DNA from: Oscillospiraceae bacterium
Lineage (GTDB): Bacteria > Bacillota > Clostridia > Oscillospirales > CAG-272
Direction of reading: 5' to 3'
DNA length: 64,000 nt
Assembly (NCBI GenBank): GCA_015065385.1
Contig: SVQK01000056.1
Location: forward strand, 458,983 to 522,982
The notes below the pieces were generated by a model. The model was not told the DNA's origin, made no database searches, and saw nothing but the letters and a program-made list of their open reading frames with translations. Both the position numbers and the translations under genes were made by a program. Of this stretch, positions 1-64,000 are shown in pieces; positions within the stretch are counted from its first letter, which is position 1, and each line of letters opens with the position of its first letter.

Positions 1-694
1 CGTACATATCGGAGGACAGGTAGCCGTAGTCCCCGAGCAGTGGGATATTGAAGAAGTAGGCGTAGGTGTAGGTCATCGAGGTGATGGCGAGGTCGGAGCA
101 GATGGCGAAGAGCTTGCCGTAGATGGTGCAGTTGTCGTTCGCCAGCTGGTTGTGCCACGGCTTGTCCAGATCCACGTTCGGGACGTCCCGCCAGTTCAGC
201 AGGGATCCGGCGGAGATGGCGGAAGCGGCCAGATAGTTGTAGAATCCTACCACCTGATAGTCGTTGCTGCCCGCCGTCACAAGGGTGTTCACATAGGTCT
301 GCGGATCGGTGTCGGTTTCGCATTCGATCTTGACGTCGAACCGGTCTTCCAGAAGGACGTTCCGGTTGTAGACCGCGTCGTTGCAGGCGTCGCCGTTCAG
401 GTCGTCCACCACGATCTCGTCCTTCTTGATGATCTTGCCGCCGTAGCCGTCCGATGTGGTGAGCACCCGGTAAATCTGACCGTTGAACTTGACCTCGGGA
501 AGATCGTCGGAGATGAGCTGACGGCGTTCGTAGTCGGTGAGGGATTCCTCGTCCACCTCCTGCGAATCGGCGGCCGGCGCGGCTGTCTGCGCGGCGGTTT
601 CGCTGCCTGCGTCCGTGTTTCCCGTATTGCTGCACGAGAGCATGGTCGGCGCGAGCATCAGGGCGCAGAGGAGCAGGGAAAGCCATTTCTTCAT
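1..694 (-). CDS. Solute-binding-type lipoprotein, N-terminal part (runs off the window)
   Basis: The frame opens at ATG 694, preceded on the minus strand by AAAGGA, and runs out of the window, so only about 231 residues are visible. It starts with a lipoprotein signal peptide: MKKWLSLLL, a hydrophobic core, and a lipobox ending LSC with Cys21. A low-complexity Ala/Thr/Glu linker follows. The mature part contains the motif NDAVYNRN followed by LEDRFDVKIE, which recurs in the two other lipoproteins of this window (46025-47563 and 49055-50572). All three therefore belong to one family of extracellular solute-binding proteins of ABC sugar-uptake type. No permease or ATPase lies beside it here. 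The substrate cannot be told. Confidence 0.8.
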   Translation of the reverse strand, partial: MKKWLSLLLCALMLAPTMLSCSNTGNTDAGSETAAQTAAPAADSQEVDEESLTDYERRQLISDDLPEVKFNGQIYRVLTTSDGYGGKIIKKDEIVVDDLNGDACNDAVYNRNVLLEDRFDVKIECETDTDPQTYVNTLVTAGSNDYQVVGFYNYLAASAISAGSLLNWRDVPNVDLDKPWHNQLANDNCTIYGKLFAICSDLAITSMTYTYAYFFNIPLLGDYGYLSSDMY

Positions 695-736
695 GGGCTT
701 GTTCCTTTCGTTGAATGAAATTATTACACTGATCTT

Positions 737-766
737 ATTATATCAGACGCCGCGTCTTCCTGTAAA
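737..766 (-). promoter_or_regulatory. Probable sigma-A promoter of the first lipoprotein gene
   Basis: Read on the minus strand, TTTACA is followed 18 nt later by TATAAT, about 45 nt upstream of the ATG at 694. The -10 is perfect; the spacer is one base longer than ideal. Confidence 0.6.
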
Positions 767-811
767 TGGCAAATGGTAACAAATCTGCGCGGGGCGTACA
801 GGGCAATCTGC

Positions 812-1048
812 TCAATGGTGATAATTCCGCATGGTCAGGGAGTATTCTTCGAAGATCTTCTTGTACCGGCGGTACGCGTCCTCGCCGAGCTGCCCGGATG
901 CGTGAAGCTCCTCGCACCGGCGCCCCAGCTTTTCCCGGGCCGCCTGCGCCGTCGATTTGTAGTTGTTTTCGAGATTCGCCCGGAGCTCGTCCAGAATCGC
1001 GTCCAGCTCCCGCTCGGCCTTGGATTTGAAGAAGGTTTTCAGAAACAT
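812..1048 (-). CDS. Small hypothetical protein, 78 aa, charged and helical
   Basis: ATG 1048 is preceded by AAAGGAGGTCCCCC, an ideal ribosome site at good spacing, which is the main reason for calling this gene. The product starts MFLKTFFKSKAE and is rich in Glu, Arg, Lys and Leu, so it should be mostly helical. It has no signal peptide or membrane segment and I recognise no family. It lies alone between a lipoprotein gene on the same strand and a divergent toxin-antitoxin pair. Confidence 0.7.
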   Translation of the reverse strand: MFLKTFFKSKAERELDAILDELRANLENNYKSTAQAAREKLGRRCEELHASGQLGEDAYRRYKKIFEEYSLTMRNYHH

Positions 1049-1129
1049 GGGGGACCTCCTTTATCAATATGAGACTATCCGTGCGGTCCCGCCGCGCTTC
1101 TTCCCGCATGATTTTGTTCCCCGGGGAGG

Positions 1130-1158
1130 TTTACTTTCGCGGCCCGATGTGGTATAAT
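1130..1158 (+). promoter_or_regulatory. Sigma-A promoter of the toxin-antitoxin operon
   Basis: TTTACT at 1130-1135 and TATAAT at 1153-1158 are separated by 17 nt, about 45 nt before the antitoxin start. Confidence 0.75.
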
Positions 1159-1203
1159 CACAATGGCGGAAACATTGAACGTGAGAACGAAGGGAGGAGA
1201 AGC

Positions 1204-1452
1204 ATGAGCAACAGGGAACGCGCGGTGGACTTGGTTTATCAGATTCCCGAGAATAAGCTGCTGGTTCTGATTGCGTTTATGGAGGGGCTGAGCGTTCCGG
1301 ATGATCCGGTTTCGGACGTTTCGGAAGCCGATCCGTTCTTCAGCCTCGAGAATCAGGAGCGGTTGAAAAAGGCGGCCGCCCGGATGGAGGCTGTCGGCGG
1401 AACTGTTCATGAACTCATCGGAGACCGGACAGATGACGAAAGCATGGGATGA
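1204..1452 (+). CDS. Antitoxin of a YefM/YoeB-like toxin-antitoxin pair
   Basis: An 82-residue protein starting at ATG 1204 behind GGGAGGAGAAGC. An in-frame start further upstream (1069) is rejected because it precedes the promoter. The C-terminal part, FFSLENQERLKKAAARME followed by GGTVHELIG, resembles the toxin-wrapping tail of Firmicutes antitoxins that partner Txe/YoeB toxins. It should bind and neutralise the downstream ribosome-dependent endoribonuclease and autorepress the operon. Its last 20 bases overlap the toxin gene, the usual arrangement for translational coupling. The N-terminal DNA-binding half is only weakly recognisable, so the exact antitoxin subfamily is uncertain. Confidence 0.8.
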   Translation: MSNRERAVDLVYQIPENKLLVLIAFMEGLSVPDDPVSDVSEADPFFSLENQERLKKAAARMEAVGGTVHELIGDRTDDESMG

Positions 1453-1696
1453 CGAAGCATGGGAGGACTATCTTTACTGGCAGAAGCAGGATCGGAAAAC
1501 GCTCGAGCGCATCCATCTTCTGCTGAAAGATATTGACAGAAACGGATACAGGGGGATCGGAAAGCCCGAACCTCTGACCGGGAACCTCCGAGGATGGTGG
1601 AGCAGGAGAATCGACGACAAGAACAGAATCGTTTACAGGATCAAAGACGGTCGGATCGAAATCATTCAGTGCGGATCTCACTACAGGGATCGCTGA
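1433..1696 (+). CDS. yoeB: YoeB/Txe-family mRNA-interferase toxin
   Basis: An 87-residue basic protein. The start is set at ATG 1433 (MTKAWDDEAWEDYLYWQ) because this matches the N-terminus of YoeB; an upstream in-frame ATG at 1409 would add eight unrelated residues. Family signatures are plain: WEDYLYWQKQDRKTLERIH, then GIGKPEPLTGNLRGWWSRRI, RIVYRI, and the C-terminal HYRDR. YoeB cleaves mRNA in the ribosomal A site with a RelE-like fold. It overlaps the antitoxin by 20 bp. Confidence 0.92.
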   Translation: MTKAWDDEAWEDYLYWQKQDRKTLERIHLLLKDIDRNGYRGIGKPEPLTGNLRGWWSRRIDDKNRIVYRIKDGRIEIIQCGSHYRDR

Positions 1697-1819
1697 TTTT
1701 GTCAGGGAATACGAGCCGTCGTGTCATATCCGTGCTGCAAATTCTTTCTGCACTGTTCGCGGTTCAGGGGAGTTTCGGCACGTCACAGGACGGTTCTTGT
1801 CGAAAAACTACAAAAAACA

Positions 1820-1864
1820 GGGCGTTTTGAATCCGGATTCTGTAAATCCTGCTCAAAATCGCCC
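1820..1864 (-). terminator. Rho-independent terminator of tRNA-Pro
   Basis: On the minus strand GGGCGATTTTGA pairs with TCAAAACGCCC around an inner hairpin, followed by TGTTTTTT. It lies just beyond the tRNA 3' end. The 179 bases between the toxin stop and the tRNA hold nothing else I can support. Confidence 0.8.
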
Positions 1865-1875
1865 GGTTTTTCTTC

Positions 1876-1948
1876 TCTGAGTGACTGGACTTGAACCAGC
1901 GGCCTCTACCACCCCAAGGTAGCGCGCTCCCAACTGCGCCACACCCAG
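1876..1948 (-). tRNA. tRNA-Pro (anticodon GGG)
   Basis: The minus strand folds as a complete 73-nt cloverleaf. The acceptor arm CTGGGTG pairs with CACTCAG (one G-U), the D arm carries GCGCAGTTGGGAGCGC, the anticodon stem CTACC/GGTAG holds the loop TTGGGGT, and the T loop is TTCAAGT. The anticodon GGG reads CCC/CCT proline codons. CCA is not encoded. Confidence 0.95.
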
Positions 1949-1987
1949 TTGTCCGCCCGGAACGTTCCCGCTCCCGACAGCCCTTGT

Positions 1988-2016
1988 ATTATATCACCGC
2001 CTCCCTGATTTGTCAA
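1988..2016 (-). promoter_or_regulatory. Consensus sigma-A promoter of tRNA-Pro
   Basis: On the minus strand TTGACA, 17 nt and TATAAT, a perfect consensus, about 40 nt upstream of the tRNA. Confidence 0.9.
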
Positions 2017-2110
2017 CCCCTTTTGCAAAAAAATCTTCCGCTGCGGACGCTGCCGGATTGTCGGAATTTCTGAAAAACAGCGGATTCCGACAAAAAATCC
2101 GCCAACCTGC

Positions 2111-2139
2111 TTGACGAATCTCTTCCTTTCGTGTATCAT
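2111..2139 (+). promoter_or_regulatory. Sigma-A promoter of the first MATE gene
   Basis: TTGACG (2111-2116), 17 nt, TATCAT (2134-2139). Its position shows that the in-frame GTG at 2131 cannot be the translation start, because it lies inside the -10 region. Confidence 0.85.
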
Positions 2140-2178
2140 ACTGTTTTGGAAACAAGTATGGAAATCAGGGTGGGTTCA

Positions 2179-3561
2179 ATGGCGGATACGACGCGGAAAC
2201 GATTCTTCTCCGGCTCCCGGAGGGGCGACGTGGATATGACCGAGGGGAGCATCCCGAAGCATATTCTCACCTTCGCCCTCCCCCTGCTCGTGGGGAATAT
2301 CTTCCAGCAGCTGTATAATATGGTGGACACCTGGGTGGTGGGAAACTACGTCTCCTCCGAAGCTATGGCGGCGGTCGGGAGCGTCGGGCCCGTCATCAAC
2401 ATGCTCATCGGCTTCTTCCTCGGACTGGCCAGCGGCGCGGGCGTGGTCATTTCACAGTACTACGGCGCGAAGAACGACGAGGGCGTTTCGCAGACCGTCC
2501 ACACCTCCCTTGCCATGACGCTTGTGATGGCGGTGATCTTCACAGCCGTCGGCGTCGCGGTCACGCCCTTTATGGTGGATATGATGGCGACGCCGGAGAA
2601 CGTCCGCCCTCAGACCATCACCTACCTGACCATCTATTTCGGCGGCGTATCCGGACTGATGCTCTACAACATGGGAGCCGGCATTCTCCGCGCGGTGGGG
2701 GATTCCCGGCGTCCGTTCTACTTCCTCGTGGTGTCCGCCGTGATGAATACCGTCCTCGATCTGGTCTTTGTGATCGCCTTCGATCTCGGCGTGGCGGGCG
2801 TCGCGCTGGCAACGATCCTCTCCCAGTTCGTGTCCGCCGTGCTCGTGCTGATCGTCCTGCTCCGCGCCAAGTCTGCCGTGCGGTTCAGCCCCCGGAAGCT
2901 CCGGATCGACTGGCCGACCATGGGGCGGATCATCCGGGTGGGGATTCCCGCCGCGGTTCAGATGGCGATCACCTCCTTCTCGAACGTCTTCGTGCAGAAA
3001 TACATCAACTACTTCGGCTCCGACGCGATGGCGGGCTGGACGGCCTACAACAAGGTGGACGCCCTTCTGTTCATGCCCATGCAGTCCATCGCGCTGGCCT
3101 CCACCACCTTCGTCGGACAGAATCTCGGCAAGAATCAGGTCAAGCGGGCGCGGCGCGGGGTCAGTATCGCTTTGCTGATGGCCGCGATTGCCACGATCGT
3201 CGTCATGATCCCCGTGATCCTCGCCGCGCCGTACACCGTCGCGTTCTTCAACGACGAGCCGGAGGTCGTGCGGTACGGATCGATGCTGCTCCGCCATATC
3301 TCCCCGTTCTACATCGTCTGCATCGTCAATCAGGTCTGTTCGGGCGCGCTCCGGGGGGCGGGGAACAGCCGGGCGCCCATGTTCATCATGCTCGGATCCT
3401 TCGTGGTGTTCCGGCAGATCTACCTCTATATCATGGCGAACTTCATCAGCAACACGATCCTCCCCATCGCCATGGGATACCCCGCCGGGTGGATGGTCTG
3501 CTCGGCCATCACTCTGATCTACTATCTGAAAGCCGACCTCGGAAAAACCAGGCTGGTCTGA
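2179..3561 (+). CDS. MATE-family multidrug/sodium antiporter
   Basis: About 460 residues with twelve hydrophobic segments in two homologous halves, the MATE architecture. Typical motifs are FALPLLVGNIFQQLYNMVDT in helix 1, the SGAGVVISQYYGAK loop, and GILRAVGDSRRPFYFL. It should export cationic drugs or metabolites using an ion gradient. Start 2179 (MADTTRK) is chosen because AGGGTGGG sits four bases upstream and the promoter excludes the 2131 start; ATG 2158 is an alternative. The gene stands alone, flanked by its own promoter and a terminator-like hairpin. A second MATE gene lies at 62346-63713. Confidence 0.93.
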   Translation: MADTTRKRFFSGSRRGDVDMTEGSIPKHILTFALPLLVGNIFQQLYNMVDTWVVGNYVSSEAMAAVGSVGPVINMLIGFFLGLASGAGVVISQYYGAKNDEGVSQTVHTSLAMTLVMAVIFTAVGVAVTPFMVDMMATPENVRPQTITYLTIYFGGVSGLMLYNMGAGILRAVGDSRRPFYFLVVSAVMNTVLDLVFVIAFDLGVAGVALATILSQFVSAVLVLIVLLRAKSAVRFSPRKLRIDWPTMGRIIRVGIPAAVQMAITSFSNVFVQKYINYFGSDAMAGWTAYNKVDALLFMPMQSIALASTTFVGQNLGKNQVKRARRGVSIALLMAAIATIVVMIPVILAAPYTVAFFNDEPEVVRYGSMLLRHISPFYIVCIVNQVCSGALRGAGNSRAPMFIMLGSFVVFRQIYLYIMANFISNTILPIAMGYPAGWMVCSAITLIYYLKADLGKTRLV

Positions 3562-3569
3562 ACCCGGAC

Positions 3570-3609
3570 AGGAGTCTTTCTCCCCGACTGCGGAAGGAAG
3601 GCTCCTTTT
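3570..3609 (+). terminator. Probable terminator after the MATE gene
   Basis: An imperfect hairpin AGGAG..CTTTC with GAAGG..CTCCT, followed by TTTTT. Confidence 0.55.
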
Positions 3610-3656
3610 TGCCGCCGATTTTCCGGAAAGGACTGTTCACGGGCGTGAAAATATGG

Positions 3657-3662
3657 TATAAT
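3657..3662 (+). promoter_or_regulatory. -10 box of the amino-sugar operon
   Basis: A perfect TATAAT 33 bases before the first gene. The best -35 candidates (TGTTCA with a 17-nt spacer, or TTCACG with 15 nt) are weak, which would fit an activator-dependent or repressed operon promoter. Confidence 0.6.
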
Positions 3663-3695
3663 CAGTCAGAAACAGCCTCCGGGGAGGATTTGAAT

Positions 3696-5654
3696 ATGGT
3701 CACAGTGACGATTCCGGTCATGATTCGTGAAGGCTTTCAGGCGGAAGAAACACTTTCCGAACTGAAACGCTCAGGAGCGGATCGGGTTCTTCTGGCCCTG
3801 CGGCGCTCGATGAAGAGGACGGACGCGGGTTTCCGCATCGACACGGACGCCTTCATGGACGTTCTGCGCGAGCTGATTCCGCGGTACGAGGCGGCGGGAC
3901 TCGAGGTCGGCGTCTGGCTCGGGGAGACGATGGGCCACGGCATGGGAGCCGGACGCGGGGACTACGTCTATCAGCCCTTTGTCAACATACAGGGAACCGA
4001 GGCGAACGGCGGATTCTGCTGCGCCGACGAAACCTTCCGCGCCGACGTCTGCGAATGGGCGGCTAAAGCGGCGGAGGCTGGCGCGAAACTCGTGGTGCTG
4101 GACGACGACTGGCGGATGAACGCCCACGGAGCGGGGATTTATTCCGGCTGCATGTGTCCGGATCACGTCCGGCGGTATTCCAAGCTGGTCGGGGAAGCGC
4201 TCGACCGGGAGGGGATCGTCCGCCGGGTATTCTCGGGAGGGGCGAACCGGTACCGGGACGCGTGGCGGGAGCTGATGGGCGGGGACATGCTGACGCTCGC
4301 CCGGGAGATCCGTTCCGCCGTGGACCGGGTGGATCCGGACTGCCGGATCGGGATCTGCACGGCTCCTTCGGTGGTGGGCAGGGACGGCGCGGATTTCATG
4401 CAGATCGCCGACGCCCTTGCCGGAAAAACCCGTCCGTGGGTGAGGCTCATCGGCGCGCCGTACTGGGCGAAGAGCGGGGCGGATCTCGCGGCGGTTATGA
4501 CGCTGGAGCGGATGCAGGCGCACCTGTCGTGGATGTGGCAGATCGAGCGGGGCGCGGAGGTCCTGCTCGAAGGGGACGTCTATCCGCGGCCCCGGTTTGT
4601 CTGCCCGTCCGCGTACCTCGAGTGCGCCGATCAGATCGCAAGGGCGGACCGACGGTTCACCGGAGTTATGAAATACATGATGGACTACGCCTCCTCGCCG
4701 CGGTACGAGCACGGATACATCGACCGGCATGTGAAAAACGCCGCGCTCGGCCGGGAGATCGAGGAGAATTTCGGCAGGGAGCAGAGAGGATTTGTTCCCC
4801 TCGAATCCCCCGACCTCTTCCGGGATATGGTGTTCGACGAAGGACTTTCCCCGGCGGATGCGGATTCTTCCGCCTATGAGCACTTCCGCGGCGTGTCGTA
4901 CCGGTATCTCTGCGGGGCGTGCGTGCCCGTCTCCTTTGATTCCGGCGTCCCCGTGGTCTTCGGAGAGAACGCCCGTCAGGTCGGATCGCGGTGGCATCGG
5001 GTCGAATACGGTGCGGTGCTGGACGCTTGTGCGGCAGAAATCCTGACAGAAAAGGGCTGGGACGTGGGCGCCGAATCCTTCGGAGAAACCTTCGGGCCGA
5101 AATCCCCCGAGACGTTCCTCGACAGCGGCGAAATCGTTCCGTTCTCCGGCCATGTTTACCGGAGGATCGTTCCGAAGGCGGGCGCGGAGGTGCTGACCCG
5201 GTTTTCGGACGGATCCCCCGCGGTATTCCGGTATGAAAACAAAGACGGCGGGCGGTTCCTCGTCTATCCGATCTGCGCGTCCGTATTCGACACGGGGAGC
5301 ACCTACTTCCGGAGCTACGAGCGGCACCGGGAGCTGACGGAGCAGGGCCGCTGGATCGGGGAGGCGTACCCCGAGGAGGTCTGGTTCCCGGCGGACTGCG
5401 CGGGCAATCCGGATCTCTACATCATCACGAACGGACACCTGTTGCTGAACGGAAAGGTTCAGGGCGAGGTCGGGCTGTGGAATCTCTTCCCGGACGCCGT
5501 CGAAGAGCCGGTGGTTGAGCTGGACGCTGTGCCGGAGGAAGTGCGCTTTCTCAACTGCACCGGCGAGGTGGACGGAAAGACGGTCCGCCTGTCCCGGATC
5601 GAGCCCTTCGGATTTGCCGGAATCGCATTTGAAGGAAAGAGGGAAACGAAATGA
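3696..5654 (+). CDS. Uncharacterised glycosidase-like protein heading the amino-sugar operon
   Basis: 652 residues from ATG 3696, which follows GGGGAGGATTTGAAT; the longer upstream frame lacks a start with a ribosome site. There is no signal peptide, so the protein is cytoplasmic. The first 400 residues alternate hydrophobic strands and helices in a TIM-barrel-like pattern (for example KLVVLDDDWRMNAHG and the Cys-rich GCMCPDH). The C-terminal part looks like beta-sandwich, as in GH42-type glycosidases. I cannot assign a family or catalytic residues with confidence. Its stop overlaps the start of nagB (ATGA), so it is translationally coupled. From context it probably acts on an amino-sugar-containing glycoside taken up by the cell; this is inference. 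Confidence 0.7.
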   Translation: MVTVTIPVMIREGFQAEETLSELKRSGADRVLLALRRSMKRTDAGFRIDTDAFMDVLRELIPRYEAAGLEVGVWLGETMGHGMGAGRGDYVYQPFVNIQGTEANGGFCCADETFRADVCEWAAKAAEAGAKLVVLDDDWRMNAHGAGIYSGCMCPDHVRRYSKLVGEALDREGIVRRVFSGGANRYRDAWRELMGGDMLTLAREIRSAVDRVDPDCRIGICTAPSVVGRDGADFMQIADALAGKTRPWVRLIGAPYWAKSGADLAAVMTLERMQAHLSWMWQIERGAEVLLEGDVYPRPRFVCPSAYLECADQIARADRRFTGVMKYMMDYASSPRYEHGYIDRHVKNAALGREIEENFGREQRGFVPLESPDLFRDMVFDEGLSPADADSSAYEHFRGVSYRYLCGACVPVSFDSGVPVVFGENARQVGSRWHRVEYGAVLDACAAEILTEKGWDVGAESFGETFGPKSPETFLDSGEIVPFSGHVYRRIVPKAGAEVLTRFSDGSPAVFRYENKDGGRFLVYPICASVFDTGSTYFRSYERHRELTEQGRWIGEAYPEEVWFPADCAGNPDLYIITNGHLLLNGKVQGEVGLWNLFPDAVEEPVVELDAVPEEVRFLNCTGEVDGKTVRLSRIEPFGFAGIAFEGKRETK

Positions 5655-6436
5655 CTTGGGAAACTGTGACGCTGATCAGAAAAGACGCGCTCCGGGTGTG
5701 GGTACACGAAAAGAGAACGCTCATGGGAGAGTCGGCCGCGCGGGACATCGCCGAGGAAATGCGGCGGCAGCTGGAAACGAAGGACGAGATCAACATGATC
5801 TTCGCGGCGGCCCCATCCCAGAACGAAACGCTTACCGCGCTTGTGAAAGAGGATGTGGACTGGACGCGGGTGAACGCCTTTCACATGGACGAATACGTCG
5901 GCCTCGAGCCGGACGCGCCGCAGAGCTTCGGAACCTATCTGAAGGAGCACATCTTCGGCCTTGTCCCGTTCAAGTCCGTGAAACTGATCGATCCGTCCAA
6001 CGACGCGGAGGAGGAGATTGAACGGTATTCCGCGCTGCTCGGGGAGCATCCGGTCGATATCACGGTACTCGGGATCGGCGAGAACGGCCACATTGCCTTC
6101 AACGATCCGGGTGTGGCGGACTTCGACGATCCCGCCCTGGTGAAGGTCGTTCCGCTCGACGAGGTGTGCCGGATGCAGCAGGTTCACGACGGCTGTTTCC
6201 CGCGTCTCGACGCCGTTCCGACGCATGCCCTGACGCTGACGGTCCCAGCGCTGACCCGGGCGGAGGCCATGTTCTGCTCGGTTCCGGCGGCGACCAAGGC
6301 GGAGGCGGTGAAGCGGACGCTGACGGAGGAGATTTCGGAAAACTGTCCGGCGACGATCATGAGACGCCATCCGCACGCGGTGATGTACTGCGACCGGGAC
6401 AGCGCGTCGGGCGTGCTCGGACAGTCGTTCAGATAA
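5651..6436 (+). CDS. nagB: Glucosamine-6-phosphate deaminase
   Basis: 261 residues, normal for the family. NagB converts glucosamine-6-phosphate to fructose-6-phosphate and ammonia, feeding amino sugars into glycolysis. The signature NAFHMDEYVG carries the conserved Asp-Glu at residues 80-81, and GIGENGHIAFNDP carries the loop with the ring-opening His. The ATG overlaps the stop codon of the preceding gene by four bases. With nagA downstream it completes the standard GlcNAc-6-P route. The allosteric-site residues of the enterobacterial enzyme were not checked. Confidence 0.93.
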   Translation: MTWETVTLIRKDALRVWVHEKRTLMGESAARDIAEEMRRQLETKDEINMIFAAAPSQNETLTALVKEDVDWTRVNAFHMDEYVGLEPDAPQSFGTYLKEHIFGLVPFKSVKLIDPSNDAEEEIERYSALLGEHPVDITVLGIGENGHIAFNDPGVADFDDPALVKVVPLDEVCRMQQVHDGCFPRLDAVPTHALTLTVPALTRAEAMFCSVPAATKAEAVKRTLTEEISENCPATIMRRHPHAVMYCDRDSASGVLGQSFR

Positions 6437-6451
6437 AGGAAGGAGACGGTC

Positions 6452-7519
6452 ATGAAAAAACTGAGAGTCGGCATCATCGGGCAGGGAAGAAGCGGGCGGG
6501 ATATCCACGGCGCGTTCTTCCGGACAGAGGCGGGACGGGAGCGGTACGAGGTCGCCGCCGTATCCGATCTGATCGAGGCGAGACGGGAGAGGGCAAAGGC
6601 GGAATACGAAGGCTGCGAGGTCTATGAGGACTACCGGGATCTTTTGCGGCGGGACGATCTCGACGTGGTGGTGAATTCCACCTTCTCCCACCTGCACTAT
6701 CCCGTGACGATGGACGCGCTCCGAGCCGGGAAGAACGTGGTGAGCGAGAAGCCCTTCTCGAAGTACGCGATGGAATGCGAGCAGATGATCCGGTGCGCGG
6801 AGGAGAACGGCGTGACGCTGACGGTGTTCCAGCAGTCGCGGGTGGCCCCGTATTTTGTGCGGATCCGGGAAATCATAGGGACCGGGCTCCTCGGAGAGCT
6901 TCAGCAGATCACGATCCGGTTCTCGGGATTCTCGCGGCGCTGGGACTGGCAGACCTCCCTGCGCTATTACGGAGGCTGCCTCCAGAACACGGGACCCCAT
7001 CCGCTGGATCAGGCCCTCACGCTGCTCGACTATGACGGGATGCCGACGGTGTTCTCCCAACTGAGACGGATCAACTCCGCCGGGGACGCCGAGGACTACG
7101 CCAAGCTGATTCTGACGGCTCCGGACCGGCCCCTCGTCGATCTCGAAATCAACCCGTCCGACGCTTATTCGGATTTCACCTACCGGATTTCCGGGCGCAA
7201 AGGGTCTCTTTCCGCGACCATGTCGAAGATCCGCTGGAAATACTTCGACGACTGCCCCATGCCCGCCTTTACGCTGGAACCTTTGAACGGCCCGGACGGA
7301 CTCTCCCCGGCGTACTGTTCGGAAAAGCTGACGTGGCACGAGTTTGAGGAGGATCTGACCGGAAGCGCGTTCGACGCCGGTCCGAAGGTGTTTTACGCCA
7401 ATCTCTACGACCACCTGACCGAGGGCGCGGAGCTTCTCATCAAACCCGAAAAGCTGATTCAGCAGATCCGGGTGATGGAGCTGGTCCACGCGCAGAATCC
7501 GCTGGTCTGCGACCGCTGA
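6452..7519 (+). CDS. Gfo/Idh/MocA-family NAD(P)-dependent dehydrogenase, first copy
   Basis: 355 residues, start ATG 6452 behind AAGGAAGGAGA. It has an N-terminal Rossmann fold with the dinucleotide loop VGIIGQGRSGRDIHG, then the family hallmark VVSEKPFSKY with the conserved EKP near residue 99. The C-terminal alpha/beta domain carries CLQNTGPHPLDQAL, whose His is the usual catalytic or substrate-binding residue. The family oxidises or reduces sugar hydroxyls such as inositol and hexosamines. Its place between nagB and nagA suggests a modified amino sugar as substrate, possibly one that must be oxidised or epimerised before entering the Nag route. Substrate unknown. Confidence 0.88.
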   Translation: MKKLRVGIIGQGRSGRDIHGAFFRTEAGRERYEVAAVSDLIEARRERAKAEYEGCEVYEDYRDLLRRDDLDVVVNSTFSHLHYPVTMDALRAGKNVVSEKPFSKYAMECEQMIRCAEENGVTLTVFQQSRVAPYFVRIREIIGTGLLGELQQITIRFSGFSRRWDWQTSLRYYGGCLQNTGPHPLDQALTLLDYDGMPTVFSQLRRINSAGDAEDYAKLILTAPDRPLVDLEINPSDAYSDFTYRISGRKGSLSATMSKIRWKYFDDCPMPAFTLEPLNGPDGLSPAYCSEKLTWHEFEEDLTGSAFDAGPKVFYANLYDHLTEGAELLIKPEKLIQQIRVMELVHAQNPLVCDR

Positions 7520-7545
7520 CGGTAGAACGACGGGAGGTGGGATCT

Positions 7546-8412
7546 ATGTATAAGATAGCGATTTTAGGCAGCGAAAACAGCCATTGCGCGGGATTTGCGT
7601 CCGTGCTGGCTCCGACGTCGGGCGTCAAGCGGTTTCCGGAGTTCATGCTCTGGGGCGTTGCGGGGGACGACGACTCCAATATCGCCGTATCGGAAAAGGC
7701 GGCGGTGCCGGTTTTTTCGACGGATCCCGCGGCGTTTGCCGGACAGGTGGACGCGGTGATGATCACGGCGCGGCACGGAGGCCTCCATCTGCCCTACGCC
7801 ATGCCCTATATCCGCGAAGGGGCGAAGATCTGGATCGACAAGCCCATCACGGCCTCGGTGGAAGACGCGCGGGAACTGGTGCGGCTGGCGCATGAGAACC
7901 GTCTTCTGCTCTGCGGCGGATCGTCCCTTGCGGGAGCGGCGGGTACGGTCCGAATGAAGGAGCTTGTCCGGAATAAACGCGGGAACGTCACCGGCGGGCA
8001 CGTCACGGCTCCGGTGAATCTCGTGAACGACTACGGCAATTTCTGGTTCTACTCTCAGCATCTCGTTCAGATGGTGACGGAGATCTTCGGGCAGGACATC
8101 GTCTCGGTGTCGGCCAAGCGGAAGGGGGAGGGCGTCCCGGCGGTGTTTCATTATCCGGATTTCGACGTCACCGCGTACTTCGGAACGGGCTATTCCGCCA
8201 CGGTCTATCTCGGAGGGTACAGCGTCGCGTGCGAAAAGATCGACCTCGGCGCGGAGTACTTCATGCCGGAGCTCAACGAATTTGCCGCGATGCTCCGGGA
8301 AGGAACGGTTCGTCAGACGCCGGAGGAGCTTGTGTACCCGGTTCTCGTGATCGACGCCCTGATCCGCTCGATGGAGGCGGACGGCGCGGAAAAGGAGCCG
8401 GTGACGCTGTGA
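7546..8412 (+). CDS. Gfo/Idh/MocA-family dehydrogenase, second and divergent copy
   Basis: 288 residues, start ATG 7546 behind GGGAGGTGGGATCT; a GTG at 7537 is an alternative. The Rossmann loop is altered to IAILGSENSHCAGF, which lacks the usual GxGxxG spacing. The EKP motif is replaced by WIDKPITASVEDAR, and the hydrophobic strand VDAVMITARHG follows family order. The short C-terminal domain contains NDYGNFWFYSQHLVQM, a likely catalytic His region. It ends with GTGA, overlapping the nagA start. The two dehydrogenases are not close paralogues, so they may catalyse successive steps or form a pair. Substrate unknown. Confidence 0.8.
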   Translation: MYKIAILGSENSHCAGFASVLAPTSGVKRFPEFMLWGVAGDDDSNIAVSEKAAVPVFSTDPAAFAGQVDAVMITARHGGLHLPYAMPYIREGAKIWIDKPITASVEDARELVRLAHENRLLLCGGSSLAGAAGTVRMKELVRNKRGNVTGGHVTAPVNLVNDYGNFWFYSQHLVQMVTEIFGQDIVSVSAKRKGEGVPAVFHYPDFDVTAYFGTGYSATVYLGGYSVACEKIDLGAEYFMPELNEFAAMLREGTVRQTPEELVYPVLVIDALIRSMEADGAEKEPVTL

Positions 8413-9581
8413 GAACGAAAATCGAAAACGTCCGGACCGTTACGGCGGACGGGATCGAGACCGGAAAGCGCGTCTATATCGAAGGCGACCGGATCCTCGA
8501 TCTTACGGCGGAGGAGATTCCCGCGGATCGGACGATCGACGGGGGAGGCGCGTATCTGTCCGCCGGATGGATCGACATCCACACCCATGGAGCGGGCGGG
8601 GCGGATTTCCTTGACGGAACGGCGGAGGCTTTCCGAACGGCGGCAAGGACGCACGGAGCACACGGCACGACGACCCTCATACCCACCACGACTTCGGTGG
8701 ACGCGGAACGGATCCTCTGCACCGCCGAAGCCTACGATGCCGTGCGGGACGATCCTTCCCTGCCGTCCATGCCCGGACTCCATCTGGAAGGGCCGTATCT
8801 CGCCCCGTCCCAGAAGGGCGCGCAGGAGGACCGCTTCATCCGGCCGTTCGACGAGCGCGAGACGGACGAGATCCTCTCGTATTCCGACCGGATCCTCCGT
8901 TGGACCGCCGCGCCCGAGCTGCCCGGAGCCGAACGGTTTGCCCGCGCCTGCCTCGCTCACGGCGTTCTGCCCTGCATCGGACACACCGACGCGACCTTTT
9001 CCGATACGGAGCGAGCCTATCGCGCGGGGTTCACCCATGTGACGCATCTCTATTCCTGCATGAGCACCGTGCGCCGGGTCAATGCCTACCGGGTGGCGGG
9101 CGTCCTCGAGGCGGCCTACTATTTAGACGGCATGACGGCGGAGCTCATCGCGGACGGCTGTCACCTGCCTCCCGAACTGCTCCGGTTCGCGTTCAAATTC
9201 AAGGGACGGGAGAATCTTGCGCTGGTGACGGATTCCATGCGGGCGGCCGGGATGCCGGAAGGTCCTTCCGTCCTCGGCGCGATGGACAACGGGCTGCCCG
9301 TGGCGGTGGAGCGCGGCGTCGCATGGCTCACCGACCGGAGCGCGTTTGCCGGTTCGTGCGCCACCATGGACCGCCTGATCCGGACAGCGGTCTCTGCCGG
9401 GATTCCGCTGACCGACGCCGTCTATATGGCGACTGCTGCGCCCGCACGGATTTTGAACCTGACCGACCGCGGGGCGCTGACGCCGGGAAAGCGCGCGGAT
9501 CTCACGCTGTTCGACGACGGGATCCGGGTAAAGCGGGTGTTCGTCGCCGGGCGGGAACTTGCCGGAACCGAATCAAATTGA
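8409..9581 (+). CDS. nagA: N-acetylglucosamine-6-phosphate deacetylase
   Basis: 390 residues from GTG 8409, overlapping the previous stop. NagA removes acetate from GlcNAc-6-phosphate to give glucosamine-6-phosphate for NagB. This amidohydrolase barrel shows GWIDIHTHGAGGADF (metal-binding HxH), HLEGPYLAPSQKGAQ (metal-binding Glu), CIGHTDATF (metal His), and THLYSCMS where most NagA proteins have THLFNAM. The active-site Asp lies in LVTDSMRAAGMPEG, with TDSM in place of the more common TDA. Those substitutions hint at a subfamily with an altered acyl or sugar specificity. It is the last gene of the operon and is followed by a terminator. Confidence 0.92.
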   Translation: MRTKIENVRTVTADGIETGKRVYIEGDRILDLTAEEIPADRTIDGGGAYLSAGWIDIHTHGAGGADFLDGTAEAFRTAARTHGAHGTTTLIPTTTSVDAERILCTAEAYDAVRDDPSLPSMPGLHLEGPYLAPSQKGAQEDRFIRPFDERETDEILSYSDRILRWTAAPELPGAERFARACLAHGVLPCIGHTDATFSDTERAYRAGFTHVTHLYSCMSTVRRVNAYRVAGVLEAAYYLDGMTAELIADGCHLPPELLRFAFKFKGRENLALVTDSMRAAGMPEGPSVLGAMDNGLPVAVERGVAWLTDRSAFAGSCATMDRLIRTAVSAGIPLTDAVYMATAAPARILNLTDRGALTPGKRADLTLFDDGIRVKRVFVAGRELAGTESN

Positions 9582-9586
9582 ATGAG

Positions 9587-9633
9587 AAAACCGCCGGGCG
9601 GGCTCTTTCGAGAGCGCTGCCTGACGGTTTTTC
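9587..9633 (+). terminator. Terminator of the amino-sugar operon
   Basis: AAAACCG (9587-9593) pairs with CGGTTTT (9625-9631), with the inner hairpin GCTCTTTCGAGAGC, followed by further T residues. Confidence 0.75.
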
Positions 9634-9650
9634 ACAGTTTCGGGGGAGGG

Positions 9651-10508
9651 TCAGCTTGTTTCGATCACTCTTGCGCTGCCGACGGAATCATACACCCCGT
9701 CCGCCGCGCGCATCAGTGCCTGTAACGCGGCTGTGACTTCGGCTCGGTTCCCGGAGAGGAGCACCACGTCGTCGTCCAGCGTCACGGAGACGGTGCGCTC
9801 GCCGACAGGACAGGTGTGCAGTCCCGCCGGATCGACGCGGCGTCCCAGCTCATGGGAGAGCGCGGAGGTGTGCGTGCCGTCCGTGCGGAGCATGACCACG
9901 GAGAAATCCTCGTCGTCCCCGGAGGCCTGCGCGATCACCACGTCACGAACGCCGTCCGCGTCGGTGATGCCTGCCTTTTCCGCGAGTTTATCCCGCTCGG
10001 CGCTGTCAAGAACTCTCACCTCGGACATGCCGGGCAGGGAAGCTGTGCAGAGGGAGAGCAGGTTCGATCCGATGAAGTTCCGCGCGTCCTCCGCCGTATC
10101 GACGGATCGGACCCGGCGGTAGGAAACGGATCCCGTCACGCCGTCCGGACCGTCGATGAGGGCGTTTTCAATAAACCCGTCCCCGTCCCGGTCGCCGAGG
10201 GTGTCGCCCATCCGATCCCATCCCGAGAGACTCCGGCGGGTTTCACGGCGGGCAAGGGAACCCATGCCGTCACTGTCCCCGTTCATCCTCGCGCCGTCGG
10301 AAGCGCTTCCGCCCGTGCCTCCGTTCGAGGCGTCGCCCGTCCCATCCGTCATGCCGGAGGTGTCATTCGTGTCCGATCCGGATCCGCCGTTGTCCGTGAC
10401 GGGAGAGGAGCCGTTGTCCGTTCCCATGCCGGATCCGGTCCGGTCGTTCGGCGAGCAGGCCGTCATGAGAAGCGCGGCTGCCGCCAGAAGCAAAAGAATC
10501 TTTTTCAT
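9651..10508 (-). CDS. Lipoprotein of unknown function with a forespore-type promoter
   Basis: 285 residues. The signal peptide ends in LLMTAC with lipobox Cys18. A Gly/Ser/Asp/Thr-rich linker of about 75 residues follows, then a compact domain (SVDTAEDARNFIGSNL, AERDKLAEKAGITDADGV, TVSVTLDDDVVLLSG). I do not recognise the domain with confidence; its general shape recalls YhcN/YlaJ-type spore lipoproteins and small clostridial DUF lipoproteins. The upstream DNA carries GCATA, 17 nt, CATACTA, a near-ideal sigma-G/F site and no good sigma-A box. This supports expression in the developing spore and anchoring in the inner spore membrane; that role is inference. Confidence 0.75.
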   Translation of the reverse strand: MKKILLLLAAAALLMTACSPNDRTGSGMGTDNGSSPVTDNGGSGSDTNDTSGMTDGTGDASNGGTGGSASDGARMNGDSDGMGSLARRETRRSLSGWDRMGDTLGDRDGDGFIENALIDGPDGVTGSVSYRRVRSVDTAEDARNFIGSNLLSLCTASLPGMSEVRVLDSAERDKLAEKAGITDADGVRDVVIAQASGDDEDFSVVMLRTDGTHTSALSHELGRRVDPAGLHTCPVGERTVSVTLDDDVVLLSGNRAEVTAALQALMRAADGVYDSVGSARVIETS

Positions 10509-10541
10509 GCCGTTGTACCATCCTTTCGTTGGATTCCCGGA

Positions 10542-10570
10542 TAGTATGAACCGAGGCGGATCGGTTATGC
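10542..10570 (-). promoter_or_regulatory. Forespore-type (sigma-G/F) promoter
   Basis: On the minus strand GCATA (10566-10570), 17-nt spacer, CATACTA (10542-10548). This fits the Bacillus sigma-G pattern gHATR-N17/18-CATnnTA at every defined position. It ends 33 bases before the lipoprotein start. Confidence 0.7.
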
Positions 10571-10869
10571 GACAAAACGAACGGCAAATTTTGACGGAGC
10601 AGAAAGCCGATATGAAACATATGATACTATTCTCAACTTAAAAACAAAACTATATGGGTTTTGATCGCTCCATGTAGGGTGCGAATCGCCGTGCGATGAG
10701 CTCGCGTGCGATAACTCTGATAAGGTTGGATGACTTTATTGGTGTGCCGAAGCCTCAGCTTCACTTGATTGGTATAGCCTATCCATTACCTCCTCCCTAT
10801 TAAGTTCTTTGCCAGGCTTTCTCCGAAAGAAAGCCGCGTTTCCCCTTTAGCTTGAGATTAGTATGAAAG
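10571..10869 (-). other. Hairpin-rich intergenic stretch with a possible 16-codon leader ORF
   Basis: No normal gene is visible and base composition is lower in GC than the flanks. On the minus strand there is a perfect 8-bp hairpin (10815-10822 with 10828-10835). An ATG at 10786 follows immediately after AGGGAGGAGGTA and opens a 16-codon frame ending with TAA at 10736. Three GTGCGA copies lie at 10679, 10691 and 10706 on the plus strand, and CAAAAC/GTTTTG arms surround 10650. The very strong ribosome site on a tiny frame recalls a leader peptide or a remnant of a larger element. Function unknown. Confidence 0.4.
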
Positions 10870-10895
10870 AAAAACAGCGGACGTTTCATCCGCCG
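10870..10895 (-). terminator. Terminator of the chromate-transporter operon
   Basis: On the minus strand GCGGA pairs with TCCGC around a short loop and is followed by TGTTTTTC, 14 bases after the second transporter gene stops. Confidence 0.65.
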
Positions 10896-10908
10896 ATTTG
10901 CGATTCTG

Positions 10909-11472
10909 TCACGCCATCACCGCGCCGCATACTCCGCAGAAGAGGATCAGCGCGGCGGGAGGCACGGCTTTCGATCTGGCGAGGACAAAGGCTCCCGAGA
11001 AAATTAGAAGCGCCGCGGCGTTGACGGAGGCTTTTCCGGTCAGGATTTCCACGGCGGACGCTCCGAAAAAGACGGAGGAGAAGAGGAGCATGCAGAACGC
11101 CGCGAAAATCAGGGCGCAGACAGCCGGGCGAAGACCTCCGAAGAATCCGCCGTACAGGGGATGCTCCCGGAACCGCTTCCGAAGGAGAAGCAGGAAGGCG
11201 ACGGCGGGCAGGGAGGGGAGGACGCATCCCACCGTTGCGGCAATGGCTCCCGGGAGTCCGGCGGTCACGAATCCGGCGTAGGACGCGGCGTTGAGGGTGA
11301 CCGGTCCGGGCGTGACCTCCGAGAAGGCGGCGACGTCGGCGAACTGTCCCGCGGTCAGCCATCCGTGCGAGAGAACCGTCTCCCGGATCATGGGCAGAAC
11401 GCTGTACCCGCCGCCGAACGCCAGCGCGCCGACCCGCAAAAACGCCGCGAACAGCTCAAACAGAACAAACAT
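10909..11472 (-). CDS. chrA: Chromate-transporter-family protein, second half of a two-protein transporter
   Basis: 187 residues, a single CHR domain with about five or six membrane segments. Diagnostic motifs are the N-terminal FLRVGALAFGGGYSVLPMI and FSEVTPGPVTLNAASYAG. Two half-length CHR genes side by side are the usual Firmicutes form of this family, the products presumably forming a heterodimer with opposite topology. Known members expel chromate in exchange for other ions; in anaerobes the natural substrate may be a different oxyanion. It starts 12 bases after the partner gene, so the two are cotranscribed. Confidence 0.9.
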   Translation of the reverse strand: MFVLFELFAAFLRVGALAFGGGYSVLPMIRETVLSHGWLTAGQFADVAAFSEVTPGPVTLNAASYAGFVTAGLPGAIAATVGCVLPSLPAVAFLLLLRKRFREHPLYGGFFGGLRPAVCALIFAAFCMLLFSSVFFGASAVEILTGKASVNAAALLIFSGAFVLARSKAVPPAALILFCGVCGAVMA

Positions 11473-11484
11473 ATACCTCCCCCC

Positions 11485-12147
11485 TCACGCTGCCCGCTCT
11501 TCCGACGGGGAATCCGCGCCGGACCGTTTGCGCCCTTGTGTCGTTCTCTCCCGCAGAACGCACACCCCGCCGCCGACGATTCCGACCGCTCCGGACGCGA
11601 GAAGGATCCACGCGGGGGAGATCCCGGTAAAAAGGCAGAGCGCGAGGGCCGCGGCGAAAACGATAATCCGGAAGGGCGAGCGGCGCGGGCTCTTTTCAGA
11701 TATTTCCGTTTTTTGCGCGGCAGTTCCGGGCGACGGGCGGGAGAGGGCGGATCTGGCGAAATCGAGTGCTGTGTCAAGAATCACCGCCGCCGCGCCCGCT
11801 CTCATGCCCGTCATCATCCCGGAGAGCGCCGGGATTTCCCGGACAGCCCCGGAGACGGCGGCCAGCGCGGACATGACGGCAACGGGCGGGATGAGCGCGC
11901 CGAGGACGGAAACCAGCGCGCCGGGAATGCCCCGGATCCGGTATCCGACAAGGAGGGAGGCGTTGATCGCCATAGCTCCGGGCGCGCTCTGGGCGGTCAC
12001 GGCGATTTCGTCCATATCTTCATCGGAGATCAGGCGTTTGCGGACGGTGTAATAGCTCCGGAGCGCGGACAGGATCACAAATCCCCCGCCCACGGTTACG
12101 GCGGAGATGAGAAGGGAGCGGAAAAACAGCGAACGAAGGGACCGCAT
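11485..12147 (-). CDS. chrA: Chromate-transporter-family protein, first half of the pair
   Basis: 220 residues with a CHR domain: FFRSLLISAVTVGGGFVIL near the N-terminus and AQSAPGAMAINASLLVG as the counterpart of the family's PGP motif. About six membrane helices are followed by a positively charged, Ser/Arg-rich tail. Compared with its partner, the N-terminal FGGG is TVGGG and the PGP is APGA, so the halves have diverged. The promoter at 12205-12233 drives this gene. The divergent LysR gene is a plausible regulator. Confidence 0.9.
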   Translation of the reverse strand: MRSLRSLFFRSLLISAVTVGGGFVILSALRSYYTVRKRLISDEDMDEIAVTAQSAPGAMAINASLLVGYRIRGIPGALVSVLGALIPPVAVMSALAAVSGAVREIPALSGMMTGMRAGAAAVILDTALDFARSALSRPSPGTAAQKTEISEKSPRRSPFRIIVFAAALALCLFTGISPAWILLASGAVGIVGGGVCVLRERTTQGRKRSGADSPSEERAA

Positions 12148-12204
12148 GACGCGCCTGCTTTCTGAGTTGTTTCGGTTTCATCCGGACTTCTCCGGTCTGC
12201 CTCT

Positions 12205-12233
12205 ATTATACTCCGCGGGAAACGATTTGTAAA
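12205..12233 (-). promoter_or_regulatory. Sigma-A promoter of the chr operon
   Basis: On the minus strand TTTACA, 17 nt, TATAAT, about 57 bases before the first chr gene. Confidence 0.8.
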
Positions 12234-12244
12234 ATAGATCGTTT

Positions 12245-12278
12245 TTATCGAGTTGATAAGTCTGGGAATATGATATTC
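12245..12278. promoter_or_regulatory. Two palindromes between divergent chr and LysR genes, candidate LysR sites
   Basis: TTATC-GAGTT-GATAA (12245-12259) contains a T-N11-A LysR box, and GAATA-TGA-TATTC (12266-12278) is a second perfect palindrome. They lie between the two opposing -35 boxes, the classical position for a LysR regulator controlling a divergent operon and itself. Confidence 0.6.
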
Positions 12279-12295
12279 GGAGACGGCATCCCCTC

Positions 12296-12324
12296 TTGCA
12301 ATCCGGAGAAGGGAATGGTATAAT
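12296..12324 (+). promoter_or_regulatory. Sigma-A promoter of the LysR gene
   Basis: TTGCAA (12296-12301), 17 nt, TATAAT (12319-12324). Confidence 0.8.
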
Positions 12325-12368
12325 AAGAAAAAAGATCCCCTACGGGAACGGATCCGGGAGGCGCGACG

Positions 12369-13274
12369 GTGACCTTGAGACACATCCGCATTTTCGAGGC
12401 AGTATGCGACAGCGGCTGCAACATGACCCGGGCGGCCGAAGCTCTTCATATGACCCAGCCCGCCGTCAGCCTCGCCGTCTCGGAACTCGAGGGTTATTAC
12501 GGCGTCCGCCTCTTCGACCGCATTGCGCGCCGACTCTATCTGACAGAAGCGGGACGCGCGTTTCTGGACTACGCCAGGCGGATCACCCTGACCTTCGATG
12601 ACATGGAGAAAACCGTTCGGGATTGGGAGGAAAAGGGCGTTCTCCGGGTCGGCGCATCCATATCCATCGGAGCGCGGCTCATGCCCTCCTATGCCGCGGC
12701 CTTCCGGAAGAATTGGCCGGAGACGGAGGTGCGGGTGCGCATCGACCGATCGGACAATCTGGAGCAGGCCCTTGCCGAAAACGAACTGGATTTCGCCCTG
12801 ATCGAAGGGATGGTGCACAATCCGGATCTGATCGCGGAGGATTACCTCGAGGACCGGCTCGCGCTCATCATCTCCGGAAGGGAGAGCGGGACCGTGCTCT
12901 CGAAGGAGGAGTTCCGTTCCATGGATTTGCTTCTCAGGGAGCGCGGCAGCGGAACTCGGGAGATCTTCGAGAGCGCGATGCTGGCGGCGGACTGCCCGGT
13001 TCCCGATCCCATGTGGGAGAGCCTCAGCACGGCGGCTCTGGTCAGCGCGGCGGCGGCGGGTCTCGGCGTTGCGGTCGTCCCCCGGCGGATGGTCGAAGAG
13101 GTGATCGCACGGGGCGAGGTCGCTGAGATCTTCGTGGACGGCCTCCGGCTGGAGCGGAAATACAAGATCGTCCGCCATCGTGAAAAGAAGCTGACCCGGG
13201 CGGCGGAGGCGTTCATGGATCTTTGCCGGACCTATCATCCGGGCGGGGAAAAAAGCGTGCAGGACATACCCTGA
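12369..13274 (+). CDS. LysR-family transcriptional regulator
   Basis: 301 residues from GTG 12369, behind GGGAGG. The N-terminal winged helix-turn-helix is textbook: RHIRIFEAVCDSGCNMTRAA, then MTQPAVSLAVSELEGYYGVRLFDR. The C-terminal effector domain is periplasmic-binding-protein-like (LRVGASISIGARLMP, DFALIEGMVHNPDL, GLGVAVVPRRMVEE). In general shape it resembles the CysL/CbbR group, whose members often sense small anionic metabolites. It is divergent from the chr operon with paired palindromes in between, so it most likely controls that transporter. Its ligand is unknown. Confidence 0.92.
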   Translation: MTLRHIRIFEAVCDSGCNMTRAAEALHMTQPAVSLAVSELEGYYGVRLFDRIARRLYLTEAGRAFLDYARRITLTFDDMEKTVRDWEEKGVLRVGASISIGARLMPSYAAAFRKNWPETEVRVRIDRSDNLEQALAENELDFALIEGMVHNPDLIAEDYLEDRLALIISGRESGTVLSKEEFRSMDLLLRERGSGTREIFESAMLAADCPVPDPMWESLSTAALVSAAAAGLGVAVVPRRMVEEVIARGEVAEIFVDGLRLERKYKIVRHREKKLTRAAEAFMDLCRTYHPGGEKSVQDIP

Positions 13275-13355
13275 CGAAAAACGGCCTCCCGCCCCGACTG
13301 CCCGTCTTTTCACTTTTTCAAACTCACAGCGAATTTCCGAAAGGATCTGATTCTT

Positions 13356-14294
13356 ATGCCTCGTGAAACAAGCATCATCAAACGCGCGATCTCCCGGGAC
13401 GGCGGTATCCGGGTGATTTTCTGCGACAGCACCGCCATCGTGCGCCGCTCCTGCGAAATCCACCATACCTCGAAGACTATGACCGCCGTGCTGGGACGCG
13501 CCCTGACCGCAACCTCCCTGATGGCCTGCCTTCTGAAGGACCGGGACAACACCCTGACGCTCCAGCTCCGGGGCGACGGTCCCGCGGGCACGGTGATCTG
13601 TGTCGGAGATTACAAGGGCAATGTCCGCGGATACGCGGAAAATCCCGACGCCGAGCTGCCTCCGAACGCGCAGGGCAAGCTGGACGTCGGCGGCGCGGTC
13701 GGTCACGGGACCATGTACGTCATCAAGGACAGGGGCATGAACGATCCCTATGTCGGCGTCTCCCCCATCGTCAGCGGCGAGATCGCGGAGGACGTCACGG
13801 AGTATTTCGCGTCCAGCGAGCAGACACCGACCGTCTGTTCCCTCGGTGTCCGGGTGGACCGGGAGAACATGTGCTTCGCGGCGGGCGGCTATCTGGTTCA
13901 GCTCATGCCGGGATGCGACGAAGGGGATATCGACCGGCTCGAAACCAACGTGCGCATGGCGGGCTCCGTGTCGAAGCAGATCGCGGACGGCATGGACGGA
14001 GACGACATCATCGCCGCTGTTTTTGACGGGATCGAATACGACCTCTTCGACGAATTCGACATCGGCTACGTCTGCCCCTGCGAGCGGGACAAGTATCTCA
14101 GAGCTCTGGTCAGCCTGAACGAGCGGGATATGAACGAGCTGCTCGACGCCGGGGAGCCCGTTGAGACAAAGTGCCGGTTCTGCGGAAAAACCTATGTGTT
14201 CGAAATCGACGAGCTCCGGGCGGCAAGAGAAGCGGCGAAGGCGGAAAAAGCGGCCGGCGGAGCGGAAGACAAAGACGGCGGGGAAGGGAACTGA
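13356..14294 (+). CDS. hslO: Redox-regulated holdase chaperone Hsp33
   Basis: 312 residues. Hsp33 binds unfolding proteins when oxidative stress opens its zinc centre. The N-terminal domain shows TSKTMTAVLGRALTATSLM, then LTLQLRGDGPAGTVICVGD and DVGGAVGHGTMYVIKD. The C-terminal redox switch has the four zinc-binding cysteines as CPC and, about 30 residues later, CRFC. A charged Ala/Glu/Lys tail extends beyond the switch. The start at ATG 13356 follows GAAAGGATCTG. The next two genes are on the same strand with gaps of 34 and 6 bases, suggesting one operon. Confidence 0.95.
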   Translation: MPRETSIIKRAISRDGGIRVIFCDSTAIVRRSCEIHHTSKTMTAVLGRALTATSLMACLLKDRDNTLTLQLRGDGPAGTVICVGDYKGNVRGYAENPDAELPPNAQGKLDVGGAVGHGTMYVIKDRGMNDPYVGVSPIVSGEIAEDVTEYFASSEQTPTVCSLGVRVDRENMCFAAGGYLVQLMPGCDEGDIDRLETNVRMAGSVSKQIADGMDGDDIIAAVFDGIEYDLFDEFDIGYVCPCERDKYLRALVSLNERDMNELLDAGEPVETKCRFCGKTYVFEIDELRAAREAAKAEKAAGGAEDKDGGEGN

Positions 14295-14328
14295 GCGTTT
14301 TCTCCCTTCCGGAAAGGAGAAAAGGGAT

Positions 14329-14949
14329 ATGCTGAAATGCGAACGCACCGCGGTGATGAACATCGAAAACGCCCTCCGCGGGATGCGCAACCCGATGAAC
14401 AGCTGGGCGAAGTCCGACAGCTATTACGACGGGGACGAGTATGTGATCGGCGAGGCGGATCTCGATCTGGCGGAGCGTCTGGCGAAATCCGGAACGGACC
14501 ACCGGAAATACCTCCGGATGATCTTCGTATCCGTGGACGTCACGGGCCCGCTCTACTGGTGGAAGGAGTACGACACCTACAAGGTCGGAACCGTCGCCAA
14601 CTCCACCTCCACCATGCACAGGATCCATTCGAAGCCCTTCGGCAGGGAGGATTTCTCCTGCGACCGGATGAGCGACGTCGCCCTCGCCTGCCTCGATCAC
14701 ACCATCGAGGTGCTTGAAGAAAGAAGGCTGAAATTCGTGGAGACGAAGGACACGGCGTACTGGCACGACATGATCCAGCTCCTTCCGTCCTCCTATAATC
14801 AGATGCGGACCACCACCCTGAACTACGAGACGCTCATCAATATCTATTATGCGCGCCGGAACCACAAGCTCCCCGAGTGGCACGTCTACTGCGACTGGAT
14901 CCGCTCGCTGCCCTATTCCGCCGAGCTGATCACCGGGATCCGGGAGTGA
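14329..14949 (+). CDS. Conserved protein resembling ThyX (flavin-dependent thymidylate synthase)
   Basis: 206 residues from ATG 14329, behind GGAAAGGAGAAAAGGGAT. The core HRKYLRMIFVSVDVTGPLYW, WWKEYDTYKVGTVANSTSTM and MRTTTLNYETLINIYYARRN recalls ThyX, in which similar elements build the flavin and dUMP site. The canonical RHRxxSxNExSxR signature is not present. From memory, closely similar proteins occur in gut bacteria and phages as hypotheticals. Between Hsp33 and a sirtuin it might serve nucleotide or NAD/flavin-linked metabolism; that is speculation. It has no membrane segment or signal peptide. Confidence 0.65.
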   Translation: MLKCERTAVMNIENALRGMRNPMNSWAKSDSYYDGDEYVIGEADLDLAERLAKSGTDHRKYLRMIFVSVDVTGPLYWWKEYDTYKVGTVANSTSTMHRIHSKPFGREDFSCDRMSDVALACLDHTIEVLEERRLKFVETKDTAYWHDMIQLLPSSYNQMRTTTLNYETLINIYYARRNHKLPEWHVYCDWIRSLPYSAELITGIRE

Positions 14950-14955
14950 GGTGCT

Positions 14956-15708
14956 ATGACGGAGAGAATCAGGAACGAACTCCGGAACCGGATCCGGGAA
15001 TCGGAGCATATGGTGTTTTTCGGCGGCGCGGGCATGTCCACGGCAAGCGGGATCCCTGATTTCCGCGGACAGGAGGGGCTTTATACCACAAGTCCAGAGG
15101 AATCGCCGGAGTATCTTCTGAGCGACGAATGCCTCGCGCGGGAGCCGGAGCGGTTTTTCCGCTATTACCGGGAGCACGTGCTTTATCCGGACGCGCGGCC
15201 CAATCCGGGTCACTATGCCCTCGCGGAGCTGGAAGAGCGCGGGATCCTCAAGGCCGTCGTCACCCAGAACATCGACGGTCTCCATCAGGCGGCGGGGAGC
15301 AGGCATGTGCTCGAGCTGCACGGTTCCGTCGCCCGGTCGTATTGCATGAAATGCGGGCGGCGCGCGGAAAAGGACACGATCGCGGAGACGGCGGGGATTC
15401 CCCGGTGCGAGCTCTGCGGCGGCGTCGTCCGGCCCGATGTGGTGCTGTACGGGGAATTTCTGCCCACCGCCGTATTCGACGAGGCGCGGCAGCAGATCGA
15501 GCGGGCGGATTTTCTGCTTGTGGCCGGCTCCTCGCTGACCGTCAACCCGGCGGCGTCGCTGATCTGGCGTTTCGGACGGCGGCGTGACGGCGGGAAGACG
15601 CTTGTGATCGTCAATTACGACGAAACGCCCTACGACGGGGAGGCGGATTATGTGATCCGGGAATCCGCCGCGGAGGTTCTTCCCGCGCTTGTGCCGGAGA
15701 GGGAGTAA
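14956..15708 (+). CDS. cobB: Sir2-family NAD-dependent protein deacylase (sirtuin)
   Basis: 250 residues, the typical bacterial length. Sirtuins remove acyl groups from lysine using NAD+. All family motifs are visible: GAGMSTASGIPDFRG (NAD loop), TQNIDGLHQAAG, the catalytic His in LELHGSVA, a zinc ribbon of CMKC and CELC, then VVRPDVVLYGE and VAGSSLTVNPAASL. It starts six bases after the preceding gene. The symbol is by similarity to bacterial CobB. Confidence 0.94.
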   Translation: MTERIRNELRNRIRESEHMVFFGGAGMSTASGIPDFRGQEGLYTTSPEESPEYLLSDECLAREPERFFRYYREHVLYPDARPNPGHYALAELEERGILKAVVTQNIDGLHQAAGSRHVLELHGSVARSYCMKCGRRAEKDTIAETAGIPRCELCGGVVRPDVVLYGEFLPTAVFDEARQQIERADFLLVAGSSLTVNPAASLIWRFGRRRDGGKTLVIVNYDETPYDGEADYVIRESAAEVLPALVPERE

Positions 15709-15788
15709 ACACCGGCGGATCCGGAAAAGGTTACGCGAAAGGCAGACCGCTTTTACAGCCCGATCCGAAAGAATTCAGAAAAAGAGAA

Positions 15789-15821
15789 AAACCCTTGAAA
15801 TCATTGCGATCTCAAGGGTTT
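15789..15821 (-). terminator. Terminator of tRNA-Ser
   Basis: AAACCCTTGA (15789-15798) and TCAAGGGTTT (15812-15821) form a perfect 10-bp stem. On the minus strand it is followed by TTCTC and lies 11 bases beyond the tRNA. It may also stop plus-strand transcripts from the sirtuin operon. Confidence 0.85.
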
Positions 15822-15831
15822 CACTTTGTCA

Positions 15832-15920
15832 CGGAGAAGGAGAGATTTGAACTCTCGCGCCGGTCATCCCGACCTACACCCTTAGCAGGGGCGCCTCTTC
15901 GGCCTCTTGAGTACTTCTCC
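15832..15920 (-). tRNA. tRNA-Ser (anticodon GCU)
   Basis: The minus strand gives an 89-nt class II tRNA. Acceptor GGAGAAG pairs with CTTCTCC, discriminator G; the anticodon loop is CTGCTAA (anticodon GCT); there is a long variable arm; and the T arm is GAGAG-TTCAAAT-CTCTC. CCA is not encoded. It reads AGC/AGU codons. Confidence 0.95.
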
Positions 15921-15980
15921 GTATCAAGTGAACGCCATGACGGCGGCAGGCGCGGCTTTGTCATCACACCATGCCTAATT

Positions 15981-16009
15981 ATTATACCTTGACCCGGACG
16001 TTTTGTCAA
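15981..16009 (-). promoter_or_regulatory. Consensus sigma-A promoter of tRNA-Ser
   Basis: On the minus strand TTGACA, 17 nt, TATAAT, perfect consensus. Confidence 0.9.
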
Positions 16010-16058
16010 GAGGGCGGAGAGAAAAAATAAAAAAATTTCGAATCCTCCCCCAGCACGG

Positions 16059-16087
16059 TTGACATTCCCCGGGAAATGGGTTACAAT
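16059..16087 (+). promoter_or_regulatory. Sigma-A promoter of the transketolase operon
   Basis: TTGACA (16059-16064), 17 nt, TACAAT (16082-16087), about 75 bases ahead of the first gene. Confidence 0.85.
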
Positions 16088-16161
16088 AAGTATAATCCCA
16101 AGCTGTGCGCAGGGAGCCTGCTCCCCCGCACGCGGAGTCATTACGAAAGGCAAGAAAGAGT

Positions 16162-16986
16162 ATGGACACCAAAAGAAAAACCGAACTCCAGGAGATCGCC
16201 CGGCAGATCCGCGTAGGCATCATCGACGCGGTTCACTCGGCGAAGAGCGGCCATCCCGGCGGATCCTTATCCATCGCGGACGTCCTCGCGTATCTCTACT
16301 TTGAAGAAATGAACATCGACCCGAAGAATCCCGGATGGGAAGGCCGCGACCGCCTCGTGCTGTCCAAGGGCCACTGCGCGCCCGGCCTGTATTCCGCCCT
16401 CGCGCACCGCGGATATTTCCCGGTTGAGGATCTCAAGACCTTCCGCCAGACCTCCAGCTATCTTCAGGGCCATCCCGATATGAAGCATACCCCCGGCGTG
16501 GACATGACCTCCGGTTCTCTCGGTCAGGGCGCGTCCACCTCCTGCGGCATGGCGCTGGCCAACAAGATCGACAACACGAACGTCCGCATCTACGCCATCC
16601 TCGGCGACGGTGAGACCGAAGAAGGTCAGGTCTGGGAAGCCGCGATGTTTGCCGGGCACTATAAGCTCTCCAATCTCTGCTGGCTGATCGACTTCAACGG
16701 CCTGCAGATCGACGGCCCGATCGCCGAAGTCATGAATCCCACCCCGTATCCGGAGAAGTTCTCCGCGTTCGGCTGGAACGTGATCGAATGCGACGCGCAC
16801 GACTTCGACTCCATTGAGGCTGCCTACAAGGCGGCGAGAGCCTGCACGGACAAGCCCTCCGTCATCATCTCCCATTCCGTCAAGGGCAAGGGCGTTTCCT
16901 ACATGGAGAACAACGTCTCCTGGCACGGCGCGGCTCCGAACGACGAGCAGTATGAGCAGGCCATGAAGGATCTCGGCGAGAGATAA
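16162..16986 (+). CDS. Transketolase, N-terminal (TPP-binding) subunit
   Basis: 274 residues, corresponding to the first half of a full transketolase. It carries the TPP-binding signature: ILGDGETEEGQVWEAAM (GDG...) followed by the Asn in LIDFNGLQIDG. Phosphate- and donor-binding motifs are SAKSGHPGGSLSIADVLAYL, LSKGHCAPGLYSAL and SGSLGQGASTSCGMA. With the C-terminal subunit at 17926-18867 it should form the split transketolase common in anaerobes, moving two-carbon units between sugar phosphates. The start at 16162 has only a weak ribosome site (AAAGAGT). Confidence 0.93.
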   Translation: MDTKRKTELQEIARQIRVGIIDAVHSAKSGHPGGSLSIADVLAYLYFEEMNIDPKNPGWEGRDRLVLSKGHCAPGLYSALAHRGYFPVEDLKTFRQTSSYLQGHPDMKHTPGVDMTSGSLGQGASTSCGMALANKIDNTNVRIYAILGDGETEEGQVWEAAMFAGHYKLSNLCWLIDFNGLQIDGPIAEVMNPTPYPEKFSAFGWNVIECDAHDFDSIEAAYKAARACTDKPSVIISHSVKGKGVSYMENNVSWHGAAPNDEQYEQAMKDLGER

Positions 16987-17032
16987 ATCAAACGCAGACA
17001 GATCATATGCGGACGAGCGGAAGGAGGTTCTC

Positions 17033-17881
17033 ATGGAACATTTCCCCAGAACCACCGTCGGCGGGATGAGCCTGCCGAGAATGCTGATCGGAACGAACTG
17101 GATGCTCGGCTGGAGCCATACGGGAGCCGCCGCCGACGCAGCCATCCGGGAGAAGTTCGCGTCCCCCGCGGATTTCTGGCCGGTGCTCTCCGTCTTTTTG
17201 GAAGCGGGCGTGGACGCCATCATGGCTCCGCTGAGCACGACCCCCATCGCGGCGGCCGCCGTGGATTACGCGGAGCAGAAAGCCGGGAGTAAGATCATCC
17301 GCATCGACACCCCCGCCCTCAACGTGAACGATTCCGAGTCGGCTCGGCGCGAGGCAGCGGCGGCGGTGAAGCACAGCCGGGAAATCGGATCGGACTTCTG
17401 CCTGATCCACCACACGAGCGTGGAACAGTTGGTGAATAAAAACCTCTGTGCCATCCCCAGACTCCCGGACTATCTGGCGATGATCCGTGACGAAGGTCTT
17501 CTCCCCGGCCTTTCCGCCCATATGCCCGAGGTGGTGCAGTACGCGGATTCCAACGGATACGACGTGGAGACCTACATTCAGATCTTCAACTGCATGGGCT
17601 TTCTCATGCAGGTCGAGGTCGAGAACGTGGCGCGGATCATCTGGAACGCGAAGCACCCCGTCATGACCATCAAGCCCATGGCCGCGGGACGCACGACGCC
17701 CTATATCGGGCTGACCTTCTCATGGAACGCGATCCGGGAATGCGACATGGTGACGGTCGGCACGAACAGTCCGCGGGAGGCGGCGGAGGATATCGAGATT
17801 TCCGTTTCCGCCCTCGAGCACCGGTTCCCGGATTTAGAGGCCCGGTCCAGCCCCTTCCGCCAGACCGTCCTCGGTCACTGA
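17033..17881 (+). CDS. Unknown barrel-like protein encoded between the transketolase halves
   Basis: 282 residues from ATG 17033, behind GGAAGGAGGTTCTC. Regular hydrophobic strands (MLIGTNWMLGW, VDAIMAPLSTTPIA, DFCLIHHTSVEQL, VMTIKPMAAGRTTPYIGL, CDMVTVGTNSP) separated by helices suggest a TIM barrel, perhaps of aldolase or aldo/keto-reductase type. No family could be named. It has no signal peptide. Gaps of 46 bases on the 5' side and 44 on the 3' side, with no terminator, make it part of the transketolase operon. It may prepare or consume the transketolase product, in which case the transketolase pair would serve a special pathway rather than the general pentose route. Confidence 0.75.
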   Translation: MEHFPRTTVGGMSLPRMLIGTNWMLGWSHTGAAADAAIREKFASPADFWPVLSVFLEAGVDAIMAPLSTTPIAAAAVDYAEQKAGSKIIRIDTPALNVNDSESARREAAAAVKHSREIGSDFCLIHHTSVEQLVNKNLCAIPRLPDYLAMIRDEGLLPGLSAHMPEVVQYADSNGYDVETYIQIFNCMGFLMQVEVENVARIIWNAKHPVMTIKPMAAGRTTPYIGLTFSWNAIRECDMVTVGTNSPREAAEDIEISVSALEHRFPDLEARSSPFRQTVLGH

Positions 17882-17925
17882 GCCGGGACAAAACGACAGA
17901 ACGATAACGAAAGGATTCAGATACA

Positions 17926-18867
17926 ATGGCAGACAAGATCGCAACCCGCGAAGCGTACGGCAAGGCGCTTGCGGAATTCGGCGCAATCTACGACAATCTG
18001 GTGGTTCTCGACGCAGACCTCGCGGCGGCCACCAAAACCGGAACCTTCAAGAAGGCGTTCCCCGAGCGCCACTTCGACTGCGGCATCGCGGAAAACAACA
18101 TGATCTGTGTAGCGACGGGCATGTCCCTCTGCGGGAAGATCCCCTTCGCCTCCTCCTTCGCCATGTTTGCGGCGGGACGCAGCTTCGAGCAGATCCGCAA
18201 CTCCATCGGCTATCCCCACAACAACGTGAAGATCGGCGCGACCCACGCGGGCATCACCGTCGGCGAGGACGGCGCGACCCACCAGTGCTGCGAGGATATC
18301 GCCCTCATGCGGACCATCCCCGGCATGGTCATCATCAACCCGGCGGACGCGGCAGAGGCCAGACTCGCCGTGAAGGCCGCCATCGAATACAAGGGCCCGG
18401 TCTATCTCCGCTTCGGCAGAATGGCCGTTCCGGTCCTCTTCGACGACAGCTATGAGTTCAAAATCGGCAAGGGCGTGAAGATGGCGGACGGCACCGACGT
18501 CTCCCTCATCGCCACCGGCATCGAGGTCGAACAGGCTCTCGCGGCGCGTGAACTGCTGGCGGCTGAGGGCATTTCCGCCTCCGTTGTGAACATGGCCACC
18601 ATCAAGCCTCTGGACGAGGAGCTGGTAGTCGCGGAAGCCGAGAAGTGCGGCGCGATCGTGACCTGCGAAGAGCACACCGTGATCGGCGGTCTCGGCGCGG
18701 CGGTCTGCGAATGCCTCTGTGAAAAGCGTCCGACGCCGGTGCTCCGCGTGGGCATCAACGACGAGTTCGGCCGCTCCGGTCCCGCCAAGGAGCTGGTGTC
18801 CTACTACCATCTGGACGCCGCCTCCATCGCCGAAAAGGCCAAGGCAGCCATCGCGCTGAAAAAATAA
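17926..18867 (+). CDS. Transketolase, C-terminal (pyrimidine-binding) subunit
   Basis: 313 residues, the second half of transketolase. It shows the pyrimidine-domain motifs LVVLDADLAAATKTGTF, HFDCGIAENNMICVATGMSL (the catalytic Glu in GIAENN) and PFASSFAMFAAGRSFEQIRN, and the C-terminal regulatory domain with VSLIATGIEVEQAL and VTCEEHTVIGGLGAAV. The start ATG 17926 follows GAAAGGATTCAGATACA. It pairs with the 16162-16986 product. Confidence 0.93.
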   Translation: MADKIATREAYGKALAEFGAIYDNLVVLDADLAAATKTGTFKKAFPERHFDCGIAENNMICVATGMSLCGKIPFASSFAMFAAGRSFEQIRNSIGYPHNNVKIGATHAGITVGEDGATHQCCEDIALMRTIPGMVIINPADAAEARLAVKAAIEYKGPVYLRFGRMAVPVLFDDSYEFKIGKGVKMADGTDVSLIATGIEVEQALAARELLAAEGISASVVNMATIKPLDEELVVAEAEKCGAIVTCEEHTVIGGLGAAVCECLCEKRPTPVLRVGINDEFGRSGPAKELVSYYHLDAASIAEKAKAAIALKK

Positions 18868-18882
18868 GAATGTAAAAAACCG

Positions 18883-18912
18883 GGGATCTCTCTGAACGGA
18901 GGGATCCCTTTT
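18883..18912 (+). terminator. Terminator of the transketolase operon
   Basis: GGGATC...GATCCC stem with further CTC/GAG pairing, then CTTTT, 16 bases after the last stop. Confidence 0.8.
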
Positions 18913-18953
18913 ATGCCTTCCGGATGCTTTCTCCGGGAGGTTTTTCTTATAAA

Positions 18954-18985
18954 AGAAGAACCCCGCTGTAACACGGAGTTCTTCT
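18954..18985 (-). terminator. Terminator for the 2501-aa protein gene
   Basis: AGAAGAAC and GTTCTTCT form an 8-bp stem. On the minus strand it is followed by TTTATAAG and more T-rich sequence, about 135 bases after the giant gene's stop. The stretch 18986-19119 holds no other feature I can support. Confidence 0.65.
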
Positions 18986-19119
18986 AATTTCATTTCAGTC
19001 TTTCGCGCTGCGGGCTTTGAACCGCGCAGAGGCCGTCTCCGTCCGGTTCATTCAGCTGTTTCCGCGCTTTCCGGGAATCGGTTCATCGCCTTTCCGCTTC
19101 GGAATCCTGCCTGAACGGA

Positions 19120-22100
19120 TTAGCCCAGAACTTCTTTCGCCAGAAGCATACGGTCTTTCGCGTTGACTTCGCTGTCTCCGTTGAGATTTGCAGCTTCCCG
19201 ATCGACAAGGGCTTCATACCCTTCCCAACCGGCGAGACAGCGGGCAAGAACGAGATAGTCGAGGATCGTGACGTACCCGTCGCCGTTGACGTCGCCCCGG
19301 AGGCCGAACACGGCCCGGACAGCCGCCCGACCGGCGGGCATGACGAAGGTGTTGTCCGTCACCGTGATGTCTCCTTCAATGACCTCCCATTCCTTGAAGT
19401 ACCGTCCCTCGCCCGGAATGGCGGTCAGCGTCACGGGCTGCCCCTCCTTCGCGGAGTTGACGTTGGCGGACGCGGTTCCGCCCTCTTCGGCGAGGACGAT
19501 GACCTCATAGGACGGTTCCTCCGGTTCGGGGATCACGCTCCAGCGGGCGGTCAGGGAAGTATCCGCCGTGAAGACCGTCTCCGCCGTCACGGGAGTTCCG
19601 GCCGCGGTGTACCAGCCCGCGAAGTCATATCCGTCCCGGTAAGGTTCGGGCAGCATCGTCACACGCCCTTCTCCGTCGGTGGCGAGGATCCGTGTATCCA
19701 GCAGTCCCTCGCCCGGATCCAGCCGGATGAGGAAGAGCTTCGAGGTCTCGCCGGAGAGCGGGACGCCCGCGTAGCTGACCATGCCCTCCATCAGCCTCCA
19801 AGTCACGCCAGAGAGGTCGGCGGCGGGATCGTCCGGTTTGAAGACCGCGATGCGGGCAAACCAGTCGGAGTCGATGACGTCAGTGCCGTATCCCTCTCCC
19901 TTGTAGCCGGTGTTCGCCCGGATATCCGGGAAGGTGACCGTGCCGTGGAGGGAGACCCCGTCCGCACCGTAGAACTGCACGGCGAAGGCGGAGGAATCAA
20001 AGGACGCGTCGGTGTAGCTCCCCTCGCCGAAAAGCCGGATGAGGGATTCGAGCTGCATGTATTTCGAGAAGAGCACCGTGATCTCCCCGTTCCCCACGCT
20101 CACCGCCGCCTCGGGCGCTTCTTCGCTGAGAAGGCCGATGTTGACCGTGGTGTGGATCGGCGGGACGGACATGGCGCGAGACTCAGACGTTCTGTAGCCT
20201 TCCTTCTCGTAGCGCACCTTCCACCAGCCGACGGGCACCATCCACATGTAGTTTCCGGTGTCGCTCGTGCTCTGGGGATTCGGCTGCTCTCCGAAGGGAT
20301 CGGTCCAGACAGAATAGTTACCGTCCTCCGTCTCGCTGTAATAGAGGGTCGCCGTAACGCCTTCCACGGTGTCCTCCGTCACGGCCTCGTAGACATAACC
20401 GGAGGGGTCCAGGGTGACCGAGAACTCGGGGGCCTTGTCCTTCCACTGGTATTTAAGGATGCCGCCCGGGTATTCCTTCAGCACCCAGTTCTTCCGCTCT
20501 TCGGCGAGGGCGTATTCACTCCAGTTCCCCTTGCCGTAGATGCTGTCCATCTTGTCCCGCAGCCACTTCTCCGCGTCCATGAAGCTCTTTTTCAGCCGCT
20601 CGGCCTTCACGGCCTCGTACTTGATCTGGAGCTGGATGTCGTGGAGGGTGGTGTTGTAGACCTGACGGTTGTAGTCCTTGGACCAGCCGGAGATGACGCC
20701 GTTGAGAAGTCCGCCTACGAAGACCACCGCCTTGCCGATGGGACCCATCGGGGCGAAGTTGGACGCGGTGGAGTAGGTGCTCATGGCGCAGTCCTGCTTG
20801 TAAATATCGTACCGGAGGGATTCGTAGTCCCGGATCTGCGCTTCCAGACTGCGTCTTGCCCGGTCGTCCCGGACGTAGGTGAGCAGCTGTCTGAGTCCCG
20901 CAGGATCCGCGCCGGACGGGCCCTTCGCGTAGGTGATGACCGTGTCCGCCACGCCCAGCACCTTCATGGTGGTATCCAGCTTCTTCGGGATCAGAGATTC
21001 GCTGTCCGCAAAAGCGCGCGCTCCGGCGAGGTCGTCCGGATTGGCCGCAAGGTGGATCTTCCGGCAGTATGCCTTCCACGCCTCGTCGGTGAGGTCTCCC
21101 GACGAATAGACGATGGAGGTGCCATCGTAGAGCTGCTTGGTCCAGTGATCCGGCTTACCCTCGTCCGGACCGGCAGGAAGCGCCTGAGGACTGGCAGCGT
21201 CCTCCGCGCCGATCCTCTCCGCCGCGGTGAGGTCGGCCAAGAGCGGCGTTTCCGCGCTCAGCTTGCCCGTGCCGGATCCGGACAGAGCGTCGGCCACGGA
21301 TTTGGTGATGTAGTAGGTCGTATGGGTCTTGAGGGCGTGGCGGCCTGCCTCCATTCCGTCATAGGAGGCGATGCGGATCAGCGTGGAGCCCTGCAGGGTC
21401 TCAAACTCCGCCCATGTGACGTCCCATCCGGCCTCCGCGGGATTCTGGCTGCCCTCCTCCCGCTCCTTCTCCATCAGCATGAGGATGTCGGGCAGCTCCA
21501 TGGTACCGCCCTTTTCCATAGTGACGGCGTATTCCGAGAGCTCCTTCGTCGGCGTTTTCAGCTGCATCTTCATGCGTCGGTCGCTGTCCTCGGTGATCTT
21601 CAGATCCAGACCCTTAAGGGCTTCTGACGCCTCGGACAGTCCCGCGACAGCCTCTTTCAACTGCTCCTCGCTCATGGAGTTGACGGCGGCGGCTTCCTTT
21701 AACCCGTCGGGTACCTCGCCAAGACCATTGGCCTTGTAGAAGGCCTCCGACTCGAGGGCGGAAAGCTCCTCCGTCGTCATTTCAGCCAGCTGCTTGTCGA
21801 TGGCCGCGTTGTAGTCGAACTCGAACTCGAAGCCCTGGAGGTATCCGAGATACGCTTCGTCAATGCCCCAGATGCTCCAGTTCCCGTTCTCGTTCTCGCT
21901 GATCAGCTTGCAGGGGATGGCCCGCGTGATGGTGAGATAGTATGCGTAATTGCTGTCCTTGAGGGAGCGGAAGTATCCGTATGTCTTCGGGTCCTGACTC
22001 GTGTAGGATCTGTTGGACATGTGGCACAGGGTGTCATATACCAGATTGACCCCGTCCAGCTCCGCCGAGGTGGCGTTTTCCACCCGGAACTGCATGTAGT

Positions 22101-25100
22101 GCTTTTTGCCCGGCCAGATCCAGACATTTTTCCCCGCAAGATCCGAGAGGTTGTCGAAGTACATCCGGTCCGGGTGGTCCTCGTCCCAGCCGATGCGGTG
22201 ATTCCAGTGGGTCCAGGTCAGATTTGTGACGCGGACGGAATTGTTCTCGCGCCCCTCGAGGAGCGTGAATACCACGGGCTCGGTGGATATGGTCTCCCCG
22301 CCGACTTCCCGGTTGGCCCAAACCACATGGATGCCCGCCGTGAGGTTGTCGGTCAGGCGGACCCGGAGCCGGTCCGTGGACCCGAGGCCGAGGTAATTCT
22401 GGGCGCCTGCACCCGCGTCGTAGCTGTAGATCGGAGTGCCGTTGTCGTAGACCGTGATCCGGTTCTCCTCGGGCGTCTTGGAGAGGAAGGTCCTGAGGGA
22501 TAGGTTCAGGGTCCAGGCGGCCTGCCGCTCTGGAGACTGCGCGTTCAGTCCTTGGACGTCGAGCTGATCGGCGATGTACACGCTGCCGGGGTTGACAAGG
22601 CTGAAGATCTTCACGGGATCCCGGCGGGCGAATTCCAGAGTGGTTTCCCCCCGGTCCTCGGTCACAGAATCGTGCCAGTAGACGATTTCCAGTCTGAACC
22701 GGGCGAGGTGGGAATAGCTCAGGGGAAGCTCGGCGGTGATGAGGGACTGCCCGTTCCCCAGATCCGACATGGTAAAGGGCACCGTTCCCGCGAGATCGCC
22801 GGTGTCCTCCCGGCTGTCCGCCGCGTGGAGCGTTATGGATCTGATCTTGTCCTGATCCACCTGATCCGGATAGCGCTTCGTGAGCGTGCCTACCATGCGG
22901 ATGGTGTCCGGGCTGTCGGTCAGCTCATAGCGGCAGGTGAAGAGGTAGGGATCCAGCGCGCCCGTGATCATGGGCTTCGTGGGTTTCAGATCCTCCAGAT
23001 AGACGGTGCTGTTGGCGTAAGCGCTCACGGTCCGGTACAGGAGCCGCCCGCCGTATTCCTGCCGGAAGAAGTAGTCGCTCCATCCGGCGTTTTCCGGGAG
23101 AAGATTCCAGAGCTTCTTCGGGTTGGAGCCGAGCAGCGCCGCCATGTCCTCAGCGTCCTTCTCCGGCACCATGAAGGCAAGGATCGTGTCGCTGCCGCCC
23201 GCCTCCCAGCGGGTGTAGGGGACGGTCAGCTCGCCCCGGCCGTAGGCGAAGAGGCAGACATTGCCCATAGCCGGATAGGCGAGGAAGCCCACATAGTCGC
23301 TGTCATAATCGTCCACCACCGTAGCGCGGAACTGGCCGCCGAGGGTGGAAACGGTCGCGGTAAAGACGGCGGTCGGGGTGCCGGTATCGTCCGGGTTCAC
23401 CTTGACCAGATTGTTGGCGCCTGAGTTCGTTATGGCGGAGACGGAATAGCTCGCGTCCCCCATGGTCGTTGTACCCGCGGCGCAGACGTATATGTCCTCA
23501 TAGGCTTGGACGAGGCCCTTATGAATTCTTAAAAAAGCCTGACCGTCGATGATGACCGTCTCGAAAAGGCCGCTGTTGCTGTAGTAGGTCTTACCGCCGG
23601 TGGAGATGGACCCGACGCTGAGGAAGCCGCTGTCCACCCTTTCCGTGACAGAATCCGACGCGCTGAAGTAGGGTGTTCCGTCCTCCTTCACGGACGCGGG
23701 AGTCTGGATCTGAGCAACCAGCCGGATGAGCATTTCGCCTCCGTAGGTCATCGTGACCTGCCCGAGGTTCACGTTCCCGTTGTCCGTGACCTCAAGGCGC
23801 TGGGTGTCCCATGTGAAGGAGCGGACCTCGATCTTCGCCGGGAAGTTGTCGTAGCAGAGCACGCTCCAGTTGTTGCTGGGACCGTACCCCAAGGTGGTGC
23901 TGAACGTGACGGTCTCGGTGGAGCCGCCCCGGTCGATCTCCTGAGTGACAAGGATCGTGGCGGGCTTCGGCGCGAGACCGGTCGTGAATCCGGTGGGATA
24001 GGTCTTGACGCCCCAGACGCGGCCGCTGATCGTGCGGAAGGTGAAGGGCTTGTAGGCGAAGGTCAGCGTCTCGTCGCCTGCCACGGTGAAGCTGTCCTTA
24101 TCCGCGGTGCAGGCGCTGATCTCGTCGCTGGCAGAGGCGTCGAAGGAAACCTTCGCCTGACCGGACGAGCCCACGGGAATCTGGGTCCTCGTTTCGCCCG
24201 AGGAGGCGAGAAGCTTGCATTTTGTCCCGTCGGGGGTGGTGAAGTTCAGGGTTACCGACGCCGGGGGATTGATCTCTTCTCCGTTCAGGCTGCTGTTGAA
24301 GCCGGTGGTGACGACCTTCACGCTCCCCAGAGCGGGCAGGCCGGAGAGGGCGATATCCTCTCCCCGTTCGACTTTCACGGCGATCTGCGTGATGTGGCCG
24401 GATGCGCCGGTGATCACAACTTCATAGCCGCCGGAGGGCAGATCCCCAAGGGGGACAAAGTCGTAATTCTTATCGGTGACGAAATAACTGCGGACCGTTT
24501 TGCCGTCCTTCAGCTCGATCTTCGCGCCCGCATACTCCTTCGGGATGCCGGTGAGATGGGACCGGGCGTACACCCGATAGTCCGAGAGATCGTATTCGAC
24601 CCGCTCCTCGACCTCCCCCTCACGGACCAGCTCGTAAGCGACCTTCAGGAGCCGGTCGGCGTCGGCAGGCAGGGTGATTTCGGCGGTGAACTGACGGTTC
24701 CCGTCGTCGGTCGCCGCGGCGGTCACCGTCTTTTCGGAGCCGTCCGCAGTCAGATACGAAAGGGTCATCCGATGGGAACGGCCCGCGCCCACGGCTGCCT
24801 CGAACACGCCGGTCAGCGTCGCTCCGGGGGCCACGGCATAATAGGCTTTCCCCGTTTCGTCCTTCTTGACCTCGCTGAGGATCACGGGGGAGTACAGGGG
24901 ATTGAGATAGCCGCCTTCCAGGAAGACCAGGGGGAGCTCCACCGCGGCACTGTCCTTGGTATATCCCTCGCTCTCTCCGTCGGTCCAGACCCGCACGCAG
25001 GCGGCGTCCCCGGGAATCTCCCCGATGGCGAAGGTGGCCTCATAGCGGCTGTTCTCAGCGTTCCACGCCATGGTCCCGCCGCCTGACCCGCCGAAGTCGC

Positions 25101-26625
25101 AATTCAGGATCAGCCTTACGGGAGCCTCTGCCCAGAACAGATACCGGCGGCCTTCCCCGGTCTTGATGACCGCGGCGTCCCCCTGCCGGGAAACCTCAGC
25201 TCCGGAGACAAGGTCAAAGACGCCTATCCGGGTCGGGACGGGGGCAGTGCCGTCGTTGTAATTTACCTTCCGGGTCAGTGTAACGGTTTTCAGACCCTCC
25301 TTGCGGAACTGGGCATACGCGGTGTAGTCCCCGTACTTCCCGGCATCCGTAAGGGAAAGCATGATCTGATTGTGAGTGTCCCCGGCGGCATACCACTCCT
25401 GCCAGTTTCTGCCGTCAGCGGAGAGACGCCATTCGCCGTCGAGATAGCTGCCGGGATCCTGATAGACATAGACGTAGGGAAGCTGGGAGCTGATCCTGCC
25501 GTCGGGCAGTACGGTTCCCGACACCGTAAGCTCCGGCATCACCTCCGGGGCCGCGCCCGTGTCGGAGGGATCCTTGAAAATGCAGTAATAAGGGGTGGGC
25601 ACTTCCGCGGTATATCCGTTCAGATAGAAGTACGGATCGTCGTCATAGGCATAATTTGTGCGGAAGCTGTAAACCGGCTCCGTCTCCGTGCCCGTTTTGA
25701 CAAGGTGATTCGACTTTCCGAAGAAATAGGCGGAATAGGCGTTGTCGAAGAGCAGGCCGCCCCAGACCATACCAACGGAAGACGTGTCCTCGCCGAAGTC
25801 GAAGCGCACCAGCCGGTAGCCGAATTCGTCCGGCGAGGAAACCTCCGCCGCGTCCACTGACAAGTCCACATCTTCTTCCGATTCCGGATCGTACAATCTA
25901 TAGGTATAGGTGTAGAAAAGGGGATCGTCGCTGAGCCCGAAACCGGAGACCCGGAGCGTCATGCTGCGGATCGTGTCCGGTTCCTCCCCCTCTTCATAGT
26001 CGTACACCTGCATGGTGGTGTACAGGCCGACCGGACTGACGCCGTTCACATGGATGACGGGCAGGGTCGCGTATAAATGCCCATCCACATAGATCTCCAT
26101 GGTCACGTCGTCCTTCGGCACAAAGACCGGGACGGTGTACCAGTACAGCCGTCCGTCGAGGCCTTCGCTGTCCACGTCGCCGAACACATGGCGCTCGATC
26201 TCCCCCGTCACGGTCACGCCGCTAATCGTGAGGGACGCGGGATCCACGTCCTCCTTGCCGTAGAGCGTAAGCTCGTGCCGCGAGCCAGCGGAGCTCGCCG
26301 GGACGTAGAAGGAGATGGGCTCGTCCCAATCCGAGGAGTTGAAGTGCATGGCGCGGATCATCAGCCGGGTCTTGTATAACGCGGACTGCGGCACGTCTCC
26401 GTCCTCGCCCGCCTCCTCCCACAGCTTTTCCTGTACGCCCATGTACTCGCCCGCGGCCCAGTCGTCCATCTGCGCGGCTCCGGCGCCGGAAAGCGTGACG
26501 TAATTGAAAATCTGATTGTCCTCGAATTCCGGCGCGAGGCCTGCGAACACGGAGCCTGGCAGCACGCCCATGCAGATGACAGCCGCAAGGAACAGGCTGA
26601 GTCCTCTTTTCCAGATCTTTTTCAT
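19120..26625 (-). CDS. Giant secreted dockerin protein, 2501 aa
   Basis: The start is ATG 26625, which follows AAAAGGAGAGACTCC and opens a clear signal peptide (MKKIWKRGLSLFLAAVI, cleavage after SVFA); the extra 41 codons of the longer frame are not used. Most of the first 1500 residues look like tandem beta-sandwich (Ig or adhesin) modules. A charged helical region follows at about 1700-2040; within it, around residues 1955-1980, lies a Gly-rich hydrophobic stretch (PIGKAVVFVGGLLNGVISGW). A carboxypeptidase-regulatory-like module sits at about 2070-2165, then an InlB-type repeat (GYDFAGWYTAAGTPVT) and a Bacterial-repeat module (GRYFKEWEV). The last 58 residues are a type I dockerin (GDVNGDGYVTILDYLVLARC, then NLNGDSEVNAKDRMLL). 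No catalytic domain is recognised. Probably a cell-surface or scaffold-docked adhesin. Confidence 0.88.
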   Translation of the reverse strand: MKKIWKRGLSLFLAAVICMGVLPGSVFAGLAPEFEDNQIFNYVTLSGAGAAQMDDWAAGEYMGVQEKLWEEAGEDGDVPQSALYKTRLMIRAMHFNSSDWDEPISFYVPASSAGSRHELTLYGKEDVDPASLTISGVTVTGEIERHVFGDVDSEGLDGRLYWYTVPVFVPKDDVTMEIYVDGHLYATLPVIHVNGVSPVGLYTTMQVYDYEEGEEPDTIRSMTLRVSGFGLSDDPLFYTYTYRLYDPESEEDVDLSVDAAEVSSPDEFGYRLVRFDFGEDTSSVGMVWGGLLFDNAYSAYFFGKSNHLVKTGTETEPVYSFRTNYAYDDDPYFYLNGYTAEVPTPYYCIFKDPSDTGAAPEVMPELTVSGTVLPDGRISSQLPYVYVYQDPGSYLDGEWRLSADGRNWQEWYAAGDTHNQIMLSLTDAGKYGDYTAYAQFRKEGLKTVTLTRKVNYNDGTAPVPTRIGVFDLVSGAEVSRQGDAAVIKTGEGRRYLFWAEAPVRLILNCDFGGSGGGTMAWNAENSRYEATFAIGEIPGDAACVRVWTDGESEGYTKDSAAVELPLVFLEGGYLNPLYSPVILSEVKKDETGKAYYAVAPGATLTGVFEAAVGAGRSHRMTLSYLTADGSEKTVTAAATDDGNRQFTAEITLPADADRLLKVAYELVREGEVEERVEYDLSDYRVYARSHLTGIPKEYAGAKIELKDGKTVRSYFVTDKNYDFVPLGDLPSGGYEVVITGASGHITQIAVKVERGEDIALSGLPALGSVKVVTTGFNSSLNGEEINPPASVTLNFTTPDGTKCKLLASSGETRTQIPVGSSGQAKVSFDASASDEISACTADKDSFTVAGDETLTFAYKPFTFRTISGRVWGVKTYPTGFTTGLAPKPATILVTQEIDRGGSTETVTFSTTLGYGPSNNWSVLCYDNFPAKIEVRSFTWDTQRLEVTDNGNVNLGQVTMTYGGEMLIRLVAQIQTPASVKEDGTPYFSASDSVTERVDSGFLSVGSISTGGKTYYSNSGLFETVIIDGQAFLRIHKGLVQAYEDIYVCAAGTTTMGDASYSVSAITNSGANNLVKVNPDDTGTPTAVFTATVSTLGGQFRATVVDDYDSDYVGFLAYPAMGNVCLFAYGRGELTVPYTRWEAGGSDTILAFMVPEKDAEDMAALLGSNPKKLWNLLPENAGWSDYFFRQEYGGRLLYRTVSAYANSTVYLEDLKPTKPMITGALDPYLFTCRYELTDSPDTIRMVGTLTKRYPDQVDQDKIRSITLHAADSREDTGDLAGTVPFTMSDLGNGQSLITAELPLSYSHLARFRLEIVYWHDSVTEDRGETTLEFARRDPVKIFSLVNPGSVYIADQLDVQGLNAQSPERQAAWTLNLSLRTFLSKTPEENRITVYDNGTPIYSYDAGAGAQNYLGLGSTDRLRVRLTDNLTAGIHVVWANREVGGETISTEPVVFTLLEGRENNSVRVTNLTWTHWNHRIGWDEDHPDRMYFDNLSDLAGKNVWIWPGKKHYMQFRVENATSAELDGVNLVYDTLCHMSNRSYTSQDPKTYGYFRSLKDSNYAYYLTITRAIPCKLISENENGNWSIWGIDEAYLGYLQGFEFEFDYNAAIDKQLAEMTTEELSALESEAFYKANGLGEVPDGLKEAAAVNSMSEEQLKEAVAGLSEASEALKGLDLKITEDSDRRMKMQLKTPTKELSEYAVTMEKGGTMELPDILMLMEKEREEGSQNPAEAGWDVTWAEFETLQGSTLIRIASYDGMEAGRHALKTHTTYYITKSVADALSGSGTGKLSAETPLLADLTAAERIGAEDAASPQALPAGPDEGKPDHWTKQLYDGTSIVYSSGDLTDEAWKAYCRKIHLAANPDDLAGARAFADSESLIPKKLDTTMKVLGVADTVITYAKGPSGADPAGLRQLLTYVRDDRARRSLEAQIRDYESLRYDIYKQDCAMSTYSTASNFAPMGPIGKAVVFVGGLLNGVISGWSKDYNRQVYNTTLHDIQLQIKYEAVKAERLKKSFMDAEKWLRDKMDSIYGKGNWSEYALAEERKNWVLKEYPGGILKYQWKDKAPEFSVTLDPSGYVYEAVTEDTVEGVTATLYYSETEDGNYSVWTDPFGEQPNPQSTSDTGNYMWMVPVGWWKVRYEKEGYRTSESRAMSVPPIHTTVNIGLLSEEAPEAAVSVGNGEITVLFSKYMQLESLIRLFGEGSYTDASFDSSAFAVQFYGADGVSLHGTVTFPDIRANTGYKGEGYGTDVIDSDWFARIAVFKPDDPAADLSGVTWRLMEGMVSYAGVPLSGETSKLFLIRLDPGEGLLDTRILATDGEGRVTMLPEPYRDGYDFAGWYTAAGTPVTAETVFTADTSLTARWSVIPEPEEPSYEVIVLAEEGGTASANVNSAKEGQPVTLTAIPGEGRYFKEWEVIEGDITVTDNTFVMPAGRAAVRAVFGLRGDVNGDGYVTILDYLVLARCLAGWEGYEALVDREAANLNGDSEVNAKDRMLLAKEVLG

Positions 26626-26940
26626 GGAGTCTCTCCTTTTTCTCTCCTCCCCGGATTGACGGAGCGGAGGATTTACGGTATAATACGGATGTGGGGATGC
26701 GCTTTGAACGCTCAGGCGCATTTTCACATATTCCGGAACTTCTAACATTCAGTATAGCATAAATCTTTACCGCAATCAATCCCGCAAGCCGTTCTGTCAA
26801 TGCCCGGTTTGAGGCACGAAACGTGCCGCGGAGACTTTGCGGGATTGCAGGTTCATGGAAGAGATCGTCCCGCGGAGAAATCTGCCGCCGTAAGAGCTGC
26901 CGGATGATTCAGCGGTTTCCAGACGAAAGGAGGGTCCCTC
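26626..26940. promoter_or_regulatory. Shared upstream region with two opposing promoters
   Basis: This 315-base gap holds a plus-strand promoter TTGACG-17-TATAAT (26656-26684) that reads toward the HTH gene. It also holds a minus-strand promoter TTGATT-17-TATACT (26751-26779) that reads toward the giant dockerin gene. The two transcripts would overlap for about 50 bases, so each start could interfere with the other. The long leader of the HTH gene also contains the hairpin GGCACG-AAA-CGTGCC near 26813. Confidence 0.75.
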
Positions 26941-28113
26941 TTGCTGAAAGATGTCGCCGAAAAAATAGATTTTCTGATGAAGCTGACCGATACGCGGAAT
27001 GCCGCGCTGGCCCGCGCCCTGAATTTCGATCCCTCCTATATCAGCCGCATCCGCCGGAGGATCCGGGGGATCCCGCCGCACGAGCCTTTTCTTGTTCCTG
27101 CCGCGGCTTATTTCGCCGCCTCGATCCGCGAGGAGTATCAGAAGAGCGCCGTCTCGGAAGAGCTTGGGCGGGAGTGGCCAAATGACCACGCAGAGGCAGC
27201 CGCCCTCCTTGTCTCATGGCTCGAGGATTCCAAAAAGCAGCCGTCCGCCGTCCCGGATCTGATGCGGGCCCTCGCCCTCTCCCAGAATCTTCCGGGCGGA
27301 GAGGGAGGGGAATTCGTTCCGGAAGCGGGGACGCCCGCGCGGATGCTTCTGTTCTACGGAAACAGCGGAAAGCGGTCCTGCGTCGCCCGGTTTCTGAGCG
27401 AGCTTGTGAAATCGGGGCAGCCGTACCGCCTCCTGCTCTGCTCCGACGAGGATATGACCTGGCTGTACGAGGATCCCGCGTTCGTCCGGACGTGGAACGC
27501 GCTTCTCTCCGGCCTGATCGGAAACGGCTCCCGGATCCGCATCATCCACACCGTCAGCCGGGATCTGACCGAAATGTGGGAGGCTGTGCGGAAGTGGCTC
27601 CCCCTCTACATGACCGGGGCAATCGAGCCGTACTATTACCCGCGGCTGCAGGACGGGATCCTCCGCCGCTCCATCTTTATCGCCGAGGGGACCTCCGCTG
27701 TCACGGCGCATTCGACGCGGGGGCAGGGCGACGGGGCTCTGAACTGTCTTGTAAACGACCGAGGGGCAGTGGACGCGCTGACGGACGAGTTCGAGGCGTA
27801 TCTGCGCCTGTGCAGGCCGCTCATGCGGATCGTCCCGCAGGCGGAGAGCGGGGACGTAGCCGAACTTCTGCGAGGATTCCTCTCCGCACCGGGCGAGGGG
27901 ATGATCTCGGTTTCCGGGGACATTCTGATCTGCGTGAAGGAGGACACCGGTGCGCTCGTCGTCAGCGCCGCATCCCCGCACACAGTGTTCAGCTTTACGG
28001 AACCGCGCCTTGTCGAAGCAATGCGGGAGTATATCGAATCCCTGCCCGACGCTCCGGCACGGGAGGAGCGGACTGCGGCGGCGGAAGCCTTCCTCGAACG
28101 GCTCGGGGGGTAA
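26941..28113 (+). CDS. Regulator-like protein with N-terminal HTH, 390 aa
   Basis: The start is taken as TTG 26941, behind AAAGGAGGGTCCCTC. The first 60 residues form a helix-turn-helix of lambda-repressor type (NAALARALNFDPSYISRIRR). Residues 130-390 form a mixed alpha/beta domain (RMLLFYGNSGKRSCVARFL, RIRIIHTVSRDLTEMWEAV, YMTGAIEPYYYPRL) that I cannot name; the word order faintly resembles PLD-like or sensor domains. It has no membrane segment. It is divergent from the 2501-aa dockerin gene and lies inside the cluster of three dockerin genes, so it is the best candidate for their regulator. That is inferred from position only. Confidence 0.75.
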   Translation: MLKDVAEKIDFLMKLTDTRNAALARALNFDPSYISRIRRRIRGIPPHEPFLVPAAAYFAASIREEYQKSAVSEELGREWPNDHAEAAALLVSWLEDSKKQPSAVPDLMRALALSQNLPGGEGGEFVPEAGTPARMLLFYGNSGKRSCVARFLSELVKSGQPYRLLLCSDEDMTWLYEDPAFVRTWNALLSGLIGNGSRIRIIHTVSRDLTEMWEAVRKWLPLYMTGAIEPYYYPRLQDGILRRSIFIAEGTSAVTAHSTRGQGDGALNCLVNDRGAVDALTDEFEAYLRLCRPLMRIVPQAESGDVAELLRGFLSAPGEGMISVSGDILICVKEDTGALVVSAASPHTVFSFTEPRLVEAMREYIESLPDAPAREERTAAAEAFLERLGG

Positions 28114-28201
28114 GGAATGAGTTCGAACCGACCCCCTGCGCCGTCGGAGCGACCGGATTCGAACAGGCATCCTCTTGCCTCCGAAGATTCACAGCCAAAA
28201 A

Positions 28202-28236
28202 ACAAAGGACCGGCCTGCTTTGGTCGATCCTTTGTC
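28202..28236 (+). terminator. Possible terminator after the HTH gene
   Basis: ACAAAGGACCG pairs with the segment ending TCCTTTGT; the T tract is short. The rest of 28114-28400 holds a second hairpin near 28322-28347 (GGGAAGGGAT/ATCCCCTCCC) that may end the minus-strand dockerin transcript. Confidence 0.45.
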
Positions 28237-28400
28237 GTACTGTCTCGCAAAATGTACCTGAATTTCTTGTTTTGACGCGGCACCGAAAACGGGACCCGCA
28301 TGTGCGGCGCGGCGGAAGGGCAGGGAAGGGATTTTATCCCCTCCCTACCTTATTTGGGTTTGCGGCCTTCCATGCGTTCCGCTCAGAATGTCAGCTTCTG

Positions 28401-31400
28401 TCATCCCTTAAAATACTCATCATATCCGTCCCATTTCGACAGGTACCGGCCCAGAATCAGGCGGTCCTTTCCGTTGACGGAGTGGTCGCCGTTGATATCC
28501 GCCGCGTTCTTGGAAACGATCTTTTCTTCGTATCCTTCCCATCCCGCCAGATACCGCGCGAGGATCACATAGTCCTCTCTGTCCACATCATCGTCGCCGT
28601 TGACGTCGCCGATGATGCAGCTGTAGAATTCAAGCTCCGCAACGTCGCCGTGATTGGTTTCGTTGTAGTAACGGAACATCGAATAACCGGTGTTGTTGTC
28701 GAAGTCGGTGATGACGATGAACTTGGGGTCTTCTTCCATTTCGTCCTTGGTTCCCCGGAAAATGACATCTCCGACGATTTCAAAGATATCGAACCGATCC
28801 GACTCAGTATGGCATTTTGAAAGATGAATGATGATGAAAGCGGCCTGAACGGGATCGAATTCATATTCAAGATGCTTCTCCTTGTTCCCTTCGATCTTGT
28901 AAAGCAGTTTTTCAAAGGGGTTTTGCTCGTCATTGCCCACATAGATTTCAAAATCTTCCGGATATTCGACTCCGAAATCGAAGGAGAGATAGCCGATCTT
29001 CTTATTCCTGTCAACAGAATTCAGATCGATAAAGATCAAATCCTGCTCCGGCGCATCCCACCCGGCTCTCTGCCCATAGTTTGCGGGCCTGTCAGTCTCG
29101 CGCCCCTTTGCCGGAGCGTCGGACTTCCACAAGGTCGTCCAGTTCTCGCCGTCGTTGGATCCCTGAATCATGGCTCCCTCGAACCGAGCAAGCCATCCAC
29201 TGCGCGGCAGTACGACCGCCTTGTCAAGAACATGCTTCTGATCGGCTTTGATGCCGCAGAAACCATCGCCTATGTCAATCGGGTCGAAGTAGGAATCCGG
29301 ATTTCCGTCAAACGCGGCTTTTGCGCCGGAGGTCAGGTTGAGTCCGGGCCATCCGAAATCGTTTCCGATGATCTGACCTTCGATCAGCTTTCCGGATTCT
29401 CCGGAGGAGGGATATTCAAACACCGGTCTCGGTTCGATCTCAAGGATGAATCCGTATGTGTCCCAAGGATCGTCCCAGATATCGTCCCAACGATCGCCGT
29501 TGTATCTGGCGCACTCTTCTCCGCTGGGCTCTCCGTCGTGCCAGTTTGTATAGCCCCATTCCTCGCCGTTTTCCCAGATCCAGCCGTCGGGAGTCCGGAC
29601 AGCGCCGATCCAGAGATGGAGGTCTTCCTTGTTCATGCCTACGAGCAGGTCGTTCTCACCCGGATCGGTCACGGTGACAAGGTGTCCTCCCAGGTTTTGC
29701 GCGAGACCATTCGCACTGTTCCAGTTCAGTCCGCTGCGGAAAATGTAGTACTCGTTCCCGTTTTCGCCGACGGTTTTCGTGGAAAGGCCCTCGTCCAGCC
29801 AGTTTTCAAACTCCAGAATGAAGCCTTTGCTTCCTCCGATATGCTGATAGTGGTAATCCCACGGGAGATCCATAAGCTCCGATTTCCCGTCGTAGCAGAG
29901 CTCGTACACCGGAGCGTCCTCACCCGGATCTTCCGGAGCGGGAGCCGGACTTGTCCCGATCCAGAAGGAATCCGTGAAGTTACCTTGATGCCCCTGGAAG
30001 GAACCGGAATGTTTATAGCTGTCGATCAGATTCTCGACGATTTGCTTCTTCTCTTCGGAATTGACCTCGATCAGCCTTCCGTGATGCTCCCGCGCATAGC
30101 TTTCCGCCTGTTCCCGGTTCAGTCCGCCGAGGTGAAGCTCATACAGATTGCCGTTCTGGATGATGTAGTCGCCGCTGAAATTCTGCCACATGTGGTTGTG
30201 GTTCCGAACGGAGACGAACACCGCGTCCGTGCTTCCGTCTTCGAATTCGTAGGTGATTACCGCCGTGCCATTGTGATAGCACTCGATCCTCTTCTCCTCA
30301 TCTGCGCCGCCGTACCAGTTGGCGACATGCGAATTGGAATTGGAGATGAACCAGAAGTTTTCCACACCCGATTCGCCGGTCAGTGCCTCAATCGGAATAT
30401 TCCAGCCCACATCCATGGCGAAGTTCGTGTTGGCCAGCCGGGATTCGGTGGATCTGAATGCCTTTGCTCTATCTTCCGTCGGGAAGAAGGCGATATAGTC
30501 GATCAGAATCTGCTCGCCCTGCTCCATGTCTCCGCCGTAATCGATCCCTCCCTCTCCGATCTTCCACATCGGGTCAAGACGGATCCAATAAACGAAACCC
30601 TGCCATACGGTTTCGCTCAGATTGCAGCCGGAATAAGCATTGGCAGTCTTTATATTCTCTTCGGGAATATTGATGATATACTCGTGCCAGCCGTCCCCTT
30701 CCGCCAGATCAATATGCGTGCATACGGAAGCGTCCACTCCTCCGCGGCTTCCGTCCGTCGCGCCGAAAAGCTCGATGGCTGTCGCGGAGCTCAGATTCTT
30801 GGCCCTTACCTTGCACCATGCCGCGTTCTTGACATCGTCCGCGGTTATCTCGACCGAAACAAAAGGATCACTTCCCCGAGCGGTAAAGACATAATAATCG
30901 TTTCCGTCCTCGTCTCTGCCGGGTTCCCAGTCAAGGTCATTGGGGCGGTCCATATAAGAATCCAACACGCGGTCTCCGTTGAAGTCCCAGAGGAGAGAAG
31001 CACCGCGGAGGGGAGTGCAGAGATAAAGCTCGCCCATCTGATACTCATGCGGCGTATCCGTCCACATCTTCAGGGAGACATACCGATACGGACCGCATTC
31101 CGGCACTGCCATCGGATACAGGCGCGAATTATCGTAGAACAGGTGCGGATCGATGTCCCTCTCATTATCCGGTCTTTGCTGAACGCGGCCCCAATCGAAG
31201 GGCACGTCAAAGAAGTCCTTGGTGCCGGATGCGATCGTTTCCCAGTTCTCGCCGTCCGCGCTGCCGAGCACCTCCCAGTGGTCGGGCGAATTCGACAGAT
31301 CGGGATTCCAGCCGTTGCCGGTGGAGAGGATCACACCGTCGAAATAATGGTCTCCGCCAAGGTCAAACACATTCTCCGTCGGCCATCCGTTCTCGGCCAG

Positions 31401-33023
31401 ATCTTCGGGAATGTCGTCGGGAATAAAGTAACGCTCATCATCCGGGTCAAGAGGCTCTATTCCGACATTATATTTACACCACGGGTCATCGTCACACAAG
31501 CACGCGGTCATTGCCCACCTCGAAGAATAGGTCTCGGTGCGCTTGATCAGCATATCCGGATTCAGGGTGAGAATCTCCGACCCGACGTAACGCTTGGCTG
31601 CGCTGAAATCGAAGGTGCCGAATACCCGCTCCGGTCCGGGATGTACGTCCACCTGCAAGGTCGCATACCCGCCGTCGGTGCAGCGGAAGGTGAGCTGAGT
31701 ATCGCCTACCCCGGTTGCGTGCAGCGTATGCTCTTCGTATTCCACGACCCAATAGGCGGGAATGATCGGGGTGAAGCTTTCGTCGATCTTTACATCTCCG
31801 GCGTCAACCAGCTCGGGAATATACTCTCGCCTTTCGCCGTACTCCATATCGACATAGGGCTCGGCCAGCTGATATTCGACTGGCTCCTTGGCGTCGGAAT
31901 CCACGGAAGTGAGAACGCACTCGGAGAGCTGGAAGGCGTCGCCGTCCGCCCCGACGCCCTCAAACTTGAAGTAAGCGAACGGGCCGACCGGCTTATCCAG
32001 CTTTCCCGCATAGAATTTCTGGTTCAGCGGAGGTCTGTCGAAGAATTCGTCCGTTCCGGAAAGGATCTCGGTCCAGGTTTCCCCGTCCTTCGAGCCGGAA
32101 ACGGTCCAGTTGTGCGGCAGGCGTCCGAACTGCATACTGTCGTTGGCAGTTGCAAGAATGACGCCGTCCACCGTATATCCGTCACCCTCGATCTTGGCGA
32201 TGGAGCAGTATCTCAATTCCTCTTCCGGGTTCTCCTCGTCCTTGCCGACGCAGTACTTGGATACGGCGAAGCCGTCCCACAGCTTTTCGGGTCCCTCGCT
32301 GGACTGCTCGAACGGACTCCCGTCCCCATCCCCATCGCCGACATAAGTATAGCCGACAATGGGCTTGGAACCGATGGACTCAGCCGCCGCGAAGGCCGTG
32401 TTAAAGCCCTTGCTGGGGATCACATTCACCGTCAGAACCGATCGGATATCGTCGTCGAAGGTCACGGTCAGCTCCACCGTCCCTTCGCTGAGACCGCGGA
32501 TCCGGCACGGATTGTCATGCTCCGACCGTATGAATTCCGCGATTCCCTCTTTCGAGAACGCCGCATCCTTCACTTCGGGCCACGGATCAAGCTCTTTCAG
32601 CCCGGGCAGGGGGACCACGCTGTCGATAAATATAGTAACGGGATTCTGATCGAAAACGTGCTCCGTAGGACGCGGAACTACAATCACGGTCAGAACCGAC
32701 TGAATGTCGTCAGTGAAGGTCACGGTCATATCCACCGTACCCTCGCTGAGACCGCGGATCTTATACGGCTCGCCGTCCTGTTCCCATATGAATTCCGCGA
32801 TTCCCTCCTTCGAGAACGCAACGTCCTTCACCTTAGGCCATGGCCGATCCTCTTTCAGCCCGGGCAGGACGACTGAGCGTCCCACTTTGACTCTGACGGG
32901 ATTCGGTTCGAAGATATGCTCCTTGACCTCCTCTTCTGCAGAAACAAAGATCCCCGCCGCCGGCATCACCATCATGATACACAGCAGGACGGCCAGAGCT
33001 TTTTGCCAGAATTTCATCCTCAT
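28401..33023 (-). CDS. Secreted lectin/discoidin-like dockerin protein, 1540 aa
   Basis: The signal peptide is MRMKFWQKALAVLLCIM, with cleavage near FVSA; ATG 33023 follows GGAAAGG. Modules in order: two nearly identical 86-residue Ig-like repeats (about 35-205, each with the words FSKEGIAEFI and IRGLSEGTV), a discoidin-like domain (about 205-375), a third Ig-like domain, a second discoidin-like domain, and a jelly-roll-like binding domain (about 680-880). Two C-type-lectin-like domains follow (about 955-1075 and 1088-1200; the second contains LHLWIGAVRTPDGWIW and NWHDGEPSGEECARYN), then a third discoidin-like domain and a type I dockerin (GDVNGDDDVDREDYVILARY, then DINGDHSVNGKDRLIL). No enzyme domain is seen. 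It should be exported and attached to a cohesin scaffold as a glycan-recognition protein. Confidence 0.88.
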   Translation of the reverse strand: MRMKFWQKALAVLLCIMMVMPAAGIFVSAEEEVKEHIFEPNPVRVKVGRSVVLPGLKEDRPWPKVKDVAFSKEGIAEFIWEQDGEPYKIRGLSEGTVDMTVTFTDDIQSVLTVIVVPRPTEHVFDQNPVTIFIDSVVPLPGLKELDPWPEVKDAAFSKEGIAEFIRSEHDNPCRIRGLSEGTVELTVTFDDDIRSVLTVNVIPSKGFNTAFAAAESIGSKPIVGYTYVGDGDGDGSPFEQSSEGPEKLWDGFAVSKYCVGKDEENPEEELRYCSIAKIEGDGYTVDGVILATANDSMQFGRLPHNWTVSGSKDGETWTEILSGTDEFFDRPPLNQKFYAGKLDKPVGPFAYFKFEGVGADGDAFQLSECVLTSVDSDAKEPVEYQLAEPYVDMEYGERREYIPELVDAGDVKIDESFTPIIPAYWVVEYEEHTLHATGVGDTQLTFRCTDGGYATLQVDVHPGPERVFGTFDFSAAKRYVGSEILTLNPDMLIKRTETYSSRWAMTACLCDDDPWCKYNVGIEPLDPDDERYFIPDDIPEDLAENGWPTENVFDLGGDHYFDGVILSTGNGWNPDLSNSPDHWEVLGSADGENWETIASGTKDFFDVPFDWGRVQQRPDNERDIDPHLFYDNSRLYPMAVPECGPYRYVSLKMWTDTPHEYQMGELYLCTPLRGASLLWDFNGDRVLDSYMDRPNDLDWEPGRDEDGNDYYVFTARGSDPFVSVEITADDVKNAAWCKVRAKNLSSATAIELFGATDGSRGGVDASVCTHIDLAEGDGWHEYIINIPEENIKTANAYSGCNLSETVWQGFVYWIRLDPMWKIGEGGIDYGGDMEQGEQILIDYIAFFPTEDRAKAFRSTESRLANTNFAMDVGWNIPIEALTGESGVENFWFISNSNSHVANWYGGADEEKRIECYHNGTAVITYEFEDGSTDAVFVSVRNHNHMWQNFSGDYIIQNGNLYELHLGGLNREQAESYAREHHGRLIEVNSEEKKQIVENLIDSYKHSGSFQGHQGNFTDSFWIGTSPAPAPEDPGEDAPVYELCYDGKSELMDLPWDYHYQHIGGSKGFILEFENWLDEGLSTKTVGENGNEYYIFRSGLNWNSANGLAQNLGGHLVTVTDPGENDLLVGMNKEDLHLWIGAVRTPDGWIWENGEEWGYTNWHDGEPSGEECARYNGDRWDDIWDDPWDTYGFILEIEPRPVFEYPSSGESGKLIEGQIIGNDFGWPGLNLTSGAKAAFDGNPDSYFDPIDIGDGFCGIKADQKHVLDKAVVLPRSGWLARFEGAMIQGSNDGENWTTLWKSDAPAKGRETDRPANYGQRAGWDAPEQDLIFIDLNSVDRNKKIGYLSFDFGVEYPEDFEIYVGNDEQNPFEKLLYKIEGNKEKHLEYEFDPVQAAFIIIHLSKCHTESDRFDIFEIVGDVIFRGTKDEMEEDPKFIVITDFDNNTGYSMFRYYNETNHGDVAELEFYSCIIGDVNGDDDVDREDYVILARYLAGWEGYEEKIVSKNAADINGDHSVNGKDRLILGRYLSKWDGYDEYFKG

Positions 33024-33170
33024 GTTTGAAACCTTTCCGCCGGTTTCCCGGCAAGTTTTTGGCAGTCCGGCGCGGTCCGCAGACCAGTCGGCGCAGGAAA
33101 ACAGAAGCGAGAGTCCCGCCCTCCATTTCTCACCCCGTCCTATCGAATGCGGCCAAAGCCAGTTGGGTTC

Positions 33171-33199
33171 ATTATACCATAGACATCAATGAATTACAA
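33171..33199 (-). promoter_or_regulatory. Sigma-A promoter of the lectin/dockerin gene
   Basis: On the minus strand TTGTAA, 17 nt, TATAAT, about 150 bases upstream of the start. Confidence 0.7.
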
Positions 33200-33285
33200 T
33201 GGGTTATAATGAAATCGCTCCCAACTTCCTGTCAGGAAAACGCCGCGCTGCGAGAATCCGCAAAGGCCGCAGGCTGCAAACGAAT

Positions 33286-33317
33286 GGGGAGTGAGTTACT
33301 TCTGTAACTCACTCCCC
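33286..33317. terminator. Perfect 14-bp hairpin between two dockerin genes
   Basis: GGGGAGTGAGTTAC (33286-33299) and GTAACTCACTCCCC (33304-33317) flank the loop TTCT without a mismatch. It lies 86 bases beyond the stop of the leucine-rich-repeat gene. There is no clear T tract, so it may be a transcript-end stabiliser as much as a terminator. The surrounding 33200-33402 is AT-rich and shows nothing else. Confidence 0.6.
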
Positions 33318-33402
33318 ACCGGTAAATTCGTTGACTGTATCGTCTATTTCATTTTATCGTCCGTTCAGTTTGTCAGTGCTTATTCTTCTTTTTTCCTCCT
33401 TC

Positions 33403-36400
33403 TTACGGTTGTGAATCATCCCAGAAGTACTGTCTGTACTCACTCGGATGGGCCAGATATCTTGCAAGGATCATTCTGTCGCGCGCGGTGACTCCGTTGA
33501 CACGGTCAATGTCCGCGGCGTCCATCGATTCGATCATCTTGTCGTAGCCCTCCCATCCGGCCAGATACCGGGAGAGAATCAGAAGGTCTGCTTTGTTGAT
33601 TTTGTCGTTTCCGTCCACGTCGCCGATCAGTTTGCCGTCGCCCGCACACTTTTTGCTTCCCTCGCTCAGAACATTGTAGCCGTTCCACTTGCCGTCGTCT
33701 TTCGCTTCTTCGGGCCAGTCCGTGTTCTCATTGTAGAAGATGACGAAGCCCTGATCAGCCATCTGGTCGGAATCGCCGAAGACGGCCCGATCTCCGGGTA
33801 CATTCGGCACGTTGTGCGCAAAGTACGCGGAGGACAGATACTGACAGTTGCCGAAGACCCAGTTGCCCCAGTTTGTTACGGGTCCGAGGATGTTGACCGA
33901 CTCAACGCCGGTGTCGCTGAACGCGCAGTCGCCGAGCTCGCTTACCTGATTGCCGAGCGTAATGGTTCCGTTTTCGAACGCATTCACCGGGAATCCGACG
34001 AAATCATAGCCCCGGAAATGCCCCTCTTCGTCATAACTCTTAGTCACCGTAGAGAGGTCGCCGTCCCATGCCCATCCTTGGAACGCACCGCTTTCGATCT
34101 TCGTTACCGAATCCGGAATGATCAGATCGCCGGTGAACGGCTGGCAGCGGAATGCGTTTTCGCCTATGAAGGTAAGGTTCTTGCCGAGTTTCAGCTTGCC
34201 GTCGAAGGTTCCCTTTACAGGAGTACCGTCTTCACGCATACGGCTCTTGGGATCGCGCGGAAGCTCTTCTTCCGATTCCTCGTCCCAGTAGGTTTCCCAT
34301 TCATGGTCATATACGGGCGTGAAGATTTCCCACTTGGCACAGAATGCGCTCCGTCCGATGGTTGTCACGGAATCCGGGATCGTCAGATCGCCTGTGAAGG
34401 TCGCTCCCTCAAAGGCAGAGTCGCCGATCGTTTCGATTCCCTCTTCCAGCTTCAGCGTGCCGGTAAAGCCGGTCTCAGCAAAAGCTGCGTCTTCGATGTC
34501 CTTCACGTTTCCGGGAACCGTGAGGCTGCCGGAGAAGGGCACTTCGCGGAACGTTTCGCCTCGGATCTTGTCGATGCCCGTTCCGATCGTGAGGGTGCCG
34601 TTGAAGCCCGTCCCGCCGAACGCGTTTCCGCCGAGGAAGGTCACGCTGTCGGGAATGACGAGGTTCGAAACTCCGTCCTCCACTGCGAACGATCCTATGT
34701 TGACAATGGTGAACTCGGTGCCGTGGATCCGGCCGTGTTCGTCGTACCAGTACTTGGCGTTTTCGCCGTCCCACGCGAATCCGCAGAACGCGCCGCCGCA
34801 GATTTCTTTCAGTCCGTCGGGCAGCACAAGCGGCCCCTTGAACGGCTGGCAGTTGAACGCGTCCCATCCGATACGCGTCAGGTTTTTGCTGAGCGTCAGC
34901 GTCCCGTCAAAGGTTCCTCTGACGTAGGCGCCGTCGGTCCACCAGCGTTCCTCCTCGGTGCGTTCGCGCTGGTAATCAATACCCCGTTCTTCGTCCCAGT
35001 CCCAGGTCATCGTATCCCAGAAGTGGTCGTATTCCTCGCCCCAGAACTTCATCGGGGCGCAGAACGCGGCGTCGCCGATTTCCGTGACGCTGTCCGGGAT
35101 CACGAGATCGCCGGTGAAGGGAACTGCTCTGAACGCTTCCGGGCCGATTTCCGTAATGCCGTACGGGATCGTCAGCGTTCCGGTGAAGCGGGTATCGCAG
35201 AACGCCCCGTCGGGGATCTTGGTGAGGCCGTTTCCGAGCGTGAGCTTTCCTTCAAACGGCGCTTCCCGGAACGCATGGTTTTCCATTACCTTCACGCTGT
35301 CAAGGATCGTAAGGTCGCCCTTGAACTGCACCCGGTCTCCCGAGAACTGTCTATGGCGGATCCTGTGCACGCCGACGGTCAGATTGCCTTCGAAGCCGGT
35401 CCCGTTGAACACGTTGTCGTTGATCTCTTCGAGACCCGTTCCGATGTACAGATCGTCGGTAAACGCGCCCACCGGTACACAGTTGATATCAAGCCGCGTC
35501 CACTTAACGCCGTCCGGGGTTTCGTCCTCGACCTCATGGGGGGCCGTTTCGTCCCACGCAAAGGCGTTGAACGCGTCGTTGCCGATCCATGTGACGCTGT
35601 CCGGGATAGTCAGGCTTCCCGTGAACGGCTGGCAGCGGAACGCGTTGTCGCCAATGTGGTCAAGGTTCTTGCTGAGCGTCAGCGTGCCGTCGAACGTACC
35701 CTTCACGGGCGCGCCGTCGCCGTGCATACGTTCCTCGGCGGGGGCCTGATGCCATACGTCGTTTTCGTCCCACCAACCGTCGCCGAGGTGGTCATAATCC
35801 TCCGGGGAATACTCTTTCCACGCGGCGGAGAACGCGTTGCGGCCGATGGAAACCACGCTGTCCGGGATCACGAGATTTCCGGTGAACGGAACGCCTTCGA
35901 ACGCGCCGTCATTGATCCATCTCAGGCCGACGGGGTGTTCGTCGTCCATGACCGGATTGGGATGCTTATTCAGCGTCAGCGTGCCGTTGAAGCCCGTGCC
36001 GTAGAACAAGCCGTTGTCGATCGAGGTGACGTTCATGCCGACGGTCAGGCTGGTCTTTTCGGACGGGTTCGCGGGTCCGAACGCGCGGGTGTACTGTTCG
36101 TCCCACCATGTGCCGGTGATCTTGCCGTTTTCATCCTTATTATAGTGGATGCCGGCCATATCGCCGTCCCAGTACGATCCGTTGAACGCGCCGCCGCCGA
36201 TAAACATTACCGTGTCCGGGATCACCAGACTGCCGGTGAACGGTTGGCCATGGAACGCGTCCCAACCGATCTCCCTCACGCTATTGCCAAGCGTCAGGGT
36301 TCCGTTGAACGTACCGAGGATCGGGGCGGAATCCCCGTGCCAGCGCTGGTGCGCCTCGTTCTGGATCCAGTTGCCTTCGTTGTCGTGGTGTCCGTCGTTT

Positions 36401-39400
36401 ATATGGTCGTACGGCTTCTGATATTCGATCCAGCCGGATTCGAACGCGCCGCCGCCGATATACCATACCTTGTCCGGAATCACCAGATTTCCGGTGAACT
36501 TCGCGCCGGAGAACGCGCCGTCTTCGATGCTCTCGAGGTTCTCGGGGAGCGTCAGGGTCCCGGTGAAGGGGACGCCCCAGAACGCGGAGTTGCGGATCGT
36601 CGTCAGCCCGTTCCCGAGGGTCAGGGTTCCGTTAAAGCCGGTCGCGCTGAACGCCTCGTTTCCCAGATAGGTCACGCTGTCCGGAATCACGAGATTCGTC
36701 TTTCCCGATCCGTCAGCAGGGGCGAAGGCGTTCGTCCGGACGGTTTCGAAATAAGTACCGCAGATGCGGCCCTTTTCGTCGTAGAAGCGGTATGCGGAGC
36801 CTTCCTTCTTGTCATCCCAGACGTCTCCTTTGAACGCCCTGTCGCCGATATGGGTGACGCTGTTCGGAATGGTCAGGCCGCCGGTGAAGGGCTGGCCCAT
36901 AAACGCTTCGTGGCCGATCGAGTCGAGGTTCTTGCCGAGCGTCAGTTTTCCGTTGATGGTTCCGAGCACTCTTTGGCCGTCCGACCAGATCCGTTCCTCG
37001 GGCGTCCGCTCGACATACTGTTTATTCTCGTCGTCCCACCAGGTCGTCTCCCAGTAATGGTCGTACGGTTCGCCGAAATCTTTCCATTCGGACGCGAACG
37101 CTCTGTCGCCGATCATTGCCACGCTGTCCGGAATCACAAGATCGCCGGTGAACGGGATCCCTTCGAACGTGTTGTCCCGGATCCATCTCAGGCCGACGGG
37201 TTCTTTGTCGTTCAGTTTATAGTTCTCATGCTGCTTCAGGATCAGCTGTCCGGTGAAGCCCGTCCCTCTGAACATGCTGTTGTTCAGCTCGACGACGTTT
37301 TTACCGATCGTCAGGCTGCCGCTGAAGGAGCGGAGACTCGTCTCGTCCCACCATGCGTTCACGATGCTGCCGTTTTCGTCCTTTTCAACATGGAGGTCGG
37401 CCGGATCGCCGCTCCAGACGTTCGCGTTGAACGCGTCGTTGCCGATCCAGGTGACTCCGTCCGGAATCACGAGGCTGCCGGTGAAGGGCTGGCCGCGGAA
37501 CGCATTGTTGCGCAGCTCCTCCAGTGCCTCACTGAGATGCAGCGTGCCGTTGAAGGTTCCTTTCATCGGAACAGAGTCTCTGTGCATGCGGTCACGGAGT
37601 GAGTTCTGGTTAAACACTCCGTTATCATCCCACCAGCCTTCCCACACATGGTCGTACGCTTCCGTGTACTCATACCAGCCGGAGCCAAACGCGCTGTCGC
37701 CGATCAGGACCACGCTGTCCGGAATGTCCAGACTGCCGGTGAACGGAACGTCCTCGAACGCCCCATCTTCGATCCATCTCAGGCCGACCATCTCTTCGTC
37801 CTTGTCGCTCACCACAAAGTTCTTGTGCTCGTTCAGCGTGAGTGTCCCGGTAAAGCCGGTCCTGTAGAAGGCGTGATGCCCGATCCGGATCACGTTCTTG
37901 CCGACGGTGAGGCTGGTCTTCTCCGACTGATTCGCGGACGAGAATGCCCGGACGGTTTCCGCCTTCCAGTTCGTGTCGGTCAGATTGTTCTCTTCGTCGT
38001 AGTGGAACTCGATGGAGGACATCTTGCCATCCCAGTACTCGCTGTTGAACGCGTCGTTGCCGATCCACCTGACGGAGTCCGGAATGACCAGACTGCCGGT
38101 GAAGGGCTGGCCGCGGAACGCGTTGTTTCCGATCTCGAAGAGGTTCTCACTGAGGACCAGTTTTCCCGTCATTGTCCCCTTAACCGGAGCGTTGTCCGTG
38201 TGCATGCGCTCCCGCAGAGGATTCGAATGGAAGTCGTTTTCGTCCCACCATCCGTCGTTCACATGATCGTAGATCTCCGTGTATTCCTTCCATGCGGAGC
38301 TGAACGCGTTGCTGCCGATGGTGACGACGCTCTTCGGGATGATCAGGTCGCCGGTGAACGGAACGCCTTGGAACGCTCCGTCCCAGATCCATCTGAGGCC
38401 GACGGGGTTTTCGTCGTCCATGACCGGGTTTTCGTGTTCTTTCAGCGTCAGCGTTCCGGTGAATCCCGTGCCGTAGAACGCGCTATGTCCGATATTTGTA
38501 ACGTTCTTGCCGATGGTCAGCGAACCGCCGGCAAAGGCGTTGACAAGCGTGCCCTTCCATCTCGAAGCGACCCGTCTGCCGTCTTCTTCAAGGAAGGTGA
38601 TATCCGCCATGTCGCCGCTCCAGACTTCGCCGCCGAACGCGTCGTTGCCGATGAACGTGACGCTGTCCGGGATCGTCAAACTGCCGGTGAACGGCTGTCC
38701 GAAGAACGCGGAGTGGCCGATATATTGAACTTGATTGCCGAGGATCAGTTTTCCGGTGAACGAGCCCAGTATGGGAGCGCCGTCGCCGTGCCACCGCTGT
38801 TCCGGAGGATCCTGAATCCACTCGCCGTATTCGTTGTAGTGACCGTCCCATTCGTGGTCGTACTCCTCGTCCGAGTAGCCCCTGCCCCCGGTAGCGAATG
38901 CTTCGTCGCCGATTTCGGTCACGCTGTTCGGGATGGTCAGACTGCCCGTGAAGCGGTTGCCCGCAAACGCTGCTCTTCCGATTTTCCAAATGCTGTTTCC
39001 GAGTTTCAGTTCGCCTTCAAAGCCCTGTCCATCGAACATATTGTCGTCGATCTCCTCAACGCTGTCGCCGATGGTCAGGTTTCCTCTGAACGCGCATCCG
39101 TTGAACATGGAGCGATCGATATGGTTAATACCGTCGCCGATGACGAGGCTTCCGCCATCGAACGCGCCGACGGAATACATGTCCGGATTTCCATCCTCAT
39201 TGAACGGACGCCACTCTCCCCAAACAAAGGAATTGAACGCGTTGTTGCCGATATCGGTCACGCTGTCCGGAATGACGAGATCCCCCGAGAAGGGCTGGCC
39301 GCGGAACGCGTTTGAGCCGATGTACTGCACCGATGTGCCAAGCGTCAGCTTGCCTTCCAGAGTGCCTCGTACAGGAACGTAATCGGTCCCCTCAACCTCC

Positions 39401-41427
39401 CGACCGTATTCGTCGGTCTGAATCGGGATCCAGACGTATGAGAACGCGCCGTCCCCGATATGGGTCACCTTGTTCGGAATGACAAGATCGCCGGTAAGGG
39501 GCGCCATTCCGAAGGCTTCTTCTCCGATGTATTCAAGATTCTCGCTCAATTTAATTCCGTTGAGCGATGTGTTCAGGAACGCGCCTTCGCCGATCCGTTT
39601 GATGGAATCCGGAAGTTCGAGATCCCCCGCCAGACGAACAGCATCATGGAACGCGTGCTCCCCGATGGAAGTCATCTGATCGCTGAACTGGATCGCGGAA
39701 ACAGGATTGTTCCCGTTTTCGTCCGCCCAGGGAGGAGCCTGTCTCGTGTCGTCGTTATCCCAAGCCACACGGAAATTCCACATGTCGCCGAATCCCTCGA
39801 AGACGAGCAGTCCGTCGTTGTAGAGCTTGTAGGTCAGGTTGTCTCCGGCCTGTCCCTCATCGGTGAGCGTGTAGACGTCTTCCTCCTTAACGGAAGCGGA
39901 GCACAGAGCCACCTCGGAGATCTGGAAAATGCCGGTGTGTTCCATGTCCGCGCATTCCGCCAGTTCAAACCGGAACCAGGAGTAAGCCTTCGCGGTCGCG
40001 GTTTCCGGAATCTTCGCCGCGAAATAGGTGAAGTTCTTATCCTTAAAATAAGCAGCGTCACCGTGCGCGATCACATCCCAGCTCTCGCCGTCCTGAGAAG
40101 CGGCGATAGTCCAGTTCTGAGGATTTCTCCCATTATATTCGGCGTTGTCGTTGGCGGTTGCGAGGATCACGCCGTTGATCTTCTGCGGCTCCCCTTTCAG
40201 CCGGGCAATCGAACCGCCGGGGAAGCTTCCGGAGCAGAATTTCGTGGTTACATCCTGATCCCAGAGATTCTGCGGCCCCTCGCCGGGGAACCCGTTGGTC
40301 CCGTACTGAAATTCAAAATCCGTCAAAGGATAAGTGCCGATTTCTCTCGCCGCAAGGATGGCGCTGGAGAAGCCTTCTCCGCTGTCCGCGCCGGTCAGGA
40401 ACGGAACAGCCGTCGGAACGTCCAGAAGCTCCCAAACGCGGTAATCCCACTCCGGAACAGGATACCATTCGTAGAACTCTACCGAAGTGTAGTCGATCCG
40501 TTCGCCATCGCCGGTTCCGTTGCTGCGCTCATGGTCCGGGAACGTCTGTCCCTTTAAGAACCACTCGTAGTCGGCGGCAGAAACGCCGGCGTCCCAGGTG
40601 CTGTCGAGATTGTAATACAGTCCGTCCACCCCGACGATGTTCCAAGCGTGGCCTCCGCCGTTGCCCTTGCCGCTGATGATCCGCGCGTCCACGTCGGCTT
40701 CAAGCGCCAGACGGTAGAAGAGGTTCGCGTACCCCTGACAGACGGACGTCCCGTTGATCAGAGCAGCGTATGCGCTGTACTTGAGATTGTACGACTCGTT
40801 GTCCAGATTATCATAGTCGTAGACAACATGACTGGTGATCCAGTCGTAGATATCCTTGACCTTGTCATAATCCCTGCGATCCTCATCAAGATGCAGTTCA
40901 CTGACAAGTCCCGCTACCCGCGCGTCTACCGCCTGTTCCTGTGCGGCGTCGGCGTAATATTCCGGTAGTAAAGTGATGTAAGTCTTTCCCCCGGAAGACG
41001 ATGCACCGCCCCCCATCCTGTAAAGATGGAAAAGGAGATAGTCCCCTTCATTCGGCTTTCCGGTATGCTCGAAAGCGATATCGGTGACCTCGTTCATCAG
41101 GTTCGAAAAGTCTTCGTCGCCGGTAATAACGAAAGAAGAGCAGAATTTGGCTTCGGCTTTACGGGCAACCATAGCCGCCCGCAAAAACTCGCCGGCTTCC
41201 TGAACCGAATCGACTTCGGTATATTCGCTTTCGTTTATTTCGCCAGCCAGAATACCGTCCGCCACGCGGAATCTGCTCAGCAGGTCTTCTTCGGTGAGGA
41301 CAGTACCGGACAGCGGATTCCTCCAGTAATACGTCGCGGTCACCGGCTCCGCAGCCGAGACGCCGATACATAGCAGCGTCCCGAGGAGAATTGCCGTAAT
41401 CAGCGCCAGAATGCTCGTCTTTTTCAT
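33403..41427 (-). CDS. Giant BspA-type leucine-rich-repeat dockerin protein with transglutaminase-like domain, 2674 aa
   Basis: The signal peptide is MKKTSILALITAILLGTLLC, ending GVSA; ATG 41427 follows GAAAGGAAAGAGCC. A transglutaminase-like domain occupies about residues 150-300: VKDIYDWITSHVVYDYD, Cys in GTSVCQGYANLFYRLA, His in GGGHAWNIVG and Asp in YYNLDSTWD, so the Cys-His-Asp triad is complete. A discoidin-like domain follows at about 366-510. Residues about 550-2560 are BspA/LRR_5 repeats of the form TGDLVIPDSVTEIGDAAF, grouped in super-repeats by recurring insertions. The C-terminus is a type I dockerin (GDVDGNDKINKADLLILSRY) with a longer second loop (DIDRVNGVTARDRMILARYL). BspA repeats are known in adhesins. 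It probably binds host or plant surfaces as a scaffold-docked adhesin. Confidence 0.9.
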   Translation of the reverse strand: MKKTSILALITAILLGTLLCIGVSAAEPVTATYYWRNPLSGTVLTEEDLLSRFRVADGILAGEINESEYTEVDSVQEAGEFLRAAMVARKAEAKFCSSFVITGDEDFSNLMNEVTDIAFEHTGKPNEGDYLLFHLYRMGGGASSSGGKTYITLLPEYYADAAQEQAVDARVAGLVSELHLDEDRRDYDKVKDIYDWITSHVVYDYDNLDNESYNLKYSAYAALINGTSVCQGYANLFYRLALEADVDARIISGKGNGGGHAWNIVGVDGLYYNLDSTWDAGVSAADYEWFLKGQTFPDHERSNGTGDGERIDYTSVEFYEWYPVPEWDYRVWELLDVPTAVPFLTGADSGEGFSSAILAAREIGTYPLTDFEFQYGTNGFPGEGPQNLWDQDVTTKFCSGSFPGGSIARLKGEPQKINGVILATANDNAEYNGRNPQNWTIAASQDGESWDVIAHGDAAYFKDKNFTYFAAKIPETATAKAYSWFRFELAECADMEHTGIFQISEVALCSASVKEEDVYTLTDEGQAGDNLTYKLYNDGLLVFEGFGDMWNFRVAWDNDDTRQAPPWADENGNNPVSAIQFSDQMTSIGEHAFHDAVRLAGDLELPDSIKRIGEGAFLNTSLNGIKLSENLEYIGEEAFGMAPLTGDLVIPNKVTHIGDGAFSYVWIPIQTDEYGREVEGTDYVPVRGTLEGKLTLGTSVQYIGSNAFRGQPFSGDLVIPDSVTDIGNNAFNSFVWGEWRPFNEDGNPDMYSVGAFDGGSLVIGDGINHIDRSMFNGCAFRGNLTIGDSVEEIDDNMFDGQGFEGELKLGNSIWKIGRAAFAGNRFTGSLTIPNSVTEIGDEAFATGGRGYSDEEYDHEWDGHYNEYGEWIQDPPEQRWHGDGAPILGSFTGKLILGNQVQYIGHSAFFGQPFTGSLTIPDSVTFIGNDAFGGEVWSGDMADITFLEEDGRRVASRWKGTLVNAFAGGSLTIGKNVTNIGHSAFYGTGFTGTLTLKEHENPVMDDENPVGLRWIWDGAFQGVPFTGDLIIPKSVVTIGSNAFSSAWKEYTEIYDHVNDGWWDENDFHSNPLRERMHTDNAPVKGTMTGKLVLSENLFEIGNNAFRGQPFTGSLVIPDSVRWIGNDAFNSEYWDGKMSSIEFHYDEENNLTDTNWKAETVRAFSSANQSEKTSLTVGKNVIRIGHHAFYRTGFTGTLTLNEHKNFVVSDKDEEMVGLRWIEDGAFEDVPFTGSLDIPDSVVLIGDSAFGSGWYEYTEAYDHVWEGWWDDNGVFNQNSLRDRMHRDSVPMKGTFNGTLHLSEALEELRNNAFRGQPFTGSLVIPDGVTWIGNDAFNANVWSGDPADLHVEKDENGSIVNAWWDETSLRSFSGSLTIGKNVVELNNSMFRGTGFTGQLILKQHENYKLNDKEPVGLRWIRDNTFEGIPFTGDLVIPDSVAMIGDRAFASEWKDFGEPYDHYWETTWWDDENKQYVERTPEERIWSDGQRVLGTINGKLTLGKNLDSIGHEAFMGQPFTGGLTIPNSVTHIGDRAFKGDVWDDKKEGSAYRFYDEKGRICGTYFETVRTNAFAPADGSGKTNLVIPDSVTYLGNEAFSATGFNGTLTLGNGLTTIRNSAFWGVPFTGTLTLPENLESIEDGAFSGAKFTGNLVIPDKVWYIGGGAFESGWIEYQKPYDHINDGHHDNEGNWIQNEAHQRWHGDSAPILGTFNGTLTLGNSVREIGWDAFHGQPFTGSLVIPDTVMFIGGGAFNGSYWDGDMAGIHYNKDENGKITGTWWDEQYTRAFGPANPSEKTSLTVGMNVTSIDNGLFYGTGFNGTLTLNKHPNPVMDDEHPVGLRWINDGAFEGVPFTGNLVIPDSVVSIGRNAFSAAWKEYSPEDYDHLGDGWWDENDVWHQAPAEERMHGDGAPVKGTFDGTLTLSKNLDHIGDNAFRCQPFTGSLTIPDSVTWIGNDAFNAFAWDETAPHEVEDETPDGVKWTRLDINCVPVGAFTDDLYIGTGLEEINDNVFNGTGFEGNLTVGVHRIRHRQFSGDRVQFKGDLTILDSVKVMENHAFREAPFEGKLTLGNGLTKIPDGAFCDTRFTGTLTIPYGITEIGPEAFRAVPFTGDLVIPDSVTEIGDAAFCAPMKFWGEEYDHFWDTMTWDWDEERGIDYQRERTEEERWWTDGAYVRGTFDGTLTLSKNLTRIGWDAFNCQPFKGPLVLPDGLKEICGGAFCGFAWDGENAKYWYDEHGRIHGTEFTIVNIGSFAVEDGVSNLVIPDSVTFLGGNAFGGTGFNGTLTIGTGIDKIRGETFREVPFSGSLTVPGNVKDIEDAAFAETGFTGTLKLEEGIETIGDSAFEGATFTGDLTIPDSVTTIGRSAFCAKWEIFTPVYDHEWETYWDEESEEELPRDPKSRMREDGTPVKGTFDGKLKLGKNLTFIGENAFRCQPFTGDLIIPDSVTKIESGAFQGWAWDGDLSTVTKSYDEEGHFRGYDFVGFPVNAFENGTITLGNQVSELGDCAFSDTGVESVNILGPVTNWGNWVFGNCQYLSSAYFAHNVPNVPGDRAVFGDSDQMADQGFVIFYNENTDWPEEAKDDGKWNGYNVLSEGSKKCAGDGKLIGDVDGNDKINKADLLILSRYLAGWEGYDKMIESMDAADIDRVNGVTARDRMILARYLAHPSEYRQYFWDDSQP

Positions 41428-41615
41428 GGCTCTTTCCTTTCGAAAAAAAGTATGTATGGGAAACGGGGGGCGCTCAAATTGCAGGAGACTGCGTCTGAAC
41501 CGATCTGTTCGGGGACCGGAGCTTTTCGGCGATCTTTCCGCTGTTCTCTCCGCCGCCGTAAGATCCTGTTTCGTGACGGTCGATTCTTACGCTTCTCCAC
41601 AAATTATACAAAAAT

Positions 41616-41644
41616 ATTATATCACTCGTTCATATGATTGTCAA
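41616..41644 (-). promoter_or_regulatory. Consensus sigma-A promoter of the LRR dockerin gene
   Basis: On the minus strand TTGACA (41639-41644), 17 nt, TATAAT (41616-41621). Confidence 0.85.
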
Positions 41645-41772
41645 CCTACACTTTTGGTTTTCGCCCACAGGGGCAGTAAAATTTGTGAAAATCTCCAATC
41701 CTTCCCCGATCCGGACGGCAGAAGGCCCCGCGGTCCGCCGCTTCTGTTTTTCATCGCTCCGGCCACGGGTGC

Positions 41773-41801
41773 TTGACAGAGCCGGGAAAACGGGATATAA
41801 T
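41773..41801 (+). promoter_or_regulatory. Consensus sigma-A promoter of corA
   Basis: TTGACA (41773-41778), 17 nt, TATAAT (41796-41801), a perfect consensus 55 bases before the corA start. Confidence 0.9.
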
Positions 41802-41856
41802 AAGCCCGTACCGGCCTTCTCCCACGGAGAGGTCCGATCCCGCATCGGGAGGAGCT

Positions 41857-42773
41857 ATGTATTATCTCATTAAGGAATCCCTGACCCCCTGCGCGCCGGA
41901 AGAGATCCGGAACGCCTCCGTCCAGTACGTTGCCGTGCTGACCTCCGAGGAGTGGAGAGCCGCGCGGGACGAATTTGACATGGTGATCGACATGGATATG
42001 GAGACCGCCCATCCGGTGGATACGAAGGCGGTCGTCAACCTCGACTCCCTGACCGGATCGTTTTCCATTCCGGACCGGGCGGAGATCAGCGGTCCCGGGA
42101 GCAATTTCTCCTTCGCCCTCGACGAAAAAGGGGTCATCCTCGTGGACGACAGCGGATACGCGGAGCAGATCGTCAGAACGGTCGCGCGGACAAAGAAGTG
42201 GAAGCTCCCCGGGCTCGAACGGTTTCTGTACGATCTTCTGGAACTGACCATCGCCGGGGATTTGGCCATGCTCGAGGAGAAGGAGCACCGCCTGAACCGG
42301 ATCGAGGAGGCCATCCTGTCCGGAGAGATCGAGGAGTGCCCGCCCGAGCTGAACGAGATCCGCGGGGATCTTTTGGATCTCAGGCTCCACTACGGTCAGC
42401 TCATCGACCTCAGTCAGGAATTCGAGGAGAACGAAAACGGATTCTTCCGAGAAGAGAACCTCCGCTATTTCCACATGTTCACCGAGCGCGTGAGCCGGCT
42501 GAGGGAGGCGGTAACGGGACAGCGGGAGTATTGAGCCAGCTCCGGGATCTGGTGCAGACGCAGCTGGACGTGCGCCAGAACCGGATCATGACGGTGCTCA
42601 CGGTCATCACCTCGATCTTCATGCCCCTGACCCTGATCGCGGGCTGGTACGGGATGAACTTCCGGTATATGCCCGAGCTCGAATGGCGGCTCGCCTATCC
42701 CGCCGTGTTCGTTCTGTCCGTCGTGATCGTGGTTGTGTGCGTGATCTGGTTCAAAAAGAAAAAGTGGATGTGA
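41857..42773 (+). pseudogene. corA: CorA-family magnesium transporter, frameshifted
   Basis: The gene starts at ATG 41857 behind GGGAGGAGCT. The cytoplasmic domain reads normally to RLREAVTGQREY and meets TGA at 42532-42534. From 42531 the -1 frame continues exactly as family members do: LSQLRDLVQTQLDVRQNRIM, two membrane helices, and the pore signature WYGMNF, ending at 42773. Restoring one T (TATTG to TATTTG) would join them into a normal protein of about 305 residues. So either the gene is broken or the base is missing by assembly error. CorA forms pentameric Mg2+ channels, and the N-terminal part alone could not transport. The promoter is intact, and a glycosidase-like gene follows after 35 bases. 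Confidence 0.88.
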
Positions 42774-42808
42774 TCCGAAAAGAAACCCATAACAGGAGGT
42801 CGCGGAGT

Positions 42809-44023
42809 ATGCTTGGCGTGTGGATGTGGCCGGAGAGCGTCCGGAGGAGAGGGGCGGAGTCCGTGTTTGCGCTCTGCCGCCGCGCCGGAGTCACGGACGT
42901 GTACTTTCTCACCAAAGGGCTGGCCGGAACCGCCGCGTTTCTCACCCCTCTGACGCCCCCCGTGGATCCGGAGCGGGATCTTTTGCGGGAGGCTCTGGAC
43001 GCGGCGCACGGGCGGGGGATCCGGCTCCACGCGTGGTTCACCTCCGCGTCGGACCGCCGGTTCAGGGAGGAACACCCCGCCTCCGCTCTGACGCATTACT
43101 CCAAAGGCCCGCATAACGATGTGGTGAGCATCGCCGATCCGGACTACCTCGGTTATATGCGGTCCGTGCTGTCGGATCTGACCGCGCGGTACGAGGTGGA
43201 CGGCGTGCATCTCGATTACATCCGCTACAATCACCTGATCTACGGCTGGAGCGAATCCGACCGGACGCGGATGACATCCCGCGGCGTCGATCTCGGGCAT
43301 GTGGGAAAACTGATGGAGGACACCTTTTACAGCGACGATCCGGCCAAAAAGGACGCGATCTTTCAAGCCTTCCGCGACGGGGACGAAGACGTGCTCCGGC
43401 TGGCGGAATCCCGGAGGGCCGACGTTCTCTCCTTTGCCCGGGCTCTGGCGGAGACGGTCCGATCTTCGGACAAAGGGATTTCCCTCAGCGCGGCGCTCAT
43501 GCCGGAAGGGGCTTTTGACGAACTCGCGTTTTCCGATCTGCATTACGGCCAGCACTACGCCGACCTCGCCCCGCTCATGGACTGCCTCCTCCCCATGGCG
43601 TACAGCCGGGCCTACGGAAAGGGCGGGGCATGGGTCAGAGAAGCGGCGGTCGGCACGGCGAAACACGGCGTCCCCGTTCTCGTCGGTGTCCATGCCTACG
43701 AAGGCGCGACCGGCCTGACGCTCAGGGAGGACACGGCGTCATGCGAAGGGATCCCGGGCGTCGAAGGCGTCTGTCTCTTCCGGGAGGGCGCGTCTGTCTG
43801 GACCTTCCTCCGCGGCCGCTCCCTGTGCGTGTTCAATCCGCTCTCGACTCCGGTAACTGCCCTCCGGATCACCGCGGGGGAGGAAACCGTCCGGATCCCT
43901 TGCAGGATCGAGCAGGACGAGGAGCAGGAGTTTTCCGTTCCGTTCCGCCCCGACTCCGTTCAGGCGTTTGCGGAGGCGCGGGAAGTCTGCGCCGCTCTCT
44001 TTGCGGATAAAGACGGAGACTGA
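42809..44023 (+). CDS. Glycosyl-hydrolase-like protein (GHL10/DUF187 type)
   Basis: 404 residues from ATG 42809, behind AACAGGAGG. It starts MLGVWMWPESV and has no signal peptide. The TIM-barrel elements are those of the GHL10-like family: GVTDVYFLTKGLAG, GRGIRLHAWFTSAS, then YEVDGVHLDYIRYNHLIYG, whose GxHLDYIRY is the family's hallmark with the catalytic Asp. LHYGQHYADLAPLMDCLLPM is the late barrel strand. Such proteins are thought to act on glycosidic bonds, perhaps in peptidoglycan or surface polymers; the exact substrate is unknown. It follows corA closely and may share its promoter. A terminator follows. Confidence 0.8.
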   Translation: MLGVWMWPESVRRRGAESVFALCRRAGVTDVYFLTKGLAGTAAFLTPLTPPVDPERDLLREALDAAHGRGIRLHAWFTSASDRRFREEHPASALTHYSKGPHNDVVSIADPDYLGYMRSVLSDLTARYEVDGVHLDYIRYNHLIYGWSESDRTRMTSRGVDLGHVGKLMEDTFYSDDPAKKDAIFQAFRDGDEDVLRLAESRRADVLSFARALAETVRSSDKGISLSAALMPEGAFDELAFSDLHYGQHYADLAPLMDCLLPMAYSRAYGKGGAWVREAAVGTAKHGVPVLVGVHAYEGATGLTLREDTASCEGIPGVEGVCLFREGASVWTFLRGRSLCVFNPLSTPVTALRITAGEETVRIPCRIEQDEEQEFSVPFRPDSVQAFAEAREVCAALFADKDGD

Positions 44024-44049
44024 CGTTTCCTGCCTTCGCATCATAAACA

Positions 44050-44087
44050 AAACCGGCCCCGATTTCTCTTCGGAGCCAGTTTTTTTA
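44050..44087 (+). terminator. Terminator after the GHL10-like gene
   Basis: AAAC-CGGC-CCGA pairs with TCGG-GCC-GTTT through small bulges, followed by seven T residues. Confidence 0.75.
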
Positions 44088-44119
44088 TCTGATTTCTCTG
44101 CCGTTCAGATCTGTTCGGC

Positions 44120-45469
44120 TTATTCCTTTCGTACGCAGATCCGCGCGGATCCGAGTACGGCGAGCAGAACGACCGCGCTTGTGCCGATGAAGGAGCCACA
44201 TCCGGAGGATTTTTGATCGGCGGCTGTCTGCGCGGCGGTTTCCGCAGGGGCGTTTTCGGTCGGTTCCGCTTCGACGGGGGCCGCCGCTTCTTCCGCTGCT
44301 TTTTCAGCCTCTTCCGCTGCCAGCTTGGCCGCCTCTTCTTCCGCCGCGATCCGGGCCGCTTCTTCCTCGGCGGCCTTCTGCGCAGCCTCTTCCGCTGCGA
44401 TCCGTTCCGCCTCCGCCTTTGCCGCTTCTTCCTCGGCCTTCTTGGCGGCTCTCTCTTCCGCGGCGATCCGCTGAGCCTCTTCGCGTGCGGCCTTCTCTTC
44501 GGGCGTCAGCTCCGGCGCGTCCTCGGACACCACCAGATAGGCGGGAAGATCGTAGCCGAAGTCGTCTCCCTCGTATCCGAAGCCCACATAGTCCAGATTC
44601 AGCTTGAGCGTCCCTTCCGTGAACATGTAGAGCCGGAAGAAGTTGACCTTTTCATAGTCGAAGTCTCCGCCCAGACTGTCCGGCGCGTAGAGATCCAGCT
44701 TCAGCTCGTTCCATCCGTCCTGAAGATCCAGATTGGCCGCCTGCCAGCTCATTTCCTTCTGATCGGGACTGAGGGAGGAGGTCAGCTCCAGCTGTCCGTC
44801 TCCCGTGAAATGGTCGATCCCGTCCACCTTGAAGCGGATGAACGCGCAGTCATAATCCGCGATGTTTACGGGAGACGCCTCCATGGCCGCCTGCATGTAG
44901 ACGGAGCCGGAGGAACCCTTGCCGACACGGCTGATCTTGTCCGAGGCCACATGTACCTCGCGCTTGACCTCACCCAGCTCCGTTGCGATGGAGGAGAAGT
45001 CCTCGTTTTCGCCGCCGAACGCCACATAGTCCACAGCGATGAGGTTGTCCCCCTCGGTGAAGAAGTAGATCCTGAAATAGTTGATCTTCTCCATATCCGG
45101 AGCGCCGCCCGACTCATGACCGGTAAACAGGTCGATCTGCCATTCGTTCCAGCCGGCCTGCATGTCGAAGGATCCGACGTCCCAGCTGTATTCCTCGGCG
45201 TCGCATCTGCCCGAGGACGTGATTTCGATCTGACCGTTGTTGGCGTACCGCTCGGGATCCTCCACATAGAAGCGGAGATAGAGATAGTCCGCGTCGTTGA
45301 GGTTGAAGGGTTCCTTGAAGTGCAGCTCAATGTTGATGGCTCCCGTGTAACCGGTCCGGTAGAGCCCGTTCGCCCCGCCGCCCTCGTACATCACGGTGCC
45401 CGCCGAGGCCGCAGCCGTCAAAAGAACCGCCGTGACACAGAGGAGAAGAAAAAAGGCAAGCTTTTTCAT
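44120..45469 (-). CDS. Surface protein with two binding-like repeats, Ala/Glu coiled coil and C-terminal anchor
   Basis: 449 residues from ATG 45469, behind AAAGGAGATCCC; an upstream in-frame ATG is ignored. The signal peptide is MKKLAFFLLLCVTAVLLTA. Two related domains of about 135-150 residues follow; each has a phrase such as GWNEWQIDLF or GWNELKLDLYAP and then EKVNFFRLYMFTEG, a beta-jelly-roll look as in carbohydrate-binding modules. About 85 residues of Ala, Glu, Lys and Arg form a coiled coil or cell-wall-spanning rod. The end is SSGCGSFIGTSAVVLL, a hydrophobic helix and RICVRKE, resembling a C-terminal sorting or anchor signal. It is probably a membrane-tethered glycan-binding protein. 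Confidence 0.8.
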   Translation of the reverse strand: MKKLAFFLLLCVTAVLLTAAASAGTVMYEGGGANGLYRTGYTGAINIELHFKEPFNLNDADYLYLRFYVEDPERYANNGQIEITSSGRCDAEEYSWDVGSFDMQAGWNEWQIDLFTGHESGGAPDMEKINYFRIYFFTEGDNLIAVDYVAFGGENEDFSSIATELGEVKREVHVASDKISRVGKGSSGSVYMQAAMEASPVNIADYDCAFIRFKVDGIDHFTGDGQLELTSSLSPDQKEMSWQAANLDLQDGWNELKLDLYAPDSLGGDFDYEKVNFFRLYMFTEGTLKLNLDYVGFGYEGDDFGYDLPAYLVVSEDAPELTPEEKAAREEAQRIAAEERAAKKAEEEAAKAEAERIAAEEAAQKAAEEEAARIAAEEEAAKLAAEEAEKAAEEAAAPVEAEPTENAPAETAAQTAADQKSSGCGSFIGTSAVVLLAVLGSARICVRKE

Positions 45470-45514
45470 GGGATCTCCTTTCAAAATTAAAGAGAAAATA
45501 GTTTAATTGAAGAA

Positions 45515-45543
45515 ATTATAGCAGAAAGAGGACGTCCTGTCAA
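45515..45543 (-). promoter_or_regulatory. Consensus sigma-A promoter of the coiled-coil surface protein
   Basis: On the minus strand TTGACA (45538-45543), 17 nt, TATAAT (45515-45520), about 45 bases before the start. Confidence 0.9.
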
Positions 45544-45563
45544 GAGGAACCGGACCGGAATTC

Positions 45564-45602
45564 AAAAAAGCCGCGCCTCCCGGAAATTCGGAAGACGCGG
45601 CT
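45564..45602 (-). terminator. Minus-strand terminator
   Basis: AGCCGCG and CGCGGCT (45569-45575 and 45596-45602) form the stem, extended by CCG/CGG pairing inside; on the minus strand TTTTTT follows. It would end transcripts coming from the 46025-47563 gene or from the region in between. Confidence 0.75.
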
Positions 45603-45661
45603 GAAAGGATTTTTGAAGAAGAGTTTCAGAACCGTTCTCATGCTGTTTCGCTTCAAAAAGG

Positions 45662-46002
45662 TATAATTGTGCATAGTACAGCTCAAACATGATTTATCTG
45701 CACAAACCCACTATGACCTCCTTGCCCAATGCGCGCCTGAATCACCGCCGGAGGCCGAGGAGCTTGCTCCGAGCATGGCCCAAACTGCACAAACACAGGC
45801 CGCGCGAGGACAGTGGGATACACAATCGGGTTTCGATGCAAGGACGAGCGGTTAGGTTATGCCATATGGCCAAGGAAACCCCCGCACGGGGGGAAACCCA
45901 AGTTCGCGCAGCGAATCTTGATCGGCCATGAGATGGTGTCCCCCCGTGCCTCCCGCCCTGAGCGGGGCATTTATTTCAGAAACGCGCAGCGTTTCGCTTT
46001 TC
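45662..46002 (+). ncRNA. Candidate structured non-coding RNA of about 330 nt
   Basis: No convincing gene lies here, but base pairing is dense. TATAAT stands at 45662-45667. GGAGC/GCTCC (45759-45770) forms a tight hairpin inside GGCC arms. GCACGGGGGG (45884-45893) pairs perfectly with CCCCCCGTGC (45940-45949), enclosing CAAGTTCGC-GCA-GCGAATCTTG (45899-45920). CCCGC/GCGGG lies at 45952-45966. The plus strand ends with GAAACGC-GCA-GCGTTTC and GCTTTTC (45979-46002), a terminator-like hairpin. I do not recognise a known RNA family. A weakness is that no good -35 box precedes the TATAAT, and the opposite strand could instead be the 3' leader of the lipoprotein gene. Confidence 0.4.
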
Positions 46003-46020
46003 ATAGTGTGAACACACTAT
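46003..46020. repeat. Perfect inverted repeat next to the lipoprotein stop
   Basis: ATAGTGTG and CACACTAT with a 2-nt loop, five bases after the stop codon of the minus-strand lipoprotein gene. No T tract follows on either strand. Confidence 0.6.
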
Positions 46021-46024
46021 AGTA

Positions 46025-47563
46025 TCAGTTGCCGTTTGCGAGGTTGTCGGCGAATTTCGCGTACGCCTTTTCGAGGGCCTTGTTGCCGACCTTTTCGTAC
46101 TTCTTATAGTTCGAAGCGAAGTCGGTGTTGTTGCTGCCGAGCGGGGAGGAGAAGCAGCTCGACATCATGAAGTTCGACAACGCCTGGTCGTAGGCAAGCG
46201 CGAACGGATCGGTGATGGTGTCGTGGATCAGGTCGATCATCTTCGCGTCGTCCTGACCATTCGCGTACTTGATCTTCAGGCCGTTTTCATACCACTCGGG
46301 GATGACCATGCGGTTGGTTTCGCGGCCGCAGACCTCGAGAACCGTGCAGACGTATTCCATCGAATCGAGCGGCAGAGTCATCAGAAGGACGCCGATTTCG
46401 CTGGTGTCGTGCATGGAGGTGGAGTAGTTTTCCTGATCCTCGTCGAGCTTCGGATAGGGGATCGCGCTCATGTTGAACTCGACTTCGCGGAAGTTGGCGA
46501 GGTTGCCGAGACGGTTGTAGCCGACCATCGTCGTCAGCCCGTTGGAGAAGAGGGTCTGCAGGGTCTTGACGGAGGCGTCCGCCAGATCGGAGTGCGCGCC
46601 GTCCGCATAGAAGAGCTCGTTGAGCTTCTCAAGGATCTTGACGGAGCGCTCGTTGTTGAAGCAGTACTGCGGACCGTCGTCCGTGCGCTCGATGAACTTG
46701 ATGTCCGTGCCGATGAGGAAGGGGATCATGGAGCCCCATTTGCCCCAGCAGGTGAAGCCGAAGAGGTCGTCGCCCTGCGTCATTTTGCCGTCTCCGTTGA
46801 GGTCCTGCTTGGTTTCGGTTATGACCTTGATCATAGCGTCAAACGTCCACTTGCCTTCGAACACCATGGAGGCGATGTAGTTCGGGTCCTGATAGGTGTT
46901 GGACAGAATATCCTTGTTCTGATACAGGCAGTGGCAGGACTGGAGCGCGTCGGTGAAGTAGTCGCCGATGAGCAGGTACATTCCTCCCTCGATGAACTGG
47001 CAGTCCTTCATCGCCTCGGTGTACCAGTAACTCTGATCGAAATCGATGACTGGCGCGTTGTAGATGTTGTGGATGTATCCGTCGCGGGAGAGGTTTGCCA
47101 TGGCGCGGATATCGTTGATCAGCACGTCGTAAGCGTCGTCGCCCGCCACAACGAGCTGCTTCACGTCGGATTCGGCGCTCCCTACGGAGTAGGAAGATTC
47201 GGTAAACTCGAACTTGATGTTGAGCAGTTCGGCAATTTTCTGGTTCCGGTTGTAGACGGCGTCGTTTACGCTTTCGCCGTTCAGCTCTTCGGAGCCGCGG
47301 ATCAGGTAGTCGGCGTTCGTGGCGTCGTTTTCGTCGATGGAGGTGGATACCCGGAAGGCTCTCCCGCCGAAGTCCGTATCGGCGAAGGGATCGACCCATT
47401 CGGTTTCCTCTTCCTCTTCGGGGGTTCCTTCTTCCGCGCTGGAAGTCACCGGCGCGCTGCTTCCTTCTTCCGAATCGGTCCCGTTGTCGGAGCAGCCGAT
47501 CAGGGAAGAAGCGCATCCTGCGGCCAGAAGGGCGGAGAGGAACAGACTGATGATCTTTTTCAT
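46025..47563 (-). CDS. Extracellular solute-binding lipoprotein (sugar ABC-uptake type), orphan
   Basis: 512 residues from ATG 47563, behind AAGGAGGTCTGTC; the longer open frame to 47869 is not used, because the promoter lies inside it. The lipoprotein signal has a candidate lipobox Cys in LLAAGC and another in LIGC a few residues later. The mature protein contains ESVNDAVYNRNQKIAELLNI near the start and YFTDALQSCHCLYQNKDI, LNGDGKMTQGDDLFGFTCW and AIPYPKLDEDQENY further on. This is the layout of large bacterial sugar-binding proteins that bind oligosaccharides at the membrane. No permease genes are adjacent, so it must work with a transporter elsewhere. It is a paralogue of 1-694 and 49055-50572. 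Confidence 0.85.
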   Translation of the reverse strand: MKKIISLFLSALLAAGCASSLIGCSDNGTDSEEGSSAPVTSSAEEGTPEEEEETEWVDPFADTDFGGRAFRVSTSIDENDATNADYLIRGSEELNGESVNDAVYNRNQKIAELLNIKFEFTESSYSVGSAESDVKQLVVAGDDAYDVLINDIRAMANLSRDGYIHNIYNAPVIDFDQSYWYTEAMKDCQFIEGGMYLLIGDYFTDALQSCHCLYQNKDILSNTYQDPNYIASMVFEGKWTFDAMIKVITETKQDLNGDGKMTQGDDLFGFTCWGKWGSMIPFLIGTDIKFIERTDDGPQYCFNNERSVKILEKLNELFYADGAHSDLADASVKTLQTLFSNGLTTMVGYNRLGNLANFREVEFNMSAIPYPKLDEDQENYSTSMHDTSEIGVLLMTLPLDSMEYVCTVLEVCGRETNRMVIPEWYENGLKIKYANGQDDAKMIDLIHDTITDPFALAYDQALSNFMMSSCFSSPLGSNNTDFASNYKKYEKVGNKALEKAYAKFADNLANGN

Positions 47564-47600
47564 GACAGACCTCCTTGAAAGATGGGGAATAAAGGATGAA

Positions 47601-47620
47601 TTATTAACTATCGTTAATAA
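47601..47620. promoter_or_regulatory. Perfect palindrome in the lipoprotein leader, candidate operator
   Basis: TTATTAAC-TATC-GTTAATAA has 8-bp arms and lies just downstream of the transcription start expected from the promoter at 47633-47661. A dimeric repressor bound there would block transcription. Confidence 0.6.
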
Positions 47621-47632
47621 ATGGCTGTCAGC

Positions 47633-47661
47633 ATTATAGCATTTCTTCTGTGCAATGTCAA
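47633..47661 (-). promoter_or_regulatory. Consensus sigma-A promoter of the orphan lipoprotein gene
   Basis: On the minus strand TTGACA (47656-47661), 17 nt, TATAAT (47633-47638). Confidence 0.9.
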
Positions 47662-47776
47662 CTAATTCCGATGAATTTTCCCATTGTTTTTGCCCGTTGT
47701 TCCGAAACGGTTCCCGGAATCGTTCCGCCTCCGACGTTCCGTGCGTGACAGGGAAAAAATCCCCGCGTCCCGTCAT

Positions 47777-47805
47777 GTATAAATTTTCTTCCCGGCGGCA
47801 CAATA
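47777..47805 (+). promoter_or_regulatory. Forespore-type (sigma-G/F) promoter of spoVT
   Basis: GTATA (47777-47781), 17 nt, CACAATA (47799-47805). This matches the sigma-G pattern with one deviation in the -10 element. In Bacillus spoVT is transcribed by sigma-G, so the match is in the expected place. Confidence 0.6.
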
Positions 47806-47811
47806 GGAAAG

Positions 47812-47830
47812 CATTCCGCGGGACGGAATG
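47812..47830. promoter_or_regulatory. Palindrome at the spoVT transcription start, possible autoregulatory site
   Basis: CATTCCG-CGGGA-CGGAATG, perfect 7-bp arms, directly downstream of the forespore-type promoter. Bacillus SpoVT represses its own gene; a site here would allow the same. Confidence 0.5.
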
Positions 47831-47881
47831 AAAGCGACGACGTTCCGCGGCAGTCAACCTTTGCCGCAAAGGAGAAAAAAG

Positions 47882-48418
47882 ATGAAGGCAACCGGAATTG
47901 TAAGGAGGATCGACGATCTCGGGCGGGTCGTCATTCCGAAGGAAATCAGACGCACCATGAGGATTCGGGAAGGGGATCCTCTCGAAATCTACACCGACCG
48001 GGAGGGCGAGGTCATCTTCAAGAAGTATTCCCCCATCGGGGAGCTTGCCCAGTTTGCCCAGCAGTACGCGGAGACCCTGTCGAAGACCTGCGGGCTGTCC
48101 GTGGTGATCTGCGACCGGGACGCGGTGATCGCCTGCGCGGGCGTTCCGAGACGGGATTACGCCGACCGCAAGCTCACCGCGGAAGCGGACCGCGTGATCG
48201 AAAACCGTCAGTTCTACACGCCTGCCGAGGGCGACGAGCTGACCGTGGTGGAGGGCGGGGGACCGGTCGGATGCCTCATGCCCATCATCACCGAAGGGGA
48301 TATCGCCGGATGCGTGGCCTCGGTCCGGAGCGAGGAGAAAACGCCCGTCGCGCCTGAGATCGAAGCCAAGCTCATCCAGACCGCCGCCTCCTTCCTCGGT
48401 AAACAGCTCGAAAGCTGA
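47882..48418 (+). CDS. spoVT: Stage V sporulation protein T, AbrB-family regulator
   Basis: 178 residues from ATG 47882, behind CAAAGGAGAAAAAAG; the in-frame ATG at 47828 is rejected since it lies in the palindrome and lacks a ribosome site. The N-terminal swapped-hairpin DNA-binding domain is MKATGIVRRIDDLGRVVIPK followed by EIRRTMRIREGDPLEIYTD. The C-terminal GAF-like domain runs from about 60 to 178 (VVICDRDAVIACAGVPRRDY, GCLMPIITEGDIAGCV). Length and domain order match SpoVT rather than AbrB. It tunes late forespore gene expression, and its presence indicates a spore-forming lineage. Confidence 0.94.
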   Translation: MKATGIVRRIDDLGRVVIPKEIRRTMRIREGDPLEIYTDREGEVIFKKYSPIGELAQFAQQYAETLSKTCGLSVVICDRDAVIACAGVPRRDYADRKLTAEADRVIENRQFYTPAEGDELTVVEGGGPVGCLMPIITEGDIAGCVASVRSEEKTPVAPEIEAKLIQTAASFLGKQLES

Positions 48419-48544
48419 ATCATTGCTCCGCTGGCAAACAGTATGTGGCCGGAATTGGTATCCAATGTCTGAAAACCAAGCCAGTCAAGGGTTCCGGCAG
48501 CTGCGCGCTTGAAAACCGACGTGATGTTTGCTGTCTCAGCAATA

Positions 48545-48593
48545 AAAAGATGCTGTTCACTCCCAAACGCCGCTTGAGAGGACAGCATCTTTT
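48545..48593. terminator. Bidirectional terminator between spoVT and def
   Basis: AAAAGATGCTGT (48545-48556) and ACAGCATCTTTT (48582-48593) form a 12-bp stem with A and T tracts on both sides. It closes spoVT on one strand and the acylation operon on the other. Confidence 0.88.
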
Positions 48594-48607
48594 CTGTTTT
48601 TTGCAGC

Positions 48608-49018
48608 TCAGATCAGCACGCCGTTGATGTGATCGATCTCATGCTGAATGATCTGCGCGGTGTAACCTGTGAATGTGCGGATCTTCGGCCGGAACAGCCC
48701 GTCCTGCCACTTTACCTTGATCGAGCGGTACCGCGTCGTCTCCCGCTGGCCGTCGAGGGAAAGACAGCCCTCGGATGTTTTGTAAGGCCCCGCAGCTTTC
48801 ATGATTTCCGGATTGAGCATGACGAGGATGTCGTCCCCGTCCCGCACCGCAATGATCCTGCGGCTGACTCCGATCATGTTCGCTGCCATTCCCACGCAGT
48901 CGTCGCGGTGGGAGTCCAGCGTGTCGTACAGATCCTTGACCGCGTCCAGATCCTCCGACGCCGCCGGAGAGGATGGCTGGGAAAGGAAGAACGTGTCGCG
49001 GATGATGGGCTTTTTCAT
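48608..49018 (-). CDS. def: Short peptide deformylase
   Basis: 136 residues from ATG 49018, behind AGGAGGATCCCC. Peptide deformylase removes the formyl group from new proteins using a bound metal. Motif 2 is EGCLSLDG (metal Cys) and motif 3 is QHEIDHING (HExxH in the form HEIDH). Motif 1 is GMAANMIG, where most deformylases have GxGLAAxQ, so the conserved Gln is replaced by Met; from memory this form is frequent in short clostridial enzymes. It is the last gene of a minus-strand operon otherwise devoted to the cell surface, so it may be a second, accessory deformylase. Activity is likely but unproven. Confidence 0.85.
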   Translation of the reverse strand: MKKPIIRDTFFLSQPSSPAASEDLDAVKDLYDTLDSHRDDCVGMAANMIGVSRRIIAVRDGDDILVMLNPEIMKAAGPYKTSEGCLSLDGQRETTRYRSIKVKWQDGLFRPKIRTFTGYTAQIIQHEIDHINGVLI

Positions 49019-49054
49019 GGGGATCCTCCTGAGAGAGAACGGGACTCTGAGGAC

Positions 49055-50572
49055 TTACCCGTCCATCTCCTCATTCTTCATGATCTTCTCCACCAGTTTC
49101 GAAATCTGCTTGTCCAGCACCTTGCGGTTCTTCTGGGAAGTGGAAGCCCAGTCCTGATTGTTGGAGGTCACGGCGTGGAAATAAATATCCGTGATATCCG
49201 AAAGATACTGGTTGAAGAAGCGGCCCAATTCGAAGGAGACGGTCTCGCGGACAATGTCGTACATCTGCGCGTTCACGTCGTCGATGGAGTATTTCTTCTT
49301 CATATTGTTCTCAAAGATCGCGGGCGTCGTCAGCCGGTACGCCTCGGAGGCCATGCACTCGAGCACTGCCTCGTCGATCTCCGGATGGGCGGAGTCGCGG
49401 CTCACGGCGTAGAGCGTCACCGGGTTGCCCATGACCGTGCGGTAGTTCTGCTGGTTCTCGTCGTACTTCGGAACGGGCAGGATGCCGTAGGTCAGCTCGG
49501 AGTCGCGCAGAGCCTTCGACGCATAGTGCGCCCGGTTTACGTTGAAGAGCGCGCGCCCCTCGGTGAATGGGAGTTCGTAGTCGCTCTGCTGATAAACGGT
49601 ATCCGTCTGCTCCCACGGGCCGATCTTGCCGAGCAGATCCACCGCCTTTTCGCTGTAGAAGTCGTCGGAGATCTTGAGAATCGCGTCCGGATCCTTTTCC
49701 ACCAGCTTCAATCCGCTGCCCGTGTAGAAGGCGTCGTTGTGGAAGTCCACCAGCGTGAAGCCGAACCGGTCGTCGATGTCCTGCCTGCCGTTGCCGTTCA
49801 GATCCGTGTAGGCGTCGGAGGTCAGCTCCACCAGCTTGTCCACCGTCCACGTCCCCTCGAAGACCATGTCCGTCGGAGTCGGAAGATTGTAGTCCTCGAG
49901 CAGCTGCTTGTTGTAGTAGATGCAGTACATCATGTGCAGCACGTTTGTCGAGATATCGCCGGAGACGAAGTACAGCCGGTCGTGGATCATGGATTCCTCG
50001 AGCAGGTTGTCCGGCCACCACGGCTTCTCATAATCGATGTACTGCGAATCCTGCAATGTCCGGGTCAGATTGTTCACGACGGACGCGCCGATGGTCCGGG
50101 AGTAGGCGGCGTAAATGTCGTATGCTCCGTCCCCGGCCTGTACGCTCGCCTGCGCCACGGCCACATATTTGTCCTTCGAGCCGTTGTTCCCGGGTGTTCC
50201 GATCCAGACGTATTTCACGTTCAGCCGGTCCTCCACGTCGATGTTCCGCTGATAAATGGCGTCGTTCACGATCTCGCCCGTCAGCTCCTCGACTTCGAAT
50301 TCGGCGTTTTCCACGTCGCTCCAGAAGAGCACGCCGATATCCTCCCCGCCGAAATCCAGCTCGGGAAGAGCGTCCTTCAGGTATCCATTCGCGTCAAGAT
50401 TTTCGTTGGCCTCCGGCTCTGCGGCTTCGGATGAGGCGTCCGGAACGGGGGTGTCCGGAGCGGCCTGTTCCGTTTCGCCCGACGCGTTTTCCGTCCCGGA
50501 TGAGCAGGAGACGGCGGCGGGGGCGATCATCAGAACCGCCAGCAGCCACACGATGAACCTCTTGGTTTTCAT
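49055..50572 (-). CDS. Extracellular solute-binding lipoprotein in the acylation operon
   Basis: 505 residues from ATG 50572, behind AAAGGAGGTTCCCACCC. The lipoprotein signal MKTKRFIVWLLAVLM ends in AVSC. A Glu/Ala/Pro linker leads to LPELDFGGEDIGVLFWSD and the family motif EIVNDAIYQRNIDVEDRLNV. Later motifs such as LVELTSDAYTDLNGNGRQDI and ILPVPKYDENQQNYRTVMG match the 46025-47563 paralogue. It lies between the SGNH/DltD-like gene (49-base gap) and def (36 bases), an unusual place for a sugar-binding protein. It could bind the polymer being modified, or simply serve uptake. Confidence 0.85.
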   Translation of the reverse strand: MKTKRFIVWLLAVLMIAPAAVSCSSGTENASGETEQAAPDTPVPDASSEAAEPEANENLDANGYLKDALPELDFGGEDIGVLFWSDVENAEFEVEELTGEIVNDAIYQRNIDVEDRLNVKYVWIGTPGNNGSKDKYVAVAQASVQAGDGAYDIYAAYSRTIGASVVNNLTRTLQDSQYIDYEKPWWPDNLLEESMIHDRLYFVSGDISTNVLHMMYCIYYNKQLLEDYNLPTPTDMVFEGTWTVDKLVELTSDAYTDLNGNGRQDIDDRFGFTLVDFHNDAFYTGSGLKLVEKDPDAILKISDDFYSEKAVDLLGKIGPWEQTDTVYQQSDYELPFTEGRALFNVNRAHYASKALRDSELTYGILPVPKYDENQQNYRTVMGNPVTLYAVSRDSAHPEIDEAVLECMASEAYRLTTPAIFENNMKKKYSIDDVNAQMYDIVRETVSFELGRFFNQYLSDITDIYFHAVTSNNQDWASTSQKNRKVLDKQISKLVEKIMKNEEMDG

Positions 50573-50621
50573 GGGTGGGAACCTCCTTTGAAAAGATGGT
50601 GTGTTGTTTCGGAGCCGGCGC

Positions 50622-52031
50622 TCAGTCCGCTCCATTTTCTCCCAGAACCTCGGCCAGCACCGGTTTCAGATCTTCGGCAAGAACCTTGGAGAACGCCGTG
50701 CTGCCGCGCTTGGACAGGTGTCCCCAGTCGGAATAGTTCCGGTTGTCGTCGTTCAGATCCGAGGCCAGCTCGGCGTTGTAGTTGAGGAACGGGATTCCCC
50801 GGGACTGTGCGAGCTCTGCCAGCTCCTTGTTGTGGATCTCCCGGTCCGTGGACTGCCATCCGGTGTACTCGGGACACTCGACGAAAATCACCTTGATCCC
50901 GTCCTCCTCGAACTGATCGAGCAGCTTTTCGAATTTGCGCCATTCTCCGCGGTTGTGGACGCATCCGACGGTCGTGGTACCGCCGCCGAACGGAACGTCC
51001 CACGGGATGTAGCCTTTGTAATACTCGGAAGTGATGTTTCTGTCCTTGTCGTAGAGCGTCTTGTGCTGATAGGTGGGCAGAACGAGGTCGGCTTCCGTGA
51101 GCAGACGTCCTTCGATCTTCGGCGTCACGGGTGCGGGCGTCTCGATCTGCACCGAGCGTCCCTTGAGATAGTACCGGATCATCTCCGGGATGCGGTCGCG
51201 GGACGAGAAGATCGGGTTGTTCAACATCAGCACCGTCATGTGCTCGTCGATGGCGAGGATCCCGTGCTCGGCTACCGATTCCCGGAGCAGCTCCGCCACG
51301 GTCTTTTCTTTTGTCTCGACGGGAGCGGAGACAGTCTCCTCCGCCTCTTCTGCCGCTGTCTCGTTCTTCTCCGGTTCGGGGGCGGCTCCCGCGGACGCGC
51401 GCTTTTCCTCCTTCACGATCGCCCGCATGATGCCGATGGGCATGTCGGACGGGGTGTCGAAGGTGATCCGCCTCCAGAGCCAGCCCGTGTCGCACATGAA
51501 CCAGTCCACGCACCAGACGATGACCTTCGGCGTGGGGTAGTGGGCTTCGTTCTTGAAAATGTCATACCAGTCCACATAGAAGGAGGGAACCGACCCGTTC
51601 AGCCCGAAATTGAAGAAGGAATACTCCGGGTTGACCTCCTCGATGTAAGCCGGATTGACGCCGTGCGCGCAGTGGGACGTCCCGATAAAGATCACATCGG
51701 CGTTGTACACCTGCTCGTACATCTCGTAATACTGCCCGAAGTAGTGATAGCAGTGCCGGTCCTTGTACTGCTGATAGAAGGCCTCCATCTGCTCCGCCTT
51801 GAGCGTCAGCTCTTCCAGCTGTAAATGAAGCCGCTCCTGTTCGTCCTCGGTCTCGCGCGCCGCGATCCGGATCCGTTCCGCAGCTTCCGCGGCAGCCGTG
51901 ACCGCGCGGGTCTCATCGGCGATGAAGCCCTTCATCATGGCGTTCGCGCTTACCACGGCACAGGCGGCCAGCGCAATGACGATCAGTCCCGAGAAGAAGA
52001 GACCGATCAGGTTTTTCGTGTTCTGTTTCAT
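50622..52031 (-). CDS. SGNH-hydrolase/DltD-AlgJ-like membrane protein
   Basis: 469 residues from ATG 52031. One N-terminal membrane helix (LIGLFFSGLIVIALAACAV) anchors an extracellular domain, preceded by a short coiled coil. The SGNH block I appears as VIFIGTSHCAHGVNPAYI with the catalytic Ser in GTSH, and block V as the Asp-x-x-His-like DWGHLSKRG near the C-terminus. YSFFNFGLNGSVPSFYVDW is also typical. A Glu/Ala-rich insertion lies at about 225-260. Its partner MBOAT gene ends 16 bases upstream, the standard AlgI-AlgJ or DltB-DltD pairing: the MBOAT carries an acyl group across the membrane and the SGNH protein places it on a polymer. Confidence 0.85.
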   Translation of the reverse strand: MKQNTKNLIGLFFSGLIVIALAACAVVSANAMMKGFIADETRAVTAAAEAAERIRIAARETEDEQERLHLQLEELTLKAEQMEAFYQQYKDRHCYHYFGQYYEMYEQVYNADVIFIGTSHCAHGVNPAYIEEVNPEYSFFNFGLNGSVPSFYVDWYDIFKNEAHYPTPKVIVWCVDWFMCDTGWLWRRITFDTPSDMPIGIMRAIVKEEKRASAGAAPEPEKNETAAEEAEETVSAPVETKEKTVAELLRESVAEHGILAIDEHMTVLMLNNPIFSSRDRIPEMIRYYLKGRSVQIETPAPVTPKIEGRLLTEADLVLPTYQHKTLYDKDRNITSEYYKGYIPWDVPFGGGTTTVGCVHNRGEWRKFEKLLDQFEEDGIKVIFVECPEYTGWQSTDREIHNKELAELAQSRGIPFLNYNAELASDLNDDNRNYSDWGHLSKRGSTAFSKVLAEDLKPVLAEVLGENGAD

Positions 52032-52047
52032 GTCCGCTCTCCCCCTT

Positions 52048-53484
52048 TCAGAACTGGAAATAAATGAACGCCTTGTTGTCGTACGCGCCGAAGAGGACGA
52101 TCCCCGCCACCATGAGCGCGTAAACGAGCACGCGGACGAGATGCGGCATCCGGAAGAAGAACGCCGCGACCCGCTTGCCGTAGTTTTCGAGCACCTCCGC
52201 GATGAAGAGCAGCAGCACCGCGCCGATCGCCACATACACGCGGAGGATCGGGACGGACGAATAATCCGCCGACGTCTTTGCGAACAGCCGCCCGACGATC
52301 AAAAAGGAGTCGCTCACGGAATTGGCCCGGAAGAAGATCCACGAAAAGACCGTCAGGGCGAAGGTGACGAGAATCTGGATCGCCCCCCGCACCTTCGGCA
52401 GCTTCGAGAGCCGCGTGACGTCCGCGATCTTGTCCTTGAGCGGCTTGACGAAGCGGGAAATGCAGATGTAGACGCCGTTGAGGAATCCCCAGATCACATA
52501 GGTGTAGCCCGCGCCGTGCCAGATGCCGCTGATCGTGAAGGTGAGGAGCTGATTGAAGACCCACCGCGGCTTCGAGACCCGGTTGCCTCCGAGCGGGATG
52601 TAGACGTAATCGCGGAACCATGTGGAGAGGGAAATGTGCCACCGCCGCCAGAATTCCGGGACCGTGTGGCTGAAATACGGCGTGTCGAAGTTCTTCATCA
52701 GATCGATGTCCATGACCTTCGCGCACCCGATGGCGATATCGGAATACCCGGAGAAGTCGCAGTAGATCTGCACGGTGAAGCAGAGAACGCCGATCAGCGT
52801 GCCGAAGCCGCCGAAGTCCGCCGGATGGTCGAACATCGCGTCGGCGAAGAGCGCGAGGTTGTCCGCCACCACCACTTTTTTGAACATGCCCCACAGCATC
52901 CTGCGTCCGCCGAGGGAGACGTTCTCCGCCTTCAGATCGTGGTTTGCCTTGAGCTGGGAGAAGAGGTTGCGGCTCCGCTCGATGGGGCCGGCCACCAGCT
53001 GCGGGAAGAACATGAGAAAGAGCGCGAAGTCGATGAAGCTCTTTTCCGCCTTCTCCTTGCCCGTGTAGGTGTCGATGAGATAGCCCATGGACTGGAAGGT
53101 ATGGAAGGAGATCCCGATGGGGAGGGCGATCTCCGGCACGACGACGGTTTTCAGGGAGAGCATCTTCCCGAAGAAGTTGATTGTGTCGCCGATCACGCCG
53201 AGATACTTGAACCAGACGAGCAGCCCGATGTTGCAGCAGAGCGCGATAATGAAGAAGGTTTTCGCCAGCCTCCGCCGCTCCCGGTATTTCTCGATGAGCC
53301 GCGCGCCGGTGTAGTCCACGACCGTCGTGAACAGCAGGATCAGCATGTACTTCGGGATGAAGGACATGTAGAAGAAGCAGGACGCGGCCAAAAGGAAATA
53401 CCGCCGCAGCTTGTACGGCAGAAGGAAGTAGACCGCGATGACGACGGGGAAGAAGATCAGAAATTCAATGGAGTTGAACAGCAT
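52048..53484 (-). CDS. MBOAT-family O-acyltransferase (AlgI/DltB-like)
   Basis: 478 residues with about eleven membrane segments. Family signatures are IALPIGISFHTFQSMGYLID, FFPQLVAGPIERSRNLF, VPEFWRRWHISLSTWFRDYV, YIPLGGNRVS and, with the catalytic His, TISGIWHGAGYTYVIWG. It should take an acyl group from a cytoplasmic carrier and move it through the membrane for transfer to an exopolysaccharide or teichoic-type polymer. The next gene downstream is its SGNH partner. A phosphopantetheinyl transferase lies 12 bases upstream, which may point to an acyl-carrier protein as donor, as in the Dlt system. Confidence 0.93.
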   Translation of the reverse strand: MLFNSIEFLIFFPVVIAVYFLLPYKLRRYFLLAASCFFYMSFIPKYMLILLFTTVVDYTGARLIEKYRERRRLAKTFFIIALCCNIGLLVWFKYLGVIGDTINFFGKMLSLKTVVVPEIALPIGISFHTFQSMGYLIDTYTGKEKAEKSFIDFALFLMFFPQLVAGPIERSRNLFSQLKANHDLKAENVSLGGRRMLWGMFKKVVVADNLALFADAMFDHPADFGGFGTLIGVLCFTVQIYCDFSGYSDIAIGCAKVMDIDLMKNFDTPYFSHTVPEFWRRWHISLSTWFRDYVYIPLGGNRVSKPRWVFNQLLTFTISGIWHGAGYTYVIWGFLNGVYICISRFVKPLKDKIADVTRLSKLPKVRGAIQILVTFALTVFSWIFFRANSVSDSFLIVGRLFAKTSADYSSVPILRVYVAIGAVLLLFIAEVLENYGKRVAAFFFRMPHLVRVLVYALMVAGIVLFGAYDNKAFIYFQF

Positions 53485-53496
53485 AAATATGCCTCG

Positions 53497-54069
53497 TCAA
53501 TATGTCAGATTCTCGGACGGAATCGGCTGGAGCCGAATGCTGAACGGGGTGGAAAAGGCTGCGGAGGCAAAGAGTCCGGGGTGCCCGGGAAGGGTAAAGT
53601 CGGCGAGGAAGACAGATTCACCGAAGACCTCGACCGGATTCGGGCCTGTGACATCGAAGGAGGAAAACCGGCCGTCGATCCCGGCTCCGGAGAGCTTGAC
53701 CGCCGCCTCCTTCCGGCACCAGATCCGGGAGAACGCTTTGTCCGGATCCGGCGAGGAGAGAACGGCTTCCGCTTCGTTCGGGTGGAAGAATCTTCGGGCG
53801 ATCCGGTCCCTTCTCGGCGACGCGGTCAGAAGCTGGATATCCAGCCCGACTTCCCCCCCGCCGGAGAACGCCGCCGCCCAGATCCCGCCGGAATGGGATA
53901 CGGACGCACAGATCTCCGGATGGTGGAGGAACCGCGGCTTTTTCCCGGTTTCCCGGACGGTCTCATATTCTTCGGGGGCGGATCCCGCGTAGAGGGCGGC
54001 GGCTGTCCTCAGCAGCAGATCCGACGGCCGCCCCTCCTGAGGCAGATAGAATACGGTGATCTCCGTCAT
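53497..54069 (-). CDS. 4'-phosphopantetheinyl transferase, Sfp type
   Basis: 190 residues from ATG 54069, which overlaps the preceding stop by four bases; a longer open frame to 54261 is out of context. The signatures are EVGLDIQLLT (metal-binding Asp) and FSRIWCRKEAAVKLSGAGI (the WxxKEA motif). SVSHSGGIWAAAF is the usual preceding strand. It attaches the phosphopantetheine arm to a carrier protein. Because it sits directly before the MBOAT gene, its target may be a carrier that feeds acyl groups to that enzyme; no carrier gene is visible here. Confidence 0.88.
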   Translation of the reverse strand: MTEITVFYLPQEGRPSDLLLRTAAALYAGSAPEEYETVRETGKKPRFLHHPEICASVSHSGGIWAAAFSGGGEVGLDIQLLTASPRRDRIARRFFHPNEAEAVLSSPDPDKAFSRIWCRKEAAVKLSGAGIDGRFSSFDVTGPNPVEVFGESVFLADFTLPGHPGLFASAAFSTPFSIRLQPIPSENLTY

Positions 54070-54821
54070 GACGCGGCCTCCGGTGAAAGCGCCAGAAGGA
54101 GGATTTCGCAGGGGTTGAAGAAGCGCGGGATCCACGGCACGGAATTGGTCATCCCGCGGCTCACGGCGAGGACTTCGTTCCCGGACCGGTAGAGTCCGCT
54201 CGTGTACTTCGGAAACAGTCCCTGACCCGGAGCGTAGACGCCGCGCCCGAAGATCCGCCACTGTCCGCCGTGCGCGTGTCCCGCGACCGTCAGCTCGATC
54301 CCGTGTCCGGCGACGTTTTTGGCCCAGTATTCCGGGTGATGGCAGAGGAGGATGTGATATCCCCCCTCCCCGGCAAACCGCGCGGGAAAGTCCGGTTCGG
54401 GACCGGGCGCGTTCCGGTAGGCGGATTTCGGCCTGAGATATCCGGACGCGTATCCCCCGATCACAAGATCCCCCCGCCGGACGAATTCGTCAGAGAGCAC
54501 GGCGATTCCCAGCTTTTCGAGAACCGCCCGGTTTTCCGCGCTGAATCCCATTTCGTGGTTTCCCGGGGAGAAGAAGCACGGCGCGAGGCGGACGGCTCCT
54601 TCCATGAGCTTCAGCCCGTTCCGGTTGAAGCAGTCCCCGACGCCCGATCTCCCCGTGTCCGAAAAAATATCCCCCGGAAAGAGGATCAGATCCGGAGCCG
54701 CAAGTTCGAGCAGCTTCAGCGCATTCTCTATGGGCATGTGCCGGTTCGCGGAATGAAAGTCCGCGCAGACGGCAAGTTTCAGCCGTACGGGCGTGGGAAC
54801 GGAAATAGTTCGGAGTTTCAA
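54066..54821 (-). CDS. Metallophosphoesterase, membrane-facing YkuE/YaeI type
   Basis: 251 residues from TTG 54821. Upstream TTG 54863 cannot be the start because it lies in the -10 box. All five dimetal motifs are present: LAVCADFHSANRH, LILFPGDIFSD, FFSPGNHEMG, HILLCHHPEYW and TVAGHAHGGQWRI. Hydrophobic ends and the SRGMTNSVPWIPRFFNPCEI tail resemble enzymes that act on lipid or nucleotide phosphates near the membrane. It is the first gene of the operon that continues through the phosphopantetheinyl transferase, MBOAT, SGNH, lipoprotein and deformylase genes. Confidence 0.85.
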   Translation of the reverse strand: MKLRTISVPTPVRLKLAVCADFHSANRHMPIENALKLLELAAPDLILFPGDIFSDTGRSGVGDCFNRNGLKLMEGAVRLAPCFFSPGNHEMGFSAENRAVLEKLGIAVLSDEFVRRGDLVIGGYASGYLRPKSAYRNAPGPEPDFPARFAGEGGYHILLCHHPEYWAKNVAGHGIELTVAGHAHGGQWRIFGRGVYAPGQGLFPKYTSGLYRSGNEVLAVSRGMTNSVPWIPRFFNPCEILLLALSPEAAS

Positions 54822-54851
54822 TGGATCGGATACCTCGTCTCTGTTTTGTTC

Positions 54852-54880
54852 AGTATAACACAATTCCGCCCCCTATGCAA
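54852..54880 (-). promoter_or_regulatory. Sigma-A promoter of the six-gene acylation operon
   Basis: On the minus strand TTGCAT (54875-54880), 17 nt, TATACT (54852-54857). Confidence 0.8.
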
Positions 54881-54901
54881 GAAAGATTTTGGATTTTTTA
54901 C

Positions 54902-54930
54902 TTTACTTTGCTGAAACGGTGGTGTATAAT
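54902..54930 (+). promoter_or_regulatory. Sigma-A promoter of the yerC-recQ operon
   Basis: TTTACT (54902-54907), 17 nt, TATAAT (54925-54930), 43 bases before the yerC start and back-to-back with the acylation-operon promoter. Confidence 0.8.
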
Positions 54931-54972
54931 AGCGGTAATAGCTTTGAGAACCGACACAGGACGGAGGACACT

Positions 54973-55302
54973 ATGGCCAACCTCAGACGCGACCCGTCGC
55001 GCGACTATCTGTTTGAAGCGATCCTGACGCTGGAGAGCGTGGACGACTGCTACCGCTTTTTCGACGATCTCTGCACGGTGAAGGAGATCTCCGAAATGGC
55101 AAAGCGTCTCTGCGCTGCGAAGCTCTTGGACGGAAACGCCGTCTACACGGAGATCAACGAACGGACGGGACTCAGCACCGCCACCATCAGCCGCATCAAC
55201 CGCTCCCTGAAATACGGCAGCGACGGGTACCGCGACGTTCTGAAACGGCTCGAGGAGCGCGGAATCGACATGCCCGGCGATCCCGGAAAGGCGGAAGACT
55301 GA
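54973..55302 (+). CDS. yerC: YerC/YecD-family TrpR-like protein
   Basis: 109 residues from ATG 54973, behind GACGGAGGACACT. The pattern FFDDLCTVKEISEMAKRLCA followed by INERTGLSTATISRINRSLK is that of the YerC/YecD group, small helix-turn-helix proteins of the Trp-repressor fold found across Firmicutes. The recognition helix is STATISRINRSL. The regulated gene is unknown; in other Firmicutes it often stands beside pcrA or recQ-type helicase genes, and here recQ is two genes downstream. The stop overlaps the next start (TGATG). Confidence 0.9.
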   Translation: MANLRRDPSRDYLFEAILTLESVDDCYRFFDDLCTVKEISEMAKRLCAAKLLDGNAVYTEINERTGLSTATISRINRSLKYGSDGYRDVLKRLEERGIDMPGDPGKAED

Positions 55303-56051
55303 TGGGCTACGGCGCGCTTGCCCCCGTCTATGACCGGCTGAACCGGGACGTGGATTATTCCGCGTGGGCCGATTACATGGAGACCTGTTTCCGGCTCTAC
55401 ATGGAGAAAAAGCCGGAGCTGGTTCTGGATCTTGCCTGCGGGACGGGGGCCATGACCTTTGAACTGGCCCGGCGCGGCTACGACATGACCGCCGTGGATA
55501 TTTCCGAAGAAATGCTCGCGGAGGCGGAGGCCAAAGCTCGCGCGCTCGGCATCCGGGATATCCTGTTCCTGCAGGGGGACATGACGGACTTCGAGCTCTA
55601 CGGCACGGTTCAGGCCGTGGTCTGTACGCTGGACGGGGTGAATCACCTCACCTCCCGGGAAGAACTGGACGCCTGCCTCGCGCTGGTGTCGAACTACCTC
55701 GAGCCGGGCGGCGTCTTCCTCTTCGACCTCAACACCCCCGCGAAATTCCGGACGGTTTACGCCGACCGTGACTATATCCTCGAGGACGACGGGGCTGTTT
55801 GCTGCTGGCGGAACCGGCTGAACAAAAAAGGGGACGCCGTCGATTTCTTCCTGACGGTCTTTGAGGAACAGGAAAACGGCCTCTGGAAACGCACGGACGA
55901 CGTGACGCGGGAGAGGGCATGGGGGCTGCGGGCGATCCGGAACGCGCTGGAGAGGGCGGGACTTGACCTGTTGTCCGTCTCTTCCGACTATCAAATGACT
56001 CCGCCCGACGAGAGAACGGAACGATGGTACATCGCCGCGGGGAAGAAATGA
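55302..56051 (+). CDS. Class I SAM-dependent methyltransferase
   Basis: 249 residues, starting within the yerC stop codon. The Rossmann methyltransferase motifs are in order: LVLDLACGTGAMTFELARRG (SAM-binding motif I), MTAVDISEEMLAEA (acidic end of strand 2), FLQGDMTDFEL, and GGVFLFDLNTPAKF (post-motif III). The opening YGALAPVYDRLNRDVDY is common in this Firmicutes group. The substrate is unknown. It overlaps the recQ start by four bases, so translation of the three genes is coupled. Confidence 0.88.
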   Translation: MGYGALAPVYDRLNRDVDYSAWADYMETCFRLYMEKKPELVLDLACGTGAMTFELARRGYDMTAVDISEEMLAEAEAKARALGIRDILFLQGDMTDFELYGTVQAVVCTLDGVNHLTSREELDACLALVSNYLEPGGVFLFDLNTPAKFRTVYADRDYILEDDGAVCCWRNRLNKKGDAVDFFLTVFEEQENGLWKRTDDVTRERAWGLRAIRNALERAGLDLLSVSSDYQMTPPDERTERWYIAAGKK

Positions 56052-57886
56052 ATCCGAACAAAACCGACATTCTGAAATCCGTCTTCGGACACGACCGGTT
56101 CCGCCCGGGACAGGAGGAGATCGTGGACGCCCTGACCGGAGGACGGGACGCGCTGGCGGTCATGCCCACGGGCGGCGGAAAATCACTCTGCTATCAGATC
56201 CCCGCGCTTCTGCTCCCCGGGGTGACGCTGGTGATTTCCCCGCTTATCTCCCTGATGAAGGATCAGGTCATGGCGCTCGTGCAGAACGGAGTCCGCGCGG
56301 CTTATCTCAACAGCACGCTGACGGCTGGGCAGTATTCCCGCGCTCTCGCAAACGTGAGAAACGGCGTCTACAAGATCGTCTACGTCGCCCCGGAACGGTT
56401 GTGGACGGACGGATTTCTGTCCGCGGTCTCGGAGCTCGATATCTCCCTGATTGCCGTGGACGAAGCGCACTGCGTATCCGGCTGGGGACAGGATTTCCGC
56501 CCCGCCTATCTCGGGATCCGCGATTTTGTGGAGAACCTGCCGCACCGTCCCCCCGTCGGAGCTTTTACCGCCACGGCGACGGAGCGGGTCCGGGAAGATA
56601 TCGCCGAGCTGCTCGGCCTGCGGGATCCCTGCCGCGTCATCACGGGATTCGACCGTCCGAATCTCTATTTCGAGGTCATCCCCGTCGAAAAGAGCAAAAA
56701 GGACGACGCCCTGATCCGCCTGATCCGGGACCGCTATTTTGACAAGTGCGGCATCGTGTACTGCGGCACGCGGAACTCGGTGGAGGAGGTCACCGCCCTG
56801 CTCGTCTCCCGCGGCATCCCGGCGAGGGGATACCACGCGGGCATGAGCGACGAGGAGCGGCACGCGGCGCAGGAGGATTTCGTCTACGACCGGATCCGGG
56901 TCATGGTCGCCACCAACGCATTCGGCATGGGGATCGACAAGTCGAACGTCTCCTTCGTCCTTCACTACCATATGCCGAAGGACGTGGAGAGCTATTATCA
57001 GGAGGCGGGGAGAGCCGGACGGGACGGAGAAGCGGCGGACTGCGTGCTGCTGGCGTCGAAATCCGACCTTGTGCTCAACCGATATCTGATCGACAATTCG
57101 GAGCCCAATCCCGAGCTTTCCGAGGAGGAACAGGTCAGACTGCGGCGGCTCGAATACGACCGGCTCGATAAGATGGCCGGATACTGCGCGACGCCCGGAT
57201 GCCTCCGCTCCTATCTGCTCCGCTATTTCGGAGAGGAAGGGCCGGAGAGTTGCGGGAACTGCTCGAACTGTCAGGGAGATTTCCTCGTGAAGGACGTGAC
57301 GGAGGACGCGCAGAAGCTCCTCTCCTGCATGGCGCGGACAGGAAACCGCTTCGGCCTCTCCACTCTGTCCGCCGTGCTCCGGGCGTCCTCGAACGAGACC
57401 GTGGACAGATTCGGCCTCGACTCCCTCTCTACCTACGGGATCATGAAAGGGGCGACCGAGAAGTACATCCGGGAGCTGGCGTCGGTTCTGCAGGCGGACG
57501 GCTCCGTCGCCTACGAGGCGGACTCCGTCTACCGCATCCCCCATGCCACGGAAAAGGCGCGGGACATTCTGCTCGGAAAGCGGAAGGTCTTCATCAAAGC
57601 GGAACCGGAGAAGGCGGAAAAGAAAAAGAAGCCCGTCAGACGGACAGCCGAACCCGCCGACACCACCCTCCTCGGCCACCTCAAGGCGGAGCGGGCGAGA
57701 CTGGCGAAGGAGCTGCACGTTCCCGCCTACATCATTTTCCCGGACGCGACGCTCACCGACATGTGCCGCGTCATGCCGGAAGACATTGACGAATTTCTCG
57801 AAGTCACCGGCGTCGGAAAAACGAAGGCGGAAAAATACGGCGCGGTCTTTCTGGCCGTGATCGATAAACACAGAAAAGAACTCTGA
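56048..57886 (+). CDS. recQ: ATP-dependent DNA helicase RecQ
   Basis: 612 residues from ATG 56048, overlapping the methyltransferase stop; an upstream in-frame ATG at 56024 lies inside that gene. Helicase motifs are complete: FRPGQEEIVDALTGGRDALA, VMPTGGGKSLCYQIPALLLP (Walker A), VDEAHCVSGWGQDFRPAYL (DEAH), GAFTATATERVREDI and YYQEAGRAGRDGE. The RecQ zinc-binding region has CATPGC, CGNC and SNC cysteines, followed by a winged helix and a C-terminal HRDC domain (about 535-612, LEVTGVGKTKAEKYG). It unwinds DNA in recombination and fork repair. The full-length form with HRDC is of the E. coli type. Confidence 0.96.
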   Translation: MNPNKTDILKSVFGHDRFRPGQEEIVDALTGGRDALAVMPTGGGKSLCYQIPALLLPGVTLVISPLISLMKDQVMALVQNGVRAAYLNSTLTAGQYSRALANVRNGVYKIVYVAPERLWTDGFLSAVSELDISLIAVDEAHCVSGWGQDFRPAYLGIRDFVENLPHRPPVGAFTATATERVREDIAELLGLRDPCRVITGFDRPNLYFEVIPVEKSKKDDALIRLIRDRYFDKCGIVYCGTRNSVEEVTALLVSRGIPARGYHAGMSDEERHAAQEDFVYDRIRVMVATNAFGMGIDKSNVSFVLHYHMPKDVESYYQEAGRAGRDGEAADCVLLASKSDLVLNRYLIDNSEPNPELSEEEQVRLRRLEYDRLDKMAGYCATPGCLRSYLLRYFGEEGPESCGNCSNCQGDFLVKDVTEDAQKLLSCMARTGNRFGLSTLSAVLRASSNETVDRFGLDSLSTYGIMKGATEKYIRELASVLQADGSVAYEADSVYRIPHATEKARDILLGKRKVFIKAEPEKAEKKKKPVRRTAEPADTTLLGHLKAERARLAKELHVPAYIIFPDATLTDMCRVMPEDIDEFLEVTGVGKTKAEKYGAVFLAVIDKHRKEL

Positions 57887-57900
57887 TCCGGGAGGTCGGA

Positions 57901-59328
57901 ATGGAATATCTGACATACGAACAGTTCGGCGCGGCTGGGGACGGTCACACCGACGACATGCCCGCCATCGTCCGAACCCATGAGGAGGCAAACCGCCGGG
58001 GGATCCCGGTCCGCGGAAGGGAAGGGGCGGTCTACTATATCGCGCCCGCCGCAGTAGTTGCCGTGATCCGGACCGACACGGACTGGACCGGCGCGTCCTT
58101 TGTCATCGACGACCGGGATCTGGACGACTTCCGCCCGCCCGTGTTCGACGTGCCTCCGGAGGAAGAGGCCGTTCCGTTTCCCGTCGCCGCGCTCAAAGCC
58201 GGTCAGGATTTCGTCGAAAATCCCACGAGCCGGGAGCAGTTTGTCCGGGTTTACAACGACGAGCACCGCGATTACATCCGGCTCGGCGCGAATCAGGACA
58301 ACGGACACAGCCGCACGGACGCCTTTCTCGTCGGACCGGACGGACGCCTCCCGTCCCCCGTTTCCTTCGATTTCGATAAAATCACCCGCTCGTACGCCTC
58401 TCCGATTCCAGAAAAACGGCTGACGATCCGCGGCGGAGCCTTCACCACGATCGCCAACCGCTGGGAATCCCGGTACGACTACCACGGGCGCAATATCCGG
58501 ATCCGCCGCTCCAACACGGAGATCGCGGAGATATCCCACTACGTCGAGGGTGAGGAGGATCACGGCGCGCCGTACGCAGGCTTTTTGTCCATTTCCGACT
58601 GCGCCCGCGTGGAGGTGCGCGACTGCCTCTTCACGGGCCACAGGATCTACTGGACCATCGGCTCGGCGGGTGTTCCGGTTCCCATGGGTTCGTACGACAT
58701 CAACTGCGGGACGGCCGCTGCCCTGACCTTCCGCCATTGCCGCCAGACCACGGACATCATGGATCGGAATTACTGGGGACTGATCGGCACCAATTTCTGC
58801 CGGGATCTCTGCTTCGACGACGTGGTTTTCTCCCGCTTCGACGCGCACATGGGCGTCTCAAACTGCACGATCACAAATTCCCGCCTCGGCTGGCAGTGCC
58901 TGAACGCGATCGGCTTCGGGACCTTCCGGATCGAGAACACCGAAGCGTACGGACACGCCTTCGTCACCCTCCGACCGGATTACGGCTGCACCTTCCGGGG
59001 ACGCTTCGAGATCAAAAACTGCGTCTGGCATCCCGCGGGCGGCGGACGGACGGTGTTCAGCGCGCACAACGACGGGACGCACGATTTCGGCTATCCCTGT
59101 TATCTGCCCGAAGAGGTCATGATAGACGGCTTCACGGTGGCGGAGGACGGAGAATCCCCCGGTCCGCTCTGGATCTTCAACGACTGGACGGGAAAGCCGG
59201 AGGGAGAGGTGAAATACCCCATGGCCGAGCCGCTTCGCGTGGAGGTAAAGAACGTCCGCGGAATAGGGGAGATCGGCCTCTGTCAGAATCCCGGCCTCAT
59301 GAGGAACACCGTTTTTGTCCGCGGATGA
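57901..59328 (+). CDS. Right-handed beta-helix (pectate-lyase-like) protein
   Basis: 475 residues from ATG 57901, 14 bases after recQ and behind GGGAGGTCGG. It begins like pectate-lyase-superfamily proteins, YEQFGAAGDGHTDDMPAIVR, and continues with turns of a parallel beta-helix (RLTIRGGAFTTIANRW, LSISDCARVEVRDCLFTGHR, FRIENTEAYGHAFVTLRPDY). No signal peptide is visible, so it may be cytoplasmic, or released by another route. Such folds cut or bind polysaccharides, often uronic-acid or sulfated ones. With GH42 and an esterase downstream it looks like part of a glycan-degradation run. Confidence 0.82.
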   Translation: MEYLTYEQFGAAGDGHTDDMPAIVRTHEEANRRGIPVRGREGAVYYIAPAAVVAVIRTDTDWTGASFVIDDRDLDDFRPPVFDVPPEEEAVPFPVAALKAGQDFVENPTSREQFVRVYNDEHRDYIRLGANQDNGHSRTDAFLVGPDGRLPSPVSFDFDKITRSYASPIPEKRLTIRGGAFTTIANRWESRYDYHGRNIRIRRSNTEIAEISHYVEGEEDHGAPYAGFLSISDCARVEVRDCLFTGHRIYWTIGSAGVPVPMGSYDINCGTAAALTFRHCRQTTDIMDRNYWGLIGTNFCRDLCFDDVVFSRFDAHMGVSNCTITNSRLGWQCLNAIGFGTFRIENTEAYGHAFVTLRPDYGCTFRGRFEIKNCVWHPAGGGRTVFSAHNDGTHDFGYPCYLPEEVMIDGFTVAEDGESPGPLWIFNDWTGKPEGEVKYPMAEPLRVEVKNVRGIGEIGLCQNPGLMRNTVFVRG

Positions 59329-59374
59329 CCGAAGAAGCAAACAAAACGATTCCAAACAGAAAAGGAGAACAGTC

Positions 59375-61351
59375 ATGGCACCAAAAACCCCCTTCCTCGG
59401 CTGCGCGTACTATCCCGAAGACTGGGACGACAGCCAGCTCGACTATGACGTCAAAATGATGAAGGAGGCAGGGATCACCTGCGCCCGCATCGGGGAATTC
59501 GCGTGGAGAAAGATGGAGCCCGCCCGCGGCCGGTACGAATTCGGCTGGCTGCACCGCGTGGTGGATACCCTCGGCAAGGCCGGTATTTCCGTCGTTCTCG
59601 GCACGCCGACCGCAACTCCTCCGATCTGGCTGGGCGACGCCTTCCCGGACGTATTTGTGCTGAACAAGGACGGCACGCGCGCCAGTCACGGAGGCAGACG
59701 GCACTGCTGCTCGAACAACCCGCATTACCTCGAGGCCTCCGATCAGATCGTCCACGCCATGGGGCGCGAATTCGGAAAGGATCCGAACGTCATCGGATGG
59801 CAGCTCGACAACGAGATCCTCACATGGGGAACCGGCTGCACCTGCGAGCATTGCGTAAAGGCCTATCACGAACGCCTGAAACGGGAATACGGCACGGTGG
59901 AGAACCTCAACGCCCGCTGGAATCTCAACCTGTTCAGCCAGGCCTACGACCGGTTCGACGAGATCCCCGGCGACTGGAACGCATGGCATAATCCTCATCT
60001 GAAATACGAGTGGGCCGCCGCGCACTATGAAGCCGATATCGCGTTCATGCACCGTCAGGCCGAAATCCTGCGCCTTTACACCGACGCCCCGATCGGCACC
60101 GACATGATGCCCACCAACGCCATGGGCTACGAGGAGATGTGCGGGGATCTGGACGTTGTGATGTTCAATCACTACAACACGCCCGCGAATCTCTCCGACG
60201 CGGTGTTCTGGTTCGACTATCTCCGCACGCTCAAGGATCGCCCGTTCTGGAACACGGAGACCGCCACCACATGGAACGGCTCCACCGCCATCGGACAGGT
60301 TCTGAAACCCGAGGGATACTGCCGGGTCAATTCGTGGCTGCCCGTGGCTCTGGGCGGCGAGAGCAACATGTACTGGCTCTGGCGTCAGCACTGGGCGGGG
60401 CACGAGCTGGTTCACGGTTCCGTTCTCTCCCCCGAGGGCAGGCCGACCCATACCTTCGGCGAGGTGCAGCGGACCGCGAAGGACTTTGAGACGGCGTCCT
60501 CGTTCCTCTCCGGCACGAAGGTGAAGACCGACGTCGCGCTCCACTTCACGTCGAAGGCATGGCAGCTCTTCGATCAGCAGAAGGTGTTCGACGGAAACTG
60601 GTATGCAGGGGACGTGCAGCAGGTTCACCGCGCGCTGGTCCGCTCCGGCGTCCGTCCCGACGTGATCGGCGCGGCGCATTCCCTCGACGAGTACAAGCTG
60701 CTTGTCTCCCCCTGCGTCATGACACTCGAGGACGGGGATCTGGCGGAAAAGATCCGGGCCTTTGTCGAAAACGGCGGCGTCTGGGTCGCGGGGCCTCTCA
60801 CCGACGTGCGGAACGATATCGGCGCGCACTACACCGACCGCGCGATGGGCATGATCGAGGACTGGCTGGGCGTCACGCTCGACTACGGCGTCCCGACCGA
60901 CGGCTCCGTCATGAAGACCGCCTGGTGCGACGGGGAAGACCTCGCCGTGCGCAAATGGGCGGAACTCTACACCCTGAACGGCGGCGAAACGCTGGCGGCT
61001 GTCACGGCGGGCCACAGTGCGCTGAACGGCAAATCCGTCGTCTCCCGCCACAAGGTCGGCAAAGGCGAGGTCATTCTCTGCGGCGCGCTGACCGAGGACG
61101 CGGACCTCGGCAAGCTCATGAACATCGCGCTTCACGACGCCGGAATCGAACCGTTCCCGGTGATGGGCTCCCTGAACGTGTCCCCACGGTCCGGCGAGGC
61201 GGGAGAGGGACTGATCCTCTGCGAAACCGGATGCGGTCCCGCGCTCATGAAGATCGAGCGGCCCGCGGCGGATCTTCTGACCGGCGAGACCTTCACGGAC
61301 AACGTTCCTGTCGAACCCTACGGCGTCCGGGTCCTTGTTTTCGACAAATAA
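59375..61351 (+). CDS. GH42-family beta-galactosidase
   Basis: 658 residues from ATG 59375, behind AAAAGGAGAACAGTC. The opening GCAYYPEDWDDSQLDYDVKM and ITCARIGEFAWRKMEPARG are diagnostic of GH42. The acid/base Glu147 lies in IGWQLDNEILTWG and the nucleophile Glu295 in FWNTETATTW. A zinc cluster of Cys111/112, Cys155, Cys157 and Cys160 matches the GH42 structural zinc site. The beta-galactosidase trimerisation and C-terminal sandwich domains follow. No signal peptide is present, so it cleaves imported galactosides in the cytoplasm. Confidence 0.95.
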   Translation: MAPKTPFLGCAYYPEDWDDSQLDYDVKMMKEAGITCARIGEFAWRKMEPARGRYEFGWLHRVVDTLGKAGISVVLGTPTATPPIWLGDAFPDVFVLNKDGTRASHGGRRHCCSNNPHYLEASDQIVHAMGREFGKDPNVIGWQLDNEILTWGTGCTCEHCVKAYHERLKREYGTVENLNARWNLNLFSQAYDRFDEIPGDWNAWHNPHLKYEWAAAHYEADIAFMHRQAEILRLYTDAPIGTDMMPTNAMGYEEMCGDLDVVMFNHYNTPANLSDAVFWFDYLRTLKDRPFWNTETATTWNGSTAIGQVLKPEGYCRVNSWLPVALGGESNMYWLWRQHWAGHELVHGSVLSPEGRPTHTFGEVQRTAKDFETASSFLSGTKVKTDVALHFTSKAWQLFDQQKVFDGNWYAGDVQQVHRALVRSGVRPDVIGAAHSLDEYKLLVSPCVMTLEDGDLAEKIRAFVENGGVWVAGPLTDVRNDIGAHYTDRAMGMIEDWLGVTLDYGVPTDGSVMKTAWCDGEDLAVRKWAELYTLNGGETLAAVTAGHSALNGKSVVSRHKVGKGEVILCGALTEDADLGKLMNIALHDAGIEPFPVMGSLNVSPRSGEAGEGLILCETGCGPALMKIERPAADLLTGETFTDNVPVEPYGVRVLVFDK

Positions 61352-61380
61352 ACCGAGATACGATCGAAAAGGAGCAGATC

Positions 61381-62163
61381 ATGCAGTCATTCCCGTTATG
61401 GACAAACACGCCCGGGCTCTGCGAGGAGATCCCGGTGATCGAATACTACCCGGCGGAAAAACGGATTTCCGACGCGGCCGTGGTGATCTATCCCGGCGGC
61501 GGATACGCTTTCCGCGCGGAGCACGAGGGAAAAGGGTACGCGGAGTATTTCAATTCCATCGGCATGGACGCCTTTGTGTGCGAATACCGCGTCGCCCCGC
61601 ATCACTTCCCGCTGGAGCTTTTGGACGCCCGCAGATCGGTCCGCTGGGTCCGGCATCACGCGGCCCAATTCGGCATAGATCCGCACAAGGTGGCCGTCAT
61701 GGGATCCTCGGCGGGCGGGCATCTCGCGGGGATGGTCTCCACCTATACCGCCCCGATCGACTTTGAGGACATCGACGAGATCGACCGCGAGGACCCGATT
61801 CCGGACGCGACCATCCTGTGCTATGCCGTCTGCCATATGCCGGACGAGACGAACGTGGCGCACGTCGGGTCCTTCGTGAATCTCTGCAGAGAGCGGACGG
61901 ACTACGAAACCTTCTCCAACGACCTCAACGTGACGGATTCCACGCCGCCCGCCTTCCTCTGGCATACCTCCGACGACGGCGCGGTGAACGTCATCAATTC
62001 CTATCTGTACGCCACCGCCCTGAGACAGCACGGCATCCCGCACGAGCTGCACGTCTTCCCGAACGGTCCCCACGGCCTCGGACTGGCACAGGGCTTGCCC
62101 CATGTTGCTCAGTGGGCGGGCCTCATGAAGAACTGGCTCGTCTCCATGGGCTGGCTGAACTGA
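61381..62163 (+). CDS. Alpha/beta-hydrolase, acetyl-esterase type
   Basis: 260 residues from ATG 61381, behind AAAAGGAGCAGATC. The oxyanion motif AVVIYPGGGYAFRAEHEG and the nucleophile elbow VAVMGSSAGGHLAGM (Ser in GSSAG) are plain. The Asp in LWHTSDDGAVNVIN and the His in FPNGPHGLGLA complete the triad. Such small intracellular esterases typically remove acetyl groups from xylo- or other oligosaccharides. It is 29 bases behind the GH42 gene and the last gene of the run, so it probably deacetylates the same imported oligosaccharides. Confidence 0.9.
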   Translation: MQSFPLWTNTPGLCEEIPVIEYYPAEKRISDAAVVIYPGGGYAFRAEHEGKGYAEYFNSIGMDAFVCEYRVAPHHFPLELLDARRSVRWVRHHAAQFGIDPHKVAVMGSSAGGHLAGMVSTYTAPIDFEDIDEIDREDPIPDATILCYAVCHMPDETNVAHVGSFVNLCRERTDYETFSNDLNVTDSTPPAFLWHTSDDGAVNVINSYLYATALRQHGIPHELHVFPNGPHGLGLAQGLPHVAQWAGLMKNWLVSMGWLN

Positions 62164-62170
62164 ATATCCC

Positions 62171-62198
62171 GCGCGGATTTCTTCCGGGAGATCCGCGC
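62171..62198 (+). terminator. Terminator of the recQ-GH42-esterase operon
   Basis: GCGCGGATTTC and GAGATCCGCGC form an 11-bp stem with one wobble and a 6-nt loop, followed by ATCTTGTTTC. Confidence 0.7.
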
Positions 62199-62277
62199 AT
62201 CTTGTTTCGACTGGGCGTGATCCGCGGTTTCATGAGCCAGGGCTCCGGAGAGCGGGCAAAATCTGTAGGATTCGTCA

Positions 62278-62306
62278 TTGCTTTTTGAACGCCGCGGTGC
62301 TATAAT
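62278..62306 (+). promoter_or_regulatory. Sigma-A promoter of the second MATE gene
   Basis: TTGCTT (62278-62283), 17 nt, TATAAT (62301-62306). Confidence 0.8.
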
Positions 62307-62345
62307 CAATTTGTATGCAATCATAGATCGGGAGAAGACCGCAAC

Positions 62346-63713
62346 ATGGACCGGAAAACTGAGAACCTTGTGGACGCGCCCGGCTCTCTCACGCTGAAAA
62401 TTTTCAAATTCATTATTCCCCTCATGCTGACGGGGATTTTGCAACTGCTCTACAACGCCGCCGACAGCGTGGTGGTAGGCCGCTTCGAAAGCTCCGACGC
62501 GCTGGCCGCTGTGACCTCCGTCGGATCCCTCATCAACCTGCTCGTCAATCTCTTCATGGGCTTGTCTGTCGGAACCTCCGTCGCCGTCGCGCATGACTGG
62601 GGCGCGAAGGATTTCGAGGGAGTCAGCCGCACCATCCACACCTCCTACCTGATCAGCTTTATCGGGGGCATCCTCGTTTCCGCGGTCGGCATTGCCTTCT
62701 CGGGACAGTTTCTCGTCTGGATGAAGTCCGACCCGGCGGTGCTTCCCCTGTCCGCGCGGTATCTCCGGATCTATTTCGTCGGAACCACCGCCAATATGGC
62801 CTATAACTTCGGCGCGTCCGTTCTCCGGTCGGTCGGGGATACGCGGCGTCCTCTTTATTTCCTCGCGGTTTCTGGCCTTGTGAACGTGATTCTCAATCTG
62901 ATCTTTGTCATCGTCTTCCGCATGGGCGTGGACGGCGTTGCGTGGGCGACCGTGGCGTCTCAGGTCCTGTCCGCGGCGTTTGTGATCGTCTACATGATGC
63001 GGACGGACGGCCCGATCCGGTTCGAGTGGAAAAAGCTCCGCGTCCATCCCGACAAGCTGAAAAAGATCGTGCTTGTGGGTCTTCCCGCGGGGCTTCAGGG
63101 AACGGTGTTCTCCATTTCCAACGTCATTATCCAGTCCTCGGTCAACTCCTTCGGCAACGTGGTCATGGCAGGCAACGGCGCGGCGGCCTCCATCGAGGGA
63201 TTCACCTATATCGCCATGAACTCGGTCTATCACGCCTCCCTGACCTTCGTGGGCCAGTTCGTCGGCGCGCGGAAGCTGGACCGGATCAACGGCGTGATCT
63301 TCCGCTGCCTTGCGCTCGTTTCGGCAATCGGGATCTTCTTCGGCGTCCTCAGCTACGTCTTTGCGGATCCGCTTCTTTCGATCTATCTTCCGAACGATCC
63401 CGGTGCGGTGGAGTACGGACGGACGCGGCTGCTCTACCTCGCCGTACCGTACTTCCTCTGCGGCATGATGGAGGTCATGGTCGGCGGACAGCGGGGGATG
63501 GGGCTCTCCCTCCTCCCCATGATCAACGCCCTGCTCGGCTCCTGCGTCCTCCGCATCGTCTGGATCGTGACGATTTTCGCCGCCCATCATACCCTGTTTA
63601 TGCTCTACATCTCCTATCCGGTCTCGTGGCTGGTCACGACCGCCGCGCACTCCGTCGTCTACGCGATACGATTGAGAAAGCTGAAGCGGGAGGACCGGGA
63701 ACCCGTCTTCTGA
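62346..63713 (+). CDS. MATE-family exporter, second copy
   Basis: 455 residues from ATG 62346, behind GGGAGAAGACCGC. It has twelve hydrophobic segments and MATE motifs: KFIIPLMLTGILQLLYNAAD, VGTSVAVAHDWGAKDFEGVS, FGASVLRSVGDTRRPLYFLA. It is similar in layout to the copy at 2179-3561, with clear sequence divergence. It exports drugs or metabolites with an ion gradient. The promoter is its own. It is followed 44 bases later by a sulfatase gene. Confidence 0.93.
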   Translation: MDRKTENLVDAPGSLTLKIFKFIIPLMLTGILQLLYNAADSVVVGRFESSDALAAVTSVGSLINLLVNLFMGLSVGTSVAVAHDWGAKDFEGVSRTIHTSYLISFIGGILVSAVGIAFSGQFLVWMKSDPAVLPLSARYLRIYFVGTTANMAYNFGASVLRSVGDTRRPLYFLAVSGLVNVILNLIFVIVFRMGVDGVAWATVASQVLSAAFVIVYMMRTDGPIRFEWKKLRVHPDKLKKIVLVGLPAGLQGTVFSISNVIIQSSVNSFGNVVMAGNGAAASIEGFTYIAMNSVYHASLTFVGQFVGARKLDRINGVIFRCLALVSAIGIFFGVLSYVFADPLLSIYLPNDPGAVEYGRTRLLYLAVPYFLCGMMEVMVGGQRGMGLSLLPMINALLGSCVLRIVWIVTIFAAHHTLFMLYISYPVSWLVTTAAHSVVYAIRLRKLKREDREPVF

Positions 63714-63757
63714 TCTGCCGATCCGTCCGCAAAATCTGAATCCGAAGGGAGACCCTC

Positions 63758-64000
63758 ATGAATATCGTCTATATGTTCGCGGATCAGCTCCGCCGCATGT
63801 CCCTCGGATACGCCGGGGATCCGCTTGCAAGAACCCCCAATATCGACTCCCTCGCCCGGGAATCCTGCGAGCTGACCGAGGCGGTGTCCGGGCATCCCGT
63901 CTGCGCCCCCTACCGCGCGTCTCTGCTGACCGGGAAATACACTACCTCCACCGGCATGGTCATCAACGAGATCCGGATCTCCCCGGACCACGACACGCTG
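63758..64000 (+). CDS. Sulfatase, N-terminal fragment (runs off the window)
   Basis: The start ATG 63758 follows GAAGGGAGACCCTC and 81 residues are visible before the window ends. It begins MNIVYMFADQLRRMSLGYAG, with the metal-binding Asp9, and shows the sulfatase signature CAPYRASLLTGKY. The CxPxR motif places Cys49 as the residue converted to formylglycine; in an anaerobe this needs an anSME radical enzyme encoded elsewhere. No signal peptide is seen, so it may act in the cytoplasm on imported sulfated sugars. Confidence 0.92.
   Translation, partial: MNIVYMFADQLRRMSLGYAGDPLARTPNIDSLARESCELTEAVSGHPVCAPYRASLLTGKYTTSTGMVINEIRISPDHDTL

Follow-up and report, generated by a model that had tools for sequence, protein, structure and literature searches.

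The window, the whole 64,000-nt stretch of DNA analyzed here, encodes three giant dockerin proteins of 2501, 1540, and 2674 aa on its minus strand (genes 1, 2, and 3; Table 1), and the open reading frames (ORFs) together with Pfam Dockerin_1 matches in all three products agree with the preliminary description in this respect. The genes had also been described as consecutive. This applies to genes 2 and 3, which adjoin across a gap of 379 bp, but genes 1 and 2 are separated by a 390-aa plus-strand ORF, so that the only direct neighbors are genes 2 and 3. The intervening ORF has no Pfam match and has two homologues elsewhere in the genome; both are on contigs without a dockerin match, such that its membership of the dockerin locus is unsupported, and as far as is known it is context outside the dockerin system. 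The longest ORF of gene 1 spans positions 19120–26748 (minus strand; 2542 aa), and the ATG at 26625, preceded by a purine-rich site, gives the 2501-aa product; a promoter-like −10 element (consensus matching only) ends at 26751, from which transcription would start within the longer ORF. For the three proteins, no NCBIfam equivalog was found above cut-off, and a tblastn search of plasmids with gene 2 gave one record, with a stretch equivalent to 8% of the query.

Table 1. Features of the dockerin locus (positions in the window) and the two cohesin proteins encoded elsewhere in the genome.
Feature	Position	Strand	Content or basis
Gene 1, 2501-aa product	19120..26625	−	ORF and start; signal-peptide-like start (by eye), InlB-type repeats, C-terminal dockerin
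Dockerin of gene 1, client class	19126..19296	−	Pfam, 39.4 bits
ORF between genes 1 and 2, 390 aa	26941..28113	+	HTH-like N-terminus (by eye)
Gene 2, 1540-aa product	28401..33023	−	Signal-peptide-like start (by eye), F5/8 type C, C-type lectin, C-terminal dockerin
Dockerin of gene 2, client class	28440..28610	−	Pfam, 40.8 bits
Best F5/8 type C stretch, gene 2, residues 1233–1300	29124..29327	−	PF00754, 73.0 bits
C-type lectin domain, gene 2, residues 1099–1181	29481..29729	−	PF00059, 42.0 bits
Gene 3, 2674-aa product	33403..41427	−	Signal-peptide-like start (by eye), transglutaminase-like domain, BspA-LRR array, C-terminal dockerin
Dockerin of gene 3, client class	33454..33624	−	Pfam, 33.6 bits
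BspA-type LRR array, gene 3, ~residues 560–2560	33748..39750	−	PF13306; outer limits by eye
Transglutaminase core, gene 3, residues 184–274	40606..40878	−	PF01841, 42.9 bits
Adaptor, 337 aa	off window		Cohesin and dockerin of another class
Anchor, 775 aa	off window		Cohesin, InlB-type repeats, two S-layer homology (SLH) stretches

The three C-terminal dockerins are of type I, by their scores above the curated cut-off of Dockerin_1 (PF00404; 22.9 bits) and by two calcium-loop/helix repeats with aligned loops and helices. In gene 1, all eight PDB matches at E ≤ 1 fall on the dockerin (best E 0.0012), InlB-type repeats are recognized by Flg_new_2 (58.3 bits) and Flg_new (30.8 bits), and about 2300 aa have no Pfam match over cut-off. 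F5/8 type C (discoidin-like) domains occur in four stretches of gene 2, with one similar stretch, below the Pfam cut-off, in gene 3. The latter protein has LRR_5 (PF13306) matches in 14 stretches (430 bits), as well as a possible catalytic domain that is transglutaminase-like, with the triad C230/H260/D275 present and the same residues in a 437-aa relative. Pfam thus recovered the discoidin-like, C-type lectin, transglutaminase, and BspA modules named in the preliminary description, but called an Ig-like domain in none of the window proteins. As that description had also held, no polysaccharide-degrading domain is recognized in the three proteins: there is no glycoside hydrolase (GH) or polysaccharide lyase (PL) in Pfam at E ≤ 1, a search in which HMMER filters drop most weak matches. 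Single-sequence AlphaFold models, which bear on a possible GH fold hidden in the unassigned regions, gave a mean pLDDT of 40.7 for residues 676–900 of gene 2 and 39.5 for residues 1780–2120 of the long gene 1 ORF.

The genome, a draft of 4.3 Mb in 128 contigs (94.45% complete), contains 31 dockerin matches at E ≤ 0.1, of which 25 exceed the Pfam cut-off; the same search of 14 control genomes gave matches in 5 and matches over cut-off in 2. A Pfam scan covered every one of the 31 parent ORFs. LRR_5 (BspA-LRR) was identified on 13, and a recognized GH or PL catalytic domain on none of the 31, although 4 (D02, D09, D11, and D19) run off the end of a contig, where a catalytic part could be hidden. 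Enzyme-like domains on some of the clients (the dockerin proteins other than the adaptor) are transglutaminase, lipase, and subtilase, and there are weak carbohydrate-related hints below cut-off: PL4 domain II in D01, Cthe_2159 in D07 (25.6 bits, against a cut-off of 25.8) and likewise weakly in D13, and a GH5 C-terminal domain in D28. The prevalence of BspA-LRRs and the lack of recognized GH or PL domains among the 31 ORFs support the earlier proposal of a non-cellulolytic dockerin system oriented toward adhesion or recognition. Four single-repeat half dockerins (D26, D27, D29, and D30) were considered as a new type, which was rejected: the group 2 dockerins described for Ruminococcus flavefaciens are already short (half) dockerins (PMC2930009).

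Profile searches gave no cohesin in the window, as had been stated, and the proposed dockerin system presupposed a cohesin somewhere in the genome. Two were found by profile searches, encoded by neighboring genes on a contig other than that of the window (adaptor and anchor; Table 1). The gene order at this locus, on one strand, is a transglutaminase-dockerin gene, 69 bp, the adaptor, 25 bp, and the SLH anchor; the N-terminal region of the transglutaminase-dockerin protein is 54% identical to that of gene 3. A Pfam cohesin search of the genome gave one match, the adaptor, at 25.6 bits (1 of 14 control genomes positive); scanned as a whole protein, the adaptor scores 23.0 bits, just under the cut-off of 24.1. 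A genus cohesin profile, built from 15 congener cohesins with zero rows from this genome, was run on 1591 fetched ORFs and an equal number of reversed controls. Two ORFs passed the inclusion threshold, the adaptor at E 9.3e-8 and the SLH protein at E 0.0032 (15.1 bits); the next real ORF scored E 0.24 and the best reversed control E 1.6. For the SLH protein, the cohesin domain alone scores 20.7 bits, against 12.4 for the best of 4952 scored shuffles, and it has no Pfam match at E ≤ 0.1 and no phmmer match in the PDB. By these scores, both proteins have significant similarity to known cohesins. An alignment profile that includes both genome cohesins (A1), searched against the whole genome by scoring only candidates from a loose first pass, recovered the same two as its sole matches at E ≤ 5. 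Against the PDB, the first 48 of 59 matches to A1 are cohesin chains, most of them named as such and a few (5nrk/5nrm, NagJ, and Amy4) taken to be cohesins; among the remaining 11, 10 are other proteins.

Because the genome is a draft and the loci lie on different contigs, further cohesins may be missing. The scaffold envisaged in the preliminary description does not hold in the classical sense: the A1 search of this draft found no multi-cohesin protein, and the two cohesin proteins have one cohesin each, which suggests a monovalent chain of adaptor and anchor. Anchoring looks SLH-based; the genome also has three sortase matches.

For 23 of the 30 clients (7 short or doubtful ones were excluded), the aligned dockerins have a mean identity of 44.6%, compared with 24.8% between the adaptor dockerin and the clients. 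L18, R/K20, L54, and R/K56 are present in 23/23 client dockerins and absent from that of the adaptor. By sequence there are two dockerin classes, client and adaptor. The domains, the two cohesins, these two classes, and the conserved gene neighborhoods described below can be read from the sequence, and from them we infer the pairing of client with adaptor and of adaptor with anchor, as well as surface location and an adhesive role. Our preferred reading, which we consider probable, is a two-step, enzyme-poor cohesin-dockerin system for the surface display of giant adhesins, via a monovalent adaptor on an SLH anchor. The window proteins would be secreted clients, each plugging its C-terminal client-class dockerin into the single cohesin of the 337-aa adaptor, the other-class dockerin of which would plug into the single cohesin of the 775-aa protein, itself held on the cell wall by its SLH domains. 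The LRR, lectin, discoidin-like, and transglutaminase-like parts would then face outward, for adhesion, or for recognition and processing, with surfaces of host, diet, or neighbors as proposed targets. With about 25–30 clients and very few kinds of socket, competition among the clients would allow the displayed set to be altered through expression.

Direct, one-step tethering, in which the window dockerins bind the cohesin of the SLH protein and the adaptor serves otherwise (such as recruiting to another partner), has a precedent in the group-4 dockerins of R. flavefaciens, for which the surface-anchored ScaE cohesin is a direct binding partner (PMC5301203), and stretches like the C-terminal part of the adaptor occur on large frames in four congeners (G006, G007, G009, and G017). 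We nevertheless regard it as very unlikely, given that client and adaptor dockerins belong to different classes, and that the adaptor cohesin of this genome clusters (91/87, under the star threshold) with that of G019 and the first cohesin of the G013 adaptor, from species whose clients carry the client dockerin motif (by eye). Counting against the two-step reading, a division of anchor and adaptor cohesins into two genus-wide clades was unsupported (5 changes, vs. 5.5 in shuffles).

The least probable reading, in our view highly improbable, is that the dockerin-like ends bind no cohesin in this species, being either calcium-stabilized caps or partners of cohesins from other species of the community. 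Most R. flavefaciens dockerins with LRR parents bound none of the tested cohesins, but several did (PMC5301203), and here 25–31 dockerins stand against two cohesins. Dockerins without a recognized cohesin do occur among congeners: of 25 genus genomes, 9 lack a Pfam cohesin at E ≤ 0.01, among them 6 with 1–4 dockerin matches (the drafts being incomplete). Yet the paired recognition-helix positions are strictly conserved in 23/23 clients, and transglutaminase-dockerin genes adjoin cohesin genes in several species, both of which argue for cohesin partners and for the two-step display.

The adaptor and anchor genes are direct neighbors in this genome and in three congeners (G008, G013, and G023; convergent in G023), and weaker versions of both are on separate contigs in G009. 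In G013 the pair is followed by eight dockerin genes in a row, three of which encode a transglutaminase. Transglutaminase-dockerin genes also lie upstream of a cohesin gene in G019 (transglutaminase score only 14 bits) and L174, the cohesin protein of the latter having a transmembrane-like segment at its end. Related transglutaminase domains of L179 and L189 form direct fusions with SLH domains, as if the dockerin had taken the place of a built-in anchor. Among the 55 congener dockerin ORFs scanned, of 61 gathered, there are 28 with LRR_5, 9 with transglutaminase, and 1 with a weak GH123 match. A huge dockerin-ended open frame in one relative was dismissed as an artefact, its sequence being mostly N.

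Across the family, 77 of 146 genomes examined have Pfam cohesins, so that this display logic may be common. It is possible, though somewhat doubtful, that in this large family of gut Clostridia cohesin-dockerin pairs generally serve as enzyme-poor display, with one monovalent chain for 25–30 interchangeable giant adhesins. The G013 adaptor combines a client-type cohesin with a second cohesin like that of its own anchor; adaptor filaments are thus possible in some species and, if real, would multiply the sockets. The seven cohesin matches in a single 1009-aa frame of another family member (G033) indicate that monovalence is not general.

This multi-cohesin frame, the GH123-like congener client, the lipase-like clients, and the weak hints in D01, D07, D13, and D28 would also accord with a reduced or diversified cellulosome or mucinolysome, in which dockerin proteins join degradative enzymes, those with LRR or transglutaminase domains being its accessory parts. 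R. flavefaciens FD-1 has a cellulosome alongside dockerin proteins of the LRR, transglutaminase, and peptidase kinds, and a head-to-tail row of five group-4b genes (PMC2930009). In this draft genome, however, no dockerin ORF (0/31) has a recognized GH or PL catalytic domain, no dockerin-bearing mucin-degrading CAZymes were encountered, and the A1 search found no protein with multiple cohesins, and we consider such an assembly unlikely. LRR- and transglutaminase-dockerins within the R. flavefaciens cellulosome have been known at least since 2010, when it was suggested that they might help to structure the cell surface (PMC2930009). A dedicated dockerin display without cellulosomal enzymes looks to be a departure from that arrangement, and in the open-licence PMC papers searched we found no cohesin-dockerin system with mainly LRR or transglutaminase clients and no cellulosome. 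The occurrence of similar clients nearly alone, with two candidate cohesins, suggests that the question of what non-catalytic dockerin proteins do may be reducible to a small binding matrix. The display system itself, being natural and for the most part free of enzymes, could also be of use in engineering.

In the type II anchoring of Clostridium thermocellum, the dockerin of CipA binds SLH-bearing anchor proteins. The chain proposed here is similar, in that a cohesin protein would use its second-class dockerin to dock on an SLH protein, through the cohesin of the latter. Unlike here, the primary scaffoldin of C. thermocellum has many cohesins and a CBM, and its clients are enzymes; in this draft genome, neither of two features expected of a cellulosome, a multi-cohesin scaffoldin and a recognized dockerin-bearing GH, was found. 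The closest likeness in clients is to the cellulosome of R. flavefaciens FD-1 (groups 4a, 4b, and 2), also of a gut Clostridium, with dockerins on secreted LRR and transglutaminase-like proteins, clustering of such genes, a single-cohesin surface protein (ScaE) as anchor (PMC2930009; PMC5301203), and short (half) dockerins in group 2 (PMC2930009). That system is a full cellulosome with multi-cohesin scaffoldins, many GH-dockerins, and a sortase-linked ScaE (PMC2930009; PMC5301203), whereas here there are no clients with a recognized GH, two single cohesins, and an apparently SLH-based anchor. The Limousia mucinolysome (PMC12997984) and the Ruminococcus bromii amylosome are likewise cohesin-dockerin assemblies of gut Firmicutes beyond cellulose breakdown. 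By contrast, the mucinolysome has multi-cohesin scaffoldins, including one with a sortase motif, and its clients are mainly GH enzymes, besides peptidases and others; the main text of that paper nowhere uses the words SLH, leucine-rich, or adhesion (PMC12997984). With BspA-type LRR surface proteins, the window locus and its counterparts in the genome share LRR_5 arrays on giant secreted proteins, to which is added here a dockerin repeat at the end or, in a few, at the start.

Sequence comparison suggests that the three dockerin genes of the window belong to a real and probably functional surface-display system. The window lies on contig C45, in a draft genome of 4.3 Mb (128 contigs, 94.45% complete). 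Genes 1, 2, and 3 lie on the minus strand and encode proteins of 2501, 1540, and 2674 aa with dockerin ends, as given in the preliminary description; the ORFs and Pfam confirm this, all three C-terminal dockerins being above the Pfam cut-off, and each protein has a signal-peptide-like start (by eye). Gene 1 also has an alternative longer frame (2542 aa). Two signs favor the inner ATG at 26625 as the start, a purine-rich site ahead of it and a promoter-like element that has its end at 26751; they represent consensus matching, not proof. Genes 2 and 3 are separated by 379 bp. The 390-aa ORF between genes 1 and 2 (see table) has no Pfam match; two homologues in the genome (31 and 30% identity) are on contigs without dockerin matches. 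The Glycosyl-hydrolase-like 10 (GHL10) protein close to gene 3 is absent from the dockerin matches of the genome.

Gene 1 encodes InlB-type repeats and the dockerin (Pfam), with ~2300 aa lacking a Pfam match above the cut-off; against the PDB (phmmer), all eight matches fall on the dockerin (best E 0.0012). In gene 2, Pfam recognizes a C-type lectin besides F5/8 type C stretches; residues 676-860 of the product show 51% identity with a module in D13, a further dockerin protein. Gene 3 encodes a transglutaminase core with a Cys-His-Asp triad, a very long BspA leucine-rich repeat (LRR) array and, below the Pfam cut-off, an F5/8-like stretch. As far as polysaccharides are concerned, Pfam bears out the earlier statement that no degradative enzyme is present; the transglutaminase/peptidase-like domain of gene 3 may, however, be active.

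The preliminary description had proposed a cohesin search beyond the window, by which two candidate sockets were located in the genome. Pfam recognizes a single cohesin (25.6 bits), carried by a 337-aa protein (the adaptor) with a signal-peptide-like start and its own dockerin. The following gene encodes a 775-aa protein (the anchor) that comprises, in order, a cohesin-like start domain, InlB-type repeats, and S-layer homology (SLH) domains. The start domain is recognized neither by Pfam nor by phmmer; a profile of 15 congener cohesins, with no row from the genome itself, picks it out of 3182 ORFs, real and reversed, at E 0.0032, and the domain alone scores 20.7 bits, against a maximum of 12.4 for 4952 scored shuffles. 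No third cohesin was detected in the genome at E <= 5 with the alignment profile A1, which contains both cohesins; the first 48 of 59 PDB matches of A1 are known cohesin chains, all but a few of them by name. Directly upstream of the adaptor, a 437-aa transglutaminase-dockerin protein is encoded, and it is through the likeness of its N-terminal region to that of gene 3 (54% identity by MAFFT; 44.8% over a longer BLAST alignment) that the cohesin locus is connected with the window.

Two classes of dockerin are apparent in an alignment of 24 rows (23 clients, the class on the window proteins, and the adaptor), from which seven short or doubtful matches were left out. Mean identity is 44.6% among the client dockerins and 24.8% (maximum 30%) between these and the adaptor dockerin, which lacks L18, R/K20, L54, and R/K56, located in the helices after the calcium loops and present in all 23 clients. 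With two plug classes facing two sockets, a testable two-step mechanism suggests itself, a chain that runs from client through adaptor to anchor, for which we infer the pairing: clients would dock on the adaptor, and the adaptor on the anchor. A 19-row cohesin tree appears to run against a simple anchor/adaptor story: the two labels are unclustered (5 changes each, 5.5 expected), and the anchor cohesin of this genome has a very long branch. In the congener G013, the second cohesin of the adaptor groups with the anchor cohesin of the same genome (96/99), and the first with cohesins of the genome under study and G019 (91/87). Within-species grouping could be the outcome of pairs co-evolving in each species, without being proof of it; likewise, the resemblance of the second cohesin to that of the neighboring SLH anchor suggests, without proving, that G013 adaptors could chain.

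The genome has 31 dockerin matches at E <= 0.1 (25 above the cut-off), and all 31 parent ORFs (D01-D31) were scanned with Pfam. BspA LRR_5 is found on 13; two are transglutaminase-like (gene 3 and D12). Others include a class-3 lipase (D11), a GDSL lipase (D25), a subtilase whose internal dockerin match is weak (D28), a G5 ORF (D14), and ORFs with Ig-like or SprB repeats (D22, D27); the remainder mostly lack a Pfam domain assignment. No glycoside hydrolase (GH) or PL catalytic domain is above the cut-off in any of the 31, four of which (D02, D09, D11, D19) run off contig ends. Hints below the cut-off are a Cthe_2159 carbohydrate-binding domain in D07 (25.6 vs. 25.8 bits) and D13, PL4 domain II in D01, and, in D28, the C-terminal domain of GH5. 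The lipoprotein-like D31, at 16.1 bits, is likely to be a false match. Half dockerins, with a single repeat, occur in four proteins (D26, D27, D29, and D30, on stretches L053, L054, L055, and L039), and in three of these proteins the repeat lies close to the N-terminus, between a signal-peptide-like start and LRR or Ig-like repeats. Dockerin ORFs at two contig ends (L038, L042) have identical first 46 residues yet different dockerins, a sign of recent duplication or of an assembly break in a repeat.

In 58 congener stretches, covering only some of the congeners' Pfam dockerin matches, a dockerin profile detects 61 ORFs, of which 55 (one a cohesin-bearing adaptor) were scanned with Pfam. Because 28 of these carry LRR_5 and nine transglutaminase, the client set is mainly LRR and transglutaminase proteins; it is not strictly enzyme-free, given a weak GH123 (8e-5) and, among the 25 of 32 families listed, one ORF each with subtilase, M6 peptidase, phospholipase C, sulfatase/phosphodiesterase, NAGPA, and CAP.

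Across the 25 genus genomes (own included), Pfam dockerins are found in 21 (E <= 0.001), Pfam cohesins in 16 (E <= 0.01), and A1 cohesins in 14, A1 being built in part from these same genomes; six of the nine genomes without a Pfam cohesin have 1-4 dockerin matches each. Home-made profiles, used to annotate cohesin loci in 14 genomes, place cohesin and SLH in one protein in the genome under study (G000), G007, G008, G012, G013, G021, and G023 (weakly G009), and cohesin and dockerin in one protein in G000, G001, G008, G013, G014, and G023 (weakly G003 and G009); G015 has a further cohesin/SLH-like protein outside this list. In the four genomes where both protein types are strong, adaptor and anchor genes directly adjoin (gaps of 25, -4, 10, and 99 bp, the last pair convergent). 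The fullest locus, G013:C320, has a two-cohesin adaptor, an SLH anchor, and then eight same-strand dockerin genes, three with transglutaminase. Outside the genus, L174 (Clostridia, a water deer caecum MAG) encodes a 2782-aa transglutaminase-dockerin protein and, 15 bp on, a cohesin protein (33 bits) with a transmembrane-like segment at its C-terminal end. Among 19 loci from the search that gave L174, a home-made profile detects dockerins in L174 and L177 only. The transglutaminase-SLH fusions of L179 and L189 represent an anchor without a dockerin. Pfam cohesins occur in 77 of 146 genomes of the family, and seven matches within one 1009-aa frame (G033) indicate that true multi-cohesin proteins occur in at least one of them.

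Locations of features in the window and in related genomes
Feature	Location	Strand	Remark
390-aa ORF between genes 1 and 2	window 26941-28113	+	HTH-like N-terminus (by eye)
GHL10 protein	window 42683-44023	+	strand opposite to gene 3
G013 adaptor with two cohesins	L154:3597-8454		
Transglutaminase-dockerin and cohesin genes	L174:9989-19627		
Transglutaminase fused to SLH	L179:9989-13363		Erysipelotrichaceae MAG
Transglutaminase fused to SLH	L189:9382-12711		Erysipelotrichaceae MAG

The preliminary interpretation, a non-cellulolytic scaffold system for adhesion or recognition, is right in direction, but not as to a classical scaffold, as no multi-cohesin scaffoldin (A1) was found in this draft genome. 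Nor did the Pfam scan yield GH-dockerins. Because these are two defining features of a cellulosome, the system is not filed as one; it would work like the anchoring arm of a cellulosome. In the mucinolysome, as described in PMC12997984, clients are mainly GH. LRR and transglutaminase dockerin clients are already known from the Ruminococcus flavefaciens cellulosome: Table 2 for strain FD-1 counts 28 LRR and 10 transglutaminase modules among dockerin proteins, and five group-4b transglutaminase-like genes lie head to tail (PMC2930009). According to PMC5301203, group-4 dockerins of this species attach directly to the surface protein ScaE; group 2 comprises half dockerins, one of which (an LRR-Doc) binds ScaE and ScaH; and most LRR dockerins were without a partner among the cohesins tested, a few binding ScaA/ScaB cohesins. 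The authors of the 2010 study speculated that R. flavefaciens dockerin proteins structure the cell surface; the client kinds they describe are the same as here, but inside a cellulosome (PMC2930009).
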